Shown here: positions 1 through 64,000 of the stretch, one piece after another
Layout: every line of letters starts with the position of its first letter
How positions within the stretch are numbered: position 1 is the stretch's first letter
NCBI RefSeq assembly: GCF_003614185.1
Contig: NZ_KZ987724.1
Location: forward strand, 4,552,608 to 4,616,607
Length of the DNA: 64,000 nt
Source of the DNA: Paenibacillus aceti
GTDB lineage: Bacteria; Bacillota; Bacilli; Paenibacillales; Paenibacillaceae
Direction: 5' to 3'
The notes under the pieces: generated by a model
Databases searched by the model: none
Seen by the model: the letters and a program-made list of their open reading frames with translations, nothing else
What the model was told of the DNA's origin: nothing
Translations under genes and position numbers: made by a program

Positions 1-1
1 T

Positions 2-2362
2 GGTACAAAGATTCAGAACTTTCAATTTATACGAACTCCTTGGATACCCAAGAAGTTTGAGGATATGTTTGATGACTTTCCAACGAATTTCGGTTCAAAA
101 CCACCCGAAAAACTCACCGAATACCTGGGCGGCGAAACCTTCGAAGGCAAAATCATCGAAGCCCTTAATGCAGAATACGGCGAAGAACCTTACGGCGCAA
201 ACCTCATGTACAATAATCAAAATAAACAATACGCTACAAAAACGGTGTATGACAAGGGCACTGCCCCCAAAGGCGGCTGGATTAAATATGTTCACGTCAT
301 TCAACCGCCAACCTATCTGTCCCAGGGATTTGGGAGAGTGTACCTAAAGGTCGGTACTTATATGGATGTGCCGATCGCTGCGTTCATTAATACGAAACCG
401 GATGATATTTCAGCGGAGTTTATTGATTTGCCATCGGGAGCGATGGCCGGGGAAGAAGTTCAGGTTTCCGTATGGTTGCGGTCGACGTTCCCGAAAAGGG
501 AAACTACCCAGTTTTCGTGGAATGTTACCCGTAAGAGCGATGGGTTGCCCTTGACAGCAGCGGAGAATCAGTTGAAGTTCAGCGGCGGCGTCGCAGCCGA
601 ATCGGGCGAAATCGCCATTTCCAAAACCGAGAAAAGACGTCTCACCGTCTCATTTACCATGCCAGAAAGTGATGTGCGAATTCAGTTCAAGGTAAATGAG
701 GAGGGCAAACAGCCGGAAGAAGTAATACTTGATAATAACGTTCTAGACTCTAATATTCTGGGCGCGGTGAAATTAATCGTTCCCCGAGAGCTCAAGCTTC
801 CTTATGATATGCTCACCAAGAAAGAGAAAATATACTTGCCAAGCAGTACGGCTACCTTACAGCTACCCGATTTGCCCGATGCCAAGTGGATAGGAACGGC
901 AACAGGAGAACTTACGGTAACCAATCTGACGCCGGAATTATTGAGGGATTTCGAGGTTCATAATAATCCCCAAATTAATGAGGCTAGTAGTGTGATTACT
1001 CGAAAACCGATCGTGACCTATACGATAAGGAGAGTAGATTATGGGGACAACCCCTTGGGAAAAAAGTGGCTTAACCTGGATAAACCTGGGGTACCGCTAT
1101 CCAAGACAGGGGAAGTGCACACCGAAGGATCGGTAAGCAGACCCTATGAGTATAAGCGTTATTATACGGTGTGCACGGGTGAAGGCGAGAATAGAAAATG
1201 TGAGGAGAAATCAGAAACCCTGACAGGAACCGCGACCGCGAAGTTTTTACCAAATACAGTCCCTAATACCTACGAAATGTATGTATACAACGGGATGAAG
1301 GATGTTCCAAAGCGCGAGTACCGTGACGAAATCGAAGATAATCAAACGGATTCTGTTGTTAAGAATCTATTTTGGACGAATGAACCCTATCCCTATAATG
1401 TGATTCGCTGGATGCACCATCAGGATGCAGAGGGGAAAAAGTACGACTGGACGAAAGCTCCAGGACAATATAAGCGAGAATTTATCCAGCAAGCAAGCGG
1501 AAGAGTAGAGTGGGACGTCAAAAGCTCCATGAGCGATGAGTACGCTCAGGCCAGAGATGCCGCAGCCAAGAGCAAGAACAACAAAAAGCTTTATGATAAA
1601 GCGGTATTTGCAACAGACAAGGATCTTCAGGAGTACGATTATCCGATTAAATCGGGATACTATTTTAATCCTGCAGGGAGTTACACTTTTACCGTCACAA
1701 CCGAGGTGTTTAAAAAGGAGAAACCTGAAGACATGACGGGAGACCATAAAGATCTGCTGAATAGCCTGATTAAATCCTTCCGCTATGAAACAGACCTAAT
1801 GTTTATCAACAATAAGAAGATTCCTGTTAATATCAACAACGAGGAACTTACGAGAAAAGGTGGAGGCTTTGAGCGGAAACCGGGTGTTTTGTCTGTTAAG
1901 GATAACAAATCGGTGAACGCTACCCCTCTGATCACCGTGCTGGATCGAAGCAAGGATTCATCCAGGTACAAGAAAGAAGTGGAGGAGATTAAACACACGG
2001 ATAAGCGCGGCGGTGATTCTGATACGTTTTGGAAGATGGTGCTTGAAGGGTATAGCGAATCATATACGTTAGGCAAATACACGAACTATAACTACCGGGA
2101 GTACGTTGAAGCCGGACAGCATATGTATAAAATCACGGAAACGTCAACGATTACGATCGTTGTTAATGCGGGCAATGTACCGTTGTATACCCACGCCAAT
2201 ATGCCGAACGGAAAATACTACATCAAAGTGTGGTTCGACCAAGTGGATATGACCGTCGGGGGCCATGCTTATAAAGGTCTCAAGACGCTGCAAGGCATCG
2301 AAAATTTGGATTCCATCCATATAAATGTGGTGGGCTCCATGTTTGATGATTTGAATAACTAA
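2..2362 (+). CDS. Large CARDB-like protein, 5' end outside window
   Basis: The reading frame is open to the left edge; codons from position 2 read GTKIQNFQF and continue through the first ATG at 65, so the true start is upstream. At least 787 residues are visible. The product is rich in beta-prone, Thr/Tyr-rich sequence. A stretch around residues 135-250 (counted from the ATG) has the look of a CARDB/Ig-like adhesive domain, with AGEEVQVSVWLRS and a DNNVLDSN end. No catalytic motif is seen. It lies immediately upstream of, and in the same frame as, the toxin-like gene at 2408, so an exported surface or delivery role is plausible but inferred. Exact family not recognised. Confidence 0.75.
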   Translation, partial: GTKIQNFQFIRTPWIPKKFEDMFDDFPTNFGSKPPEKLTEYLGGETFEGKIIEALNAEYGEEPYGANLMYNNQNKQYATKTVYDKGTAPKGGWIKYVHVIQPPTYLSQGFGRVYLKVGTYMDVPIAAFINTKPDDISAEFIDLPSGAMAGEEVQVSVWLRSTFPKRETTQFSWNVTRKSDGLPLTAAENQLKFSGGVAAESGEIAISKTEKRRLTVSFTMPESDVRIQFKVNEEGKQPEEVILDNNVLDSNILGAVKLIVPRELKLPYDMLTKKEKIYLPSSTATLQLPDLPDAKWIGTATGELTVTNLTPELLRDFEVHNNPQINEASSVITRKPIVTYTIRRVDYGDNPLGKKWLNLDKPGVPLSKTGEVHTEGSVSRPYEYKRYYTVCTGEGENRKCEEKSETLTGTATAKFLPNTVPNTYEMYVYNGMKDVPKREYRDEIEDNQTDSVVKNLFWTNEPYPYNVIRWMHHQDAEGKKYDWTKAPGQYKREFIQQASGRVEWDVKSSMSDEYAQARDAAAKSKNNKKLYDKAVFATDKDLQEYDYPIKSGYYFNPAGSYTFTVTTEVFKKEKPEDMTGDHKDLLNSLIKSFRYETDLMFINNKKIPVNINNEELTRKGGGFERKPGVLSVKDNKSVNATPLITVLDRSKDSSRYKKEVEEIKHTDKRGGDSDTFWKMVLEGYSESYTLGKYTNYNYREYVEAGQHMYKITETSTITIVVNAGNVPLYTHANMPNGKYYIKVWFDQVDMTVGGHAYKGLKTLQGIENLDSIHINVVGSMFDDLNN

Positions 2363-2370
2363 ACGAACAA

Positions 2371-2400
2371 GACCTGGGATACAACATCCCGGGTCTATTT
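2371..2400 (+). terminator. Rho-independent terminator-like hairpin
   Basis: GACCTGGGAT and ATCCCGGGTC form a 10-bp stem (one G-T pair) around a 5-nt loop, followed by TATTTT. It starts 8 nt after the stop codon of the upstream gene and ends just before the proposed start of the toxin gene, so it could separate or attenuate the two. Confidence 0.6.
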
Positions 2401-2407
2401 TCTAAAT

Positions 2408-4354
2408 GTGAATCTCCCAAATACACTTGCTTCGTTGCAGGATTTGACAGGAAACCGTTTGTTCAGTCCCACCAATTCTTTTCCAGACTCCGTCGCGTTC
2501 TCCAATCTATTCGAGCAGCTTCAAGAGATCCAGCGGCAGGGACTCCTGGGTCGTCTTTCTCCCGTCAAAGAAGATCCGCGAATTTCCAGCCTTCTGCAAA
2601 CGATGCAAAACGGGGATTCCATGGCACGGAGACTAGCCCAGCTGGAGTTAGAAAAGATTGCCGAGGCCTTTACGGAAATCGCTCGTAGTCAGAAAGCCTA
2701 TGTTGTTTACCAGGCCTATGGTCATCGTGAATACATGGAATCGGCTCATCAATATGCCGAAGCCCAGCGGAAGAAACTTGAAGAAATGGGGGTATCGAGC
2801 GAATGGTACAAAGATAGTATCGATCTGGGCTATTTTTATCAAGGTGGGCTACTGGAGGCCTGTAGATACAATCCGTTAAAGAATGATCGATCGCTACTGT
2901 TAGATGATGAAGAGATCAGAGCCTTGCTGGAGCAGGGGATGCTGGGAGAAGTTGAATTAGATGTGCTTCGTCAGAAATATGACGAGCTGGAGGTAAAGGT
3001 ACTGCACCGTCAGCAGCTAGAGCAGCAGTTGGAGAAGTACAATCAATTAGTCGCTGAGGAAGACATCCGAAAGATGCAGCAGCTTCTTAAGGATATGAAT
3101 CTGTATCATGGAGAAGTCACCGGTGAGTATAATCAAGAGTTGCTAATTGCTGTAGCAGGCTATCAGTATATCGCCAATAATCACAGTACCCTGTTTGCCG
3201 TATGGCGTGAATTAAGTGGTTATCATGAGGGTAAGGAATTTGAAGTAGATGGGCTGATTACGAAAGAGCTAATAGAGGTGGCAGATGCGGAGAGAGGACT
3301 AGGTTATTGGAATGATCCTGGTGTGGAAACTAGTGGGATTGGGGTAGCGATGACCTCGGTAGGAGTCGGGGATGGAATCGTGAGTCAGGTTTGGGATGAA
3401 GGCAGTGGGCTAGTAAAGCAGGTTTGGTCTGTCAATCCGACAAATCCGAAGTTCTGGACAGAGACGATGCCCGGATATTATGATCTAGCCAAGGCCATCG
3501 CCTATGGAGATATTACCCTGGAGGATATCAAGGAAGCGTTGAAAGAAGGGGCTGCAGAAGAGTTCGTGGTCCCGTTCCAGGATATCTATGATTTACAGGA
3601 GAAAGTATTGAGCGGGAAGGCTAACTACGAAGAGAGCAAACGATATGGGAGTGCCTTGGTAAAAGCCTTTCTGGCTCTCATGTTGGTGGAAGGAGCAGTT
3701 AAGTCAGGAGCTAAAATATCCGGCAAACTGAGTAAGCAGCTCTCCGAGCTACTGCCTAAACTGAACGGCGGAGCCGTGGTGGTTACTGAAGGTGGAATGA
3801 AAGTCAAGGTTCCAGACACATATCGCATCGAGACTCCGGAGAGTCCCGATATTCAGAGGAAGCAATATGAGTTGGATTGGAATAGGGCAGAGGGGACGGA
3901 TAGTCGTCCCGATTTTGTCGGAAAATTAAAAGGTGGGGAAATTATACTTCCGAATGTTAAAACAGAACAGACCACGTTTAATAAAAGAAGCCCAGAGGAA
4001 ACAGCTCAATTGCGAAAGGATTTCAATAAGATCAGAAAAGATTTGATGCAGTCTATGGCTAATGATCCTGTGAAAATAAAAGAATTAAAAAAGGCTGGAA
4101 TTTCAGATAGTGATATTGAAGATATGATTGAATTTGGATTAGTTCCGGATGGTTGGCAAGTTCATCATAAAATCCCTTTGGATCAGGGAGGTACCAATAA
4201 TGTGGAAAACTTAGTATTAATAAAAAATGACCCCTATCACAAGGTTATTACAAATGAACAGAATTCATTAACGAAGGATATGAAACCTGGGGATAGTAAA
4301 ACAGTAGAATTTCCTATTCCAGAAGGAGACATTTACCCTCCTAAAAAGGAATAA
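2408..4354 (+). CDS. Polymorphic-toxin-like protein with C-terminal HNH nuclease
   Basis: A 648-residue protein. Residues about 215-300 resemble a peptidoglycan-binding (PG_binding_1) repeat: IRKMQQLLKDMNLYHGEV, then a GYQ motif and FEVDGLITKEL. Residues about 315-450 form a Gly/Ala-rich pretoxin-like region. The last about 90 residues carry an HNH/GHH-type nuclease signature (WQVHHKIPLDQGGTNN, then ENLVLI and PYH). From about position 3940 the DNA becomes clearly more AT-rich, as expected for an exchangeable toxin tip. A SUKH immunity gene follows 20 bp downstream. The GTG start at 2408 has no clear ribosome site and sits against a hairpin; TTG codons at 2435 or 2444, or an ATG near residue 66, are alternatives. 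Cleavage of DNA or RNA is expected from the family, not shown. Confidence 0.75.
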   Translation: MNLPNTLASLQDLTGNRLFSPTNSFPDSVAFSNLFEQLQEIQRQGLLGRLSPVKEDPRISSLLQTMQNGDSMARRLAQLELEKIAEAFTEIARSQKAYVVYQAYGHREYMESAHQYAEAQRKKLEEMGVSSEWYKDSIDLGYFYQGGLLEACRYNPLKNDRSLLLDDEEIRALLEQGMLGEVELDVLRQKYDELEVKVLHRQQLEQQLEKYNQLVAEEDIRKMQQLLKDMNLYHGEVTGEYNQELLIAVAGYQYIANNHSTLFAVWRELSGYHEGKEFEVDGLITKELIEVADAERGLGYWNDPGVETSGIGVAMTSVGVGDGIVSQVWDEGSGLVKQVWSVNPTNPKFWTETMPGYYDLAKAIAYGDITLEDIKEALKEGAAEEFVVPFQDIYDLQEKVLSGKANYEESKRYGSALVKAFLALMLVEGAVKSGAKISGKLSKQLSELLPKLNGGAVVVTEGGMKVKVPDTYRIETPESPDIQRKQYELDWNRAEGTDSRPDFVGKLKGGEIILPNVKTEQTTFNKRSPEETAQLRKDFNKIRKDLMQSMANDPVKIKELKKAGISDSDIEDMIEFGLVPDGWQVHHKIPLDQGGTNNVENLVLIKNDPYHKVITNEQNSLTKDMKPGDSKTVEFPIPEGDIYPPKKE

Positions 4355-4374
4355 ATAATTAAGAAGGTGATTAT

Positions 4375-4830
4375 ATGTGGAAAGAGCAAGTTGAGCGTAT
4401 TTCTAAGATAAGGGAAAAAAGGAATCGAAAACTGAATTTACCTGGTAACGAAAATGAGATATCAAGATTTCGTAAATCTGTAGTAGAGAAATTTGGTGAA
4501 GATGTGCTGCCACAGCAATACTATCAATTTTTGCAAACAGTTAACGGAATTGAATTTAATGGACTTAGAATATATGGGATCGACCTGATTTTTTTAGATT
4601 CTAAGCCAATAAATCAGGTGGACAGTTTTTTTGATGCCAATGAAACATGGGAATCAATTAAAGACGAAGATGAGTTGATTTTCTTTGGAGATTCAGATAT
4701 TGCTTGGTATTGTTATAATGCTACTAAAAAAAGTTTTGTTGAACTCGATAAGCCTTCAGGTGAGCTTATGGAAATTTTTGGTGACTTTGGCGCTATGCTT
4801 GAATCTGCATTTTCTGTAGCACTCGATTAA
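4375..4830 (+). CDS. SUKH (SMI1/KNR4, YrhA-like) immunity protein
   Basis: 151 residues with a good ribosome site (AAGAAGGTGA) before the ATG. The SUKH pattern is visible: LPQQYYQFLQTVNGIEFNG, then a YGID turn, an FFGDSDIAWYCYN strand pair and an acidic C-terminal helix. SUKH proteins commonly neutralise HNH and other nuclease toxins of polymorphic toxin systems, and this gene directly follows the HNH toxin, so it is probably the cognate antidote acting in the cytoplasm. AT-rich like the toxin tip, consistent with joint transfer. Confidence 0.8.
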   Translation: MWKEQVERISKIREKRNRKLNLPGNENEISRFRKSVVEKFGEDVLPQQYYQFLQTVNGIEFNGLRIYGIDLIFLDSKPINQVDSFFDANETWESIKDEDELIFFGDSDIAWYCYNATKKSFVELDKPSGELMEIFGDFGAMLESAFSVALD

Positions 4831-4989
4831 ATGAACAAGCTGAGACCTGTTTGATGTAACCAACTTTCTATAAATCGGAAAATATACAGGATATTGATGT
4901 TGTCATTACAGATTCTTAGCGTTTCGCAAGCATTAATTAAAGCGCTACGTAGTATGGAGTTGATTTATATACATCAAATCTTTGAGTGA

Positions 4990-5163
4990 ATGAACTCTAG
5001 AGTCTTGCTCCGTACGATTCAAGATTTAATGGCGTATGAAGTTGAAGATTTGGATGTATCTATGTTCATAGAAATTGATCAGTTAAGTGGCTTGGGTTTG
5101 AACATATTAAATATTGAAGATGAATTAAAATACCCGTGGGGAAATGAATATATAGGAGGATAA
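4990..5163 (+). pseudogene. Short ORF, possible remnant of another immunity gene
   Basis: An ATG at 4990 opens a 57-codon frame ending at TAA 5161-5163, directly before the next gene. The product is acidic and protein-like (LRTIQDLMAYEVEDLDVSMF, then LKYPWGNEYIGG). Just upstream, in another frame, about 4919-4989 reads SVSQALIKALRSMELIYIHQ and stops one base before this ATG. That suggests a frameshifted or shortened older gene. The family is not recognised; an extra immunity gene is suggested only by position. The rest of 4831-4989 shows nothing else. Confidence 0.3.
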
Positions 5164-5167
5164 CCTT

Positions 5168-5794
5168 ATGCTATTAAGGAGGAAAAGAACTGTTATACTA
5201 ATTGCTCTAGCAGCTATAATCCTTATTGCATCTTGTTTCTATTATTTTGTCATATATCATTCAGTTCGCACTGTGAGCATTCAAGCAGACTATAAGGGGT
5301 ATTCAACCGGTGAGGCATTATTCTCAGGAGCAGAGTTGGTCGTCATTGGAAGCCCGATTAAAGACTTTGAGGACCGAGAGATGCAGGTTACTACTTTTAG
5401 CACGACAGGGGCTATAGAGGACTTCTATACATTAACAGAAATTAAAGTTGAAAGGGTTCTAAAAGGCTCGGTAGAGTCTCCAATTCTAAAAGTAATTGAA
5501 CCTATTGCCCTGAATCAGACTTTAACAGGCAGAGAAAAAATAGCGTTTGAAGATTACACTGAAATGAAGAACGGCAGCCAATACTTAATATTTATGAGGA
5601 GAAATACGAAGGGTCAGTATAGTGTGATTAATATGCAAGCTGGCAAGTTTAACTTGGATCAGACGGACCAAAGCGATTTTTCAAAAGAAAATAAGATTAA
5701 ACAAAAGATTTTTGAAGAAATTAAAATGAGTTTCGGATCTCTAACGAAACACCATATCGCTATTTCCGCAAAAATAAGGGGAATGGGAATCTAA
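5168..5794 (+). CDS. Membrane-anchored protein of unknown function
   Basis: 208 residues; AGGAGG ribosome site overlapping the previous stop. A basic N-terminus (MLLRRKRT) is followed by one hydrophobic segment at about residues 9-29, then an extracytoplasmic domain with a strand pattern (ELVVIGSPIKDF, TEIKVERVLKGS, GSQYLIFMRRNTKGQYSVIN). This resembles small exported proteins of toxin or immunity loci, but no family is recognised. The last 17 residues (LTKHHIAISAKIRGMGI) are encoded by the intergenic repeat starting at 5741, and the stop codon lies in the second module of that repeat. The natural C-terminus was therefore probably shortened or replaced. Confidence 0.6.
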   Translation: MLLRRKRTVILIALAAIILIASCFYYFVIYHSVRTVSIQADYKGYSTGEALFSGAELVVIGSPIKDFEDREMQVTTFSTTGAIEDFYTLTEIKVERVLKGSVESPILKVIEPIALNQTLTGREKIAFEDYTEMKNGSQYLIFMRRNTKGQYSVINMQAGKFNLDQTDQSDFSKENKIKQKIFEEIKMSFGSLTKHHIAISAKIRGMGI

Positions 5795-5924
5795 CGAAAC
5801 ACCATGTCGCTATTTGGCTAAAATCTCGGGTTCCAGGCAGAAATGAACCCCAATAGCGATGCCCAGTTTCGTTAGATTCGTAAATCCCCCTTTTTGAGGC
5901 AAATAGCGATACCTAGTTTCGTAA
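5741..5924. repeat. Four-module intergenic palindromic element, class 1, copy 1
   Basis: Four modules of about 25 bp built on CTAACGAAAC...ATCGCTATTT start at 5741 and 5791 (forward) and at 5851 and 5901 (inverted). Spacing of starts is 50, 60 and 50 bp. The spacers between modules 1/2 and 3/4 are also partly inverted copies (CAAAAA-GGGG against CCCCCTTTTTG). The centre has GGGTTC...GAACCC. The whole unit can fold as one imperfect hairpin. It lies between convergent genes and overlaps the 3' end of the upstream ORF. A second copy is at 46587-46771. Confidence 0.85.
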
Positions 5925-5954
5925 CAATCAAGGCCAGCGAAGTTTCGCCTTCTA

Positions 5955-7082
5955 CTAAGCCAATCTCATCCGGAAATCCTCATAGCCGAATTCGTGCACC
6001 ACCTGGTAGTCGCCGTTCTTGTCGCAGAGGACAAGGGCGGGGAGCGGCATGCCGTTGAAGGTAGTGTTCTTCACCATGGAGTAGATCGCCATGTCGCCGA
6101 AGACGAGGCGATCGCCACACTTCAGCGGCTGATCGAACGAGTAGTCGCCGATGTTGTCGCCGGAGAGGCAGGTCGGCCCCCCAAGCCGGTACGTATATGG
6201 CTTCTCGCCGGGCTCCCCGGAGCCGAGCAGCGGCGGACGATAAGGCATCTCCAGCACGTCTGGCATATGGCAGGAGGCGGACGCATCCAGGATGGCGATA
6301 TCCATCCCGTTCTGCATCGTATCGAGCACCGAAGTGATCAGGAAGCCGGCGTTCAGCGCGACAGCCTCGCCCGGCTCCAGGTAGACTTCTAAGCCGTACT
6401 TCTCCTGCATGCGGCGGATGCATTGCTCCAGCAAGGGGATATCATAATCCTCTCTCGTGATATGATGGCCCCCGCCGAAGTTGATCCATTCCATTTGCGA
6501 CAGCCATGGCCCGAATTTCTCTTCCACCGCATCCAGCGTCGTCGCCAGATCGTCGGAGTTCTGCTGGCATAGCGTATGGAAGTGCAGTCCGGAGATTCCC
6601 TCCAGCAGATCCGGGCGGAAATGCTCCCGGGTCACGCCGAATCGCGAACCGACGGCACAAGGATTGTAGATGTCATGCCCGACCTGAGTCGAGCATTCCG
6701 GATTGGTTCGCAGTCCGATCTTCTTGCCAGCGGCCAGCACCCGATCACCGAACTTCTCCACCTGAGAGAAGGAGTTAAAGATAATATGATCGCAGAGCTT
6801 AATAATTTCGTCGATCTGATCCTCCCGGTAGGCCGGGGCAAAGCAATGATTTTCTTTGCCCATTTCCTCATGGCCTAGCCGAGCCTCGTACAATCCGCTG
6901 GATGCTGTTCCACTCAAATAGCGGCCGATCAGTGGATAGGTCGTATACATCGAGAAAGCCTTCTGTGCCAAGATGATCTTGGCACCGGTGCGCTCCATAA
7001 TACCGCCTAGTATTTTAAGATTTTGCTCCAATAAAGCTTCGTCTACTACATAGCATGGGGTAGGCAGTTCTTCAAAACGCAT
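5955..7082 (-). CDS. nspC: Carboxynorspermidine/carboxyspermidine decarboxylase
   Basis: 375 residues from the ATG at 7082; longer upstream frames are less likely because this ATG lies 1 nt past the stop of the preceding gene, a coupled arrangement. It is a fold-III PLP decarboxylase: substrate-binding ELPTPCYVVDE at the N-terminus, the PLP lysine in LAQKAF (K41), LHFHTLCQQ, INFGGGHH and the C-terminal GPTCLSGDNIGDY block typical of this family rather than of LysA or SpeA. It removes CO2 from carboxynorspermidine or carboxyspermidine, the last step of the aspartate-semialdehyde polyamine route. Partner of the dehydrogenase gene immediately upstream. Which polyamine is made cannot be read from sequence. 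Confidence 0.93.
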   Translation of the reverse strand: MRFEELPTPCYVVDEALLEQNLKILGGIMERTGAKIILAQKAFSMYTTYPLIGRYLSGTASSGLYEARLGHEEMGKENHCFAPAYREDQIDEIIKLCDHIIFNSFSQVEKFGDRVLAAGKKIGLRTNPECSTQVGHDIYNPCAVGSRFGVTREHFRPDLLEGISGLHFHTLCQQNSDDLATTLDAVEEKFGPWLSQMEWINFGGGHHITREDYDIPLLEQCIRRMQEKYGLEVYLEPGEAVALNAGFLITSVLDTMQNGMDIAILDASASCHMPDVLEMPYRPPLLGSGEPGEKPYTYRLGGPTCLSGDNIGDYSFDQPLKCGDRLVFGDMAIYSMVKNTTFNGMPLPALVLCDKNGDYQVVHEFGYEDFRMRLA

Positions 7083-7083
7083 C

Positions 7084-8334
7084 TTAGCGAACCAGCTCCG
7101 CTTCCCGGTCTTTAGCCGCTGCGTCTTCCAGATAAGCATCGACCAGCTCGGGATCGAAGCTTTCTTGCCATGGAAGCCCCCATTTGTTCAGCGCATCCAT
7201 GAATGGATCAGGATCGAATTCTTCGATGTTGTAGACGCCTGGTTTATTCCATTTGCCAGTCATCACCATCATCGCTCCGATCATGGCAGGTACGCCGGTT
7301 GTATAAGCAACAGCCTGCGAGCCGACTTCTTTATAGCATTCTTCGTGGTTGCACACGTTGTAGACATAGTACATCTTGTCTTTGCCGTCCTTCTTGCCTT
7401 TGAAGATGCAGCCGATATTCGTCTTGCCCTTCGTGCGCGGTCCCAGGGAAGATGGGTCCGGCAATACAGCCTTCAGGAATTGCAGCGGAATGATCTGCTT
7501 GCCTTCGAATTCAATCGGCTCGATCGAGGTCATACCGACATTTTCAAGGCATTTCAAGTGAGTCAGATAGCTCTGACCGAAGGTCATGAAGAAGCGGATG
7601 CGTTTCACGCCCGGAATGTTCAGAGCCAGCGACTCGATCTCTTCGTGATGCAGCAGATACATATCCTTTTCCCCGATTTCAGGGAAGTTGTATACGCGTT
7701 TGATCTCCATCGGTTCAGTCTCAACCCATTCGCCGTTCTCCCAGTAGCTGCCGTTCGCCGTGACTTCACGGATATTGATCTCTGGGTTGAAGTTGGTAGC
7801 GAACGGATACCCATGGTCGCCAGCGTTGCAGTCGAGAATATCGATGCATTCAATTTCATCAAAATGATGCTTCAAAGCATGGGCGGAGAATACGCCAGTC
7901 ACGCCCGGATCGAAGCCGCTGCCCAGCAGGGCGGTAATTCCAGCTTGCTCAAAGCGCTCACGGTATTCCCATTGCCATTTATATTCGAATTTCGCCGTAT
8001 CTTCCGGCTCGTAATTAGCTGTATCCATGTAGTTGGTCTTGGTTGTCAGGCAAGCGTCCATGATCGTCAAATCTTGATAAGGCAGGGCCAGGTTCATGAC
8101 GATATCCGGCTTCACTTCCTCAATCAGCGCGATCAGTTCTTCCACATTGTTAGCATCAACCTGAGCGGTTGTAATTTTCGTCTTGCCTCCATCCAGCTTC
8201 GCCTTCAGGGCGTCACATTTGGATTTCGTACGGCTCGCGATGCAGATTTCCTCGAAGACCTCACTGTTCTGGCAGCATTTATGAATGGCTACCGAAGCCA
8301 CGCCGCCGCAACCGATAATAAGCGCTTTTCCCAT
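7084..8334 (-). CDS. Carboxynorspermidine/carboxyspermidine dehydrogenase (saccharopine dehydrogenase-like)
   Basis: 416 residues. The Rossmann nucleotide-binding motif IIGCGGVASVAIHKC is at the N-terminus, followed by a GSGFDPGVTGVFSAH segment and a C-terminal domain of the saccharopine-dehydrogenase type (YYVYNVCNHEECYKE, AYTTGVPA). It condenses aspartate semialdehyde with a diamine and reduces the Schiff base to carboxy(nor)spermidine, feeding the decarboxylase encoded next. The two genes are separated by a single base, so translation is probably coupled. The ribosome site GGAGAAATG lies just upstream. A leader hairpin at 8380-8422 may regulate the operon. Lysine saccharopine metabolism is the alternative but is disfavoured by the nspC neighbour. 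Confidence 0.9.
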   Translation of the reverse strand: MGKALIIGCGGVASVAIHKCCQNSEVFEEICIASRTKSKCDALKAKLDGGKTKITTAQVDANNVEELIALIEEVKPDIVMNLALPYQDLTIMDACLTTKTNYMDTANYEPEDTAKFEYKWQWEYRERFEQAGITALLGSGFDPGVTGVFSAHALKHHFDEIECIDILDCNAGDHGYPFATNFNPEINIREVTANGSYWENGEWVETEPMEIKRVYNFPEIGEKDMYLLHHEEIESLALNIPGVKRIRFFMTFGQSYLTHLKCLENVGMTSIEPIEFEGKQIIPLQFLKAVLPDPSSLGPRTKGKTNIGCIFKGKKDGKDKMYYVYNVCNHEECYKEVGSQAVAYTTGVPAMIGAMMVMTGKWNKPGVYNIEEFDPDPFMDALNKWGLPWQESFDPELVDAYLEDAAAKDREAELVR

Positions 8335-8379
8335 TGTTCATTTCTCCTATCTCCATGGTTTTTTTTGTGGTCAACACGC

Positions 8380-8422
8380 AAAAAAACAAGTGAATATATG
8401 CGCCTAGCGCACACATCACTTG
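8380..8422 (-). promoter_or_regulatory. Terminator-like hairpin in the leader of the polyamine operon
   Basis: Read on the minus strand, CAAGTGA pairs with TCACTTG, an inner TGCGC pairs with GCGCA, and seven T residues follow directly. It ends about 45 nt before the dehydrogenase start. No other minus-strand gene lies within 850 bp upstream, so an attenuator or riboswitch expression platform is plausible. A neighbouring stem, CTTCA...TGAAG (8423-8445), could be a competing structure. Alternative: the terminator of an unseen small RNA. Confidence 0.5.
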
Positions 8423-8445
8423 CTTCAGATATATCGATTATGAAG

Positions 8446-9183
8446 TATCTCCAATAGAAATCATCGGACATATATCATCATGCCATCGCAAAATACACAC
8501 AAAAAATCCGCGATGCACGAAGATCCCTCAATATTCAAATATATCCTGCTTGATCAGAGTCTATATAGCAAATAATCGCCTTTACCACTCTTATTGACCG
8601 TTTCACAAGTTGATGTGCATAAGCACTGGTTGTAAAGTAACCAACTTATAAAATTTGAGCTTTTAACTCAATCAATAAGGCAACGCGAGGTTGCCGATCG
8701 GCATTTGACCCGGCTGTCCGTATGGCCTTAACTTCCCGGGAGAGGAAGTGGTCAAAGAATTATCTGCTTGGAAAGACTCGCAAAATATATTGAATACCGA
8801 CTTTCCAAATTGCTCTTTTATATTAGCAGGAGTTTATTCATTCGGCAATATAAATTTTAAAATTTTATTTACAGGTATTTCGTGGGCATATTTTATAAGG
8901 TTCTGACATAGTACTTTTCCTAACTGTTCTTAGGTCGATCAAATACCATTTCTTTGGAACTGATCTTCTTATGAGTAGGCTTGGCACAGCTTTGGGAGAT
9001 GACTTACTGGTCCTTATCTAGGCCATTTACGTATTGCATTCGACTTGGATAATAGATGTTATCACGGGCATGTTCTAATTCGTTGCAGTAAGGAAAAGCG
9101 ACGCCCTATTGGACGTCGTTTCTTTAGTATAGAACTGTTTACTCAGCCTGACCCCTACACTTCGTAGCCTTATGAATATTATC
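8446..9183. other. Non-coding stretch without a recognisable gene
   Basis: About 740 bp with no credible ORF. It presumably holds the promoter and any leader of the polyamine operon (minus strand). A terminator-like hairpin lies at 9094-9125 (AGCGACG against CGTCGTTT, then TCTTT). Short GC-rich dyads such as GGCAACGCGAGGTTGCC near 8681 suggest decayed transferred DNA. Nothing more can be assigned. Confidence 0.5.
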
Positions 9184-10428
9184 GAGATCAGTGTAGGAGT
9201 CCAGATTCATTAATACTTCCTATAAGTGGATAATCTACCAATAGAATCGAGGGGGATCAGAGTCGGAAGATACACCTCCCCCTACCCCATTAGAATGGAC
9301 ATTAGCTTTTCCATGTAAATGTTTGGATCGCTCATTCTAGAAAGTAATACTTGAGACGTCATTGGGTTCCATGTATGGTGATGGGCAAAATTCTTTGCCA
9401 ACTTCAGCGTGATGCGACGACTGTGCTTGACTAGCGTCCCAGCACAATGAAAGAACTCCAGCCTGAATCGGGCAATCGTATAACCCCGGTGAACTGGTTC
9501 ACAGCATTCCCGTTTAAATCGCTCATAGAGGTTGTAAGCCAACAGCTTCACTAGCAGATCGATTTCATTGGCTTCAAAAGAGCCAGTCGCTTCGTTCATT
9601 TGAGTTTGCCGGTATAGCTGATCTTATGCGTTTCGAAAAGCTGGTAGAAGGACTCTCCGCCAAATCCTTTGTCAAAGCGGGCATACTTCACGGTTCTCCC
9701 CTTCAAAAGCGTGAGCGTTTGCTCCAAAAAGGGAACTGCATCCGTCGATGAGTGCGTATTTCCTGCACGTAAAGCTACATTCAAACACAACCGGGATTGC
9801 CCTTCAAAAATGAGCAGCGGGTGGTAGCTCTTACGTCCAGGCTTGTGGGGATTGGTACCCTTCGCCGCCTTGGCTTGATTTCCGTATACTGTCTCTACGG
9901 TGGAATCGAGATCGAGAATAAGCGAGGAAGGCAGACAGGGCCGGATAATTTCACTACTAAGCTGGCGTAGTTGCTGCTGGACATGGGGAGTACCCTTGCC
10001 AAGGCGGGCGAGCTCTTTGTACAACAGAGAATGGTGCGGACAACGGCCCCCAAGAAATCGACGGAGAAGCGAATCCTGCTGCAGACGACGAAAATGAAAG
10101 AGCCGTTCATAGCCCAGTATCCAGCCGATGAGTAGGTAGAGCAAGATCCGGCGAACCGGGAAAAGAGCATTGCTGGCTTTCTTACCCTGGAAGAGATCGT
10201 GTAGAGCTTCGGGTAGCTTGATTTTTTCCAGGAAGTCGAGAAATACTTTGCTTCCTCCAACGCTGCCTCGGACAAGGAAAATTCGGTCTTGATTTTATAA
10301 ATGGGTGTGGTAGACTTCACCTAAAAGGTGCTCCTTTCTTTGGGTGATGTTGTTCGGTCAAACACCATTCTACCAAAGATTCGGAGCCTTTGTTATGTTT
10401 TTAGAGAGCAATACTTTCGGAATTCAGG
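9184..10428 (-). mobile_element. Defective IS1380-family element, copy A
   Basis: Near-identical to copy B at 13362-14607 over about 1.22 kb (offset 4178). The right end carries the terminal repeat TTTCGGAATTCAGG (10415-10428), one base different from the TTTCGAAATTCAGG of copies B and C. No matching left repeat is seen at the shared left breakpoint (GAGATCAG), so the element is left-truncated. Its transposase is broken; see the pseudogene. Confidence 0.8.
9282..10320 (-). pseudogene. IS1380 transposase, frameshifted and internally deleted (copy A)
   Basis: A GTG-started N-terminus (MKSTTPIYKIKTEFSLSEAA) shifts frame near 10250. The main frame 10144-9596 holds the IS1380 signature LDLDSTVETVYGNQ, NPHKPGRKSYHP and RFDKGFGGESFY, then stops after YTGKLK. 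A separate frame 9599-9282 gives the C-terminal block (EIDLLVKLLAYNLYERFKRE). Compared with the relative at 15447-16748, a middle segment of more than 100 residues is missing. The enzyme cannot be functional. Confidence 0.85.
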
Positions 10429-10502
10429 TTTATGTGTTTTATTAAAACACCGTATTTTCAAAGGGATTAAGGCATTTCTAATCATTCTGATTTACCCGCA
10501 AA

Positions 10503-11078
10503 TTACCCGTAAAGACTCGTGTAGCTTGCTGATTTGTGTTCTAGAGTTATCCAGTTAACCGTTAATACCCATTCGAAATCGTCGCCCATTTGTAGTTGGC
10601 GTCGTTTTGTAATGTGCAGATAGATAAGTTTAGTTGTTTTCGAATTACTTCTGTGCCCGATGCGAGCTTGAATCTCAGCCAACCCTACTTTTGGATTTTC
10701 TGCCAGTAAGGATACGTGCGTATGACGTAGGCTATGTGGAGTGAAATTGCTAGGTAAGCCAGCGTTATCTAATACTTTACGCATTAATTCTGGCATAAAC
10801 GCAATTGCTATTGGATATCCCAGATGTTTGAGGCTCCAAAAAACAAAATTATCGTTAGGGTTAAAGCCTTTAGCTGAGAGCTTTTCTTTCTCCTGTCAGT
10901 TATAGAGTTCTTCCAAGACCAGCGCAACGGTTTCACTGTAATTCACGATCCGCTCACTTTGTTCATTCTTGAGAGGTTCAAAAGTATAGTTAATCACATT
11001 ATCGCCGCCAAGTTGTTTATTGATGTCGATGGTTCTTTTTACCGTATCGATATCATAAAGAACTATGAATTCGCTCAT
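10503..11078 (-). pseudogene. Tyrosine recombinase (phage/ICE integrase) remnant
   Basis: The minus-strand frame reads from DIDTVKRTIDINKQLGG through EQSERIVNYSETVALVLEE, then a TGA stop at 10896-10898. It continues in the same frame as QEKEKLSAKGFNPNDNFVFW to the catalytic box HSLRHTH, the IGHRSNSKTT segment and IYLH (likely nucleophile Tyr). This is the C-terminal half of a Tn916/phage-type integrase. One nonsense codon and loss of the N-terminal half make it inactive. It marks an earlier integrated element next to the HNH/SUKH pair. Confidence 0.75.
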
Positions 11079-11496
11079 CAGCAGATGGAGAACGGTATGG
11101 ATGCTTACAGCAGAGGGAACGGCTGGTAAGAGAGATACAGGTCAAGAACTCACGGCTGACGTAACCGCCAATTCCGTTGTGCTTAAAGACAAACGTCATA
11201 CCAGCTACAAATACTATCTCTTCATCTCAAATAACATAAAATTCGCAATCAATAACTTAAGAGATCTGCACGAAGGAATAATTGCAAAGCTTCTCTTCTT
11301 GGAAGGTATGAAATATCTTAAAGATCAAGAGTATTTAAGTAAAGGGTACAGGAACAGATGTCTACCCGATCTCACCGACAACATTCGCAGATATATCGCT
11401 AACTTAGCCAACAGTTTAAAGATAAACCGTACATTAGATTGTGTAATAATCTCCTATGGAAGCGTACGCAGCGAAGAAGGAGAAATAGGATTATGA
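11065..11496 (+). CDS. Uncertain ORF of unknown function
   Basis: 143 codons starting inside the integrase remnant on the opposite strand. The C-terminal two thirds look protein-like (IAKLLFLEGMKYLKDQEYLS, then IRRYIANLANSLKINR). The N-terminus is low quality and no ribosome site is evident. It could be the relic of a gene whose start was lost when the region rearranged. No family recognised; low confidence that it is expressed. Confidence 0.25.
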   Translation: MNSLISRWRTVWMLTAEGTAGKRDTGQELTADVTANSVVLKDKRHTSYKYYLFISNNIKFAINNLRDLHEGIIAKLLFLEGMKYLKDQEYLSKGYRNRCLPDLTDNIRRYIANLANSLKINRTLDCVIISYGSVRSEEGEIGL

Positions 11497-11655
11497 CTTC
11501 CTTTTGTAGGCTAAAGTAGAAACTATATATATGAATATTATGTGAATTAAAGTCACGATTTGGAAAAATATGATAGTATAATAATGGAAAGAGAGGTGAG
11601 TATAGTTAATTTTTTGAAATATTAAAAACAAAACATAAATATGGAGGTAGAACAA

Positions 11656-12540
11656 ATGAAAATTGCTTTTAAAAAAATGTTGGTAGTTTTTACGATCTTC
11701 ATTGTTTCATTATGTTCATTTTCATCTTATAGTTTTGCTGAAAGTATCCAAAGTATAAACGTTAATCAAAAGAGTATAGTATATCCAACACCAATTGAGA
11801 ATAATCAAGAAATATTTATTCATGTTGATGCATATGGAAATCCTACTATTGAAGTTCCAGATAAATATAATACCGAAAAAAATAATATTGAAGTATATAA
11901 CAACTCTGTAAGCACTATTGGTTTTACTTCCGATGCAATGCCTGATGCTGGAAACAAAAGAATAAGAGTGTCATCCATTGTTTCAAAAATTACAGGTAAT
12001 AGCCCTTCCCAAGTTTCAATAGCATTTCAATTGTATCGCGCAAGTACTAGAAGTGGTTCTATGAGATTAGAAGCTTCATCATTTAAAAGTTTGTTATTTC
12101 CATCTATGGGTAGCTCTACGTCAGACTATATTAATCTTTCTAGAACTGGATACTATAAAGTTAGATTCACATATTCAATGGCGTATACTACTGGAGAACG
12201 CCCAACTAGCGCAACAACTGAGACCGGAGTTACATTATTAAATAGAATGGCTCGAGAGTTCCCTGGAGGTTATACTGACCCAATATCAGGAAGTTCAATT
12301 GGTGAGCCTAATGCTGATTGGACCAAGACAAGCAGTCCTGTTAGTTGGACGAAAACTGATAGGAATAATTTTAGAAATTGGTATATTAGTACTTATAATC
12401 AACAAAATTATAATTGGACTAATGTTGAAATTAATCATATTCAACCTAGGGAATATGGAGGTACTAATAGTTATTCAAACCTTATTCCGCTTCCAAAGGG
12501 AGTTCATACTTTGTATACTTCATGGTTTGCTGGATACTAG
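11656..12540 (+). CDS. Secreted HNH nuclease, candidate toxin
   Basis: 294 residues from the ATG at 11656; the upstream in-frame ATG at 11641 contains the ribosome site GGAGGT and is rejected. A signal peptide is clear: KIAFKKMLVVFTIFIVSLCS, with likely cleavage after SFA. The middle (about 85-190) is a Ser/Thr-rich beta domain. The C-terminus has an HNH fold signature: NWTNVEINHIQPREYGGTN, then YSNLIPLPKGVHTLYTSWF. A SUKH protein follows 17 bp downstream, so this is probably a secreted nuclease toxin with its immunity gene. AT-rich, bracketed by IS1380 copies and an integrase relic, which points to horizontal transfer. Target nucleic acid unknown. Confidence 0.8.
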   Translation: MKIAFKKMLVVFTIFIVSLCSFSSYSFAESIQSINVNQKSIVYPTPIENNQEIFIHVDAYGNPTIEVPDKYNTEKNNIEVYNNSVSTIGFTSDAMPDAGNKRIRVSSIVSKITGNSPSQVSIAFQLYRASTRSGSMRLEASSFKSLLFPSMGSSTSDYINLSRTGYYKVRFTYSMAYTTGERPTSATTETGVTLLNRMAREFPGGYTDPISGSSIGEPNADWTKTSSPVSWTKTDRNNFRNWYISTYNQQNYNWTNVEINHIQPREYGGTNSYSNLIPLPKGVHTLYTSWFAGY

Positions 12541-12557
12541 AATGGAGTTTATATTAT

Positions 12558-13121
12558 ATGGAGTACAATATTAAAGCGATATTAGATGGACTAAAGCAAA
12601 GAATCAGCACAAATGATGAACTTATTATTCAAACACCTGGCGGAAATATTGAAATGGCAAAATTTTATTTTTCGCCACCTGCAGAAACTGAAGAAATTGA
12701 CCGTTTATCAACACTATTTCAAGTGAACTTACCTCAAGAATACAGAGAGTTTTTATTACAACATAATGGAGCAAAGTTATTTGATATCGGATTTGGCGAA
12801 TGTACGGATATTTATAGTATCAATGAAATAGTTGAAACAGCAGAGCTAATGCCTGATATCGTCCCTAATTTTATACCTGTCGCTCGCCACCCATCATGCA
12901 CTATATTTATTGATACTAGTCGAGAGAAAAAATACATGTTTTCTCAAGCGGGAGGCTCGGAGTTTAATTTTTTAGCTATGAGCTTTAAGGAATGGATTGA
13001 GACGCTAATTTTATCTAGTGGTAATTACTTCGAAGAAAGAATACCACAATTATTGTTTAAGACCATTGATGATAGTGAATTAAAAATAAAAAAATGGCTT
13101 ATAGAGGGTTATAAGCTATAG
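12558..13121 (+). CDS. SUKH (SMI1/KNR4) immunity protein
   Basis: 187 residues from the ATG at 12558 (TGGAG ribosome site 13 bp upstream); the longer frame from 12522 overlaps the nuclease gene and is unlikely. It shows the SUKH core: EEIDRLSTLFQVNLPQEYRE, then FLLQHNGAKLF, a GFGECTDIYSINEIVE strand, IPVARHP and the final helix FKEWIETLIL. Predicted cytoplasmic antidote of the upstream HNH nuclease. This is the second HNH/SUKH pair in the window and is only distantly similar to the first. Confidence 0.85.
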   Translation: MEYNIKAILDGLKQRISTNDELIIQTPGGNIEMAKFYFSPPAETEEIDRLSTLFQVNLPQEYREFLLQHNGAKLFDIGFGECTDIYSINEIVETAELMPDIVPNFIPVARHPSCTIFIDTSREKKYMFSQAGGSEFNFLAMSFKEWIETLILSSGNYFEERIPQLLFKTIDDSELKIKKWLIEGYKL

Positions 13122-13140
13122 TTAATATTAAATTTTAATT

Positions 13141-13163
13141 AGTCGCCTTTTTGGCGATTTTTG
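13141..13163 (+). terminator. Terminator of the HNH/SUKH pair
   Basis: TCGCC and GGCGA form a stem around a T-rich loop, followed by TTTTTGTTTT, 20 bp after the immunity gene stop. Confidence 0.75.
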
Positions 13164-13227
13164 TTTTGAATCCGCAGTATTTCCGTATGTTTTACAATTT
13201 ACAATATAAACAATAATAAGTGTATTA

Positions 13228-13361
13228 CCTAAAGATGTGGTGGCGGAATAGGTAGTTGCTTATAACTTAAGCCAGATACTAAATGATAGGTGCGAACGGA
13301 ATTACCAGAAGGCAGACACGTTTTTAGACTGTCAGTAGAGTGAAATTCTGGTCTGCAAGGT
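13228..13361 (+). other. tRNA(Leu)-like sequence, not a complete tRNA
   Basis: GTGGTGGCGGAATAGGTAG at 13237-13255 resembles the 5' part of a tRNA-Leu (box-A region). About 60 bp later ACGGAATTACCAGAAGGCAG then ACACG repeats a similar motif. A GCTTA...TAAGC arm follows the first copy. No cloverleaf with a T-arm and CCA can be built by eye. It directly abuts the left end of IS copy B. It may be an old attachment-site fragment or a structured RNA. Confidence 0.25.
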
Positions 13362-14607
13362 GAGATCAGTGTAGGAGTCCAGATTCATTAATACTTCCTA
13401 TAAGTGGATAATCTACCAATAGAATCGAGGGGGATCAGAGTCGGAAGATACACCTCCCCCTACCCCATTAGAATGGACATTAGCTTTTCCATGTAAATGT
13501 TTGGATCGCTCATTCTAGAAAGTAATACTTGAGACGTCATTGGGTTCCATGTATGGTGATGGGCAAAATTCTTTGCCAACTTCAGCGTGATGCGACGACT
13601 GTGCTTGACTAGCGTCCCAGCACAATGAAAGAACTCCAGCCTGAATCGGGCAATCGTATAACCCCGGTGAACTGGTTCACAGCATTCCCGTTTAAATCGC
13701 TCATAGAGGTTGTAAGCCAACAGCTTCACTAGCAGATCGATTTCATTGGCTTCAAAAGAGCCAGTCGCTTCGTTCATTTGAGTTTGCCGGTATAGCTGAT
13801 CTTATGCGTTTCGAAAAGCTGGTAGAAGGACTCTCCGCCAAATCCTTTGTCAAAGCGGGCATACTTCACGGTTCTCCCCTTCAAAAGCGTGAGCGTTTGC
13901 TCCAAAAAGGGAACTGCATCCGTCGATGAGTGCGTATTTCCTGCACGTAAAGCTACATTCAAACACAACCGGGATTGCCCTTCAAAAATGAGCAGCGGGT
14001 GGTAGCTCTTACGTCCAGGCTTGTGGGGATTGGTACCCTTCGCCGCCTTGGCTTGATTTCCGTATACTGTCTCTACGGTGGAATCGAGATCGAGAATAAG
14101 CGAGGAAGGCAGACAGGGCCGGATAATTTCACTACTAAGCTGGCGTAGTTGCTGCTGGACATGGGGAGTACCCTTGCCAAGGCGGGCGAGCTCTTTGTAC
14201 AACAGAGAATGGTGCGGACAACGGCCCCCAAGAAATCGACGGAGAAGCGAATCCTGCTGCAGACGACGAAAATGAAAGAGCCGTTCATAGCCCAGTATCC
14301 AGCCGATGAGTAGGTAGAGCAAGATCCGGCGAACCGGGAAAAGAGCATTGCTGGCTTTCTTACCCTGGAAGAGATCGTGTAGAGCTTCGGGTAGCTTGAT
14401 TTTTTCCAGGAAGTCGAGAAATACTTTGCTTCCTCCAACGCTGCCTCGGACAAGGAAAATTCGGTCTTGATTTTATAAATGGGTGTGGTAGACTTCACCT
14501 AAAAGGTGCTCCTTTCTTTGGGTGATGTTGTTCGGTCAAACACCATTCTACCAAAGATTCGGAGCCTTTGTTATGTTTTTAGAGAAACGATACTTTCGAA
14601 ATTCAGG
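13362..14607 (-). mobile_element. Defective IS1380-family element, copy B
   Basis: Same orientation as copy A and near-identical to it from GAGATCAG (13362) to about 14583. The last about 25 bp diverge, and here the end is the canonical TTTCGAAATTCAGG (14594-14607). No left terminal repeat is seen. The right end cuts into the small gene at 14603-15091, supplying its stop codon. Copies A and B flank the integrase relic and the HNH/SUKH pair as direct repeats. Confidence 0.8.
13460..14498 (-). pseudogene. IS1380 transposase, frameshifted and internally deleted (copy B)
   Basis: It carries exactly the same lesions as copy A: an N-terminal frameshift near 14428, a stop after YTGKLK at 13774, a missing middle segment, and an out-of-frame C-terminal block from 13777 to 13460. 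Identical defects mean the copies arose by duplication or conversion of an already dead element, or by transposase supplied in trans. Confidence 0.85.
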
Positions 14608-15091
14608 TTAAATTTTTTAACTTAGCAGTACCTGTCTTATGATTAGTAACCCCGTTTACTTCATATATAATTTCAATATTAATTTCATCGTCAGTTCGAA
14701 CTTTTACACCTTTAATTAAATTTCCAAAGGTATAGTGTATCTTTCCATTGATTGTATCGGGTAAAGTAAATGGATCATCTGCTTGAATATTCGACAAAAT
14801 CATTTTTTCACCAAAGATATACTATAAGCAACACTTGAAAATTGTTTGTTTTCCCCCGATTATTTCCAAATAATGATCAGAAACATACACAGAGCTTGAG
14901 GCTGGATAATCTATAAGTTTTATATTTCTTATTCGAAAGTCAGTTGTTTCAATAGTAAAACTATAGACCTTTGGATCTTGATGAAGTAAAAATTGTTGAT
15001 ACGAAAGAATAATAATAGTCGTGATTAGAATAAGACATAATGATGTTAATGCTAAGTTTTTTCTAAACATAGTGTCTCTCCTTTTAATCAC
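14603..15091 (-). pseudogene. Small membrane-anchored protein, frameshifted and cut by IS copy B
   Basis: The N-terminal frame 15091-14822 starts after a GGAGAG ribosome site (likely ATG at 15070, MFRKNLALTS), with one hydrophobic segment (LCLILITTIIILSY) and an extracytoplasmic part ending YLEIIGGKQT. A one-base frameshift near 14845 moves the rest to the frame that reads FSSVAYSISLVKKMILSN and then NGKIHYTFGNLIKGVKV. The C-terminal stop codon lies in the IS terminal repeat, so the natural end is lost. Function unknown. Confidence 0.5.
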
Positions 15092-15129
15092 ATTTATGTA
15101 AAATTAATACTTCTTAATATGGGAGCTTA

Positions 15130-15271
15130 GAATCTACGTAATCTAAAGATTTTTGATTTGTCTCCATTCCCTTCGAAAGTCAAGAAGAAGTCTGCTGATG
15201 ATTTTTTTGTATTTGATCCTAAATTAGATGATCAGGATAAATATTATCGTGTCACAATTCACAAAAAATAA
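15130..15271 (+). pseudogene. C-terminal fragment of an unknown protein
   Basis: A frame open from after TAG (about 15129) to TAA at 15269-15271 reads NLRNLKIFDLSPFPSKVKKK and then SADDFFVFDPKLDDQDKYYR. It looks like a real protein tail but has no start, and it ends 1 base before IS copy C. It may be the end of a gene whose front was deleted. No family recognised. Confidence 0.3.
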
Positions 15272-15272
15272 T

Positions 15273-16857
15273 CCTGAATTTCGAAAGCCCATAATGGTGG
15301 CCAGTTTGTAGCAGGATTAGTAGGCAACAACTGTAATAAACAGGGAAATACCCAGTGGATTACGCGACGATTCTGAAAAGAGGGTAGTCTTTCCCCCTCC
15401 CCATAAGACAGGGCTAAACGGTTTCCATGTTAATTTGTGGTAAACGTCATTCTAAGGCAGCGACTTTGGCGGCGATACGTTGCCAGGCGCAGCGGTTCGC
15501 GAAATCTTTAGCCAGTTTCAGAACGACTTGTCGGCTATGCTGAATCATCGTAGCTGCACAGTGGAAAAACTCTAGACGGAACCGGGCAATCGTATACCCT
15601 TGATGGACCGGTTCGCAACAGTCTCGCTTGAATCTCTCGTAGAGATTGTAGGCGAGCAGCTTGATGAGCAGGTCGATTTCATTAGCGGTAAAGTCACGCC
15701 ATCGCTAAGCTAGCTACCTTTTCGGCGCAAACCGAAGAAACTATATCAAGAGGTACGTCGTTGCGACCAACATTTTCGCGGTTTCCAGCTAGCCGAGGGT
15801 GAGCTCTAACCAGACGATCGCTTCGTAATGCCAGTCCGTATCGAGGAGAAGCCGAGCTTGATCGCCGTCAAACACCTGCGCTTTACGAATCACCACAACG
15901 CGGCGCGGTTTCTTCCATGAGGTGGCTTGGTAGATCAGGGTGATCCCCTCGATGACCCAATCCTCATCGACAAACCGCTTCCAGTAGCGGCATCGCCCTA
16001 CTTCGGCCTGAAGTCGCTGCGTCCATTTCAATTTCCCGACATACCCGATTCGCTTGGCTTCCCATAGGCTGTAGAAGTCTTCGCCGCCAAATCCCTTGTC
16101 AAACCGGGCGTACTTTACCGGACGGTCACCAAGCAACTCAAAGATCTGACGGAGGAAGGCGGCTGCATCGGCGGAAGCGTGCGTATTCCCAGCACGCAGT
16201 ACTGCATTCAGGCACAGGCGCGACTGGCCCTCAAACGCCATCAGCGGATGGTAACTTTTACGTCCGGGTTTGTGGGGATTCGTGCCGACTGCCGCCCCCT
16301 CTTGGTGACCGTATACCGTTTCTACCGTGGAGTCTAGGTCCACGATGAGTTCAGAAGGCAGACAGGGTGCAATAATCTGCTGATTCAGCTTTCGCAAATC
16401 CAGCGTTAAGGTTGGGCGGGTCTTGCTGAGTCGATCCAGTTCCTTATACAGCAGGGTGTGATGCGGACAGCGCCCGCCGAGAAACCGCCGGATGAGCGCG
16501 TCATGTTGCAGCCTGCGGAAATGAAAGAGGCGTTCGCATCCGAGTATCCAGCCGACAATGAGATAGAGCAGGATGCGGAAAACAGGGAACAGGGAATTGC
16601 CTTGCTTGGTACAATTTAAATTCTGCAAAGCCTTACCGAGCTTGATTTTTTCGAGATATTCCAGAAAGATTTTGCTTCCTCCAACATTTGAGGCGTTTTG
16701 CAAGGTAAATTCGGTCTTGATTTTGCTGACGGGTGTGGTAGACTTCATCTAAAAGGTGCTCCTTTCTTTGTAGGTGATGTTCTGGACAAACACCATTCTA
16801 CCAAAGAATTGGAGCCCTTTTCTTGTTTTTCAGACGATGTTACTTTCGAAATTCAGG
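15273..16857 (-). mobile_element. IS1380-family element, copy C, with both ends and target duplication
   Basis: 1585 bp bounded by inverted repeats CCTGAATTTCGAAAG (from 15273) and CTTTCGAAATTCAGG (to 16857). ATAAT flanks both sides (15268-15272 and 16858-16862), a 4-5 bp target duplication as in IS1380 elements. The size is close to the family norm, but the transposase is broken. Clearly a different subtype from copies A and B. Confidence 0.88.
15447..16748 (-). pseudogene. IS1380 transposase (copy C), disrupted in the C-terminal third
   Basis: The main frame 16748-15789 gives 319 residues with the family blocks VDLDSTVETVYGHQEGAA, NPHKPGRKSYHP and RFDKGFGGEDFYSLW. It then shifts frame and stops at WLELTLG. 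Degenerate sequence at 15715-15788 is followed by the usual C-terminal block on the same strand (NEIDLLIKLLAYNLYERFKR, ending KVAALE at 15447). Full-length relatives are about 440-460 residues. Inactive. Confidence 0.8.
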
Positions 16858-16862
16858 ATAAT

Positions 16863-17176
16863 ATACATGGGAATTATCCTGTATCGAACACTGATTCCAG
16901 ACAATGCTTCTGAAGGTTAACTTTGATTAAAACGGTGGTCCATTATGGAGGAACGGAATTTCCGTAGCGGGCTTTTTTAACCTTCGAGTACTTAACCCGA
17001 TTTTGTCTACATCGATGATTTACGTCGAAGTTGAATCCTCGAGTTGCAAATAGTTCATGCAGTTAAGCCAAGTCTGCGCGATCTTTATAAATTCCTTAGA
17101 AATTTTTGCTACGATAACCGGGAAGGTTGATGCGTGAACAACAATTTAATGGGTTTTATAGGGAGGAAGAAAATCA
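16863..17176. other. Non-coding stretch before the esterase-like gene
   Basis: About 310 bp. A short hairpin CGGAATTTCCG with a following T-run (about 16961-16979) may be a relic terminator. The end contains the promoter region and the GGGAGG ribosome site of the next gene. No ORF or repeat is evident. Confidence 0.4.
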
Positions 17177-18538
17177 ATGAAAGCAAGCAAAAGATTCACA
17201 GGTATCGTGGCTGCGGGGCTGGCGCTGACGATGCTGCTATCGCCGGTAAGCGCCTCTGCATCCGCGCAGCAGCAGGATACGGGGTTTAAGGACAATTTTC
17301 GGGAGATTAAGTCGGCAACGTCAGAGGACTATACGGATCTGGAGTTTCTTAAGCCGCTGTTGAAAGATAAGACAGTAGTTAGCTTAGGCGAGAACTTCCA
17401 CCGTGTGGCGGAGTATAGCAGCATGAAGACCAGACTGATTAAATATTTGCATGAGGAGCTTGATTTTGACGTCGTTATGTTCGAATCGGGACTGGGCGAT
17501 GCCTTCATGGCGTATGAGAATGCAGATACGCTGCCTGCGAAAGGAATGATGGAGGGCTCCATCTTCCCGATCTGGCACTCCAAGGAGACACTGGAGCTGT
17601 TCGATTATATCAAGCAGCAGAAGAATACGGACCACCCATTGTACCTGGCGGGATATGATATGCAGTTCACATCGGCTTACTTGACACAGTTCATTGCGGG
17701 ATGGATTGCTGAGGTGGACGAGGTGCAAGCGAAGGAGTATTTCGAGTTCGAGCTGCAAGCAATGACTGATTTCTATGCGGTGATTAACGAATATGGTCTA
17801 GACACCGACAATAATCCTCAAGCCAAGCAGAAGATACAAAAAGTACTAAATGAATATGAGCCGAAATATAGAGCCCTCATTCAATTCATCCAGGACAACA
17901 AAGAGCAGCTTGCAGCGGCCTATCCGCAGAATGAGCATATGGTCGATATCGCGGTGAAAGCCTTGGAGGGGCGGATCAGCTTCATCGAAATGGGCTTGTA
18001 CGGCACGAAGGAAAGCTATGAATTCAGAGATCGCATCATGGCTGATAATGTCGAGTGGCTAATGCAGGTGATGTACCCCGGCAAAAAAGTAATTCTATGG
18101 GCGCATAACGACCATTTGGCCAAGAATACTTCCAGAATCAAGACGAAGGAACAGGGAAAATGGATCAACAGCTTCACCAGCATGGGCGAGCTGCTTCATA
18201 AGAAGTTCAAGGACAAGGGATATGTGATCGGCTTCTACATGAACAGCGGTAGAGCGAGCACGATTACGACGCAGGAGCTATTCGATATTAAGCCGATGCC
18301 GAAGAATAGCCTGGAGCACCTGATGATGAGCAGCGGTTATAAGATTGCCTTTGCCGATTTGTCTCAGCACAAGATTCCGGATAAGAGTAACTCCTGGATG
18401 TTCAAGATGGCCTATGCTGCGGAGGATGGAATGACCTCTGAAATCATTGCACCGAATGTGATGAGATTTATTCCGAGAGAGCAATATGACGGTATTATCG
18501 TCTTCGATCAAGTGAAGGAGCCGACGACGAAGTATTAA
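17177..18538 (+). CDS. Secreted erythromycin-esterase-family protein
   Basis: 453 residues with a ribosome site GGGAGG. Signal peptide: basic KASKRF, a hydrophobic stretch to about residue 25, and an ASA cleavage region. The erythromycin esterase/succinoglycan-synthesis (EreA/B-like) family blocks are present: VVSLGENFHRVAEY, VVMFESGLGDA, PLYLAGYDMQ and VILWAHNDHLAK, which include the conserved Glu and His residues of the family. Family members hydrolyse macrolide lactones or have unknown targets. The export signal here is unlike EreA/EreB, so macrolide resistance should not be assumed. It ends in a strong terminator and precedes a two-component system. Confidence 0.8.
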   Translation: MKASKRFTGIVAAGLALTMLLSPVSASASAQQQDTGFKDNFREIKSATSEDYTDLEFLKPLLKDKTVVSLGENFHRVAEYSSMKTRLIKYLHEELDFDVVMFESGLGDAFMAYENADTLPAKGMMEGSIFPIWHSKETLELFDYIKQQKNTDHPLYLAGYDMQFTSAYLTQFIAGWIAEVDEVQAKEYFEFELQAMTDFYAVINEYGLDTDNNPQAKQKIQKVLNEYEPKYRALIQFIQDNKEQLAAAYPQNEHMVDIAVKALEGRISFIEMGLYGTKESYEFRDRIMADNVEWLMQVMYPGKKVILWAHNDHLAKNTSRIKTKEQGKWINSFTSMGELLHKKFKDKGYVIGFYMNSGRASTITTQELFDIKPMPKNSLEHLMMSSGYKIAFADLSQHKIPDKSNSWMFKMAYAAEDGMTSEIIAPNVMRFIPREQYDGIIVFDQVKEPTTKY

Positions 18539-18546
18539 TAGACATG

Positions 18547-18590
18547 CCCCCTGAAGTGATGTGGAGTGTTACATTTCAGGGGGATTTTTG
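18547..18590 (+). terminator. Strong Rho-independent terminator
   Basis: CCCCCTGAA pairs with TTCAGGGGG across a 19-nt loop and is followed by ATTTTT, 9 bp after the esterase-like gene. Confidence 0.85.
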
Positions 18591-18637
18591 GTGCGTAAGC
18601 AGGTACAATGAACGGGATAGCAATGGAAAGGATACCT

Positions 18638-19330
18638 ATGAAAATGAGAGAAAAGATACTGATTGCCGACGACGAACGAGAAATTGTAGAGTTCATGCGC
18701 GATGCGCTGGAGGATGAAGGTTATGAGGTGCGGATTGCCTATGACGGCAGGCAGGTGCTGGAGCGGCTTGAAGCTGAGCTGGATCTCATTATTCTGGACA
18801 TTATGATGCCACATCTGGATGGGCTTGAAGTATGCCAGGTGATCCGGGATAGGGTGTCCTGCCCTATTCTGTTCTTAAGTGCGCGCTCTGCCGAAGCGGA
18901 TCGAATTCGGGGGCTTGCTGTCGGCGGTGACGATTATATCGTCAAGCCCTTCAGTATGCAGGAGCTGAAGGCGAGAATCAGGGCGCATCTGAGACGCGAG
19001 CAGCGGAGCCACTTGAGCCGACAACCGAAGCTATTGCATCACGGCGATTTGACCCTAGATCTGGACAGTCTACAATTATTTTATAAGCATATTCCAATCC
19101 CTCTGACCAGTCGTGAATTCGAATTGTTCGAGCTTCTGTTCATGCATCCCAATCAAGTGTTCTCACGCGAACAGATGTATGAGAAGGTGTGGGGCTATGA
19201 TGCGGAAGGCGATTCAGCTACGGTGACCGAGCATATCAAGAATATTCGCGCCAAGCTGGCGGCGGTAGCGCCGGAGCGGACCTTTGTTGCGACCGTGTGG
19301 GGGGTAGGATACAAATTCGACAGATCGTGA
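18638..19330 (+). CDS. OmpR-family response regulator
   Basis: 230 residues from the ATG at 18638 (GGAAAGGA ribosome site); the longer frame from 18608 lacks one. Receiver domain with acidic pair D11/D12 (ILIADDE), phospho-acceptor D54 (IILDIMMPHLDG) and K103 (YIVKPFS). The C-terminal winged helix shows LTSREFELFELLFMHPNQVF, EKVWGYD and TVWGVGYKF. It overlaps the histidine kinase gene by 4 bp, a coupled pair. Target genes cannot be read; the upstream esterase-like gene is a candidate only by position. Confidence 0.93.
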   Translation: MKMREKILIADDEREIVEFMRDALEDEGYEVRIAYDGRQVLERLEAELDLIILDIMMPHLDGLEVCQVIRDRVSCPILFLSARSAEADRIRGLAVGGDDYIVKPFSMQELKARIRAHLRREQRSHLSRQPKLLHHGDLTLDLDSLQLFYKHIPIPLTSREFELFELLFMHPNQVFSREQMYEKVWGYDAEGDSATVTEHIKNIRAKLAAVAPERTFVATVWGVGYKFDRS

Positions 19331-20784
19331 AGACGAGTAGAAGATCGCTGCGCAGGCAGTTTCTGGGTGCGTTTGTGCTCGTTCTGTTGTATAGCTTTCT
19401 ATGCTCGCTGGTGGTATGGGGGGTTACACTGTATTTTCTGATCAATCAGACAGGTAGGGGAGTTCTTCCGGCCAATCATTACGAGCGGAAAATCCCGCAG
19501 ATTCTAGAATATGCGACTAAGCGGCAGGACGCCTTGTTATCTCCTCAGATGCAGGGTGAACTGGAGAAAGTAGTGCCGCTTCAGGGCATGCAGTATCAAG
19601 TGATTGATTTGCAGGGGCGGATTGTCTATGGATGGAAGGGAGAGAGCTATGTCAGTAGCCCCGAGGGGGTTATTAACAAGCTGAATCAGACCGAAGGGTA
19701 TAACGGAAGGATTGTGAAGTTCTCACCTATACTTGATGCGGACAAACAACTGAAGGGGATGCTCGTGCTGCGCTACAGTCTGAAAGTGGCTGACAACAAT
19801 CCGAGGGAAGGAATGCTCGTTGGTCTCCTATTGGGCAGCCTGATTGCCCCGTTTCTGTTCATTATCTTGTTCTCGGCGATCTTCGCTAGAAGACTAGGCA
19901 AGCGGCTTGAGCCTTCAATCTCGCGGATTATCGGGGGAGCGCGGCGGATTCAGCAGAATGACCTTAATTTCTCCGTTGCGGGCGAGAGCGGCTCGAAGGA
20001 ATTGACCGAGTTGTCGAATGCTTTTGAGGAGATGCGCCAGGCGCTGGAGCAATCATTGAAGCGAGAATGGCGGCTGGAGCAGGAGAGACGGGATATGATC
20101 TCAGCGATTGCCCATGATCTGCGAACCCCGCTCACGATTATCCAGGGACATGCGGATAACCTGATTGAGAGCGGTACACGTCACCCCGAGCGGCTGGAGC
20201 GATACCTGCTAACTATTCGGAATAGTACCCAGCGTGCGGATAAGATGTTGACCGAGCTGCTATTCCTGAATCGTATCGACACACCTGATTTCATTCTGCA
20301 GTGTATGCCGACGGATCTCGGCGCCTTCTGTGAACGGAAAAGACAGGAATTCGACTTATTATGCCGTGAGAAAGGGATTACGCTTCGTTATTCGCGGGAA
20401 CATTGGCATTCCAATACGGAGCAGCCGCTTCTATTGGACACGGAGCGCTTGGAGCAGGTGCTGGATAACGTAATGATGAACAGTCTGCGTTTTACGCCGG
20501 TGGAAGGGGAAATTGAGTGGGCGGTTCATGTTGACGAGAGTCAGATTATTGTTGAATTGATGGATACCGGCCCGGGCTTCAGCGATCAGGATTTACACTG
20601 TATGTTCGATAAATTCTACTCGGGGGATGCCTCCAGATCTCAGGATCACGGCCATTCCGGCCTGGGATTGTATACGGCGCAGCTGCTGGTGCGGAAGCAC
20701 GGCGGGAGGATGAAAGCGGGGAATCGTCCTGAAGGCGGTGCATGGGTGAGAATTATGGTGCCTTATGAATGCGCCGCTATGTGA
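19327..20784 (+). CDS. Sensor histidine kinase
   Basis: 485 residues if translation starts at the GTG (19327) that overlaps the regulator stop in GTGA; an in-frame GTG at 19297 would add 10 residues. Two membrane segments (about 13-40 and 162-185) enclose an extracytoplasmic sensor of about 120 residues. A HAMP-like linker, the H-box MISAIAHDLRTPLTIIQGH (H about 263), the N-box DNVMMNSLRFTP, and G boxes DTGPGF and GLGLY follow. It phosphorylates the co-encoded regulator. The signal is unknown. Confidence 0.92.
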   Translation: MKTSRRSLRRQFLGAFVLVLLYSFLCSLVVWGVTLYFLINQTGRGVLPANHYERKIPQILEYATKRQDALLSPQMQGELEKVVPLQGMQYQVIDLQGRIVYGWKGESYVSSPEGVINKLNQTEGYNGRIVKFSPILDADKQLKGMLVLRYSLKVADNNPREGMLVGLLLGSLIAPFLFIILFSAIFARRLGKRLEPSISRIIGGARRIQQNDLNFSVAGESGSKELTELSNAFEEMRQALEQSLKREWRLEQERRDMISAIAHDLRTPLTIIQGHADNLIESGTRHPERLERYLLTIRNSTQRADKMLTELLFLNRIDTPDFILQCMPTDLGAFCERKRQEFDLLCREKGITLRYSREHWHSNTEQPLLLDTERLEQVLDNVMMNSLRFTPVEGEIEWAVHVDESQIIVELMDTGPGFSDQDLHCMFDKFYSGDASRSQDHGHSGLGLYTAQLLVRKHGGRMKAGNRPEGGAWVRIMVPYECAAM

Positions 20785-20922
20785 CGATCGGGATAGCTTG
20801 ATGGCTTATTGCTGACGGCTGGATGGATACAACTCTCTTGTACCATTTTTACGGTGACTAGTTACCTGCGGATGGGCAGCAGCATAGACTGCTAACAAGT
20901 AATGGGTATGAGAGGAGAATGA

Positions 20923-21504
20923 ATGTTGTATTACAGACCAACGAGTCACCCGCAGTGGCAGAATCCAGGGCCATATCAGTGGAACGGATATCAGCAGAAT
21001 TATTATGGGAACTACGTGAATCCATATTATCCGCAGTACCATCCAAACCAGCAGCCATGGAATAATGCCTGGGATCAGCAATATAGAGTTCATGAGCTGA
21101 AGGATTACGGCCCCCGGCCATTTGTCGTGGATATTGAAGAGGCGACGAAGAAGAATACGAATTACCGCACAGCGATATGGACAGGGAACCATTTGCAGGT
21201 TACCTTGATGAGCATCAATGTCGGCGATGATATCGGGCTGGAAGTACATCCGAATGTCGATCAGTTCCTGCGTATTGAAGATGGCAAGGGGATTGTTCAG
21301 ATGGGACCCGGCAAGGATAACCTGAATTTCCAGGAAAAAGTCGATGGCGATTACGCTATCGTCGTCCCCGCAGGTACGTGGCACAATGTGATCAACACCG
21401 GTAACAAGCCGCTTAAGCTATACACGATCTACGCTCCGCCCCATCATCCGCATGGAACCGTGCATCATACCAAGGCTGTCGCTCAGGCGGAGGAAGGGCG
21501 TTAA
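20923..21504 (+). CDS. Cupin-domain protein with Tyr/Pro/Gln-rich N-terminus
   Basis: 193 residues with an AGAGGAGAAT ribosome site. Residues 1-55 are low-complexity and rich in Tyr, Pro, Asn and Gln (YYGNYVNPYYPQYHPNQQPW). That is reminiscent of spore-coat or exosporium-type proteins, though this is inference. Residues about 60-180 are a single cupin: TLMSINVGDDIGLEVHPN, then DQFLRIEDGKG and a second box IVVPAGTWHNVIN, with His residues suited to metal binding. The enzymatic role is unknown. It ends with a His-rich tail and is followed by a repeat element. Confidence 0.8.
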   Translation: MLYYRPTSHPQWQNPGPYQWNGYQQNYYGNYVNPYYPQYHPNQQPWNNAWDQQYRVHELKDYGPRPFVVDIEEATKKNTNYRTAIWTGNHLQVTLMSINVGDDIGLEVHPNVDQFLRIEDGKGIVQMGPGKDNLNFQEKVDGDYAIVVPAGTWHNVINTGNKPLKLYTIYAPPHHPHGTVHHTKAVAQAEEGR

Positions 21505-21562
21505 GATCGGCGGACGTGTCTCGCAAGCTCTTGCTTCGTAACTAACCCTAACCTTGCTTGCG

Positions 21563-21751
21563 CTTAGTTGCAGAAATACACTTATTTCCGGGGGAACCCG
21601 CTTGAAATCAGAAAATAGCTGCGGATATACAACTATTTCCTGACCAAAGCGCTGATTGAGGGAGAAATCCCCCGAATAGTTGCATAATTGCATTTACATT
21701 TCCTGTATAGGGGATAAGCGTGGCAAATAGTTGCACGTTAGCATTTATTTT
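21563..21751. repeat. Four-module intergenic element, class 2, copy 1
   Basis: Modules of about 25-28 bp based on AAATAGTTGCA...TGCATTTA start near 21563, 21613, 21674 and 21725 (spacing 50, 61, 51). Module 2 is nearly palindromic (AAATAGCTG...CAACTATTT). Located between the convergent cupin and DeoR genes. A second copy with the same spacing is at 31839-32026, and a related element is at 31610. Confidence 0.8.
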
Positions 21752-21766
21752 ATTCCCGATCTCTAA

Positions 21767-21804
21767 AAAGAACCGTCAGGGTGATCTCCCCCGACGGTTC
21801 TTTA
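21767..21804. terminator. Bidirectional terminator between cupin and DeoR genes
   Basis: AAAGAACCGTC and GACGGTTCTTT form an 11-bp stem with A/T runs on both sides, so it can serve either convergent gene. Confidence 0.85.
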
Positions 21805-21831
21805 ACTTGAAGGCCGAATCTCATTTGTGAT

Positions 21832-22587
21832 TTATGCAATGACCAGCCTCGTCGCCGTCTTTTTAAACTGGGCCTGATAGCCCCGGTCGAGTCCCGCATC
21901 TGTCACGATGGCGTCGATCTGCTCCAGCGGCGCGATAGAGACCATCACATCCTTGCCGAATTTGCTGCTGTCGGCGGCGATGTATACCTCCTTGGAGAGC
22001 TCGATCATTTTTTTGCGCGTTATCGCTTCTTCCAGGTTGTAATCGGATATTCCCCGCTCGACAGTAATACCACTGCAGCAGATGAAAGCCCTGCGGACGT
22101 TCAGCTCGTGGAAATTGAAGATATAGTCATATGCGACGACGGACTGCTCTTCCTTTCTGATTTTTCCCCCGATGATGATTAACTCAACCTCACTATTGAT
22201 GAGCTCCTGGATGACCGGGATGGAGCCCGTGATTACCGTGAGCTTCTTTCTATGCTTGATGTACTTGGCGATTTGGTAAGTCGTGGAGCCGCTATCGATA
22301 TAGATGCAGTCGCCATCCTCGATGAACTCACAGCATTTTCGGGCGATCTGTTCCTTCTCCCCCAAATGATCGATCATTCGCTCCTCCATCGAGGACTCGC
22401 CGAATCGGCCAGCGAGCTTGATGCCGCCGTATATTTTTTCGATCTTCCCCTGCTTGGCGAGCAGATTGATATCCCTTCTAAGCGTATCAACGGATATATC
22501 CAGCTCTTCGGTCAGCTCGTTGATTTTGAGAACCTCCCGGATGGTTAACAGATCAAGTATTTTCTTTTGCCTCTCAAGTGGCAGCAT
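21832..22587 (-). CDS. DeoR-family transcriptional regulator, likely controlling phosphonate use
   Basis: 251 residues from the ATG at 22587 (GGTGAGAG upstream); a GTG at 22596 would add three residues. N-terminal DeoR helix-turn-helix: RQKKILDLLTIREVLKINEL, then LDISVDTLRRDINLL and KIYGG. The C-terminal sugar-phosphate-isomerase-like sensor domain shows YIDSGSTTYQIAKYI, LIIIGGKIRKEEQS and AADSSKFGKD. It is divergent from the aminoethylphosphonate operon across a 250-bp region, so it probably binds there in response to a phosphorylated metabolite. The ligand is inferred, not known. Confidence 0.9.
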   Translation of the reverse strand: MLPLERQKKILDLLTIREVLKINELTEELDISVDTLRRDINLLAKQGKIEKIYGGIKLAGRFGESSMEERMIDHLGEKEQIARKCCEFIEDGDCIYIDSGSTTYQIAKYIKHRKKLTVITGSIPVIQELINSEVELIIIGGKIRKEEQSVVAYDYIFNFHELNVRRAFICCSGITVERGISDYNLEEAITRKKMIELSKEVYIAADSSKFGKDVMVSIAPLEQIDAIVTDAGLDRGYQAQFKKTATRLVIA

Positions 22588-22843
22588 CTCTCTCACCCGC
22601 TAAATACAGAATTTTATTATAGAGTTAACAACTTATATAATTGGAGCAATTTCAGTGTATCGGCTAGCTCTTGTAGTTTCAATAGATTTTACGAAGATCG
22701 GTAGGAATAGCTATCTAATATGGGATAGAGTTATGCATAATCAATGAAGTAGTTAGGCATGATTTACGCAAATTTTACATAGTCACTTATTCCGGATGAC
22801 ATACGGTTTCTATACTGAGAGTGTGTCTAAGGAGGTGGGCGGC
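22588..22843. promoter_or_regulatory. Divergent control region between deoR-type gene and phn operon
   Basis: An AT-rich 256-bp region that must hold both promoters. TATAAT-like hexamers occur (for example TATATAATT near 22634) but no convincing 17-bp spaced pair was found by eye. Operator repeats were not identified. Confidence 0.45.
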
Positions 22844-23602
22844 TTGCTGAAGCTGCACAATATTAGCAAACAATTTGACGGCAAAACAGTTCTCAATGAC
22901 ATCAGCTTTGAGATCGGCACGGGGGAGATTATGTCGCTCCTCGGCCCGAGCGGAAGCGGCAAAACAACTCTGCTTCATTTGATTCTTGGCCTGACCGGAG
23001 TGGACAGCGGGAGCATCATCTTTGGTAATGAGGACCTGACCCGTGTTCCGATGAGAAAGCGCGGCTTCAATATCGTGTTCCAGGACTATGCCCTGTTTCC
23101 GAACTTGAATGCCTATGACAACATCATTTACGGGCTGCGCAACAAGAAGGGTGTGGCGAGCAAGCAGGAGGTTCAGGAATATATCGATTTTCTGGAGCTA
23201 ACTCCCCATCTGAATAAGCGAATTGGCGAACTGTCCGGCGGACAGAAGCAACGGGTGGCGCTGGCGAGAACCCTCGTTACGAAGCCGAAGATCTTGCTGC
23301 TCGATGAGCCATTAAGCGCGCTCGACGGCGTGATCAAGGAGTCTATCAAGCAGCGGATTCAATCGATCGCTAGAGAATTCAAGCTAACGACGATCATTGT
23401 GACCCATGACCCTGAGGAGGCTCTAACCCTGTCTGACAAAATACTAATTATCGACCAAGGCAAGATCGCCCGGTTCGGGACGCCGCAAGAGATCATCAGC
23501 CAGCCGGATAATGATTTTGTCGAGAGGTTCATTATTAAGCAATTACAAATCAAACGCCAGAACATATATAACCTGTTCGGTGAGATGTATGCACATGCAT
23601 AG
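22844..23602 (+). CDS. phnT: ABC transporter ATP-binding protein, 2-aminoethylphosphonate type
   Basis: 252 residues from a TTG (22844) placed 7 bp after an AAGGAGGTG ribosome site; the ATG at 22796 lacks one. Walker A GPSGSGKTTL, Q-loop VFQDYALFPN, signature LSGGQKQRVALARTL, Walker B ILLLDEPLSALD and switch VTHDPEEAL are all present. It energises import through the fused permease encoded next, whose start overlaps this stop. Assignment to aminoethylphosphonate follows from PhnW and PhnX downstream; by itself it resembles iron/spermidine-type ATPases. Confidence 0.88.
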   Translation: MLKLHNISKQFDGKTVLNDISFEIGTGEIMSLLGPSGSGKTTLLHLILGLTGVDSGSIIFGNEDLTRVPMRKRGFNIVFQDYALFPNLNAYDNIIYGLRNKKGVASKQEVQEYIDFLELTPHLNKRIGELSGGQKQRVALARTLVTKPKILLLDEPLSALDGVIKESIKQRIQSIAREFKLTTIIVTHDPEEALTLSDKILIIDQGKIARFGTPQEIISQPDNDFVERFIIKQLQIKRQNIYNLFGEMYAHA

Positions 23603-25211
23603 GATCAAACCGGAAATGCGGGTGGCCTTCATCCTGGTTCTGCTGCTGTTCATCGGCTTCTTGTTCCTGCCGTTGATTATTCTGTTACTACGTTCTCTGG
23701 AGACCGATCAGGGCTTATCACTCTCGAACTATGCGGCGGTCTGGAAGGAACAGGACATGCTCGGCGCGGCCTGGAACAGCATCAAGGTCTCGGCTGCGGC
23801 GGCGGTGATCGCTACGGTGCTTGGATTTATTCTGGCTTACTCCATTCACTGCACGAGGATATTTCGCCCCATCAAAGGGGGACTGCGAATCGCCATTATG
23901 CTACCTATGCTGCTGCCGACTATCACCTATGGCTTCGCCATCATGTATTCCTTCGGTAACCAGGGATTGATCACCAAGCTCCTTGGGCGGAATTTGTTCG
24001 AAATATACGGGTTCAACGGCCTGCTGATGGGCTATATCATTTATACGCTGCCGCCGGCCTTTCTCCTGATTCATAACGCCTTCGGCTACGTGGACAAGAA
24101 ATTCATCATCGTATCCCGGCTGATGGGTGACGGAACGCTGAGAAGCTTCACGAATACGATTCTGCGTCCGCTCGTCGGGGCGCTGGGCGGGGCGTTTGTG
24201 CTCGCTTTTATTCTGAGCTTCACGGATTTCGGGATTCCTGCCTCGGTGGGTGGGACTTACCCGGTCATTGCCAGCCAGCTGTATCAGGTGATGCTCGGCT
24301 CCATCCCCGACTTCAATCAGGGAGCGGTGATCGCGGTACTCATGCTGGTGCCGGCGGTGTTCGGAATAGGACTGCTGCATTACCTTGAGAAGCTGAACTT
24401 CCATTATGACAAAATAACCGATATCGAGTTGCCGAGCCATCGCATCCGGGATGCAGGATTTGGCATCGCCGCTTCTGTCATTGTGCTAGGGCTGCTGTCC
24501 ATCTTCGCAGTGATGTTCATCGCGCCGTTCATGAATAGCTTCCCGTACGATACTAGCTTCACCTTGAAGCATGTTAACGATGTGCTTGCATCCGGCGATT
24601 TGACAGGAGTGTACAGGAACTCGCTCTGGGTTGCCCTACTCACCTCGTTGTTCGGGACACTAGTCGCGTATGGCTCCGCGCTGCTGAATGTACGCACGAA
24701 GCTTAGGGCAAGGAGAGCGACCGATATTGTGTCGATGATTACCAATACAGTACCGGGCATGGTGCTAGGGATATCGTACCTGCTTCTGTTCAACGGCAGC
24801 AGTCTGAAGGGGACTTTTACCATCATCGTGCTGTGTAATATCGTGCATCTGTTCACGACACCGTACCTGATGGCGAAGAATTCCCTGTCCAAGATGAATC
24901 CTTCCTGGGAGACGACGGGAGAGCTGCTCGGCGATAGCTGGTTCAAGACCGTGTACCGGGTGGTGCTGCCTAATTCGGTCTCGACCGTGCTAGAGATGTT
25001 CAGCTATTACTTCATCAATTCGATGGTAACGATCAGTGGAATCATCTTCCTGGTATCGGCCCATACCTCGGTCGTCGCCAGCAAGATCAAAGAACTGCAG
25101 CATTTCGCCAAGTTCAACGAGATCTTCGTACTGTCGCTACTGATCTTCCTCACTAATCTGGTGGTTAAGGTCATTTGTGACGGCATGCAGCGAAGAAGGG
25201 CGGTGCACTAG
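23589..25211 (+). CDS. Fused two-domain ABC permease, 2-aminoethylphosphonate importer
   Basis: 540 residues from the ATG at 23589 (23595 also possible), overlapping the ATPase stop; GGTGAG precedes. Two tandem BPD_transp_1 domains, each about six membrane helices, with EAA-type loops near FIIVSRLMGDGTLRSF and in SWETTGELLGDSWFKTVY. In the enterobacterial PhnSTUV system the two permease halves are separate genes (PhnU, PhnV); here one chain carries both, as in ThiP and iron-type systems. Works with the ATPase and the lipoprotein on either side. Confidence 0.88.
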   Translation: MHMHRIKPEMRVAFILVLLLFIGFLFLPLIILLLRSLETDQGLSLSNYAAVWKEQDMLGAAWNSIKVSAAAAVIATVLGFILAYSIHCTRIFRPIKGGLRIAIMLPMLLPTITYGFAIMYSFGNQGLITKLLGRNLFEIYGFNGLLMGYIIYTLPPAFLLIHNAFGYVDKKFIIVSRLMGDGTLRSFTNTILRPLVGALGGAFVLAFILSFTDFGIPASVGGTYPVIASQLYQVMLGSIPDFNQGAVIAVLMLVPAVFGIGLLHYLEKLNFHYDKITDIELPSHRIRDAGFGIAASVIVLGLLSIFAVMFIAPFMNSFPYDTSFTLKHVNDVLASGDLTGVYRNSLWVALLTSLFGTLVAYGSALLNVRTKLRARRATDIVSMITNTVPGMVLGISYLLLFNGSSLKGTFTIIVLCNIVHLFTTPYLMAKNSLSKMNPSWETTGELLGDSWFKTVYRVVLPNSVSTVLEMFSYYFINSMVTISGIIFLVSAHTSVVASKIKELQHFAKFNEIFVLSLLIFLTNLVVKVICDGMQRRRAVH

Positions 25212-25267
25212 CTGCTATATCGGATTGGTTATAGATAAATACAAATTTAATGAAGCGAGGGATAGCG

Positions 25268-26269
25268 ATGTTGAGAACGATGAAGGGGATGCTGCTTACA
25301 TTACTGGCGGTTGGCCTGATCCTGACGATGGCTGGTTGTGGCAGTGGCGGCGGCAAGGCTGAAGAAGCGAAGAGGGTGGTTATCTATACTAATGCGGATG
25401 AAGAGGCGGTTGCTTCGATGGAGACCGCGCTGAAGAATGCAGGCTATGACGGAAAATACTTGCTGCAATCGATGGGGACATCCGAGCTCGGCGGCAAGCT
25501 GTTGGCGGAGGGCGGCAAGATCGAGGCGGATTTGGTTACGATGAGCTCCTACTTCATTGAAAGCTCACAGAGCCAGCACGCCATGTATAAGGATCTGGCC
25601 TTCACTACGGATGCGCTAGAGTCGTACCCGTCTTACTATACGCCGATACTGGCTAACACCGGCTCCATCTTCGTGAACACCGAAGTGCTGAAGGAGAAGG
25701 GATTGCCAATGCCGACCTCGATCAAGGATTTGACGAAGCCGGAGTTCAAGGGCCTCGTGTCCATCCCGAACATTATGGATTCATCTACAGCTTGGCTGCT
25801 CGTCCAAGCGATTATCGGCCAATATGGTCAAGAGGAAGGTAAGGCGGTTCTCCATAATCTGATAGAGAATGTCGGTCCGCATCTGGAGAGCTCGGGCTCC
25901 GGGCCGATTAAGAAGGTACAAGCGGGTGAGGTGGCTGCTGGCTTCGGTCTGCGTCATCAGGCGGTCAAGGCGAAGGCATCCGGTGCGCCGATCGATTATG
26001 TGGACCCGTTGGAAGGGAACTTCTCCCTGACAGAATCGGTGGCTGTCGTGGATAAGAAGAATGCGACAACCGATCTGGCGATGGAGATGGCGGAGGTTAT
26101 TATCAAGGACGCGCGCAAGGATCTGATCGCCAACTATCCAGTCGCTTTGTATCATGGCGAGACGGTGGAGGATGTGAATAAGCCGGCTAAATCAGTGAAG
26201 TTCGAGCAGCCGCTGACCGTTGAACTGCTGAAGGAGCATCAGGATTTTTTCAAGAGCGCACAGAACTGA
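25268..26269 (+). CDS. phnS: Lipoprotein substrate-binding protein, 2-aminoethylphosphonate ABC transporter
   Basis: 333 residues from the ATG at 25268 (GCGAGGGA ribosome site). Lipobox LTMAGC with the modified Cys near residue 23. The mature part is an extracellular solute-binding protein of the iron/phosphonate class: VVIYTNADEEAVASMETAL, SIFVNTEVLKEKGLPMP and GFGLRHQAVKAK. It captures substrate for the fused permease. The substrate is inferred from the catabolic genes downstream. Confidence 0.87.
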   Translation: MLRTMKGMLLTLLAVGLILTMAGCGSGGGKAEEAKRVVIYTNADEEAVASMETALKNAGYDGKYLLQSMGTSELGGKLLAEGGKIEADLVTMSSYFIESSQSQHAMYKDLAFTTDALESYPSYYTPILANTGSIFVNTEVLKEKGLPMPTSIKDLTKPEFKGLVSIPNIMDSSTAWLLVQAIIGQYGQEEGKAVLHNLIENVGPHLESSGSGPIKKVQAGEVAAGFGLRHQAVKAKASGAPIDYVDPLEGNFSLTESVAVVDKKNATTDLAMEMAEVIIKDARKDLIANYPVALYHGETVEDVNKPAKSVKFEQPLTVELLKEHQDFFKSAQN

Positions 26270-26345
26270 TCTCAGACTGCGAGACATCTCAGCAGGATAT
26301 ATATATCACGCATTAGAACATTTCTATATAAGGGAGCAAGGCCAA

Positions 26346-27440
26346 ATGAACTTATACAAGCTGTTAACCCCAGGACCATTAACTACGACCGATCGTGTTA
26401 AGGAAGAAATGCTGCTGGATCGCTGTACTTGGGATGATGATTATAAATCGATCACACAGAAGATCAGAGCGCAGCTGCTAGAGATCGCCGGAGCTGATCC
26501 GCAGGAATATACATCCGTGCTGATGCAAGGCAGCGGAACCTTCGCGGTCGAGTCCGTACTCACCTCGGCGGTAGCCGACACAGATAAGCTGCTGATCGTG
26601 ACCAATGGCGCTTATGGCGAGCGGATCGTTCAGATAGCGCAGTATATCGGCCTGAATTATACGGAGCATCGCTTCAGCTATGACAAGCAGCCAGAGGAAG
26701 CTGTGCTCAGGGCACTGCTAGTCACCGATCCGGAGATTACGCATATTGCTATGGTTCACTGTGAGACGACGACGGGGATTCTGAATCCGATTGAGAGGGT
26801 CGCGCGGTTGTCTCGGGAATATGGAAAAACCTTAATTATCGACGCGATGAGCAGCTTCGGCGGGATCGAGATTGACGTAGCGGGACTAGGCATCGATTAT
26901 TTGATCAGCAGCGCGAATAAATGCATCCAGGGCGTGCCTGGCTTCGGCTTCGTCATTGCCAAGCTGGAGAAGCTGAGAGCGAGTCAGGGAATCTCGCGCA
27001 GCCTGTCGCTCGATCTGTACGATCAGTGGAAGGGGATGGATGAGGATGGCAAATGGCGGTTCACCTCTCCGACCCATGTCGTGGCCGCCTTCTCCAAGGC
27101 GATCGACGAGCTGATTGAGGAAGGCGGAGTATCTGCACGGTATGAGCGTTATCGTGACAATAATCAATTGCTGCGCAGGAAGCTTGCGAAAATTGGCATT
27201 CAGGCTTATATCCCGGAGGAGAAGCAGTCGCCAATTATTACGACCTTCTTATTCCCGGATGATCACTTCCATTTCGGTGATTTCTATACCTATGTGAAGG
27301 AACGGGGATACGTCATCTATCCAGGCAAGCTGACGGATGTCGATACCTTCCGGATCGGAAATATCGGTGAGATTTATCAAGAGGATATTGAGCAATTATG
27401 TGCCATCATTAGCGATTACATGGGAGGAACGGGACGATGA
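26346..27440 (+). CDS. phnW: 2-aminoethylphosphonate:pyruvate aminotransferase
   Basis: 364 residues, GGGAGC ribosome site. Class V aminotransferase fold: N-terminal LLTPGPLTTTDRVKEEML, MQGSGTFAVESVL, CETTTGILNPIE, cofactor Asp in IIDAMSSFGG, and the PLP lysine K192 in SSANKCIQGVPGF. It transfers the amino group of aminoethylphosphonate to pyruvate, giving phosphonoacetaldehyde and alanine. The next gene overlaps it by 4 bp and uses the product. Confidence 0.96.
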   Translation: MNLYKLLTPGPLTTTDRVKEEMLLDRCTWDDDYKSITQKIRAQLLEIAGADPQEYTSVLMQGSGTFAVESVLTSAVADTDKLLIVTNGAYGERIVQIAQYIGLNYTEHRFSYDKQPEEAVLRALLVTDPEITHIAMVHCETTTGILNPIERVARLSREYGKTLIIDAMSSFGGIEIDVAGLGIDYLISSANKCIQGVPGFGFVIAKLEKLRASQGISRSLSLDLYDQWKGMDEDGKWRFTSPTHVVAAFSKAIDELIEEGGVSARYERYRDNNQLLRRKLAKIGIQAYIPEEKQSPIITTFLFPDDHFHFGDFYTYVKERGYVIYPGKLTDVDTFRIGNIGEIYQEDIEQLCAIISDYMGGTGR

Positions 27441-28255
27441 GTTATATTGAAGGGGTTATGTTTGACTGGGCGGGAACGACGGTGGACTTCGGTTGCTTCG
27501 CACCCGTGAATGTATTCGTGGATATATTTAAAAATGCTGGCATCGAGGTTACGATGGAGGAAGCCAGAGAACCGATGGGGATGCTGAAGATCGACCATAT
27601 CCGCGCTATGTTGTCCATGCCAAGATTGTCCAAGCTATGGGAGGAGAAGGCTGGCAGGGCCTTCAACGAGGAGGATGTAAATCAGCTGTATGCTGAATTC
27701 GAGCCAGCGCTTATGGCATCCTTGTCTGAATATACTAGTCCGATTCCGGGCGTGATCCCTGTCGTGGAGGAGCTGCGTTCCAGAGGCCTGAAGATTGGCT
27801 CCACTACGGGCTACACCAATTCCATGATGGAGGTTGTCGTACCGGGGGCCAAGGCGAAGGGCTATAGCCCCGATCATGTCGTGACGCCGGATGACACGAA
27901 TTCCTATGGAAGGCCGTATCCGTATATGATTTACCGCAACATGGAGGCATTGAAGCTGTCCGCAGTACGGAAGGTCGTGAAGGTGGGAGACACCACTTCC
28001 GATATTAAAGAGGGTGTGGCCGCAGGCGTATGGTCGGTGGGTGTCGCCGTCGGCAGCTCGGAGATGGGCTTGAGCGAGGAAGAGTACAACAGCTTAACCG
28101 CGCCTGACCAACAGGCGGCCATCGCCAGAACGCAGCAGGTATTCAAGCAGCATGGCGCTGACTTCACGATAGCTACCCTGGCGGAGCTTCCAGCGCTGAT
28201 CGAGCAGATCAATGGACTATTGGCGGAAGGTCGGAGACCTGGAAGTGTAAAATAG
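27437..28255 (+). CDS. phnX: Phosphonoacetaldehyde hydrolase (phosphonatase)
   Basis: 272 residues, start overlapping the phnW stop (ATGA). HAD-superfamily motif I FDWAGTTVD with nucleophile D10, and the family-specific Schiff-base lysine K51 in MGMLKIDHIR. STTGYTNSMM, DDTNSYGRPYPYM and VGDTTSDIKEG complete the active site. It splits phosphonoacetaldehyde into acetaldehyde and phosphate, completing use of aminoethylphosphonate as a phosphorus source. Last gene of the operon, closed by a strong hairpin. Confidence 0.97.
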   Translation: MSYIEGVMFDWAGTTVDFGCFAPVNVFVDIFKNAGIEVTMEEAREPMGMLKIDHIRAMLSMPRLSKLWEEKAGRAFNEEDVNQLYAEFEPALMASLSEYTSPIPGVIPVVEELRSRGLKIGSTTGYTNSMMEVVVPGAKAKGYSPDHVVTPDDTNSYGRPYPYMIYRNMEALKLSAVRKVVKVGDTTSDIKEGVAAGVWSVGVAVGSSEMGLSEEEYNSLTAPDQQAAIARTQQVFKQHGADFTIATLAELPALIEQINGLLAEGRRPGSVK

Positions 28256-28263
28256 AGAAAATA

Positions 28264-28302
28264 GAACAGCCAGTTGCGCAAGAGTTGCGGCGACTGGCTG
28301 TT
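28264..28302. terminator. Bidirectional terminator after phnX
   Basis: GAACAGCCAGT pairs with ACTGGCTGTTC (11 bp, 17-nt loop). It sits between the convergent phnX and lipoprotein genes and can serve both. Confidence 0.85.
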
Positions 28303-28318
28303 CAAGTATAGTTGTTAA

Positions 28319-28774
28319 TTATTTGGCTGTTTTAAATTGACTGCGCATTTGTTCGAACATTTCCTGAGACTCCGGATTATCGGATGCAGCATAGCCAAAG
28401 GCTACCTTGCCATCGATGATCAGCACGATCATTTCTTTATCGTCGGCCGCCTGAATGAGTACTACCGATCCTTTTCCGTCTTCTTCATCGTAGGGTACTG
28501 ATTCTGCCACCTTCGGATCCTTCAGCTTATTATCCTCTGTAGCTTCTCCCTTAGCCCCTATACGAAATAGAGCTTGTACCTCAGGGTGTACATTCTCCTC
28601 AACGAACTTCTCTTTGTCTGCTGTCGATGCATTGTAGAAGTCCGTTACATAAGATAATGCCATTTTCTCATCCGAAGATAGTTTCTTCGAGTCGGCAGTA
28701 TTATTACTGGAGCACCCCGATAAGATAATCACTGCTGCGAATAAGATCGATAGATATTTTGCAAAATTCTTCAT
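28319..28774 (-). CDS. Small lipoprotein, DUF4878-like
   Basis: 151 residues, AAGGAGGAAACC ribosome site. Signal and lipobox IILSGC (Cys about 21). The mature domain begins with a Ser/Asn-rich linker and then a helix-strand pattern common to NTF2-like/DUF4878 lipoproteins: MALSYVTDFYNASTADKEKF, VHPEVQALF, MIVLIIDGKVAFGYAAS. Likely anchored on the outer face of the membrane; function unknown. Monocistronic and convergent with the phosphonate operon. Confidence 0.7.
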   Translation of the reverse strand: MKNFAKYLSILFAAVIILSGCSSNNTADSKKLSSDEKMALSYVTDFYNASTADKEKFVEENVHPEVQALFRIGAKGEATEDNKLKDPKVAESVPYDEEDGKGSVVLIQAADDKEMIVLIIDGKVAFGYAASDNPESQEMFEQMRSQFKTAK

Positions 28775-29151
28775 GGTTTCCTCCTTGAATATATATGTAC
28801 ATTTGCTAGTCTATCAGATTAAGTCGGAATATCATATACAATCCAATACAGAAAAGGTAAATAGAGGGTAAATTTCTGGGATACCCTGTACTGATTTGCG
28901 AGAATAAGTACAACTTTTTTCCAGAAAAAGAGTTATCATATTATATATAGAGATGAATTGTACAAGAGCAGTTAGGACGAGTTATCTGTGCTGTCGAGGG
29001 AAGGCAGAGTACGAACTTGTATGGGAGGGAATCTATGCGCTAAAGTATTGGTTCAACAGCTGTCTTACTAAGGAAGGGAATTCATCCTGTAGTGAAGAAT
29101 GGGAACTGAATTCCTGTGAATAATAAGAATATGAAGACTTGGTGAACTGGT
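28775..29151. other. Non-coding stretch upstream of ahpC
   Basis: About 380 bp between the divergent lipoprotein and peroxiredoxin genes. AT-rich patches such as TTATATATAG near 28941 could be a promoter element, but no paired hexamer was assigned. No ORF or RNA structure is recognised. Confidence 0.4.
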
Positions 29152-29191
29152 TTGACATTGAGAATGATTAATATATAATAATTATTATAAA
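29152..29191 (+). promoter_or_regulatory. Sigma-A promoter of ahpCF overlapped by a PerR-type box
   Basis: TTGACA (29152-29157), a 17-bp spacer and TATAAT (29175-29180) form a consensus promoter. TAATAATTATTATAA at 29177-29191 matches the PerR box TTATAATNATTATAA at 13 of 14 defined bases and overlaps the -10 region, as expected for repression relieved by peroxide. About 100 nt of leader follow before ahpC. Confidence 0.8.
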
Positions 29192-29291
29192 TAAGAAATT
29201 AGTATAGCTCGTTGCGCAATGTGCATGCACTGCTCGAATGTCTCTATGCTAATCTTAATTAAACTAATATACCTGGGAGGTACGAATAACC

Positions 29292-29855
29292 ATGTCATTG
29301 ATTGGAACAGAAGTACTACCATTTAAAGCTAATGCTTATCACAACGGTGATTTCATCGAAGTCTCCGAAGAGAATTTTAAAGGAAAATGGAGTGTCGTTT
29401 GCTTCTACCCTGCAGACTTCACATTCGTTTGCCCGACTGAGCTTGAAGACTTGCAAGAACAATATGCAACATTGAAGGAGCTTGGTGTTGAAGTTTACTC
29501 CGTATCTACGGATTCCCACTTCGTACACAAAGCTTGGCATGATAGCTCCGAAGCGATCGGCAAAGTTACTTACATTATGATTGGTGACCCTTCACATACG
29601 ATTTCCCGTAACTTCGATGTATTGATCGAAGAAGATGGTGTTGCTGACCGCGGTACATTCATCATCGACCCAGACGGCGTAATCCAAGCGATTGAGATTA
29701 CTGCTGGCGGTATCGGACGTGACGCAAGCATCCTGATCGATAAGATTAAGGCTGCTCAATATGTTCGTAACCATCCGGGCGAAGTTTGCCCTGCTAAGTG
29801 GAAGGAAGGCGGAGAAACATTGAAGCCTAGCCTTGATCTTGTAGGCAAGATTTAA
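29292..29855 (+). CDS. ahpC: Alkyl hydroperoxide reductase peroxiredoxin subunit
   Basis: 187 residues, GGGAGGT ribosome site. Typical 2-Cys peroxiredoxin: peroxidatic C47 in [15 protein letters not shown] and resolving C166 in [10 protein letters not shown], with [12 protein letters not shown]. It reduces H2O2 and organic hydroperoxides in the cytoplasm and is recycled by AhpF, encoded 11 bp downstream. The promoter has a PerR-type site. Confidence 0.98.
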
Positions 29856-29866
29856 GGAGAGATAAC

Positions 29867-31399
29867 ATGAAACTGGACGCAGACATCAAAACGCAATTGG
29901 CGCAGTACCTCCAGCTTCTGGAAGGCAATGTTCTGCTGAAAGTCAGTGCAGGAACCGATTCGGTATCTAACGACATGCTGGATTTAGTCAATGAACTATC
30001 CAGCATGTCTGATAAAATTACGATAGAGCATACTAAATTGCCTAGAACTCCAAGCTTTAGCGTAAACCGTGCAGGGGAAGACACTGGCGTTACATTTGCT
30101 GGGGTACCATTAGGCCATGAGTTTACTTCGTTGGTATTGGCTTTGCTTCAAGTTAGCGGCAGACCGCCTAAGGTGGGGCAGAGTGTCATTGACCGGGTTA
30201 AGGCGATTCAAGGTGAGTATCACTTTGAAACCTATGTCAGCTTGTCTTGTCACAACTGTCCTGATGTAGTTCAGGCATTGAACATGATGAGCGTGCTTAA
30301 TCCGAACATTACTCATACCATGATCGACGGTGCAGCCTTCAAGGAGGAAGTAGAGAGCAAGGACATTATGGCCGTGCCAAGTGTCTATCTCAACGCTGAA
30401 TTCTTCGAGAGCGGACGCATGACGATTGAAGATATTTTGAATAAAATGGGTAGCTCGGAGGATGCCTCCGAGTTCGAAAATAAAGAGCCTTACGATGTAC
30501 TGGTGATCGGTGGCGGACCAGCCGGAGCGAGTGCAGCAATCTATGCTGCCCGTAAAGGCATCCGCACGGGGATTGTGGCTGAACGCTTCGGCGGACAGGT
30601 CAACGATACGCTCGGCATCGAGAACCTGATCGGTACGAAGTATACCGAAGGTCCTAAGCTTGCTGCCAGTCTTGAGGAGCATGCGAAGGAATATAACATC
30701 GATATTATGAAGTCGCAGCTTGCGAAGCGCTTGGAGAAGAAAGACCTCGTTGAGGTTGAATTGGAGAACGGGGCTGTGCTGAAGAGCAAGACCGTTATCC
30801 TCTCTACAGGAGCACGCTGGCGTAATCTTGGCGTACCTGGCGAAGCGGAGTTCAAGAACAAGGGCGTGGCTTATTGTCCGCACTGTGATGGTCCTCTGTT
30901 CGCAGGCAAGCATGTAGCCGTTGTAGGCGGCGGTAACTCTGGCGTTGAGGCAGCAATTGATTTAGCAGGCGTCGCCGGCCATGTAACGGTCCTCGAATTC
31001 ATGCCAGAGCTGAAGGCAGACTCCGTTCTTCAGGAACGTCTGAACAGCTTGCCGAACACAACGGTTCTCAAGAATGCTCAAGTGAAGGAAATTACCGGAA
31101 CCAATAAGGTGGATGGTGTTACTTACATCGAGCGTGAGAGTGGCGAAGAGAAGCATATCGACCTGCAAGGGATCTTCATCCAAATCGGTCTTGTTCCGAA
31201 CACAGACTGGTTAGGTGATAGTGTTGAACGCACACGTACTGGCGAAATTGTAGTAGACAGCCGTGGCGCAACCAGCCTCCCTGGCGTATTCGCTGCAGGC
31301 GACTGCACCAATTCACCATTCAAGCAGATCATCATTTCGATGGGCTTGGGTGCTACTGCAGCACTTGGCGCATTCGATTACATGATCCGGAATCAATAA
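29867..31399 (+). CDS. ahpF: Alkyl hydroperoxide reductase flavoprotein subunit
   Basis: 510 residues, AAGGAGAGATAAC ribosome site. The N-terminal tandem thioredoxin-like domain has the CHNC centre (C128, C131). The FAD domain starts at DVLVIGGGPAGASAA, the thioredoxin-reductase-type CPHCDG centre is at C337/C340, and an NAD(P)H motif is in VVGGGNSGVEAA. It passes electrons from NADH to AhpC. Co-transcribed with ahpC and ended by a strong terminator. Confidence 0.98.
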   Translation: MKLDADIKTQLAQYLQLLEGNVLLKVSAGTDSVSNDMLDLVNELSSMSDKITIEHTKLPRTPSFSVNRAGEDTGVTFAGVPLGHEFTSLVLALLQVSGRPPKVGQSVIDRVKAIQGEYHFETYVSLSCHNCPDVVQALNMMSVLNPNITHTMIDGAAFKEEVESKDIMAVPSVYLNAEFFESGRMTIEDILNKMGSSEDASEFENKEPYDVLVIGGGPAGASAAIYAARKGIRTGIVAERFGGQVNDTLGIENLIGTKYTEGPKLAASLEEHAKEYNIDIMKSQLAKRLEKKDLVEVELENGAVLKSKTVILSTGARWRNLGVPGEAEFKNKGVAYCPHCDGPLFAGKHVAVVGGGNSGVEAAIDLAGVAGHVTVLEFMPELKADSVLQERLNSLPNTTVLKNAQVKEITGTNKVDGVTYIERESGEEKHIDLQGIFIQIGLVPNTDWLGDSVERTRTGEIVVDSRGATSLPGVFAAGDCTNSPFKQIIISMGLGATAALGAFDYMIRNQ

Positions 31400-31519
31400 T
31401 CTCTAATATTCATGGGGCAAGGCCTAAGTTCACGACAGCACCGTGAATGTGCCTGCTTGGGAGTGTCACTTTTGCTTAATGTGGCGCGTTCCTGGCAGGA
31501 TGGCCTTGCACTATTGAAG

Positions 31520-31552
31520 AACCCCAGCCCGGGTGAGGGCTGGGGTTTTTTG
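31520..31552 (+). terminator. Terminator of ahpCF
   Basis: ACCCCAGCCC and GGGCTGGGGT form a GC-rich stem followed by TTTTTT, about 120 bp after ahpF. Confidence 0.88.
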
Positions 31553-31609
31553 TGCTCCTAGAGTACTCTATCGCGCACTACACTACACTACGTTACGGAA
31601 GTTCCTTCA

Positions 31610-31792
31610 ATTGCACAAAGTGCAGCTAAAACCTCACAAATCAGCGCAGGCTTTCCTTTAATCGCAAAAAGTACACTTAAAAGCCCGTTTTCCCTCGAAC
31701 CCTTGGAAACAGGTGATTCTAAGTGTACAAAATGCAACTGAAAGAGTGCTCCTCCAGTCATTTCCCTATATAAGTGTATAATTTGCAGTTAT
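31610..31792. repeat. Four-module intergenic palindromic element, class 2-related
   Basis: Modules TTGCACAAAGTGCAGC (31611) and TCGCAAAAAGTACACTTA (31662) are forward; TAAGTGTACAAAATGCAACT (31720) and TAAGTGTATAATTTGCAG (31771) are inverted. Starts are spaced about 50, 58 and 51 bp. Modules 2 and 3 are strong inverted copies. The core AGTTGCA...TACACTTA is shared with the class 2 elements, one of which follows 47 bp further on. Confidence 0.75.
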
Positions 31793-31838
31793 ATATTACA
31801 TTGCAGTCTTTATTGCAAACTGCGTTCCTCAAATGGAG

Positions 31839-32026
31839 CTTAGTTGCAGAAATACACTTATTTTCAGCAAATCCATCTTGAAATCAGGAATAGATGCGGA
31901 TATACAACTATTTCCCGAATTTAGCTTCGTTCAGAGGATAAATCATCCGAATAGTTGCAGAATTGCATTTATATTACCTGTTGAGGCCATAAGGAGCGCA
32001 AATAGTTGTATATATGCACTTCTATT
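31839..32026. repeat. Four-module intergenic element, class 2, copy 2
   Basis: The same module order and spacing as 21563-21751: starts near 31839, 31889, 31949 and 31999. TTAGTTGCAGAAATACACTT at its start is identical to the first copy. The final module contains the stop codon of the minus-strand LacI gene (32022-32024). It lies between convergent ahpF and the LacI gene. Confidence 0.82.
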
Positions 32027-33044
32027 CTCCCGGCTTCGCGGTCGACTGGCGGAAGATCGGCTCGAACGGCACATAGATCCGAATTGGCAGCGGAAACGGG
32101 TCACGGATGCACTGCAGCATCGTCTTTGCAGCTATGACGCCGATCTCAAAGGTCGGAATGCGGATCGTGGACAGCGGCGGCACAGTATAGCGAGAAGGCT
32201 CATTATCATCAAATCCCATGACGGCAAAATCATTCGGGATGCTGTAGCCCTTCTCGGAAATCGCCCGCATACTGGCCATCGCCATAATGTCGCTCGCTGC
32301 AAAGACAGCTGTCGGCAAATTATCCGTATGCTTCTCCAAATATTGCAGCATAAGGCGATAGGCATTATCTGGCTCCCAGGCTGCGTCGAGGACGCGGTCC
32401 TCCCGCACCGATAGCCCCGCTTGCTCCAAGGCGAGCTTATATCCCCGATAGCGTTTCTCCTTCTCAAAGTGGCCTGACAGCCCTGTCCCACCAATGAACA
32501 TGATATCTTGATGCCCCTGCTCAATCATATGCGAGACGGCAACCCGTGCCGCTTCCACCCGATCATAAGCGATGCAAGGGATATCCGGATCGGACACATC
32601 AATGCCGACGATCGCTTTCACATGCTTCTTGAAATGCTGATAAAGTTTGTTGTCGATTCCTTCGATAACGATCAAGCCGTCCAGAGGACTGTCATGCAAT
32701 GCGCTGCGCAACACTTCAGGCTTTTGCAGCTCCTCCTGAGTATAAGTATAAGCCAGCTTGTAGCCGTGCTTGGATAGTTCCTTCTCGATCCCGTCAAGGA
32801 TCACGGAGAAATAAGGGTGGTAGTAGCGTTTCTGCATGGTCGACACCACACAGCCAACCTGCTTCACAGCCTGGGAGGTGTTAGACGATGGGGACTTGAC
32901 CTGGTAGCCAAGCTCATTCGCTACATCCCAAATTCTTTGCTTGGTATCTGTGTTCACGAGCCGGTTGGAATCGTTGGCCAGCACGCGGGAGACCGTAGAG
33001 ACGGACACTCCTACCTTGACCGCAATATCTTTTAAAGTCGCCAT
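32022..33044 (-). CDS. LacI-family transcriptional regulator of the adjacent sugar operon
   Basis: 340 residues. N-terminal HTH and hinge: TLKDIAVKVGVSVSTVSRVL, then RIWDVANELGY. The periplasmic-binding-like ligand domain has GCVVSTMQKRYYHPYFSVIL, GLIVIEGIDN, HMIEQGHQDIMFIGG and AVMGFDDNEPSRYTVPPLST. It is divergent from the ABC transporter/GH4 operon and probably represses it at an operator near 33285 until a sugar binds. The stop codon lies within a repeat module. Confidence 0.92.
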   Translation of the reverse strand: MATLKDIAVKVGVSVSTVSRVLANDSNRLVNTDTKQRIWDVANELGYQVKSPSSNTSQAVKQVGCVVSTMQKRYYHPYFSVILDGIEKELSKHGYKLAYTYTQEELQKPEVLRSALHDSPLDGLIVIEGIDNKLYQHFKKHVKAIVGIDVSDPDIPCIAYDRVEAARVAVSHMIEQGHQDIMFIGGTGLSGHFEKEKRYRGYKLALEQAGLSVREDRVLDAAWEPDNAYRLMLQYLEKHTDNLPTAVFAASDIMAMASMRAISEKGYSIPNDFAVMGFDDNEPSRYTVPPLSTIRIPTFEIGVIAAKTMLQCIRDPFPLPIRIYVPFEPIFRQSTAKPGE

Positions 33045-33247
33045 ATCATCAACCGTCCCTTTCTAGTTGCATTTGGGTGCAGGCTGCACATCAAGTTGCA
33101 ACTGCCTTTTCCATATGTTTGCAACTTCTCACCTCTATATGTTAAGCAAAAACAACGCCAAGGTCAACTGAAATATTGCGAAATATTTCTTGAAAATTTG
33201 CATGCAAAAATATTTATTATTTGCCGCAAAATAATGAAAAATATGCA

Positions 33248-33298
33248 TTGACATTTGTCTAGAAAAAAGTTACATTCAACACTGTGAAAGCGGTTAAC
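33248..33298 (+). promoter_or_regulatory. Promoter and LacI/CcpA-type operator of the sugar operon
   Basis: TTGACA (33248-33253), a 17-bp spacer and TACATT (33271-33276) form a sigma-A promoter. Just downstream TGAAAGCGGTTAAC (33285-33298) matches the cre/LacI-family consensus TGNAARCGNWWWCA at all but the last two bases. It therefore spans the likely transcription start. It could bind CcpA, the local LacI regulator, or both. Confidence 0.65.
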
Positions 33299-33323
33299 TA
33301 CAAAAACAAGGGAGGGGTTTGCC

Positions 33324-34628
33324 ATGAAGAACGTTAGAAAGCCGGCTATTTTTTGTCTGATTGCCACGATTTTTGCAGTTTTTGTGCTAAGTGGTTGCTC
33401 TGATTCAAAAAATGCTGGAAGTACCGATGGGACTGGCGGCAAGGATGAACAAGTGAAGCTTGTGTTCTGGAGCCACCAGGCAGATGCCTTTATCAAAAGC
33501 TATCGATCCATGATCGATCAGTATGAGCAGGAGCATCCGAATGTGAAGATTGACTTTCAGAACTATCCGTATGATGCGTACAACCAGAAGCTGAAAGCGT
33601 CATTCTCCGCAAACCATCCACCTGATATGGCCGAGGTGTTTGGAACCTGGGTGCCGGAATATTCGAATAATGGGCTGCTGGCCGAGGTACCGGACGGCGA
33701 GAACAGGAAGGAGGAGTACTTTGAAGCTCCGCTAGGCGGATATATGCATGATGGAAAGCTGTATGGACTGCCGATGGAATATAACATCGAGAATGGCGGG
33801 ATGCTGATCCACTCGCAGATGTTCAAGGACAAAGGGATCGCTTATCCGCTGGCAACATGGCCTGAGCTGGTCGAGGCGGCCAAGCAGCTGACGGTGACGA
33901 GCGGGGACAGCCTGAAGGTTAAAGGCTTTGACTTCGTATCCGGCGACAATATTACCTTTACCTTCCTGTCCTTTATTTTGCAGCAGAAGGGTGATTATTG
34001 GGGCGAGAATGGTCATGTCAATTTCCAGACGCCGGAAGCTGTCAAGGCGATGACCGAGCTGAAAAATCTGATTGTAGAGGATAAAGTGGCTGATTTGACG
34101 ACCTTTGGCGGACAGCTCGACACCTCGGATTACTTCTTCAAGGGCGGATCGGCGATGGCCTATCGCGGGCCCTGGACGATCGCCACGGGCCTGGACAGCT
34201 ATAAGGTGGACGATTTTGAGTATGTTCCTGTGCCCTCCTATACCTCAGAGCCACCGCTTTTTGCCGCTGAATCGGGCTGGGGACTCGTCGTCTCCCAGAA
34301 AAGCAAACATGCTGAGGAAGCCTGGGACTTCATCAACTACGTGACGAGCAAGGAGCAGCTTCGCAAGTGGAATCTGGACACGTTTACTGTGCCGGCCAAG
34401 AAGGAGGTTGCCAGCGATCCGGAGTTTGTGAAGGAGAATCCGTACATGAAGACATCCATTGATATTTTGGAGTATGGCCGCTGGATTGGCCCCATCTGGG
34501 ATCGCGATTATCTGTTCAAACAGATTAATGATCATTTCCAGCTCATCGTTGCTGGCAAGATCACGGTGGAGGATGGTCTGCGCAAGATCGAAGAGGCGGT
34601 CAATACGAGTCAAGACCAACATAAGTAA
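33324..34628 (+). CDS. Sugar ABC transporter substrate-binding lipoprotein (family 1)
   Basis: 434 residues, GGGAGGGG ribosome site. Lipobox FVLSGC (Cys about 25), then a Gly/Ser/Thr linker. The MalE-like family 1 pattern is visible: VKLVFWSHQADAF, YEQEHPNVKIDFQNYPYDAY, LKASFSANHPPDMAEVFG, GLPMEYNIENGGMLIHSQMF and GGSAMAYRGPWTIA. It delivers an oligosaccharide to the two permeases encoded next. The sugar is unknown; the GH4 enzyme downstream suggests an alpha-galactoside or alpha-galacturonide. Confidence 0.92.
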   Translation: MKNVRKPAIFCLIATIFAVFVLSGCSDSKNAGSTDGTGGKDEQVKLVFWSHQADAFIKSYRSMIDQYEQEHPNVKIDFQNYPYDAYNQKLKASFSANHPPDMAEVFGTWVPEYSNNGLLAEVPDGENRKEEYFEAPLGGYMHDGKLYGLPMEYNIENGGMLIHSQMFKDKGIAYPLATWPELVEAAKQLTVTSGDSLKVKGFDFVSGDNITFTFLSFILQQKGDYWGENGHVNFQTPEAVKAMTELKNLIVEDKVADLTTFGGQLDTSDYFFKGGSAMAYRGPWTIATGLDSYKVDDFEYVPVPSYTSEPPLFAAESGWGLVVSQKSKHAEEAWDFINYVTSKEQLRKWNLDTFTVPAKKEVASDPEFVKENPYMKTSIDILEYGRWIGPIWDRDYLFKQINDHFQLIVAGKITVEDGLRKIEEAVNTSQDQHK

Positions 34629-34645
34629 ACCGGGAGTGTTCAGAA

Positions 34646-35581
34646 ATGGAAATCAGCAGTTTGAAGCGGGAGAGTGGCGCGGGGCGAAAGCTCCGCTCCC
34701 AAGCCGTTCATCGGAAGCAGCGTCTGTTCGTCACCGCGTCCCTGACGCCGATCTTTATTCTGTTTACCGTATTTGCCTTTGTACCGATTGTCTGGAGCTT
34801 AATATTGTCCTTCTATCAATACAGTCCGCTGCGTGAGGAATCGCCTTTTATTGGACTGCAAAATTACATTCGATTGTTCAGCGATGGGCTGTTCCTGAAA
34901 TCGCTAGGAGTCACGTTCAAATTTGTCGGAGCGGCGGTTATTGCTAATATCATTATTACACTGCTGATTGCGATTGCAATCAATAGTGTGCGCTTCCGCG
35001 GTCTGCGCAGTCTGTTCCGCACGATCTTCTTCCTTCCGGCGATTGCGCCGCTGGCAGGCACGGCCGTCGTCTGGAGCACCATGTTCAATTATAATAACGG
35101 GCTCTTCAACATGATTCTGGCCCAGTTCCATCTGGAGCCGATCAACTGGCTGGGCGACCCGGCCTATGCGCTCTTCTCCGTCATTATGATGACGCTATGG
35201 GCCGATATCGGCTACAACGTGGTCTTGTTCATGGCCGGCCTGGATTCTGTGCCGGATATGTATTATGAAGCGGCGCGGCTGGAAGGCGCGACCCGGCTGC
35301 AGACTTTCTGGCATATTACGCTGCCGCTGTTGAGCAGGACGACGCTATTTGTTTCGGTGACGACCATCGTGTCTTATTTTCAAGCGTTTCCGCAATTCCA
35401 GATTATGACCAAGGGTGAGCCGTTCAACGAGACGAGGGTGCTGGCGCTCCATATCTATGATCAAGCGTTCTCTAACTCCAACATGGGCTATGCGTCTGCG
35501 ATGGCGGCTGTACTGCTGCTCATTATTTTGCTGGTCACGATGATTCAGTTAAGAGCAGGACGTTCCCAATGGGAACATTGA
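34646..35581 (+). CDS. Sugar ABC transporter permease (MalF type)
   Basis: 311 residues, 17 bp after the binding protein. A cytoplasmic basic N-terminus precedes about six membrane helices (ASLTPIFILFTVFAFVPIVW first). The EAA loop is MYYEAARLEGATRLQTFWHI, followed by TLPLLSRTT. It pairs with the MalG-type permease next door. No ATPase gene is in this operon, so a shared MsmX-type ATPase elsewhere probably powers it (known for Bacillota sugar importers; inference here). Confidence 0.93.
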   Translation: MEISSLKRESGAGRKLRSQAVHRKQRLFVTASLTPIFILFTVFAFVPIVWSLILSFYQYSPLREESPFIGLQNYIRLFSDGLFLKSLGVTFKFVGAAVIANIIITLLIAIAINSVRFRGLRSLFRTIFFLPAIAPLAGTAVVWSTMFNYNNGLFNMILAQFHLEPINWLGDPAYALFSVIMMTLWADIGYNVVLFMAGLDSVPDMYYEAARLEGATRLQTFWHITLPLLSRTTLFVSVTTIVSYFQAFPQFQIMTKGEPFNETRVLALHIYDQAFSNSNMGYASAMAAVLLLIILLVTMIQLRAGRSQWEH

Positions 35582-35600
35582 ACGAAAAGGAGGGGTCAGG

Positions 35601-36425
35601 ATGACCCGGCGTTTCACATGGCTTGAAGGAGTAATTATTGCTATTCTGCTGGTCTCTGCGGCGATCATGCTGCTGCCGTATCTATGGATGGTGCTGTCTT
35701 CCTTCAAGAGCAATCTGGAGATTATCTCGTCGGCCACATCTTTTGTGCCGCAAAATCCGACATTGGATGGCTATAGAGCCGTGTTTGAAGAGGCGCCATT
35801 TCTCACCTGGCTGCTTAACAGTGCCATAACAGCTGTCATTATTACGGCTGCTACCTTGTTTACAAGCGCACTGGCCGGCTACATTTTTGCTAAATTCACG
35901 TTCCCAGGTAAGAGGCTCCTGTTTCTGCTCGTACTGGCGACGATGATGATCCCGTTCCAAGTCATCATGATTCCAACGTATTTGATTGTTTCCAAGCTCG
36001 GACTCATCAACAATTTGGCGGCGATCATTGTACCTAGCTTAATCAGCTCTTACGGGGTGTTTTTAGCGAAGCAATTTATCGAGGATATTCCGAGAGATTT
36101 GCTTGAGGCGGCACGGATCGACGGGGCGGGCGAGCTTCGTATTATGTGGCGCGTTGTGATGCCGTTGATTTTGCCGATGCTGTCGGCCCTGGGCATCTTC
36201 ACCTTTATGGCCGCGTGGAACAACTATTTATGGCCGCTCATCGCCATCAATGATATGGATCGCATGACGGTACCGATGGCGCTCGTCTTCTTCAATGGGG
36301 CGCATCAGGTCAATTACAACGTAGTTATGTCTGCCGCTGTACTCATTACACTGCCTGTTATTATCGTGTTCCTTATTTTCCAGAAGCAGTTCATCAAAGG
36401 GCTGACCATGACAGGCATGAAGTAG
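35601..36425 (+). CDS. Sugar ABC transporter permease (MalG type)
   Basis: 274 residues, AAGGAGGGGTCAGG ribosome site. Six membrane helices; EAA loop DLLEAARIDGAGELRIMWRV then VMPLILPML; typical C-terminal FLIFQKQFIKGLTMTGMK. Second half of the import channel for the sugar bound by the upstream lipoprotein. Confidence 0.94.
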   Translation: MTRRFTWLEGVIIAILLVSAAIMLLPYLWMVLSSFKSNLEIISSATSFVPQNPTLDGYRAVFEEAPFLTWLLNSAITAVIITAATLFTSALAGYIFAKFTFPGKRLLFLLVLATMMIPFQVIMIPTYLIVSKLGLINNLAAIIVPSLISSYGVFLAKQFIEDIPRDLLEAARIDGAGELRIMWRVVMPLILPMLSALGIFTFMAAWNNYLWPLIAINDMDRMTVPMALVFFNGAHQVNYNVVMSAAVLITLPVIIVFLIFQKQFIKGLTMTGMK

Positions 36426-36469
36426 AGCCAGCATAGATACCTAATACTCAGGAAATGGAGAAAATACTT

Positions 36470-37771
36470 ATGACTAAAATTTCAATTATCGGCGCAGGAA
36501 GCGCATTTACCCGCGAAATTATTGTAGATATCTTTAATATTGAAGGCTTGACGGAAGGGACGATTGCTCTGGTCGACATCGATCCGGAACGGCTCGTGAT
36601 CGCCCGTGACTTGGTGAACAAGATCATTGAAATGACCGGGAAGAAGTGGCAGGTGCTGGCATCTACCGATCGTCGCGAGGTGATCGCGGGGTCAGATTTT
36701 GTGATTAATCAGATTGAGGTTGTCGGATTGGAGACGGTTCGCTACGAGTACGAAATCCCGCTGAAATACGGGGTTAATCAGTGTATCGGCGATACGCTGG
36801 GACCAGGCGGATTGTTCAAGACGCTGCGTACATTACCGAGCTGGATCGAAATTGTCCGCGATGTGGAGGAGCTGTGCCCGGACTGCATCATTCTGAACTA
36901 TACAAATCCGATGTCCGCGGTTACGCTGCTCACTTCCCGGATTACGGACCTGCCGGTGGTGGGGCTCTGCCATTCCATCCAGAACACTTCCAGACAGCTG
37001 GCAAAATACGCAGGCATACCTTACGAAGAAATGCAGTGGCGCGCGGGCGGAATTAACCATATGTCATGGTTCGTCGAGCTGACCCATCAAGGCCGGGATC
37101 TATACCCTGTCTTATTAGAGAGGATTGCAGATCCGGAGCTTCTGGCCAAAGACCCGGTGCGGTTTGATGCGATGAAGTATTTGGGCGCTTTTGTCTCGGA
37201 ATCGAGCGGACATTTCTCGGAATATATCCCGTATTATCGGAAGCGGCAGGACTTGATTGACCGCCACTGCAGTACAGGGTATAACGGTGCTACGGGCTAT
37301 TATGCGGATAACTGGCCGATCTGGCGCCGTACGAATGACGAGGAGATCAAGCAGCAGCTGTCGGGAGAGCACCCGATTGAGTTGAAGTCCAGCCATGAAT
37401 ATGCAGCCGTTATTATTGAAGCGATGGTTAAAAATGAAGTGAAGACGATCTACGGAAGTGTTCCGAATGGAGGGTTGATCTCGAACCTGGCGCATGACGG
37501 CGTAGTGGAAGTCGCCTGTATGGTGGACCGCAATGGGGTAAACCCGTGTCAATTCGGGGCGCTGCCTGAGCATCTTGCCACGTTATGCCGCAGTAATATG
37601 GCTTTCTTCGAGCTTGCGGTATCTGCGGTGCTGAACAAGGATAAAGAGATGGCGATGCATGCGCTTATGGTCGATCCGCTGACCTCGGCGGTATGCTCGT
37701 TAGAGGAAATCAAGGATATGTTCGAAGAGTTGTATGAAGCGGAGCGCCGGTTTATGCCGGAAATGAAATGA
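36470..37771 (+). CDS. Family 4 glycosidase (alpha-galactosidase/alpha-galacturonidase type)
   Basis: 433 residues from the ATG at 36470 (GGAGAA upstream). NAD-binding [19 protein letters not shown]4 blocks: [33 protein letters not shown] and [11 protein letters not shown]. The metal-site motif is CHSIQ (C167), the type found in alpha-galactosidases (MelA) and alpha-galacturonidases (LplD) rather than the 6-phospho-glycosidase motifs, with GGINHMSWF after it. Uses NAD+ and Mn2+ to hydrolyse the imported sugar in the cytoplasm. The exact sugar is open; the secreted beta-helix protein downstream slightly favours a uronide. Confidence 0.88.
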
Positions 37772-37806
37772 AGTAGAGAGCGATAACTCAAGGAGTGGAT
37801 GAAGCG

Positions 37807-38733
37807 ATGAAGGTAGCTGTATTAGGTGAATTGAATGTGGATATGATCTTGACAGGTTCGGATATTATGCCGGAGATGAACCGGGAGAAGCTGCTTGACG
37901 GCATGGAGATTGTACTGGGCTCTTCCTCGGCGATTACGGCCTGTGCACTGGCCTCGCTGGGGGCAGAGGTGGAATTCGTCAGTCTGGTCGGTGACGATGA
38001 TTTCGGTCGATTCTGTCTCGCCGAGCTGCAGAGAATGGGGGTTTCAACCCAATTCGTATCCGTCGATGCCGAACTGCGGACAGGGATCACCTTATCGTTC
38101 TCGGCAGGAGGAGATCGCAGCCTGCTCACCTATCCGGGGACCATACCGCTTCTTGCCCCGGAGCATATTCCTGAAGCGCTGCTGGAGGAAGTGGATCATG
38201 TTCATTTTGGCTCTTACTTCTTGCAGACGCGGATGAGGGAGGAATGGGTCTCTTTGTTCGCCAGGGTTCAAAGCTTGGGGAAGACGACCTCTTTTGATAC
38301 AGGCTGGGATGTATCGGGTGAGTGGCAGCATGAGGGCATCGACCGCCTCCTTCCAGTAACGGATCTGTTCATCCCGAGCGAGGAGGAGCTGATGCATCTG
38401 TACCGGGCTGAGGCGCTGGACGATGTCTGGGCGGCCCTGCCGCCTGAAGCATTGACCGGGAGGGTGGCCGTGAAATGCGGCTCACAGGGGGCGGTCATGT
38501 TCAAGCGGAATGAGCCTCTGATCCAGGCGCCAGCCTATTCAGTTGATGTCAAGGATACGACTGGAGCCGGAGACTGCTTCAATGCAGGGCTGATCTACGG
38601 CTATGGAACGGGACTTCGGGGTGAGGAGCTGCTGCGGTTCGCCTGTGCATGTGGCGCTCTGTCGGTTCAGGGTATTGGAGGAACGGGCAGCCTACCTACG
38701 GTTGCCGGAGTTGAACGCTTAATGCAGCGTTGA
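37807..38733 (+). CDS. PfkB-family carbohydrate kinase
   Basis: 308 residues from the ATG at 37807 (AAGGAG upstream); a GTG at 37795 is too close to the ribosome site. Ribokinase fold: MKVAVLGELNVDMILTG, GGSSAITACA-like substrate loop at GSSSAITACALASLGAEVEF, SLVGDDDFGRF, and the anion-hole/catalytic box DTTGAGDCFNAGLIYG. It probably phosphorylates the monosaccharide released by the GH4 enzyme, or its keto-acid derivative. The substrate cannot be read from sequence. Confidence 0.88.
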   Translation: MKVAVLGELNVDMILTGSDIMPEMNREKLLDGMEIVLGSSSAITACALASLGAEVEFVSLVGDDDFGRFCLAELQRMGVSTQFVSVDAELRTGITLSFSAGGDRSLLTYPGTIPLLAPEHIPEALLEEVDHVHFGSYFLQTRMREEWVSLFARVQSLGKTTSFDTGWDVSGEWQHEGIDRLLPVTDLFIPSEEELMHLYRAEALDDVWAALPPEALTGRVAVKCGSQGAVMFKRNEPLIQAPAYSVDVKDTTGAGDCFNAGLIYGYGTGLRGEELLRFACACGALSVQGIGGTGSLPTVAGVERLMQR

Positions 38734-38775
38734 AGTAAGCGAAGATTCAGATAATGAACGAAGGAGAGGATAGAT

Positions 38776-40353
38776 GTGTTAACAACAGCAGCTCGCAAGA
38801 CGGTTTGGGGAAAACTGAGAATGTGTGGAACGGTTCTGATGCTTACGGCAAGTCTGGTGCTAGGTGGAATTAGCTTAGAAGGAGCAACAACCTATGCTGC
38901 GGGAGCGAACTACTATGTATCTCCGACCGGCAGTGACAATAACTCAGGCACAAGTACCAGTGAGGCGTGGAAAACCTTGCAGTATGCGGCTGACAGCGCA
39001 GGCGCGGGCGATACCGTATATGTCATGGATGGCGTGTATCAGCAGAAGCTGAAGATTACGCATTCCGGGTCGGCAGCGGAGGGGCCGATTACGTTCAAGA
39101 GTTATACTCCGCAGACCGCTATTCTGGATGGAACAGGGCTGTCTGTAGCGGATTCAGAGGGTCTGATTGAGATTACGGATGCCAGTCATATCGTCCTTGA
39201 GGATTTTGAGATTCGCAATTATAAAACTACTACCAAGGATAAAATACCTTCAGGGATTCTGATCACCGGGGCTGGCAGCAATATTACGATTCGCAACAAC
39301 TATATTCATGCGATCGAGAATAACGCGACTCTGCGCAGTGATCTATCCGGACGCGATGCGCACGGGATCGCGGTATACGGCACGAAGGCACCTCAGTCGC
39401 TCAGCAATATTTCGATTATCGGCAATACTCTGAGTGACCTCATCCTCGGCTCCAGTGAATCGATGGTCGTCAACGGCAATGTGGATGGCTTCTTAATTGA
39501 AGGAAACATCGTCCATGACAATGACAACATCGGAATCGATGTAATCGGCTTTGAGGGCACATCGCCTAACTCTGCTTATGACCAGGCACGCAATGGCATC
39601 GTCCGAGAGAATCTGGTCTACAATATTACTTCGATTAATAATCCGTCCTACGGCAAGTCATTACCGAATGATTCCTACGGGGCGGATGGCATCTATGTCG
39701 ATGGTGGCAAGGATACGCTGATCGAACGCAATATGAGCTATAACAATGACATTGGGATCGAGATTGCGAGTGAGCATAGCGGGAAGTCCACCAGCAATAT
39801 TACGGTGAGGAACAATATAGTTGCTAATAATAACTACACGGGCATCGCCATGGGGGGCTACGATAAGAAACGCGGCTCTACCGTGGATTGTAAGGTCATC
39901 GGCAATACGTTGTACAAGAACGATACGAAGGGGCTGGATGGCGGTCAGATGCTGCTGCAATACGATACGAAGAATAATGTCATCAAGAATAATATTTTTG
40001 TAGCTAGCAGTTCTAAGCTGATGATCTCGAATCCTTTTACCCAAAATACCGGAAATCAGGTGGATTATAACCTTTACTATGTGACGGGTGGGGCCAGTTC
40101 AGCCGAATGGCAGTGGAAAAATGTCAGCTACACCGGATTTGCCGCTTATAAATCGGGCACGTCCCTGGATAGCCACTCCTTATTTGCTGATCCGCTGCTC
40201 GTTGATCCGGCCGCTGGAAACTACACGCTCAGCGCCTCTTCCCCGGCGATTAATGCGGGAGAGAATTTGGGCTCGATCGTGGGAGACAAGGACTACAAAG
40301 GAAGCGATCGCGTAAAAGGTGGCAATATCGACATTGGAGCAGATGAATATTAA
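38776..40353 (+). CDS. Secreted right-handed beta-helix protein, pectate-lyase-like
   Basis: 525 residues from a GTG (AAGGAGAGGATAG upstream; the ATG two bases earlier opens a two-codon frame). Signal peptide with likely cleavage at TYAAG, then YYVSPTGSDNNSGTS and AWKTLQYAADSAGAGDTVYV, the start motif of PL9/DUF1565 right-handed beta-helix proteins. Many Asn-rich coils follow (SNITIRNNYIHAI, NITVRNNIVANNNYTGIAM, GNTLYKND). It ends AGENLGSIVGDKDYKGSDR, typical of this group. Likely a polysaccharide lyase or binding protein outside the cell that generates the sugar imported by this operon. Catalytic residues were not confirmed. Confidence 0.8.
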   Translation: MLTTAARKTVWGKLRMCGTVLMLTASLVLGGISLEGATTYAAGANYYVSPTGSDNNSGTSTSEAWKTLQYAADSAGAGDTVYVMDGVYQQKLKITHSGSAAEGPITFKSYTPQTAILDGTGLSVADSEGLIEITDASHIVLEDFEIRNYKTTTKDKIPSGILITGAGSNITIRNNYIHAIENNATLRSDLSGRDAHGIAVYGTKAPQSLSNISIIGNTLSDLILGSSESMVVNGNVDGFLIEGNIVHDNDNIGIDVIGFEGTSPNSAYDQARNGIVRENLVYNITSINNPSYGKSLPNDSYGADGIYVDGGKDTLIERNMSYNNDIGIEIASEHSGKSTSNITVRNNIVANNNYTGIAMGGYDKKRGSTVDCKVIGNTLYKNDTKGLDGGQMLLQYDTKNNVIKNNIFVASSSKLMISNPFTQNTGNQVDYNLYYVTGGASSAEWQWKNVSYTGFAAYKSGTSLDSHSLFADPLLVDPAAGNYTLSASSPAINAGENLGSIVGDKDYKGSDRVKGGNIDIGADEY

Positions 40354-40382
40354 GATAGTATACTAGGTTAGTTTGTATTGGA

Positions 40383-40410
40383 GCCTCCGCCGTCAGGCGG
40401 GGGTTTTTTT
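40383..40410 (+). terminator. Terminator of the sugar operon
   Basis: GCCTCCGCC and GGCGGGGG-type stem around GTCA, followed by TTTTTTT, 30 bp after the beta-helix gene. Confidence 0.88.
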
Positions 40411-40456
40411 GCGAGAAATAACGGGAATCAGAGGAGCGATGGGATCGCCATGATAC

Positions 40457-40640
40457 AGTGGTCAAAAATGACCGTTAGAGCATGAAAACAACAATTACGC
40501 TCCTCCAACGGACACTTTTGACCATTAGAAGCACAAATTGCGATTTTTCGCGACAAATCCCTTTGTAATGGACACCCTTGTCCGTTACAAGGGCAGGATG
40601 CCACGGGATCAACGCTAACGGACAATAATGTCCGTGTCCG
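40457..40640. repeat. Four-module intergenic palindromic element, class 3
   Basis: Four modules, each a dyad of the form TAACGGACA-NNN-TGTCCGTTA, start near 40457, 40505, 40565 and 40614 (spacing about 48, 60, 49). Examples are AATGGACACCCTTGTCCGTT (40567) and AACGGACAATAATGTCCGTG (40617). It lies between the convergent beta-helix and ktrB genes. Same length and geometry as the other elements, but unrelated module sequence. Confidence 0.8.
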
Positions 40641-40678
40641 AGTTGACACGGACAGAGCATGGGGATGTTCACATTTTT

Positions 40679-40733
40679 GGGGCACGCAAAAGAGGCGTCT
40701 CTAAGTCGAAAGATCGACTTTTGAGACAGCCCC
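40679..40733 (-). terminator. Large hairpin downstream of ktrB
   Basis: GGGGC...GCCCC enclosing GTCTC...GAGAC and AGTCGA...TCGACT. The minus strand begins GGGGCTGTCTCAAAAGTCGA, resembling sequences often seen at IS ends or terminators in this phylum. Its position suggests that it terminates ktrB; a mobile-element end remains possible. Confidence 0.5.
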
Positions 40734-40761
40734 GTAGTCCATTGTATAAATTGCTAGCGTA

Positions 40762-42138
40762 TTATCCCGAAATCACTCTCTCCACAGGATAATGGATTTT
40801 CGGTTTCTTCTTCTTGCCTCCAATAATGAAGATGAACGAGGTCAGACCGATTCTCCCAATGAACATGAGCATCATCAGCAGAAATTTGGCGAAAGCGCTT
40901 AGCTCTGGTGTAATGCCCGTGGACATGCCCACCGTACCAAAGGCAGAGCATACCTCCAAAATGATCGATATCAGCTGATGATGGGAATCCGTAATATTGA
41001 TAACAATGGCGGAGGCTCCGCACATCACAATGGCAAGCAGCATAATCGCCAGTGATTTCATAACATCATCCGGATGAATTTCTCGCTTAAAGATTTTGAT
41101 CTCACGATTCCCTCTGATGTAGTTATACATAAATAAGATGCACACTGCAAAGGTCGTGGTTCGAATTCCTCCGCCTACAGAGTTGGGAGATCCACCAATA
41201 AACATGTAGATGCTCATGACAAGCAGAGTAGACTCTGACAATTGGGTGATATCCATCGTCGTTAATCCGGCACTTCGGGTCGAAGTGGATTGGAAGAAAG
41301 AGTAGAAGAACCTCTCATGCCATGACATTCCCTTAAAATAATGTTGATATTCAAGCAAGAAGATAAGAATCGTCCCAATGACCAGAAGAATAAGATACGT
41401 CGATGTTGTTAATTTGGCAAATAGGGAGAAGCGAAAGGGTGGAGCCTGCTTGTCCCTTCTTCTCGATAAGAAAGTCTTAATCTCAATCAGTACCGGAAAT
41501 CCGATGGCTCCAAAGATGATCAAGATACTGGTAACGACTTGTACAAAATAATCATTGGCAAAAGGCACCAGCGATTGCCCGGTAATATCCACCCCGGCGT
41601 TCGTCGTTGCACTGACGGATGCAAATAAACCTTGTAGGAAGGCTTCATGCCAGGTTGGGAAGTAATTAAGGAAATGAAGTCCGAAAATAATAGCTCCAAT
41701 GAGCTCGGTCAGCAAAATGATCTTTAAAATTTCCTTGATAAATTGAACCAGTCCGGATAATTGAAACTGGTTGTTGTCGATCATGATCAGCTGCCGTTCG
41801 CGCAGTCCAATTTTGCGTCCGATGAGAATCCAGAAGAAGGTGCTCATCGCCATAATCCCAAGACCACCGAACTGCAGCACTAACATAATGATGAAGTATC
41901 CAAATACGCTAAAGGTGTCAGCGACATTCAGTACAGCAAGTCCAGTGTCGCTTACTATGCTAACCGCCGTGAATACCGTATCGTAGAAGCTTACGTTCGT
42001 GCCGCTCCGATATACACCTGGAAGGCAGAACAAACCAACAGATATGCTAACAGCAAGTAAGTAATAGCCGGTGATAACCTGAGCAGGTGAGCGTTTCTCC
42101 AGCCAACCTCGCATTTTACTAAGTAGGGCCAACAACAT
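40762..42138 (-). CDS. ktrB: KtrB/TrkH-family potassium transporter subunit
   Basis: About 458 residues from the ATG at 42138. The GGAGG sequence is only 2 bp upstream, so TTG codons at 42135 or 42132, or TTG 42147, may be the real start. About eight to ten membrane helices in the four-fold M1-P-M2 layout. Filter loops: SVSDTGLAV-type at SIVSDTGLAVLN, SVSATTNAGVDI, STSTRSAGLTTMD and CSAFGTVGMSTG. Na+-dependent K+ uptake with a cytoplasmic KtrA gating ring is known for the family; no KtrA gene is nearby, so the partner must be elsewhere. KtrD is the other possible name. Confidence 0.9.
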   Translation of the reverse strand: MLLALLSKMRGWLEKRSPAQVITGYYLLAVSISVGLFCLPGVYRSGTNVSFYDTVFTAVSIVSDTGLAVLNVADTFSVFGYFIIMLVLQFGGLGIMAMSTFFWILIGRKIGLRERQLIMIDNNQFQLSGLVQFIKEILKIILLTELIGAIIFGLHFLNYFPTWHEAFLQGLFASVSATTNAGVDITGQSLVPFANDYFVQVVTSILIIFGAIGFPVLIEIKTFLSRRRDKQAPPFRFSLFAKLTTSTYLILLVIGTILIFLLEYQHYFKGMSWHERFFYSFFQSTSTRSAGLTTMDITQLSESTLLVMSIYMFIGGSPNSVGGGIRTTTFAVCILFMYNYIRGNREIKIFKREIHPDDVMKSLAIMLLAIVMCGASAIVINITDSHHQLISIILEVCSAFGTVGMSTGITPELSAFAKFLLMMLMFIGRIGLTSFIFIIGGKKKKPKIHYPVERVISG

Positions 42139-42312
42139 GTCCTCCAATTCTTATATCGTAAAAAGAAGCCAACGAAAGAAAGGACTCTTCCGACAGCTCC
42201 AAGGCAGTTTTTCATTGAATCGTAGATTATCATACCCTTGGTATTTCGGCTTGTAAAGGGGGGGATGAGGTCATTATGCTATACTTGGCTTATCATTTCA
42301 GGGCGGTGAACC

Positions 42313-43230
42313 ATGCGAGTAGATCGATTGCTCTCCATTTTACTTATCATCTCAAAAAAAGGGTTGGTGACAGGCAAGGAGCTTGCGGAACATTTTGAGG
42401 TCTCATTGCGAACCATTTACAGGGATATAGAGAAATTAGGGGAAGCAGGTATTCCGGTCGCATCCATCGGGGGTAAAGGCGGGGGCTATTACATTATGGA
42501 GAACTATAATGTGGACAATCTTTTTTTGAAGAAAGATGAAGCTTCTACGTTCGTGGCGATCATGAATAACCTGAATTTTCTGTTTGGGAAAAACGCACAG
42601 TTCAATGCTATGGTTCTAAAGATCGAGAATACATATAACCGAGAAAATACGGATAAGCTCAGCATTAACATGTCCCATTTCAGTATGGAGAATGAATTGA
42701 AGGAATACCTGTATCAGATGAATCAGGCCATTGAAGAAAATAGGCTGATGATATTTGATTATTGCAACAGACAGATGGAGTATTCCGAAAGAACAGTCGA
42801 GCCTGTTCAAATCACATTTACCGCCGGTCAGTGGTATCTGATTGGATTTTGCCGGTACCGGGACGACTACAGAAGGTTCAAGCTGGTACGGATCAGGAAT
42901 TTGAAGCTGGGCGACGGCTTTGCCAAGAGAGATATCACGAAGGAAGAAATCGAGGAAATTTTTGACGAAGGCTACCGCATGCGAAGCATTCAGGTTACTT
43001 TGAAGTTCTCCAATCGAATGGGCAAGCAGCTAACCGAGTATTTTCAAGAGGAGAATATTCAACAAACGGAAGACGGCCAATACCTTGTTGTAGATCAATT
43101 TCCGTATGAGGAAGGATTGCTCAAATATATTTTAGGCTTTGGCAAGGAATGCGAGATTATAGAGCCCCTCTATTTAAGAGATGAATTAATAGAATATGTA
43201 AAAGAATTATTGCTCCCCTACAATGGCTGA
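42313..43230 (+). CDS. YafY-type HTH/WYL transcriptional regulator
   Basis: 305 residues. N-terminal HTH: RVDRLLSILLIISKKGLVTG, then ELAEHFEVSLRTIYRDIEKL and GGKGGGYYI. The WYL domain contains TFTAGQWYLIGFCRYRDDYR then RFKLVRIRNLKL, and a WCX extension completes it. Such regulators bind ligands, often nucleic acids or small molecules, through WYL. Divergent from ktrB and upstream of a broken DUF2785 gene. The target is not known. Confidence 0.88.
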   Translation: MRVDRLLSILLIISKKGLVTGKELAEHFEVSLRTIYRDIEKLGEAGIPVASIGGKGGGYYIMENYNVDNLFLKKDEASTFVAIMNNLNFLFGKNAQFNAMVLKIENTYNRENTDKLSINMSHFSMENELKEYLYQMNQAIEENRLMIFDYCNRQMEYSERTVEPVQITFTAGQWYLIGFCRYRDDYRRFKLVRIRNLKLGDGFAKRDITKEEIEEIFDEGYRMRSIQVTLKFSNRMGKQLTEYFQEENIQQTEDGQYLVVDQFPYEEGLLKYILGFGKECEIIEPLYLRDELIEYVKELLLPYNG

Positions 43231-43299
43231 CATACTGATGTCAGTCGTTTTGTTTTATTGTGGAGGTATACACGGATAGATAAGGAGTGGAATAAAATC

Positions 43300-44155
43300 G
43301 TGGACAATACAAGGGTGAGGCTCATGACGGACCTGCAAAGAATCGAGAAGGAGCATTACCAGCTTCGTGAAGGCGAGCGGCTGCAGGATTTTCTTGCTTT
43401 GATGCTGCACTATATCGGGGACCCCCAGCCGGAATTGCGGGATGATCTAATCTGTACGACATTTTATGAGTGGTTTCAGGACGAGAACATGTTGACGGCA
43501 ACGGAATTGCACAGTCTTCTGGCTGTTCTGACTGATGAGCAGCATTTGTTTTATCGGATTGGCAGCGAGAATGATTCGTCTGTCTTTACAAGGGCATTCT
43601 CCATTCTGCCCCATTGCGTTGATTGCAGAACGCCATAGGATACAGCCTTTTCTGGATCAAGCCGAATTCCAGCATCTCAAGCATTCAGTGCTCCGCTACT
43701 ATAAAGAGGAGAAGGATCTGCGCGGTTATCTACCTGAAGGTGGCTGGGCCCACAGTGCGGCACATGGTGCGGATGCTTTGGATGAGCTGGTTCAGTGTCC
43801 GGAGAGTGATGCAGCGCTACAGCATGAGGTACTTGCTGCGATTCAAGGGAAGTTACATAACGGGATGCAGATTTTTAGCGAAGAGGAAGATGAGCGGATG
43901 GCCACAATCCTGGATACCATGATTGACAAAAAACTGCTCCCGCTGCAGGAGATTGCTGACTGGATTAGTGGGCTGACACACTGCGCTGATTTGCCGCAAA
44001 ATCGTGGCCCGAGGATCGCCCGTGTAAATAGCAAAAACTTTCTCCGCAGTCTTTATTTCAGAAGAGGGAGGAAGATCCGCCGTGGAGATGTTCTTGATGC
44101 TGCCATCCTTGTAGGAGAGGCTAAATTGAACAGATTTTCCATAGGGGAAGATTGA
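43300..44155 (+). pseudogene. DUF2785 protein interrupted by a one-base frameshift
   Basis: The frame from a GTG at 43300 (or ATG 43324) gives MTDLQRIEKEHYQLREGERL and PQPELRDDLICTTFYEW, then runs out at 43636. The other half continues in another frame as PIALIAERHRIQPFLDQ, LRGYLPEGGWAHSAAHGADAL and NSKNFLRSLYFRRG. Removing one C from CCCC (about 43608-43611) joins them perfectly as ILPIALIAERHR. It may be a true recent pseudogene, a slippage site, or a sequencing error. DUF2785 function is unknown. Confidence 0.8.
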
Positions 44156-44312
44156 ATTCAGTTTGATGGAAGTTGCTTTGTTGGAAAGCTAACAGCCCTT
44201 CTTCTGCCTTTTTGGCGGAGAGGGCTGTTTTAATGAAATTTGTTTTATAATATAGGCATATATCATTGAAGCAAGCTGTAAGCCATCTGACTGAATTAGG
44301 AGACAAACGAAA

Positions 44313-45006
44313 ATGAGTGAACATCATCTCGAACACCATCACCACGACCATCACCATCACATCGATCCGAACGGAAATAAAAAGGGGCTAATCATCGCAT
44401 TAACCATTACTCTAGGCGGAGGCCTATGGACGCTTCACGGAACCTCCAACCGTAGCGAGTGGCTCCATGATGCTGATCGCATGTATCGGTCTGTTAGCTA
44501 ATGTCGTCAGTGCCTGGTCTCTAATGAGAAAAGGCGATGTGAAAAATAACATCAATCTACGCAGTGCCTATCTGCACATTCTCGGAGATGCGCTGGGTTC
44601 AGTCGGTGCGATCGCCGCCGGCTTAGTCATGATGATCTTCGGGTGGTATATCGCCGACCCGATCATCAGTGTGCTCGTTGCCCTTCTCATCCTTAGAGGA
44701 GCTTGGGGCGTGATCAAGCATACCATTCATATCCTGATGGAAGGTTCGCCATCTACCGTGAATTCAGCGGAAGTGAAAGCGACATTAGCGAGTATTGACG
44801 GGGTCAAAGACGTGCACGACCTCCATATTTGGACGATTACATCCGGCCTGGATTCGCTAAGCTGCCATCTCTTGATTGAGGACGACTGGGATAGCCAGCA
44901 GATTCTACAGCAAGCCATCCATTTGATCACCGATCAATTTGAAATTCAGCATACAACGATTCAGGTTGAAACCTCAGCGATAGAGCATGGGGAGATGAAG
45001 GTTTGA
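44313..45006 (+). pseudogene. CDF-family Zn2+/Cd2+ efflux protein with internal deletion
   Basis: A His-rich start (SEHHLEHHHHDHHHHIDPNG) and a first membrane segment LIIALTITLG, typical of CzcD, are followed by an out-of-frame join. The second frame (44467-45006) covers from the PPTVASGSMMLIACIGLLAN region to the cytoplasmic domain (VKDVHDLHIWTITSGLDSLS). About 80-100 residues spanning helices 2-4, with the metal-site HxxxD, are missing. The transporter cannot work. Ribosome site GGAG before the ATG. Confidence 0.85.
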
Positions 45007-45043
45007 GGATTAATGACAATAAGACTGGAAGGCGGGGCGTGCG

Positions 45044-46458
45044 ATGAAATCTGGACAAAGTAAAGATCAGCGTATTGCAGAGTATTTAGGGAAGCTTAAT
45101 AAGGAGGAGCTAATCGCGTACTGGTCAATTTCTCGGAGGAAATAGAGGAAGTGAAGCAGGCACTCACTTTGAAGTTCATAGATGTTGGCGGAGAGGAAAG
45201 CTTGAGCCAATACAAACAGATTATCCAGGCATCTATTAAGAAGTATGCGGATCGTCACGGAGTTGTGGCCTATGGGGATGAAGCTTATGCTGTAACAGGT
45301 GCTCAAAGAGTAATGGACAAGGCGTATGAGGCGATCCAAAAGGGCGAGCAGCTTCAAGCTGCTGAAATTTTATTCCTCGTTTTCGATGAAATGAGGGATT
45401 TATTGGGGAGTTGTCATGATCCCGACGGAGACGTTGAAGTATTAATAGAAGATTGTCTGGATTCGATTCATGATATCTCTGTTGAATTAGGGAATAGTGA
45501 CTCAAAGGAGAGAGAGATATTGTTCAAGAGGCTGCTGGAGGAATCTGTTCATCCCGTATTAGAGGGCAGGAGTGAGTGGGGACTTTCTTTCTTGGACGAT
45601 GCTATTAATGTAATGGCGACGGATGCGGAGATAAAATTATGGAGTGCTCTACTAGATGATATGGAAAATAAAAACGGAACAACTTATAGTACATATTTCT
45701 CTAGGCATGCTGCCGAACTAAAGTATAAGGCCGTTCAGAAATTTGAAGGTGTAGACAGCGCGACGGAATTTATACAGAAGCACTTGGATATGCCGGAATT
45801 TCGTGAAAAAGCGATCAAAGCAGCCCTCGACAATCAGAGCTATGATAAGGCACTGGAGTTGGTCAAGCAGGGCGAACAGATCGATGCAGAGAAAAAGTTA
45901 CCTGGCCTCGTTCATAAATGGAAAGTCCATCGTTACGAGATCTATAGGCTTGCTCATCAACTGGAGCAACAGAAGCAATTGGCTGAGGAGTTGGCGCTTG
46001 AAGAAGATTATAGTTACTATTTAATACTCAAAGGGCTCTATGATCAGGATGCTTGGCCAGCGGTGTATGAGGGATTTCTGAATAAGCTTAAGGATAAGAA
46101 GGGCGGGAGAACTTCAGGATTTTATACCGCAGTCCTTGTTGAAGAAGGGGATAATCCCAGACTGATGGAGTATGTTCGTAATAATGCATGGGCGGTAGTT
46201 AACTACTATCCTTATTTGGTCGAGGATTATACAGAGGAAGTATTTCAATGGTTCACACAGGTTATCACTGAAGCAGCGGCCAACGCAACGAAGCGCAAGC
46301 AGTATCAGGAAGTGTGCAAGAAGATTCACACCTTAATTCAAGCAGGAGGTACTGACCCCGCACGTAAACTCCTTAAGCAGCTTCGCGGTGATTATTCAAA
46401 TCGCCCTGCTTTTCTGGATGAGTTGGAGAGGGTGGACACAACAGGAATTGGCCGATAG
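45044..46458 (+). pseudogene. C-terminal half of a SWIM zinc-finger-type protein, frameshifted
   Basis: From the ATG at 45044 the frame reads KSGQSKDQRIAEYLGKLNKE and ELIA, then stops. A one-base shift near 45117 restores VLVNFSEEIEEVKQALTLKF and a long helical frame to about 46435 (IQASIKKYADRHGVVAYGDE, ending NRPAFLDELERV). This matches the helical C-terminal region of Bacillota SWIM-domain proteins; the N-terminal SWIM half is absent. The last residues (DTTGIGR) come from a fusion with an XRE gene remnant. Function of the family unclear. Confidence 0.6.
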
Positions 46459-46633
46459 AGCTGGGCTACATCAGGAGTCTGTTGCTTGCATAGAGGATGG
46501 TCGGAGCGTTCCTTGTTTGGATATTGTAAATCGAATATCTTTTGCTCTCGGTATGAAGTTTAGTTTGCACGGGGACGAGCAGGCGGCTAACGAAACACCA
46601 TATCGCTATTTCCATAAAAACAGCGGCAAATAA
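46436..46633 (+). pseudogene. XRE-family HTH regulator fragment
   Basis: WTQQELADRAGLHQESVACI then EDGRSVPCLDIVNRISFALG is an HTH_3/XRE domain lacking its first helix. Its reading frame begins inside the preceding pseudogene. The C-terminus (NETPYRYFHKNSGK) is encoded by a class 1 repeat module, so both ends are replaced. Confidence 0.65.
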
Positions 46634-46771
46634 AATCTAACGAAACACCATATCGTTATTTCAAGGAAATTCCTGCTTTAGACCCTTAACTTGCCCCAAT
46701 AGCGATACCCTGTTTCGTTAGAATTTCAAACGGCTCCTTTTGGAGAAAATAACGATACGTGGTTTCGTTAG
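46587..46771. repeat. Four-module intergenic palindromic element, class 1, copy 2
   Basis: Modules of the CTAACGAAAC...ATCGCTATTT type start at 46587 and 46637 (forward) and 46697 and 46746 (inverted). Spacing is 50, 60, 49. Length and arrangement match the copy at 5741-5924, and this copy also reads into the end of the upstream ORF. Confidence 0.85.
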
Positions 46772-47121
46772 AGTACGGGAGTCAAATGGGGGTAGCGTGC
46801 AGTACAATTTGTAGATTGATGGGATGATTGGTCTCGTTTTCCTCTGTACTGTGGATTCATTCATTAATACGGTTAAATTGATAAGTTTATCATCGTACAA
46901 GCCCGGATAATCTGGGCTTTTTGATTTTATATAGCGTGCACGTCTGGATACTCTGTTCTTAGTGCACCCTATTTCATGGAAGGGGACATTACAACAATAC
47001 GCAGGTCGTCTCAAGTAAAGGGATACAGAGCGATGGGGTATTCGGGGATTGAGCTCATGTAGTGGCTCCACTCGTTCTTTTTTGAGTGAATTAGATAGCG
47101 AATTAAAGCGTAAAAGTCATA
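46772..47121. other. Non-coding stretch with one terminator
   Basis: AAGCCC...GGGCTTTTTGATTTT at 46899-46928 forms a terminator-like hairpin on the plus strand. A 117-codon minus-strand frame crosses the region but has no ribosome site and includes part of the repeat; it is not called. Nothing else seen. Confidence 0.5.
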
Positions 47122-47151
47122 TTGACTTTATAGTTGTATATTGGATACGAT
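47122..47151 (+). promoter_or_regulatory. Possible promoter of the yitT-type gene
   Basis: TTGACT (47122-47127), an 18-bp spacer and TACGAT (47146-47151) lie about 48 bp before the start codon. A reasonable sigma-A match by eye. Confidence 0.45.
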
Positions 47152-47198
47152 GATCTGGTTACAAGGTTAGAAATGTGGGAGAGAGGATCAGAGTAGTT

Positions 47199-48035
47199 AT
47201 GAAAAAAAGGATTGCAGATATTGCTATTATGACTGTGGGTGCCTTCTTATTTGCGTTGGCCGTCAACCTGTTTGTCATCCCGAACGAGTTCGGTGAGGGA
47301 GGCGTTACAGGGGTCACCATTATACTGTATTACTTGTTCCAGTGGTCACCCTCAATAGTAAACTTAATAATTAATGGCTTGCTGCTGATTGTCGGCTATA
47401 AATTCCTGGATCGGCAGACGACTATTTATACGGTGATAGCAGTCGCCCTTAATTCGCTATTCCTGCATTTAACGGAAGGCTGGACGATCGCCTCGCACGA
47501 GCTGACCATTAATGCCGTATTCGCCGGTGTATTGGTGGGGAGCGGGATCGGCCTGATCGTACGGGTCGGGGGGACAACGGCGGGAACCGTGATTTTAGCA
47601 CGGATTGCTAACAAATATTTCGACTGGAATGTCAGCTATGCGCTGTTGTTTTTCGACTTAATCGTGGCCTTCTCCTCCTATTTCATTATCGGTCCAGAGA
47701 AGCTGATGCTGACCATCGTCGCTTTGTATGTAGGCACCAAGGTCATGGACTTCATTATTGAAGGGCTGAATCCCAAAAAGGCAGTGATGATCATCTCAGA
47801 GAAGCAGAACGACATCGCCGAGAAGGTCATTACCGAGATGGACCGCGGAGTTACCGTACTGTCGGGCCATGGGTACTATACGAAGAACCCGAAGGAAGTC
47901 CTGTATATCGTCATTAGTAAGCAAGAAGTATCCACGCTGAAGAAGATCGTCAAATCCATCGATACAGCTGCTTTTCTCACCATCCATGACGTGCGGGACG
48001 TGTTTGGAGAGGGATTTTTGGATATTTCGAAGTAA
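47199..48035 (+). CDS. YitT-family (DUF161/DUF2179) membrane protein
   Basis: 278 residues from the ATG at 47199. Five to six membrane helices: MTVGAFLFALAVNLFVIPNE, GVTGVTIILYYLF, VLVGSGIGLIVRVGGTTAGT and a YALLFFDLIVAFSSYFIIG helix. A cytoplasmic DUF2179 domain follows (KKAVMIISEKQNDIAEKVIT, ending AFLTIHDVRDVFGEGF). Common in Bacillota; function not settled. Stands alone, closed by a strong terminator. Confidence 0.92.
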   Translation: MKKRIADIAIMTVGAFLFALAVNLFVIPNEFGEGGVTGVTIILYYLFQWSPSIVNLIINGLLLIVGYKFLDRQTTIYTVIAVALNSLFLHLTEGWTIASHELTINAVFAGVLVGSGIGLIVRVGGTTAGTVILARIANKYFDWNVSYALLFFDLIVAFSSYFIIGPEKLMLTIVALYVGTKVMDFIIEGLNPKKAVMIISEKQNDIAEKVITEMDRGVTVLSGHGYYTKNPKEVLYIVISKQEVSTLKKIVKSIDTAAFLTIHDVRDVFGEGFLDISK

Positions 48036-48122
48036 GGGAAGCGGCTTGGTTGTCCCGGGTTCCATGTCATCGGCATTTTCCCATTGTCTTGCTACCGGGT
48101 GAAAGCATTACTATGAACGACA

Positions 48123-48153
48123 AAGACCATCTCCGAAGGAGATGGTCTTGTTT
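48123..48153. terminator. Terminator after the yitT-type gene
   Basis: AAGACCATCTCC pairs with GGAGATGGTCTT over a 3-nt loop, followed by GTTTAAAT. A perfect 12-bp stem. Confidence 0.85.
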
Positions 48154-48231
48154 AAATAATGCATTTGCATAACTTATGTTGCGGCTAGGGTATTGTTAAA
48201 GAAGTAAAGAAATTATAGCTAAAACTTAGAA

Positions 48232-48256
48232 AAAGAGCCCCAAATAGGGACTCTTT
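48232..48256 (-). terminator. Terminator of the PemK/MazF-like gene
   Basis: AAAGAGCCC and GGGACTCTTT pair imperfectly. On the minus strand the stem ends in GCTCTTTTTC, a T-run about 120 bp after the stop codon at 48379. Confidence 0.6.
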
Positions 48257-48378
48257 AGAATCTGCACAATTACCTTCCGGTAATGGCGTACGCTTGTAAT
48301 TATTTACGACACGTTCAGTTAATCACCACAACCAACAGGGTTGGCGGGGAATATAGAAATATCTTCAATTAGATGATA

Positions 48379-49110
48379 TCAATCATTCTTTGGTGTGTCA
48401 ACAGCTTCACCAACGGCCGCCTGTTTATATGCTAACTCTTCATTGAGATCAGCAATTTGTGAATTCAACCTACTAATTTCATCTTGTAGTCGTTTGATTT
48501 CGTAAAGTGAATCGGGTGAGTGAAGGTGTGCCAGTTTCATTTCTATTGTTCTTAGTAAATGATCACTATGTTTCAATACCGGGTACGGAAAATATTTATT
48601 GAGTTTATCAATAACTTGGGGTGGAACGACATAGTCTCTAACACTACATCGCAAGTCAGACGTTACTCTGTTTTTTGAAACAACTCTGACCTGATGGAGA
48701 TTGATGATCGTATCTCTAGGAAATATCGGTGGTCGACTGGGGAACCAACCACGATCGCTTGGAACTTGAATAATGGCCTTTTTAACTTCGTCGTTAAATT
48801 CAGAACCATCATCGGATGTAGTAGGTACGACTACGATCAGTTCCTGAAAATCTTTAAGTACAATAGCTGGATGAGGCTGGAACAATTCTCGATCGATACC
48901 ATATCCAAAATTGATCATTACCTTTCTACCTCTTGCGTACCGAATTGGTTTTCCATGTGAGTTCTTTAAATGATATGTATCGTAATCGTCACCATTAAGT
49001 GTATGCTTATTAAGCAGATCATTCCAAAGTAGAAAGGAGATACTTTCACCAAGTCGAAATGTTTTAACTAGCATTTCTGTTTCTTGGAGGGTTTCAGATA
49101 ATTGTGCCAT
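48379..49110 (-). CDS. Orphan PemK/MazF-like protein with C-terminal coiled coil
   Basis: 243 residues. Residues about 58-165 carry a PemK/MazF-type fold: RGRKVMINFGYGIDREL, PHPAIVLKDFQELIVVVPTT, IIQVPSDRGWFPSRPPIFPR and INLHQVRVVSKNRVTSDLR. An N-terminal helical part (1-55) and a C-terminal heptad coiled coil (about 205-235, IKRLQDEISRLNSQIADLNE) are additions to the usual 110-residue toxin. No antitoxin gene adjoins it. It may be a modified endoribonuclease or a non-toxic derivative. No good ribosome site before 49110; the ATG at 49074 is an alternative start. Confidence 0.65.
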   Translation of the reverse strand: MAQLSETLQETEMLVKTFRLGESISFLLWNDLLNKHTLNGDDYDTYHLKNSHGKPIRYARGRKVMINFGYGIDRELFQPHPAIVLKDFQELIVVVPTTSDDGSEFNDEVKKAIIQVPSDRGWFPSRPPIFPRDTIINLHQVRVVSKNRVTSDLRCSVRDYVVPPQVIDKLNKYFPYPVLKHSDHLLRTIEMKLAHLHSPDSLYEIKRLQDEISRLNSQIADLNEELAYKQAAVGEAVDTPKND

Positions 49111-49343
49111 AATGAAGGAGTCACTTGCTGTTGGCCTGTCCTTTGGGGCTGCACGACTGTATGATTTTACACTGTTTTTATCGAATCCGATACTTAGTCA
49201 CCCTTTCATATTGTACTATGATTGATTATACTAATTATTCTCTTTTTTGGAAGCCGTTCTGCATCTATCGAAATAAAGAAGTATGGTTTGCCAGATCCCT
49301 CTTTTTTGACGTTTTTTACGCTGTGGGTACCTTGCATACTATT

Positions 49344-50288
49344 TTATAACTTTTGATAATGCTTGAGCAGCTTCTCCACCCGGGTCTGGATCAATTGTCG
49401 CAGTGACTCTGGCTCCACGGATACAACCTCCTCGTCAAACCTCATGAAATAATCCGCAATAAATTCCTCATCACCCGGATTGTAGAACCCCTTAATGACA
49501 GTCTTATCCCCAGTTTCTAGTTGCATGGAAGGATAATGCTCCTTATAGAAAAGATCCTCGGCTTGCTCAGAGATCTCCACCTCGAAGTGAATACTATTCT
49601 TATTCTTAGATTGATACATCTCCATGGAACGACTCACAAGCTCATCTATAGAAAAGCGGGTTTGCGCGTCTGCTTCCACAATGGAAGTGATCCGGTCACA
49701 TCTGAACACCCGGTATTTATTCGTACTTAGCTCGATTCCAGTGGCATACCATTGACCGAACCTGGCTGAGATTTTGAAGAATTGCACCTCGTAGATTGTT
49801 TCCTGACTATTTTTCAAATATTGAATCCTACAGGGGCTCTCATGAAGAATGCTCATCAGAATCTGGTCCAAATAACGACTCACATGATGATGCTGATACA
49901 TCTCAAATTGCAGCACCTGCTTCATCTTGCGAATCTGCTCGATCTGCCCGTCAGATAGACAGTGCTCAAACTTCTCATTCAGTTGATTCACGCTGAGATG
50001 GAAGGGCGTCGATTGATAAGCCTCCAGCGTCACCATGGCAAAATACAGAGCATACACTTCATCCATCGTGAAAATAATAGGAGACAGCAATCGGTTCTGA
50101 AGGATTCCATACCGTCCATGTCTTCCATGCTCCGAATAAATCGGCATGCCCAATTGCTCTAATGAGCTGATATCCCGCAGCGCCGTGCTTTTGGATATAT
50201 GATATTTGTCCATCAAGTCTTGTAAATTAAAGAACTCCCGGCCGTTCAAGTACCGGATCATGTCGTTCAATCTTTCCGATTTCTTCAT
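49344..50288 (-). CDS. HTH/WYL transcriptional regulator
   Basis: 314 residues. N-terminal HTH: MKKSERLNDMIRYLNGREFF, then DLMDKYHISKSTALRDISSL and EHGRHGRYGIL. The WYL-type domain shows FFKISARFGQWYATGIELST and YRVFRCDRITSI. It is divergent from a VOC/PhnB-like gene 96 bp away and probably controls it. A decayed partial copy of both genes lies at 51934-52360. Confidence 0.88.
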   Translation of the reverse strand: MKKSERLNDMIRYLNGREFFNLQDLMDKYHISKSTALRDISSLEQLGMPIYSEHGRHGRYGILQNRLLSPIIFTMDEVYALYFAMVTLEAYQSTPFHLSVNQLNEKFEHCLSDGQIEQIRKMKQVLQFEMYQHHHVSRYLDQILMSILHESPCRIQYLKNSQETIYEVQFFKISARFGQWYATGIELSTNKYRVFRCDRITSIVEADAQTRFSIDELVSRSMEMYQSKNKNSIHFEVEISEQAEDLFYKEHYPSMQLETGDKTVIKGFYNPGDEEFIADYFMRFDEEVVSVEPESLRQLIQTRVEKLLKHYQKL

Positions 50289-50384
50289 TCATAATCTCCT
50301 TGCTTAAAGGTGTCATGTTCTGCTACCTATATGTATTATTATGAATTCAAGATCCAATATCAAACTTTAAAGGAGATCGATCCC

Positions 50385-50834
50385 ATGAGCGCAACACTAG
50401 AAGTAGCCATATTCTTATCCATGAACGGAAGAGCCCAAGAGGCCATCGAGTTTTACAAGAAACACCTCAACGCCGAGCAACTACTGCTCGTCACTTACGA
50501 AGACATGGCCCAACGCGACCCATCGTTCCCACTTACAGAGGAGAATAAGCATCACATCACTCATTCGGTATTAAGAATCGGAAAGACCAAAATCATGATC
50601 GCCGAAGACACCATAGACCCCCGTGAAAAATACACCGTCGGCAACAACACCTCCCTGTGCATTCAAAGTGCGGACTTAGAGGAAATTGAGAAGTTCTATG
50701 AAAGCTTAACTTCAGATGATCGGGTGCGGGTCATTGTTCCGTTAGCTAGCAATATTTTCAGCAAAGCGTACGGGATTATCGAAGATCCGTTTGGGGTGCA
50801 GGTGCAGTTGATGGTGGATGAGAGGTTGGGGTGA
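50385..50834 (+). CDS. VOC-superfamily PhnB-like protein
   Basis: 149 residues from the ATG at 50385 (AAGGAG upstream); the frame from 50310 is longer but lacks a site. PhnB-type glyoxalase/bleomycin-resistance fold: LEVAIFLSMNGRAQEAIEFY, KTKIMIAEDTID, SLCIQSADLEEIEKFYESLT and the end motif YGIIEDPFGVQVQLMVDE. Despite the name, PhnB-like proteins are not C-P lyase enzymes; their ligands are mostly unknown. Probably regulated by the divergent WYL protein. Confidence 0.88.
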   Translation: MSATLEVAIFLSMNGRAQEAIEFYKKHLNAEQLLLVTYEDMAQRDPSFPLTEENKHHITHSVLRIGKTKIMIAEDTIDPREKYTVGNNTSLCIQSADLEEIEKFYESLTSDDRVRVIVPLASNIFSKAYGIIEDPFGVQVQLMVDERLG

Positions 50835-51349
50835 GGGGTAAAAGTCAGCAATCTATTCTGACAGGATGAAGTACAAAAAGCTGCAAACTGGCTCCGATAC
50901 TCAATCGGTAAACTTCTGATCTTTCTTAGCTAGCATAAAATGCACCCCCAGAATTTTCATCAGATAAACCTGAGGTTTATTTCATGTTCATTCTAAAGGG
51001 TGTACTTGTCAGAAATAGGCCATATTAGAATTAGTATGGTATGATTCTTCTGTAACGCCTACTTCCATATCAGAAATGTACTCAGAAGGACCATCATAAA
51101 AAGTTGGATCAGATCAATACGTTATTTTAATTTACTCCAGATATTTCCTCATCATTTTATTTAGCACTTAAACAATTTCTAATTGGGTTCACATTCTGTC
51201 GTTGTTGCTCTCTATTGCAGCAAGAACAAATAATAAAAATCCTACGACTAAAAGGAAATTAAAAGTTTTATTTTTGATACCTCCTTATGAAAGGGTAGCG
51301 ATAGTTAAGGCTTGACCTAAATTAAAGTCTTATTAAGGAGAAGAATAAA
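50835..51349. other. Non-coding stretch
   Basis: About 515 bp, increasingly AT-rich. No ORF with coding character, no strong terminator and no module of the intergenic repeat families was found. The last 30 bp carry the AAGGAGAAG ribosome site of the next gene. Confidence 0.45.
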
Positions 51350-51910
51350 GTGAGACAACTATATTGTTTGTTATTAATTATATTTACTGCAGGATGTAGT
51401 TACCAGAATAGTTCCTCCATAAATGAAATTACAGATCAAAAATATCAAGTTAATCAAACAAATGATTCGACCCAATCAAAAGATCATAGAAGTGAACCAA
51501 TTGAAGCAACCGAAGAGGACGATTCTAATCAAGAACAATCTCGTGTAGGTGAATTAGACATCAAGGATTTGAAAGTGGATGGTGTTAAAGGAGCATTATT
51601 GGACGCTGTTAAGAAACAATTGAAAGAAGCGAAGGCTAATAACAAAGAAAATATTGAGAAGTTAATTCATCCTAAGGCGGAGAAAGGAAATGCTACATCC
51701 TTTTATGAATTGACCATGAATATTAGATCCATAAATAAATTGGAATTAAATAATGAACGCGTAACTGCAGTCTCTGAAGAGTATGACTTAAATGAAAACA
51801 ACGTTAAGATCGTCACCATTCACATGGTATCCCTTCAAGGAACAGAAGAAAATCTTAATTTAATTTATGTTTTCTCTAATAATAAATGGCTGTTATATAG
51901 AATTGATTAG
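51350..51910 (+). CDS. Lipoprotein of unknown function
   Basis: 186 residues from a GTG (AAGGAGAAG upstream). Short signal with lipobox IFTAGC (Cys 16). A low-complexity Asn/Ser/Glu-rich linker (residues 20-65) leads to a domain with LLDAVKKQLKEAKANNKENI, a repeated strand pattern and an end (LNLIYVFSNNKWLLYRID) like NTF2-type exported proteins. AT-rich. No recognised family. Confidence 0.6.
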   Translation: MRQLYCLLLIIFTAGCSYQNSSSINEITDQKYQVNQTNDSTQSKDHRSEPIEATEEDDSNQEQSRVGELDIKDLKVDGVKGALLDAVKKQLKEAKANNKENIEKLIHPKAEKGNATSFYELTMNIRSINKLELNNERVTAVSEEYDLNENNVKIVTIHMVSLQGTEENLNLIYVFSNNKWLLYRID

Positions 51911-51933
51911 GTTATAGGTGATGTAACTTATGT

Positions 51934-52196
51934 GAGCGGGATTGTGCGTCCTCTTCCACAACTGAGGTAATCCGGTCACATCTGAACACCCGGTACTTAT
52001 TCGTACTTAGCTCGATTCCAGTAGCATACCATTGGCCGAACCTGGCTGAGATTTTAAAGAATTGCACCTCGTAGCTCGTATCCTGACTATTTTTTGAATA
52101 GTGAATCCTGCAGGGGCTCTCATTTAGAATGCTCATCAGAATCCGGTCCAAATAGCGACTCACATGATGATGCTGATACATCTCAAATTGCAGCAC
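51934..52196 (-). pseudogene. Fragment of a duplicated WYL regulator
   Basis: Closely matches residues about 125-211 of the regulator at 49344-50288: VLQFEMYQHHHVSRYLD, FFKISARFGQWYATGIELST and RVFRCDRITSVVE. The HTH domain and C-terminus are missing. It is joined directly at its 5' side to a fragment of the VOC gene. Confidence 0.85.
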
Positions 52197-52360
52197 TGTC
52201 GGTAATAACACCTCCCTGTGCATTCAAAGTGCGGACTTGGAGGAAATCGAGAACTTTTATGAAAGCTTAACTTCTGATGATCGAGTGAGGGTTATTGTTC
52301 CTTTAGCTAGCAATGTGTTCAGCAAGGCGTACGGGATCATCGAAGATCCGTTTGGGGCGA
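52197..52360 (+). pseudogene. Fragment of a duplicated VOC/PhnB-like gene
   Basis: DNA from GTCGGTAATAACACCTCCCT to GATCCGTTTGGGGCG (52197-52358) matches the 3' half of the VOC gene at 50385-50834 (VGNNTSLCIQSADLEEIE through IIEDPFG). No start codon. The join with the WYL fragment shows that the duplicated pair suffered one deletion from inside one gene to inside the other. Confidence 0.85.
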
Positions 52361-52439
52361 GGAGACTAGAGTCCAAAAGATCCCTAAATTAGTGTATTAT
52401 AACAATAAGGAGTGATTTTTTATAAGAGGAGGAAATCCA

Positions 52440-53141
52440 ATGGCTAATAAGAAAATAATGATAATAACTTTTATAGTATTATTCATAGCGATAAGTTCAT
52501 CTTTATATGCATTAGCTACAAAGAAGGATTCAGTCTCGGATGAACCAAATAAGCTAATTGAAAATGCTTTTAGTGAGTTAAAAGGTCAGACAAATTCTAT
52601 AAGCAAGGACAACTATGTTGTTACGGCAGGTGACATTCAAATAAGTAAAGCCGAATTTCAATTCTACAAAGTAAATATAAAACTTATATACCAATTAAAC
52701 GAAACATTAGACAATCCATCAAATAAAACAAACTCTATTCCCTCTGACCAGGAATTAATAGATGAAATGTTGAAGAAGAGACTTTCAGTAAAACAGGCAA
52801 AAAATTCAGGTATTACGGTTGGCAAGGATGAAGTTGAAAAAGTCATAAATAGAGAAAAGAATATGCTTCATAGAGATGATTTAGATGAACAAAACCAAGC
52901 TCTTATTAAGGAAATAATGAACCAAAGGATCAATATAACTGGACTTTCTGAAGAAGATTTTTGGAAAAGTGATTTAGTATTTAAAGAATATGAGAACGTG
53001 CTTTATATTGATAAGTTATATAATAAATTAATTACCGAAAAAGAGATCTCTGATATCCATGACTTCGAAAAATTCCAGAATCATTTACTCGAACAATATA
53101 AAAATGATTATGGAATAAATTTGGATAATCTCAATGGATGA
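52440..53141 (+). CDS. Membrane-anchored SurA/PrsA-N-like protein
   Basis: 233 residues, GAGGAGG ribosome site. One N-terminal membrane anchor (KKIMIITFIVLFIAISSSLY). The rest resembles the helical chaperone domain of SurA/PrsA/trigger-factor type proteins: VVTAGDIQISKAEFQFYKVN, DQELIDEMLKKRLSVKQAKN then SGITVGKDEVEKVIN. No parvulin domain is present. Such short versions often sit beside exported toxins or lipoproteins. Function unknown. Confidence 0.6.
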   Translation: MANKKIMIITFIVLFIAISSSLYALATKKDSVSDEPNKLIENAFSELKGQTNSISKDNYVVTAGDIQISKAEFQFYKVNIKLIYQLNETLDNPSNKTNSIPSDQELIDEMLKKRLSVKQAKNSGITVGKDEVEKVINREKNMLHRDDLDEQNQALIKEIMNQRINITGLSEEDFWKSDLVFKEYENVLYIDKLYNKLITEKEISDIHDFEKFQNHLLEQYKNDYGINLDNLNG

Positions 53142-53188
53142 TTACTATATTACTGAAATATCTTTCGGGGAACTAACACTACTGTGTG

Positions 53189-53215
53189 AAGGCTTGGGAA
53201 ACCAAGCCTTTTTGT
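53189..53215 (+). terminator. Terminator
   Basis: AAGGCTTGG and CCAAGCCTT form a 9-bp stem with a 4-nt loop, followed by TTTTGTCTT, about 50 bp after the SurA-like gene. A similar hairpin with similar downstream sequence occurs at 56405. Confidence 0.85.
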
Positions 53216-53342
53216 CTTAAATAGGTGGAAAAGCGAGTTTTGGAGGAATATTGAGTGTTGTATGGAAATAAATAGGATAGAACGACAAATCCCTATTACA
53301 TAACATGGATTATAGGGGATAATTCCAAGTGGAGGTAAGGAT

Positions 53343-53810
53343 ATGCGTAGAATCTTAGCCATATGCGTTGGTTTCATATTGATCACTATGATGGTTGTAG
53401 CCTGTTCACCAAAAGAAATGACATGGGAAGAAAAGACGAGACAGCTGATGGCAAAACACAATGTTGAAATTGACGAGATCTGGCATTATGAGTTAAAGCA
53501 GAATCATCTTCTTGTATTCTACGAATGGGGAGGATGGCTTTTTGTTGGTTTTATTGATGCGCAGAAGGATAATTGGGAATGGAAAGGCAGAACAACCCCC
53601 ATTGATATAGAAAAAGGTGGTTACATCTTCACCAATGAATATAATGTTCCATTTTATATAACGGTGCTGCTGACTACAAATGAATCCGTTAACGAGGCCA
53701 AGGTAAAAGGAAACCGCGCAAAGTTAGTACAAATCCATCCCGAGAATAAGATTTGGATTGCGTACCCTGATGAGCCGGTAGTGAATGAAAGATATTTTGA
53801 GATAAATTAA
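53343..53810 (+). CDS. Small lipoprotein of unknown function
   Basis: 155 residues, GGAGGTAAGGAT ribosome site. Lipobox MVVACS (Cys 21). The mature part has an alternating strand pattern with many aromatic residues: IWHYELKQNHLLVFYEWGGW, IDAQKDNWEWKGRT and PFYITVLLTTNE. Sits among other small exported proteins. Family not recognised. Confidence 0.6.
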   Translation: MRRILAICVGFILITMMVVACSPKEMTWEEKTRQLMAKHNVEIDEIWHYELKQNHLLVFYEWGGWLFVGFIDAQKDNWEWKGRTTPIDIEKGGYIFTNEYNVPFYITVLLTTNESVNEAKVKGNRAKLVQIHPENKIWIAYPDEPVVNERYFEIN

Positions 53811-54084
53811 TTCAATGACGTTGAAGTAAAGAAATCACAGCCTTGATAAGGTTAGTACACTCATAAAAGTCCAAGGGGGAATATCGTACTATATATACGA
53901 TAATAATGACCTTTCGATCATAAATTGTAATATTAATAAGGTTCAAAGGCATAAAATAGAGGAAGATTTTAAGTTGGATAAATTGAAGGGGTATTGGGGT
54001 GAGGAGTAGGGTGTCGAATTACAGGATTCAGTTGAAGAGGGGGTAATACAGTCAGCGAAGGGGAACCGCCAGGTACACTGGAAT
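53811..54084. other. Non-coding, decayed sequence
   Basis: A short frame near 53940-54009 (RHKIEEDFKLDKLKGYWGEE) looks like the tail of a lost gene. The rest leads into an IS1182-type relic. No full gene. Confidence 0.35.
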
Positions 54085-54380
54085 ACGATCTGGGAAAAAG
54101 GCCAAAAAAGCTCTTGAAGGTGACGAGAAATCCGCGGTCTATGCTCGGCGTAAAGTCGAGGTAGAAAGACGTATTTGGTCACATCAAGGGCAATCGCTAG
54201 TTTCGTCGGTTCTTCTTGCGAGGGCTAGAGAAGGTTCACACTGAGTTTGGGATTGTGGCTTTGGCCCACAATCTACTGAAGGTGGCGGGCATCTGCTCGG
54301 AAGCTCTATTTGTCTTGAGAGAATTACAAAAAAGTAGGCAGTCAAAAATTGACTTTTTATATACCCCACCACCATATTAG
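54085..54380 (+). pseudogene. IS1182-type transposase C-terminal remnant
   Basis: KALEGDEKSAVYARRKVEVE shifts frame into FGHIKGNR, an in-frame TAG, then FRRFFLRGLEKVHTEFGIVA and LAHNLLKVAG. This is the conserved C-terminus of IS1182-family transposases (RRKVEVE..FGHIKGN..F). One frameshift and one stop are visible, and the front is absent. Confidence 0.75.
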
Positions 54381-54580
54381 TTAGTAAAATTCAAACGATT
54401 CATAGATTTTAAATATAATTTAGTTAAAAGATATAAAATAAATAATATATTAAAAGGTGAAAAATGGTAATTTTGGACTAGTTACAAAATGTGTAATATA
54501 AAGTAAAATATTGGACATACCCTTTAGTGTTAATTGTAAAGCTGGCCAGCTTTCAATATATCAAGTTATTAGGAGGATAA

Positions 54581-55304
54581 TATGAAAAGTAAATTTTTTT
54601 CTATTTTGCTAACTTTTGTTCTTTCCTTGTCTATGTCGATCAGTGCATTTGCAAACAGTCCTAATAATTATGATCAAGAGGTAGTAAATGATTTACAAAA
54701 AGCAAAAGCAACCAATTTCACTGTTGAAAACGATATCATTGATATTTTGTCCGTTACAAGAGATTCCAATAGTGCAGTGCCTTTTGGGATAGATCCCGGA
54801 GTAGGTGCTACAAGAGTAAATCTTGTTACATACGGATCGTATGCTGAGTTAGCAGTTCAGGATACTTCATCAGGTATTTTTGACACTATTAAGAATAATG
54901 CTATGTGGATTATCGGAAACTTTGTGAAAGGTACAGTTGGAATAGTCGTTTATAATGTAGTTGATTTACTTGTGGATAATATAGAGGTTTCTAAAATGGC
55001 AACGGCGAAAACAATGGTTGGATATACGTATCCAACAAAACAAGGGCAGGTTTGGTATAATAACGTTTGGAATACATTGTTTGAAAGCACTAATAGAAAT
55101 ACTTACAAATATTATTATGCTCTATATTGGAATAAAGACAAAGTTCAAAGACAGGGAACAAAAGACTTTACTCCTGATAAAGGGTATAGTGCAGCAAGAG
55201 TTGAGAAAGCGCCTCACTATGACGATAATACTTATATCCAAGATCAGGCTTCAAAAAATTATATTCAGGGTAAAAAATATACAACTGAGGAATGGTATAA
55301 TTAA
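54581..55304 (+). CDS. Secreted protein of unknown function, candidate exported toxin
   Basis: The ATG is at 54582 (TTAGGAGGATAAT upstream); 240 residues. Signal peptide with hydrophobic SILLTFVLSLSMSISAF and cleavage near AFA-NS. The mature protein has a hydrophobic central segment (MWIIGNFVKGTVGIVVYNVV then DLLVDNI) and a Tyr/Lys-rich C-terminus (YKYYYALYWNKDKVQRQG). An export signal with an internal amphipathic region, followed by a lipoprotein gene, would fit a secreted toxin with membrane-bound immunity; this is inference. No family recognised. Confidence 0.6.
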
Positions 55305-55313
55305 TTTTATCTT

Positions 55314-55345
55314 CCCAGAGAATCAATTTTGATTCTCTGGGTTTT
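55314..55345 (+). terminator. Terminator after the secreted protein gene
   Basis: CCCAGAGAATC and GATTCTCTGGG form a perfect 11-bp stem with a 6-nt loop and a TTTT tail, 10 bp after the stop codon. Confidence 0.88.
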
Positions 55346-55459
55346 AATTAAAAACATTCCCGGACCTTCCAAACACAATTAAAAGGATATTTAATAAACT
55401 AAGTAAGATTTACAATAGCAAGATTAATACAAATTATATGCAACTCGGGGGCTTCCTAA

Positions 55460-56119
55460 ATGAACTATAAACATAATTTATTTGTTATTTTTCTGGGTTT
55501 TCTAATTCTTGGATCAATTCTTGGATGTAATAAAGACTCTAATTCAAATAAAATCAATTCAAATAATTCAGTTTTTGAAAATAATGAAATAAATCCTGCT
55601 GAAGAGGTAAAACGAACCGATACATATACTAAATTTTCTGAAAAAGTAGATTTAGAAAAGACTCTTTTTTCAAAAAAAGAGTCTTTTAAAGAAACTTTAC
55701 CAATAAACTATCATTTGTCAGCAACAGTTACTATTAGCCATGAACAAGATGCCAATAGATTAATTTATGAAGTTTTAATGGATAAATACACAACGGAATT
55801 AACTAATGTAATTCAATCATTTACGTTGAATCCTGATATGATTAATTATTTTTTAACTGATGATTTGACTACAACGAATACTTTAAATGATAATGAAACC
55901 AATTTATTTCCCAATAAGGAACCATATGGCTTAAGTTTATTCAGAGGTTACGTTATAAATAATGATACAGTAGGTAGGGAAATCGAGAATATCTACCAGG
56001 ATGTTTATTTAAAAATATCTTATGGAAGTAAGGAGGATAGAAAAGAGGATTATTGGCATCTCAAAGCAGTTCCTTCGACTGACATGATAGATTATCTTAA
56101 ATCTTTAAAAGAAGAATAA
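55460..56119 (+). CDS. Lipoprotein of unknown function
   Basis: 219 residues. Signal with lipobox GSILGC (Cys 23), then an Asn/Ser-rich linker. The domain that follows shows VDLEKTLFSKKESFKETLPI, a NYHLSATVTISHE strand and a DYWHLKAVPSTDMIDYLKSL end. The ribosome site is weak (CGGGGGC). It lies 155 bp after the secreted protein gene but behind a terminator, so it probably has its own promoter. A membrane immunity role is a guess from position. Confidence 0.55.
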   Translation: MNYKHNLFVIFLGFLILGSILGCNKDSNSNKINSNNSVFENNEINPAEEVKRTDTYTKFSEKVDLEKTLFSKKESFKETLPINYHLSATVTISHEQDANRLIYEVLMDKYTTELTNVIQSFTLNPDMINYFLTDDLTTTNTLNDNETNLFPNKEPYGLSLFRGYVINNDTVGREIENIYQDVYLKISYGSKEDRKEDYWHLKAVPSTDMIDYLKSLKEE

Positions 56120-56164
56120 TTATCTTGAATCTGAGAGTCTATGCCTCGAAAGTATGTAACTGAC

Positions 56165-56350
56165 ACAGCAATTCTGTTGGCGTTACTGTCCCTAAAAGCC
56201 AGAATCGGATGATAGTTTTTAAATTAGCTTATGCGTATTTCTTTCCGATACTTTTATGTTAGAATCTAGGTCCAGAATAAGAGTAATGGTAAACGGGCAA
56301 ATAACTCGTTGTTGGTTGGTGGTCTTCAGATTTAGCATGTCTTGCTAAAA
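56165..56350 (-). pseudogene. IS1380-type transposase relic
   Basis: On the minus strand, TLILDLDS followed after decay by KNYHPILAFRDSNANRIA matches the DST/KSYHP blocks of IS1380 transposases. Strongly eroded and different from copies A-C. No ends identified. Confidence 0.5.
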
Positions 56351-56720
56351 TGGCTGGTACAGTCAAGGTTGATGTAATTTGGGGTGAAGAAAACCCGTAA
56401 TTTAAGGGCTTGGGGTACCAAGCCCTGTTTGTCGTGGAAAAGTGACTGGAGCTGATGCTTTTGAAGGAATATGCCGGATGTCGTGGAAGTAACTAAATAA
56501 GGCAGGTTACCTATATATCCTCATATTGAGCGCAAAGGGGAACGAATATCGGATTTTGCCTCAGGAGACCTTTTCACTTTTAAGGGTGGCTTAACCATGG
56601 TACATCCGTTGGGACAAAAAGAGTTTATTTGGTAGAATTCTACCGTTGTAATTATGTCCGTATCAGTGCGAATACGCTTTATAATAAAATTTCCTAACAT
56701 ATTTAGAAACGAGGGTCAAC
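56351..56720. other. Non-coding stretch before the restriction operon
   Basis: Hairpin AGGGCTTGG...CCAAGCCCT at 56405-56426 resembles the terminator at 53189, and the following about 80 bp are also similar (TGGAAAAG, AAGGAATAT, GTGGAAGTAA). The final 40 bp carry GAGGGT before the McrB-like ATG. No ORF. Confidence 0.45.
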
Positions 56721-58865
56721 ATGATTACTCAGATAAGAAGTTGGATGCATGATGATTCAATCCCTGATTTGATTGGTAGGAAGAAAGTAGATTGGTCTAT
56801 TTTTGAGTATGGGTCTACGATACCAAATGACTTCAGAGTGTATTTTTCCCAAACTAATAATGGAGAAGAGATTACAAAAGGCAGCGGTAAACAAGTTACT
56901 CTAATTTATAATGATAAGCATTACAGTGCTTCACTAAGAAATGTTGATCAATCAAGTGCAGGTAGGGAGACATTACAATTACGGTTTCACTCTAATGAAA
57001 TAAAAGAGTTAATGGTGTCTGTTTTTAAATCTAGTTATAAATACATATTAGAACGGAAACCAACGGATCCGGGGAATAAGAAGCAAGTGAACGTTCCAAA
57101 TGAATTGGCCGAATATATAGAGTTTTACTCCACAGATAGGCCCTTCATTTATCAAATGAAATTGATACCTGTGAATGGCCTAACAATGCCAAACATTTGG
57201 TGGGTCAATCAAGGTTCAACTCTTAATGAGGAACTTAAAGAGGGGATACTATGGGCCCCTTTGTCTGGTAAAGGTGGTCGCTCACAATACCACTGGGATA
57301 CAATGGATGAAGTGAGAAAAGGGGATATTATTTTACATTATGCAAATGGATCATTGCGTTATGTAAGCAGAGCTATTGAAGATTCAGTAAATGCTAAAAA
57401 GCCTAGCTCTATGTCAGATTCGATATGGGACGAGCAGGGGAGACTAATTCGTGCGGAGTACTTCGCGATTGAGCCTAATATCCCCTTAAATAGTTTTTCT
57501 CAAGAGATTCTAGGATTAAATATTACTCAAGGCCCTATTCATTCAGGCGGAGGGGTGAAACAAGGATACTTATTCCGCTTTTCAATCGAGGGACTAAACA
57601 TTATTCAAAGTCATTCACCAGATGTAGCCTGGCCTGAATTTACACGTTTTGAGATTGAGGATAATGAGGATTTGGATGAGGTGGAGCCTATGAAAACGAT
57701 AGAGGATGGGGGAGTAGCAACGGTTTTGAGTAAAATCAAAGCTTATATTCAACAGCAGGGTTTTTATTATCCACCACACCTCATTGAGAACTTTTACCTT
57801 TCACTTAAGACAAAACCCTTCGTCATTCTGGCTGGCGTTTCAGGAACGGGGAAAACCAAGCTAATCAAACTATTTGCTGAGGCCATGGGGGCCACTTCAC
57901 AGAATGGACAGTTTACGCTAATACCTGTTCGTCCGGACTGGAGCGATCCCTCAGATCTGATAGGCTATAGCGATTTGTCGGGCAAGTTTCGTCCGGGACG
58001 GTTAGTTGAGGTGCTACTGGAGGCATCTCGAAACCCTGGTAAGCCTTATTTCATATGCCTTGATGAGATGAACCTTGCTAGAGTAGAGCATTATTTCAGT
58101 GATGTGTTGAGCATACTTGAAACGCAAGAATGGCAGAATGATCGCATAGTCACCGCGCCAATCATTCACGATAAATCACTCGTGCAGGATGAGGATCGAG
58201 AGGTGTACGGAAATTTATCGATTTCAGAAAATGTGTATTTGATCGGTACGGTTAATATGGATGAGACAACACATCCTTTTAGTAAAAAGGTACTCGACCG
58301 GGCGAATACGATAGAGTTCAATGACGTCTATCTATCTCAATTTCCTGAGGATAAAACAGTGAATAAGCTAAGTCCAGAGTCTACTCATAATCAGTTCTTG
58401 CGGAGTAACTATTTGCAACTTGTGGATGCTTACGGAACCGATTCAAAAGCGCTTATTACCAAGACGACTGGTGAGCTAGTGCGAATCAATAACATCTTAG
58501 AAGAAATCCATGCACATGTAGGTTTCCGGATTCGAGACGCCGTATGTTTCTATATGCTGTATAGTCAGCGGTTCGGGTTGTTTTCTGAGGAAGAGGCGTT
58601 GGATCGTCAAATACTTCAGAAGATACTTCCAAGAATTCAGGGGAGCAGCGCTTCAATAAGAAGGGCTCTTTTGAAATTGATGAGGGAGTGTGTAGGTTCT
58701 TCTTTCGTCATCAATGACTATTTAGAAAATGGAGATTTGTTGTTTGAGGAACGCAAGCTCAATGAAATGATTAATCAGGCGAAGTATCCTCAAAGTACAA
58801 AGAAAATCATTTCTATGTTGCGGAGGCTAGAAGAAGATGGATTCACCTCTTACTGGTTATCGTGA
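56721..58865 (+). CDS. McrB-like AAA+ GTPase/ATPase with EVE-like reader domain
   Basis: 714 residues, GAGGGT ribosome site. Residues 1-110 form an unassigned N-terminal domain. Residues about 158-295 look like an EVE/PUA-fold modified-base reader (IWWVNQGSTLNEELKEG, then DEVRKGDIILHYANGSLRYV and EYFAIEP). The AAA+ motor has Walker A GVSGTGKT (372-379), Walker B ICLDEMNLARVEHY, and sensor GTVNMDETTHPF in place of the MNTADRS of classical McrB, with the arginine region KKVLDRANTIEF. It should recognise modified DNA (or RNA) and drive the nuclease encoded next, whose start overlaps by 29 bp. Confidence 0.85.
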   Translation: MITQIRSWMHDDSIPDLIGRKKVDWSIFEYGSTIPNDFRVYFSQTNNGEEITKGSGKQVTLIYNDKHYSASLRNVDQSSAGRETLQLRFHSNEIKELMVSVFKSSYKYILERKPTDPGNKKQVNVPNELAEYIEFYSTDRPFIYQMKLIPVNGLTMPNIWWVNQGSTLNEELKEGILWAPLSGKGGRSQYHWDTMDEVRKGDIILHYANGSLRYVSRAIEDSVNAKKPSSMSDSIWDEQGRLIRAEYFAIEPNIPLNSFSQEILGLNITQGPIHSGGGVKQGYLFRFSIEGLNIIQSHSPDVAWPEFTRFEIEDNEDLDEVEPMKTIEDGGVATVLSKIKAYIQQQGFYYPPHLIENFYLSLKTKPFVILAGVSGTGKTKLIKLFAEAMGATSQNGQFTLIPVRPDWSDPSDLIGYSDLSGKFRPGRLVEVLLEASRNPGKPYFICLDEMNLARVEHYFSDVLSILETQEWQNDRIVTAPIIHDKSLVQDEDREVYGNLSISENVYLIGTVNMDETTHPFSKKVLDRANTIEFNDVYLSQFPEDKTVNKLSPESTHNQFLRSNYLQLVDAYGTDSKALITKTTGELVRINNILEEIHAHVGFRIRDAVCFYMLYSQRFGLFSEEEALDRQILQKILPRIQGSSASIRRALLKLMRECVGSSFVINDYLENGDLLFEERKLNEMINQAKYPQSTKKIISMLRRLEEDGFTSYWLS

Positions 58866-61212
58866 TGCACCGGTTAAGCTTCTACAAATAGAAACTAATC
58901 TATTTAATTTATATATTAAAGGGAAACCATTTCATCCGACCGTCGAAACTTTACAGCTTCATCGTCAGGAGGGGGAGGTTTGGTCCGATGCTCACTTTCA
59001 TGTTGAGGTTCCCTCTTCAAAGGTGGAATTCAGTTCGGTTCAAGTTTTTTCTCGGCAGACGTTAGGCCTTCAAGCGTGGGATCATGGTGACCAAGCAGAG
59101 CCTTTATTTTTTGAAACGCAAACCTATGAGCTAGTTATTGAAAAGAAGCAGGATCTACCGATTGTCTTCTTTCATGAGAATATTCACCTTAGGCAGGCTA
59201 TACAACCCTTGAATGATAGTTTATTGTCCGGTGTGCTTAACTTCCAAAACGAAGTAGGTTTCTCGGAGCTTGAGCTTCGCCTACAAGGTGAGGATATTTT
59301 CAAACTACAACTCGAAGTGTTTCCCTCAAAAATGGATTACAAGCGCGATTACGAAGTGATTCTACGTGAGGTCAATGAACAGATCTATAATCTTTCTTTT
59401 GATTTTCTTCGTAGGACATTTCATCTAACGGGGTTAAGGGAGACCAGATATCAGAGTATTACTGAATTCTTTACGATATTACAGCAGGTTTTTCAACAGT
59501 TGATCCAAGGCGTGGATCGCATTAGAAAAGCACCTCATTCCAAAATGAGACGAGAATCTCATGTCGTGGAAGCATCGAGAGCAAGAAGGGTGGGGAAGGA
59601 GAATATAGCGTTTTTACGCAAAAGGCCAGAGCTTTTTATTCAGGGACACCCGCACCCTACCCATGTGCTTGAAACAAGGCGATATATGGACTTCGATACG
59701 GCCGAAAATCGGTTTATTCGCTGGACATTGCTACGCATTTCCTCGAAATTGAAGGAGCTCAGAGCTCATGTAGCAAAGAAGGACAACCCGGATCCCGTGC
59801 TGCTTAAGAGAATCGACATAATGGGTTCGCAGTTACAGCGGCTGTTGAAGCAAGATTTTTTAGATGTGGGTGACATGAAGCAGGTTTCCTTGACTCTTGT
59901 GTTACAAATGGCCCCAGGTTATCGGGAAGTATATCGGATTTATCTCTTACTGATGAAGGGCCTTTCGATTCAAGGAGATTTGTTCAGGTTATCGATGAAG
60001 GACCTGGCACAGCTATATGAATATTGGTGCTTTCTGAAAATCCACCAGTTAATTCAGCGTAAATATGAGCTGGTCAGTCAAGATTTGATTAAGGTAAACC
60101 GGAATGGGCTTTTCGTTACGTTGAAACGAGGGCAAAAGGCTAGGATGGTCTATCGGAATCCGAGGAATGGTGAAGTGTTTACTCTTTACTACAATTCTTT
60201 GCCCGAGGAAGATAGCGGTTCTACTTTGGCTCAAAGGCCTGATAACGTACTCACCTTAAAGAAGAATGATTCATCGATTGAGTATAAATATATCTTCGAT
60301 GCAAAATATCGACTGAATCCAGCTTATGAGGGAAGTCCATATTGGAATAGGTACAAGCAGCCAGGCCCAGAGGAAGAGGATATTAACACGATGCATCGTT
60401 ATCGGGATGCGATTGTTTACCAGGATCATCGTAACGGGGAGTACGAGCGGAGTATGTTTGGGGCGTACGTGCTGTTTCCGTATCCTGATGAGGCAAGATT
60501 TAAGGAACACCCTTTCTATAAAAGCATTCAGCTAGTTAACATTGGGGCTATCCCGCTCTTACCGAATGCAACGAGTCTCTTGGAGCAGCTTCTTGATGAA
60601 ATGATTCAAGACAGCCCGGAGAAGGCCTATGAACGCTCAACTCGGCCTCGTGGAACAAAAGAATACTATTCCAACAAGTTTGAGGGTAAGAACGTCCTTG
60701 TTGGCTCATTGAGAGTGCCTTCCCAATTGGATGTGGCTTTGTCACAACGTTTTTATCATATGCCGCTTAAGAATATCGTCGATCATAAGCTACTCACCCA
60801 AATCGAATATATTGCGATGTGTCAATCGCGTAAAAATTTTAAGGGGCCAGGAAATACCGGTATCCATTGGTATGGCCGCGTTCAGGATTGGAAAGTTGTT
60901 CGAAGGGGTGAGATCACAGAAAGACCTGCCCGGCCGGGTACGGAAGATGAACTATATGTTAAATTTACAATTGAACGTTGGGAACGGCGGGATAAGCCTA
61001 TTGCCTTGGGTGGACAGAGAATCTATACCTGTCTGTATACGAGCAAATACATGTTCGATCGTGCCAATGAAATTGCAGAACTTAGGCTAGAGAATGAAGA
61101 GGATCTGAGAAAATGGCGCGAAGCTCGAAGAGTCGGCAAGGTCAAAGTACAACTGGATCATACTCATGTGGATTTGGCGGGATCTGTGGTGGAGATTCGA
61201 GTGGAGGAGTAA
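58837..61212 (+). CDS. McrC-like DUF2357 protein with PD-(D/E)xK nuclease domain
   Basis: 791 residues, GGAGG ribosome site inside the preceding gene. The N-terminal half is DUF2357-like (LNFQNEVGFSELELRL, YDLSFDFLRRTFHL-type at IYNLSFDFLRRTFHLTG, YMDFDTAENRFIRWTLLRIS). The C-terminal nuclease domain has a D-x-K core, YIFDAKYRLNP (D488, K490), and MHRYRDAIVYQD. This is the usual cleavage partner of McrB-type motors in type IV restriction. Together the two genes form a complete two-component system against foreign modified nucleic acid. An intact IS4 sits only 64 bp downstream. Confidence 0.85.
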   Translation: MDSPLTGYRDAPVKLLQIETNLFNLYIKGKPFHPTVETLQLHRQEGEVWSDAHFHVEVPSSKVEFSSVQVFSRQTLGLQAWDHGDQAEPLFFETQTYELVIEKKQDLPIVFFHENIHLRQAIQPLNDSLLSGVLNFQNEVGFSELELRLQGEDIFKLQLEVFPSKMDYKRDYEVILREVNEQIYNLSFDFLRRTFHLTGLRETRYQSITEFFTILQQVFQQLIQGVDRIRKAPHSKMRRESHVVEASRARRVGKENIAFLRKRPELFIQGHPHPTHVLETRRYMDFDTAENRFIRWTLLRISSKLKELRAHVAKKDNPDPVLLKRIDIMGSQLQRLLKQDFLDVGDMKQVSLTLVLQMAPGYREVYRIYLLLMKGLSIQGDLFRLSMKDLAQLYEYWCFLKIHQLIQRKYELVSQDLIKVNRNGLFVTLKRGQKARMVYRNPRNGEVFTLYYNSLPEEDSGSTLAQRPDNVLTLKKNDSSIEYKYIFDAKYRLNPAYEGSPYWNRYKQPGPEEEDINTMHRYRDAIVYQDHRNGEYERSMFGAYVLFPYPDEARFKEHPFYKSIQLVNIGAIPLLPNATSLLEQLLDEMIQDSPEKAYERSTRPRGTKEYYSNKFEGKNVLVGSLRVPSQLDVALSQRFYHMPLKNIVDHKLLTQIEYIAMCQSRKNFKGPGNTGIHWYGRVQDWKVVRRGEITERPARPGTEDELYVKFTIERWERRDKPIALGGQRIYTCLYTSKYMFDRANEIAELRLENEEDLRKWREARRVGKVKVQLDHTHVDLAGSVVEIRVEE

Positions 61213-61275
61213 GGGACTCTTTGTGACGACCTATACGATTACGAAAAATTCAAAAAGGATGTTTATAGTTAATAT

Positions 61276-62793
61276 CTCAACTTTCGCAGAGCGAAAACTA
61301 GCCTTATTACATGGTGTTACTGGGTAGAATGTCGATTCAATATGGAAGTTGTAAAAATAGAAAAACACCGCTTCGTTTGGTAAAGTGAGAGTGTCCTAAG
61401 CAATCACTACCACGCAGAAGAGGTGTCCTCTACATGATAGAACAAAACGTACAGCAGAATCAACTTCCAAATGAAATTAAACCAGCCTTTAAAGAACTAA
61501 AAGTACTGCAACACCTAAGAACAGCGGGCTTTAAAAAGAAATTCGGTTATACCTGTTCGTTTTTATTCCAGCTTGTCTTTGTCCTTTTGTTCCACCACAA
61601 GAACTGGTTTCGTCTACTGGAAAGCGAGAAAGGTGCATCCTTTCCTGGCAAAGATGCGGTCTATCGCTTCCTGAATCACAGCGGCTATGCATGGCGGCGG
61701 TTTCTGTCGTTGCTCAGTTCCTCTACAATTGAGAAAATTCAACCGCTAACGGGAGAAGATCGCGTATCCGTATTTGTAGTTGACGACTCCATGTTCGAGC
61801 GCAATCGCAGCAAAGCGGTTGAACTGCTTTCCCGATTTAAAGACCATGCAACGGGGTGCTACTATAAGGGATTTCGTATGCTTACTCTAGGTTGGTCAGA
61901 TGGCCATACGTTCATTCCGGTGGACTTCTCCTTGCTTGCTTCGATGAAGTCTCAAGTGAACGGCATCATGCAAGAGATTGATAAGCGTACGTCCGGCTAC
62001 AAGCGGCGAGTTGAAGCTTTGCTTCCTGCTCCTGAAGTCATTCCGGCGATGATTGATCGGGCGCTTTCAGCGGGTGTGCAGGCTTCATACGTCCTCATGG
62101 ATAGTTGGTTCACTCATGCCCCATTGATCCAATCGATACTTGATCGCGGTCTGGATGTGATCGGCATGGTTAAAGATGACAAGAAGCGTTATCTTGTTGG
62201 CGGAAGCCGATTAACTTTGCAAGAGCTTTACTTTAGAGCAACCCCTGTCCAAGGAAAAAACAAGGGAATCTTACGTTCCATCCGTACCGAGTTATCCCCA
62301 GGGATTCCGGTTATGATGGTATTTGTCCGCCACCGCTCGAAGAAGAAGGAATGGCTTGCGATTCTATGCACCGATCTCTCGATCCCCGAAGAAGAAATTA
62401 TCCGGATTTACGGAATTCGTTGGGATATTGAAGTGTTTTTCAAGTGCGCCAAATCCTTGCTGCGTCTACAAAAGGAGTTTCAGGGCCGTTCTTATGACCT
62501 GCTGATTAGTCATACGACGATTGTCTTTTCACGTTACATTTTGCTGGCATGGCAACACCGACAAAGCACTGACAACCGCACGCTGGGCGGCTTATTTCAT
62601 TTGCTGTGCGACGAAGTAAGTCAACTAGATTGGGCAGTCGCCTTAACACAACTTATTGAATTGCTTGAGGATATCGCCAAGAAGGCCAGTAAGAAGATCA
62701 CAATACTCATCCAGACACAACTCCAGCAATGGATCGCTGGTTTGCCTAATTACATCAAGGCCTACCTGCCGAAATTAAGCTGCGAAAGTTGAG
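61276..62793 (+). mobile_element. Intact IS4-family insertion sequence
   Basis: 1518 bp bounded by inverted repeats CTCAACTTTCGCAG (61276-61289) and CTGCGAAAGTTGAG (62780-62793). TTAATAT is duplicated on both sides (61269-61275 and 62794-62800). With an unbroken transposase, this looks like a recent and potentially active insertion. Confidence 0.92.
61434..62792 (+). CDS. IS4-family transposase
   Basis: 452 residues, intact. DDE catalytic residues are in VFVVDDSMFERN and SYVLMDSWFTHAPL. The YREK signature Y-x2-R-x3-E-x6-K is present as YGIRWDIEVFFKCAK. The stop codon lies inside the right inverted repeat. Cut-and-paste transposition is expected for the family. Confidence 0.95.
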   Translation: MIEQNVQQNQLPNEIKPAFKELKVLQHLRTAGFKKKFGYTCSFLFQLVFVLLFHHKNWFRLLESEKGASFPGKDAVYRFLNHSGYAWRRFLSLLSSSTIEKIQPLTGEDRVSVFVVDDSMFERNRSKAVELLSRFKDHATGCYYKGFRMLTLGWSDGHTFIPVDFSLLASMKSQVNGIMQEIDKRTSGYKRRVEALLPAPEVIPAMIDRALSAGVQASYVLMDSWFTHAPLIQSILDRGLDVIGMVKDDKKRYLVGGSRLTLQELYFRATPVQGKNKGILRSIRTELSPGIPVMMVFVRHRSKKKEWLAILCTDLSIPEEEIIRIYGIRWDIEVFFKCAKSLLRLQKEFQGRSYDLLISHTTIVFSRYILLAWQHRQSTDNRTLGGLFHLLCDEVSQLDWAVALTQLIELLEDIAKKASKKITILIQTQLQQWIAGLPNYIKAYLPKLSCES

Positions 62794-62800
62794 TTAATAT

Positions 62801-62838
62801 AATTATTAAGGAGAGGTGATACCTCCTCCTTAATAATT
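62801..62838. terminator. Palindromic hairpin, probably terminator of the right-edge gene
   Basis: AATTATTAAGGAG pairs with CTCCTTAATAATT (13 bp, 12-nt loop), 45 bp beyond the stop of the minus-strand gene. The IS4 target duplication directly abuts it, so insertion may have hit the terminator region. Confidence 0.6.
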
Positions 62839-62882
62839 AACTAGATTATTCTAAACTTTTAGTAGCCTATTATTGAATAGTA

Positions 62883-64000
62883 TCACAGAATCGATGAATA
62901 ATCCCCTGTCGAAAATCTAGCATGGACCTTCTCCAATTCTTGTATTACCTTTAGCGACTCTTCGTAAGCTCCGAGCTCCTTTAGTAAGTTAATGTCCTTA
63001 ATTTTATAAACTTGAACTGAACAATTCTCATTATATTCAGTGCATATATCTTTGTTTTCCTTCAGTTCCTTAAGTCTTTTTTTGCTTATTCGTTTAGGAT
63101 ATGGAGCCCAATCTTTAGTAATATCTAAATGCTCAAACATTGATAGTTCATCAGAAATAGAAGCAATTGAAGAATCGGGGGCTCCAGAATTCCCATAAAA
63201 AAATTGATATTTACAGAGGGAAAGATAATTTATTACTTTGTTTTCTTCATTTTCATAGCCAAGTCGATCAAGGTAATCTTCAATTTTAGGACCAACATAG
63301 AATCGATTAAATTGAAAGGGGTCTAATTCTTCATACATTCTGTACAGTCTGCCCTCCCAATCATAATTTTTAAAATAGTAGGTTCCATAGTCAGTATAAT
63401 AGATACTACTCTCGCTTCCCTTATCGCTATTAATAAAGCGTTTTAATTTGTCAAAGTTATTGCCCCACACTTCATTCCAAGATTGTCGAAGGGATTCTTC
63501 GGAACCTTCATCGTTTCTGAACTCTATACTTGTTACAAAGGCATAACAGAACGTGTAAATAGGAATATGAAGAAAACGAACCCATTGTGTGTCTTGAAGG
63601 ATCAGATTATCAAAGACAACTTCACAAAGGGCAGGATCGTTTTTCAGATAGTGATTATATATGTCACTCGATAAAAGCTCTGATGCACGTATCACGGGTT
63701 CTTCTCGATACATGAATAACTGATAGGTTTCAGCACAGAAGCCGACAAGGCTAGTATGTTTCAAATTTCTGTTTTGTTGAAATATATGTTGAATTAAAAT
63801 CATGCATAGACTACTTTCCTGTTTGGGGAGCTGTTCAAGATCTTGTAATGCTGTAAGAAGCAATGTAATTGACTCTTGAGTTTGTAAATAGTCATGAACA
63901 TAATGTGAGTGATTGTTTGTTAACGTTTCCTTTAACTCTTTTTTTAGATGAGTAGGAAGATTAGACCTAGTTATGAATTTTAAGATTTGCTCATCATCGA
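62883..64000 (-). CDS. Unknown protein, 5' end outside window
   Basis: The frame stays open from 62883 to the right edge; beyond the first candidate start (TTG 63863) it reads DDEQILKFITRSNLPTHLKK and onward without a stop. The true start is therefore past 64000 and at least 372 residues exist. Helix-rich with many aromatic residues: NEVWGNNFDKLKRFI, FKNYDWEGRLYRMYEELDPF and RISKKRLKELKENKDI, with a final helical pair GAYEESLKVIQELEKVHARF. No membrane segment, signal or catalytic motif noted. Its place beside a restriction system may hint at defence, but the family is not recognised. Confidence 0.7.
   Translation of the reverse strand, partial: DDEQILKFITRSNLPTHLKKELKETLTNNHSHYVHDYLQTQESITLLLTALQDLEQLPKQESSLCMILIQHIFQQNRNLKHTSLVGFCAETYQLFMYREEPVIRASELLSSDIYNHYLKNDPALCEVVFDNLILQDTQWVRFLHIPIYTFCYAFVTSIEFRNDEGSEESLRQSWNEVWGNNFDKLKRFINSDKGSESSIYYTDYGTYYFKNYDWEGRLYRMYEELDPFQFNRFYVGPKIEDYLDRLGYENEENKVINYLSLCKYQFFYGNSGAPDSSIASISDELSMFEHLDITKDWAPYPKRISKKRLKELKENKDICTEYNENCSVQVYKIKDINLLKELGAYEESLKVIQELEKVHARFSTGDYSSIL

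Follow-up and report, generated by a model that had tools for sequence, protein, structure and literature searches.

Several known architectures resemble the arrays described here in part. Palindromic sites for protein dimers at integral helical turns, with looping possible, are known from LacI/DeoR-type repression loops and Fis-site enhancers, and such phased multi-operator loops sit at single promoters. CRISPR arrays are built of short palindromic repeats and spacers of fixed length. The REP and BIME intergenic palindromes are characterized as high-copy, regularly spaced alternating units (PMC2817692), and REP families carry GTAG or CGTC tag names (PMC3733652).

The arrays described here share with REP/BIME the high copy number and regular spacing, but they normally comprise four sites whose helical spacing is almost constant, their sequence changes between classes while the geometry stays and covariation is undetected, and they also occur in genomes without Y1/RAYT transposases. 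They resemble MITEs in being non-coding, with inverted symmetry and family-specific copies, and one class lies inside a repeat with TIR-like ends; unlike MITEs, they show no average target duplication at module borders, keep a nearly fixed inner distance and are constrained in place. In contrast to phased operator loops, they are many chromosomal units that rarely lie between divergent genes (4/32). A CRISPR-like array was rejected on account of the spacers, which are homologous from copy to copy; moreover, these arrays normally hold four modules, two of them inverted. No description of four-site helix-phased arrays was found in the literature at the level of abstracts. The usual way of grouping interspersed repeats is by sequence, and such methods would overlook a family in which the constant feature is a spacing in helical turns.

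Six elements with one geometry

The window, that is, the whole 64,000-nucleotide stretch analysed, contains six elements of four modules each where the initial annotation had placed them (Table 1). Modules are about 20–25 bp long, the last two of each element run in the opposite orientation to the first two, and each module is itself a quasi-palindrome, weakly so in class 1. Two points of the initial annotation need correcting: the classes of the elements at 31610 and 31839 are related and both of TGCA type, and the four-module core at 40457 is embedded in a longer repeat, whose right-flank end is similar in most of the 30 class 3 copies listed and deviates in L064, L073, L084 and L088.

Table 1. 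Four-module elements of the window, with the right flank of the repeat around element 5
Feature	Class	Position	Strand	Modules (3 and 4 inverted)	Basis or remark
Element 1	1, half-sites TAACGAAA / TATCGTTA	5740..5926	+	5740-5763, 5790-5813, 5853-5876, 5903-5926	Geometry scan score 115; model R1 156 bits
Element 2	2 (TARNTGYA-N4-TRCANYTA)	21563..21750	+	21565-21588, 21616-21639, 21673-21696, 21724-21747	Geometry scan score 98; model R2 145 bits
Element 3	4 (TGCA-type)	31605..31794	+	31605-31628, 31656-31679, 31720-31743, 31771-31794	Scan score 95; 34 own-genome matches to element 3 query, many partial
Element 4	2	31839..32025	+	31840-31863, 31890-31913, 31949-31972, 32000-32023	Scan score 100; model R2 141 bits
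Element 5	3 (TAACGGACA-N4-TGTCCGTTA)	40456..40637	+	40456-40479, 40506-40529, 40564-40587, 40614-40637	Scan score 93; own-genome relatives mostly 80-92% identical (40/46 candidates scored)
Right flank of longer class 3 repeat		40638..40733	+		Terminates in hairpin and GACAGCCCC
Element 6	1	46587..46772	+	46587-46610, 46637-46660, 46698-46721, 46748-46771	Scan score 125; model R1 143 bits

A sequence-blind geometry scan scored the six elements at 93–125; four further matches in the rest of the window reached 73–74, and the top score in three 100-bp-block shuffles was 78. Sampling 464 kb of this genome gave 32 geometry matches, one of which (C1:4719356) extends a neighbouring element by extra modules. 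When equal arms of 30–81 bp were tried on this DNA and on that of the relative G154, scores of at least 90 occurred only at 50 (20 matches) and 51 bp (8 matches). Neither random spacing nor a set confined to six units without conserved spacing, the outcomes that the initial annotation had named as speaking against its proposal, was therefore found: the four-module 50-60-50 arrangement is confirmed and is much larger than six elements.

Like REP/BIME units, which are palindromes of 20–40 bp, the modules (20–25 bp) are palindromic, intergenic and high in copy number. Class 1 modules alone, allowing up to 3 mismatches, gave 332 + 330 matches in the genome, compared with 1 + 4 for the reversed pattern. 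At E≤0.1, models R1 and R2 had 0 and 7 matches among 80 named loci, and five members of one set of 20 matches (L166, L184, L197, L205 and L210) were judged doubtful.

Spacing in steps of a helical turn

Among 49 matches of the four main classes, taken from this genome, G154 and the named loci, centre-to-centre distances in the arms were 49–51 bp, and the central gap was 60–63 bp in 47, 59 in one and 53 in one. Another 13 matches outside these classes, some of them doubtful, deviate from the spacing rule, with centres at 52–72 bp. Varied central gaps in the 464-kb scan could not serve as a control, since a change in inner distance can be offset by a shift of the window position, and motif-anchored distances were used instead. 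On this basis, arms were 49–51 bp in all 97 loci (96 from other genomes and one own; 42–59 allowed), and the central gap was about 52, 61–62 or 71–72 bp in 95 of them.

From lineage to lineage, the central gap changes by about one helical turn (~10 bp) at a time. It was 71–72 bp in 27/27 loci of genus g7, 51–52 bp in 9/9 loci from two genomes of family f57, 59–62 bp in 16 of 18 loci of family f56 (with one at 51 and one at 72) and 60–63 bp in 41 of the 43 remaining loci of the own family. When 400-kb stretches were scanned blind to sequence, 12 of 13 matches in G049 showed 50-51/71-72/50-51, and in G451 classes of 51/51-52/51 and about 52/62/52 coexist. Many g7 loci are, on the other side of the balance, orthologous to one another, and the +10 and −10 gaps may reflect few evolutionary events.

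The same geometry returns in differing sequence classes: at least five module sequences are present in this genome, and others occur in relatives that belong to several of the order's families. Median nearest-neighbour identity was 0.95 in class 3 (30 copies), 0.84 in class 1 (30) and 0.73 in class 2 (25). The class 1 spacers measured 25 bp in 30/30, 35 bp in 27/30 and 25 bp in 29/30 copies, and column majority was 0.67–0.80 in spacers and 0.93 in modules. Across eight groups of orthologues, variable columns numbered 47/800 in modules, 95/753 in spacers and 391/1866 in flanks, and gapped columns 0, 3 and 271, respectively. The lower variability of spacers than of flanks (p=4e-7) indicates that spacers are under some constraint, or that flanks are partly misaligned.

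Like a protein-bound phased operator array, the elements present their sites at integral helical turns. Since the arms are fixed, the central gap moves in ~10-bp steps and length is kept more than spacer sequence, the earlier suggestion that a multimeric protein binds in phase, at 5 and 6 helical turns, gains support. We consider that the elements are probably double-stranded DNA platforms that offer four dimer sites on a single face of the helix, on which a putative protein complex assembles. Each palindromic module is predicted to bind one dimer of a DNA-binding protein with sequence specificity. Successive sites are separated by about 5, 6 and 5 helical turns, the middle step being 5 or 7 in some lineages; bound dimers would thus face one side of the helix and could unite in a compact complex, looped or wrapped. 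Spacer sequence would then be less strongly selected than two other features, the half-sites typical of the class and the rotational register in which the four sites stand, and separate classes may be read by related proteins of differing specificity. What the analysis shows is the geometry, the ~one-turn steps, the undetected pairing covariation and the constraint in place among orthologues.

Mobile DNA, hairpins and neutral duplication

The elements might instead be non-autonomous and MITE-like, with a transposase or recombinase acting on two sites per end and the geometry reflecting a transposition complex. Their turnover is fast: 432 kb of the largely syntenic G154 held 10 matches, compared with 32 in the 464 kb of this genome, and, of 20 comparable gaps, only six held an element, which in two was of the same class. 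This fits mobile DNA and counts against the platform reading. A mobile origin is also favoured by families specific to lineages, tandem copies in G149, an 8-bp direct repeat at the borders of locus L294 and the class 3 copies, mostly 80–92% alike, within a longer repeat that terminates in TIR-like sequences (GGGGCTGTC/GACAGCCCC). These ends, however, fall outside the four-module core. In 55 loci of the TAACG class, the module borders showed on average neither a target-site duplication (mean 1.89 bp versus 1.89 bp when permuted, p=0.50) nor an inverted extension (p=0.67). Moreover, the internal length of a MITE is free, whereas the distance between modules 2 and 3 is almost constant per lineage, and orthologues are constrained in place. 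We therefore regard this origin as unlikely.

Half-elements are present (e.g. C1:4953196, 4778147, 4879318), but inspection of the stray-module lists of the 464-kb sample revealed no evident cargo-bearing split element, and an autonomous element with cargo between half-elements was provisionally rejected. The four best gaps relative to G154 lacked a simple insertion boundary that would mark a clean empty site. A phage or plasmid origin was rejected as well, given that the class 1 element had no blastn match in phage and plasmid records; in IMG/VR, four contigs match the arm pattern, of which L383 holds full elements by scan and the other three none. REP/RAYT identity was rejected on the distribution of Y1_Tnp, present in 5 of 16 genus genomes and in neither of the element-carrying G149 and G154. 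The 14 Y1_Tnp copies of this genome score identically and presumably represent one IS200-type insertion sequence. By eye, a GTAG or CGTC tag at one end is absent from the module consensuses.

A structured RNA, or a single-strand or cruciform element, would act on 3' UTRs either as four hairpins or as a single long one in which M1 pairs with M4 and M2 with M3. Both strands do fold at low energy, below 30 mononucleotide shuffles per strand fold in 62 of 64 folds (z −1.8 to −12.8; the other two 0.9 and −0.3), and the elements lie near gene 3' ends, most sides having no intervening terminator-like site. Inverted repeats are expected to give low folding energies anyway. Arm-spacer pairing showed no excess within over between elements in class 1 (0.506 versus 0.498 permuted, p=0.17), class 3 (p=0.46) or class 2 (p=0.72), nor was covariation detected in class 2 half-sites (lowest p 0.04 of 48 tests), so that, of the hairpin of REP/BIME units as judged by covariation, low folding energy alone is present. 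Classes 1 and 3 adopt different folding topologies, 10-bp steps in the central gap have no obvious RNA reason, and Rfam gave no match at the elements, its sole match in the window being SpF59_sRNA (8698-8754). With pairing covariation undetected, the RNA or cruciform structure was rejected and appears very improbable; of the two structural alternatives in the initial annotation, phased protein binding is thus supported and the long RNA or DNA hairpin is not.

A functionless by-product of duplicating and then inverting a 50–51 bp unit is hardly credible: unit duplication is seen in extra modules at 50-bp steps beside L029 and in a 20-unit, 51-bp tandem array in G451, but spacers have diverged at nearly constant length, orthologous modules change less than spacers with few indels, and the geometry is common to differing sequence classes.

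Gene context and possible role

Elements lie mostly at gene 3' ends; in the 464-kb sample, 17 of 32 are between convergent genes and four between divergent ones. On 33 of the 45 sides where a gene 3' end faces an element, a crude finder gave no terminator-like site in between, and many elements may thus be transcribed. Given this preference for gene 3' ends, often between convergent genes, the platforms could serve chromosome architecture or insulation in gene-end regions, a role that we rate a little below an even chance. More tentatively still, Paenibacillus-type bacteria may share order-wide nucleoprotein platforms whose rotational geometry is conserved and whose recognition sequence is free to diversify, with a family of paralogous DNA-binding proteins organizing the chromosome or insulating gene ends; every paralogue would have a separate set of four-site arrays, and the sets together would number hundreds per genome. 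If so, this would be a direct case, open to test, of a bacterial chromosome with hundreds of assembly sites for a candidate architectural complex, the centres at ~52, 62 and 72 bp would be evolution's own helical-phasing experiment, and the DNA that separates convergent genes in these bacteria would become easier to interpret.

The platform reading is weakened by the partner search, as no candidate binding protein was found and clustering of 643 neighbouring ORFs yielded no gene family resembling a dedicated partner. The largest clusters (19, 6 and 6 members) are by eye mostly translated repeat DNA, and others, some drawn from overlapping loci, comprise ABC transporters (6), LacI-type regulators (4) and response regulators (4).

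Spacing and abundance of the four-module elements

The six intergenic elements reported in the initial annotation, each with four modules (M1–M4), are real. In a geometry scan that takes no sequence input and scores four 24-bp windows at set distances for mutual resemblance only (windows 1–2 and 3–4 direct, the remaining pairs inverted), they reach 93–125, the rest of the window gives four further matches at 73–74, and the top score in three shuffled windows is 78. A genome search for fixed-spacing units, also proposed there, returned 32 matches scoring at least 80 (all of them also above 84) in a contiguous 464-kb chromosome sample comprising the window and an adjoining stretch; one of the 32 is a neighbouring element lengthened by extra modules. 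The density is about one element per 14.5 kb, which extrapolates to some 375–390 per genome. Random spacing, which would have counted against the idea, was not seen: when equal arms (the M1–M2 and M3–M4 distances) were varied from 30 to 81 bp on DNA sampled from this genome and the related G154, scores of at least 90 occurred solely at 50 bp (20) and 51 bp (8). In the L029 region (C1:4719350-4719682, own-genome coordinates), a class 1 element is prolonged by additional modules at 50-bp steps.

Both arms measured 49–51 bp in 97 of 97 loci (96 from other genomes and one own; arms of 42–59 bp and centres of 42–83 bp allowed), a non-independent set found with sequence models from 50/61/50 elements and containing many orthologues in genus g7. 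The centre, or M2–M3 distance, was 71–72 bp in all 27 g7 loci, 51–52 bp in all nine loci of family f57 (two genomes) and 60–63 bp in 41 of 43 own-family loci. The two own-family exceptions, at 75 and 78 bp, score low for the motif, and their anchors may be misplaced, as model matches of 187 and 181 bp suggest. Family f56 had centres of 59–62 bp in 16 of 18 loci, with one of 51 (low motif score) and one of 72. Centre lengths change in steps of about one helical turn; we count at least four apparent changes (g7, f57 and two f56 loci, one poorly anchored), without implying independent events.

Sequence-blind scans of 400-kb stretches from G049 and G451, each holding two previously known loci, agree with this phasing. 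G049 yielded 13 matches, 12 of the TAACG type at 50–51/71–72/50–51 and one at 54/54/54, apparently a coding repeat. For G451, the 13 listed of 14 matches comprise three at about 52/62/52, one at 51/52/51, one at 51/51/51, six belonging to a single tandem array (51/51/51 in five, 51/51/48 in the sixth) and two doubtful ones; one previously known locus fell below the scan threshold. Among matches from this genome, G154 and a set of named loci, thirteen outside the main classes, some doubtful, have centres of 52 to 72 bp.

Module classes and distribution

First-look BLAST with four query elements gave 217, 90, 46 and 41 candidates inside the genome, 40 per query being scored. With up to 3 mismatches tolerated, the genome contains the class 1 module pattern 332 times forward and 330 times reverse, versus 1 and 4 for the pattern read backwards. 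Own-genome module types are TAACGAAA, TARNTGYA, a related TGCA variant, TAACGGACA and CCTGCA; relatives add TAACGGAA, TAACTGGA, TAACTTCA, a GGGA-N4-TCCC type and others. By our reading of the listed modules, many may combine a half-site of approximately TAAC/TARN and a variable triplet around a 4–5 bp centre. Module 3 of the class 3 loci L085 and L088 is the exact reverse complement of that in most other copies, which would fit an in-place flip of the palindrome.

The class 1 sequence model matched 94 of 148 family genomes and 16 of 19 genera (E<=0.001), but only 19 of 299 sampled Bacilli, 18 of them within the family (E<=1e-4); matches of the class 2 model are spread over four families of the order (61 of 198 genomes). 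In a set of 80 named loci around ahpF, with the own genome excluded, the class 1 model found no match, the class 2 model seven and the geometry scan 20; a single shuffled version of the set gave the scan none. Records of the 15 trusted matches are all labelled Paenibacillus or Paenibacillaceae; the other five are doubtful.

Constraint and turnover

Class 1 spacers are 25 bp in 30/30, 35 bp in 27/30 and 25 bp in 29/30 copies. Column majority in class 1 is 0.93 for modules and 0.67–0.80 for spacers; in the younger class 3 copies, spacers reach 0.90–0.91 versus 0.94 for modules. Across eight orthologue groups (seven picked for the length of the alignment through element and flank, one added by hand), 47/800 module, 95/753 spacer and 391/1866 flank columns were variable (Fisher tests: p=4e-6 for module v spacer and p=4e-7 for spacer v flank), and gapped columns numbered 0, 3 and 271, respectively. 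The module–spacer contrast is the fairer one, since flank counts take in poorly alignable sequence. The element interior was unchanged in two groups. In 55 TAACG-type loci, the spacers contain A/T tracts that are weakly conserved, and flanking sequence beyond modules 1 and 4 showed no conservation.

For 23 of the 32 elements, found in 20 gaps, the flanks are collinear with G154, the other nine not being comparable; G154 carries an element in six of these gaps, of the same class in two. In g7, by contrast, genomes have orthologous elements in common. Elements are thus gained and lost, yet under constraint where retained.

Genomic context and possible function

By a crude ORF call in the 464-kb sample, 17 of the 32 elements lie between convergent and four between divergent genes; convergent intergenic DNA, to which the elements themselves add, makes up 15,450 and divergent 18,705 of 73,904 bp. 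In a set of 113 fetched loci, the setting is convergent at 50 and divergent at 10. No terminator-like site was found between gene 3' end and element on 33 of 45 gene-3' sides. By their position, the elements may have an architectural or insulating role.

The evidence supports four predicted dimer sites on one helix face, which would form a single complex. The phased multimeric protein suggested initially gains support from the fixed arms and one-turn centre steps; none of the gene families neighbouring the elements looked like a dedicated partner, and 11 of the 16 genus genomes gave no Y1 transposase.

The main rival explanation is that the elements are mobile DNA: class 3 cores ride inside a longer repeat with TIR-like ends, and whole elements stand in tandem in G149 (period ~220 or 286 bp, for example). 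However, the module borders of the 55 TAACG-class loci show on average no direct duplication (p=0.50) and no inverted extension (p=0.67); a single locus, L294, has an 8-bp direct duplication there.

A long hairpin, the other initial reading, is not supported: paired arms should make same-element spacers match better than spacers of different elements, and they do not (class 1, 0.506 v 0.498, p=0.17; class 3, p=0.46; class 2, p=0.72). Folding energies were lower than those of shuffles for 62 of 64 strand folds (z -1.8 to -12.8), as is expected anyway from repeats of such kind, but no class 2 half-site covariation emerged when twelve pairings were each scored in four ways (lowest of 48 p values, 0.04). 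Class 1 folded mostly as M1:M4 plus M2:M3, whereas in class 3 either M1:M2 and M3:M4 paired or folding was local.

The literature search, covering sources available in part, found no description of such elements. In the available portions, PMC12306157 leaves Paenibacillus unmentioned in its main text, and REP families are comparable in location but differ in having tags and RAYTs (PMC3733652).

Other features

Further features of the window
Feature	Position	Strand	Details
SpF59_sRNA (ldcC RNA) match	8698-8754	-	Rfam, 74.6 bits vs gathering score 37.2, E 1.3e-11
DDE_Tnp_1_4 transposase region, three copies	9184-10433, 13362-14611, 15499-16861		two largely identical
AAA_5 ATPase and DUF2357/PDDEXK_7 nuclease genes, adjacent	56721-61212	+	

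The third DDE_Tnp_1_4 copy is 71–90% alike in pieces; reading frames in these copies are split. The AAA_5 and DUF2357/PDDEXK_7 pair resembles a two-gene restriction system. In G149, four-module matches at loci L255–L259 stand in tandem, two to six per array, such as five at a ~220-bp period. Twenty tandem palindromes, AAGCGCG-ATA-CGCGCTT, occupy L425:14815-15835 (G451), spaced 51 bp apart (50 bp in one case). They lie just upstream of a transketolase-like reading frame. One IMG/VR contig carries two four-module elements (L383:3382 and L383:8801), one of a further class, the TAGCCGA type, with 52-bp arms.
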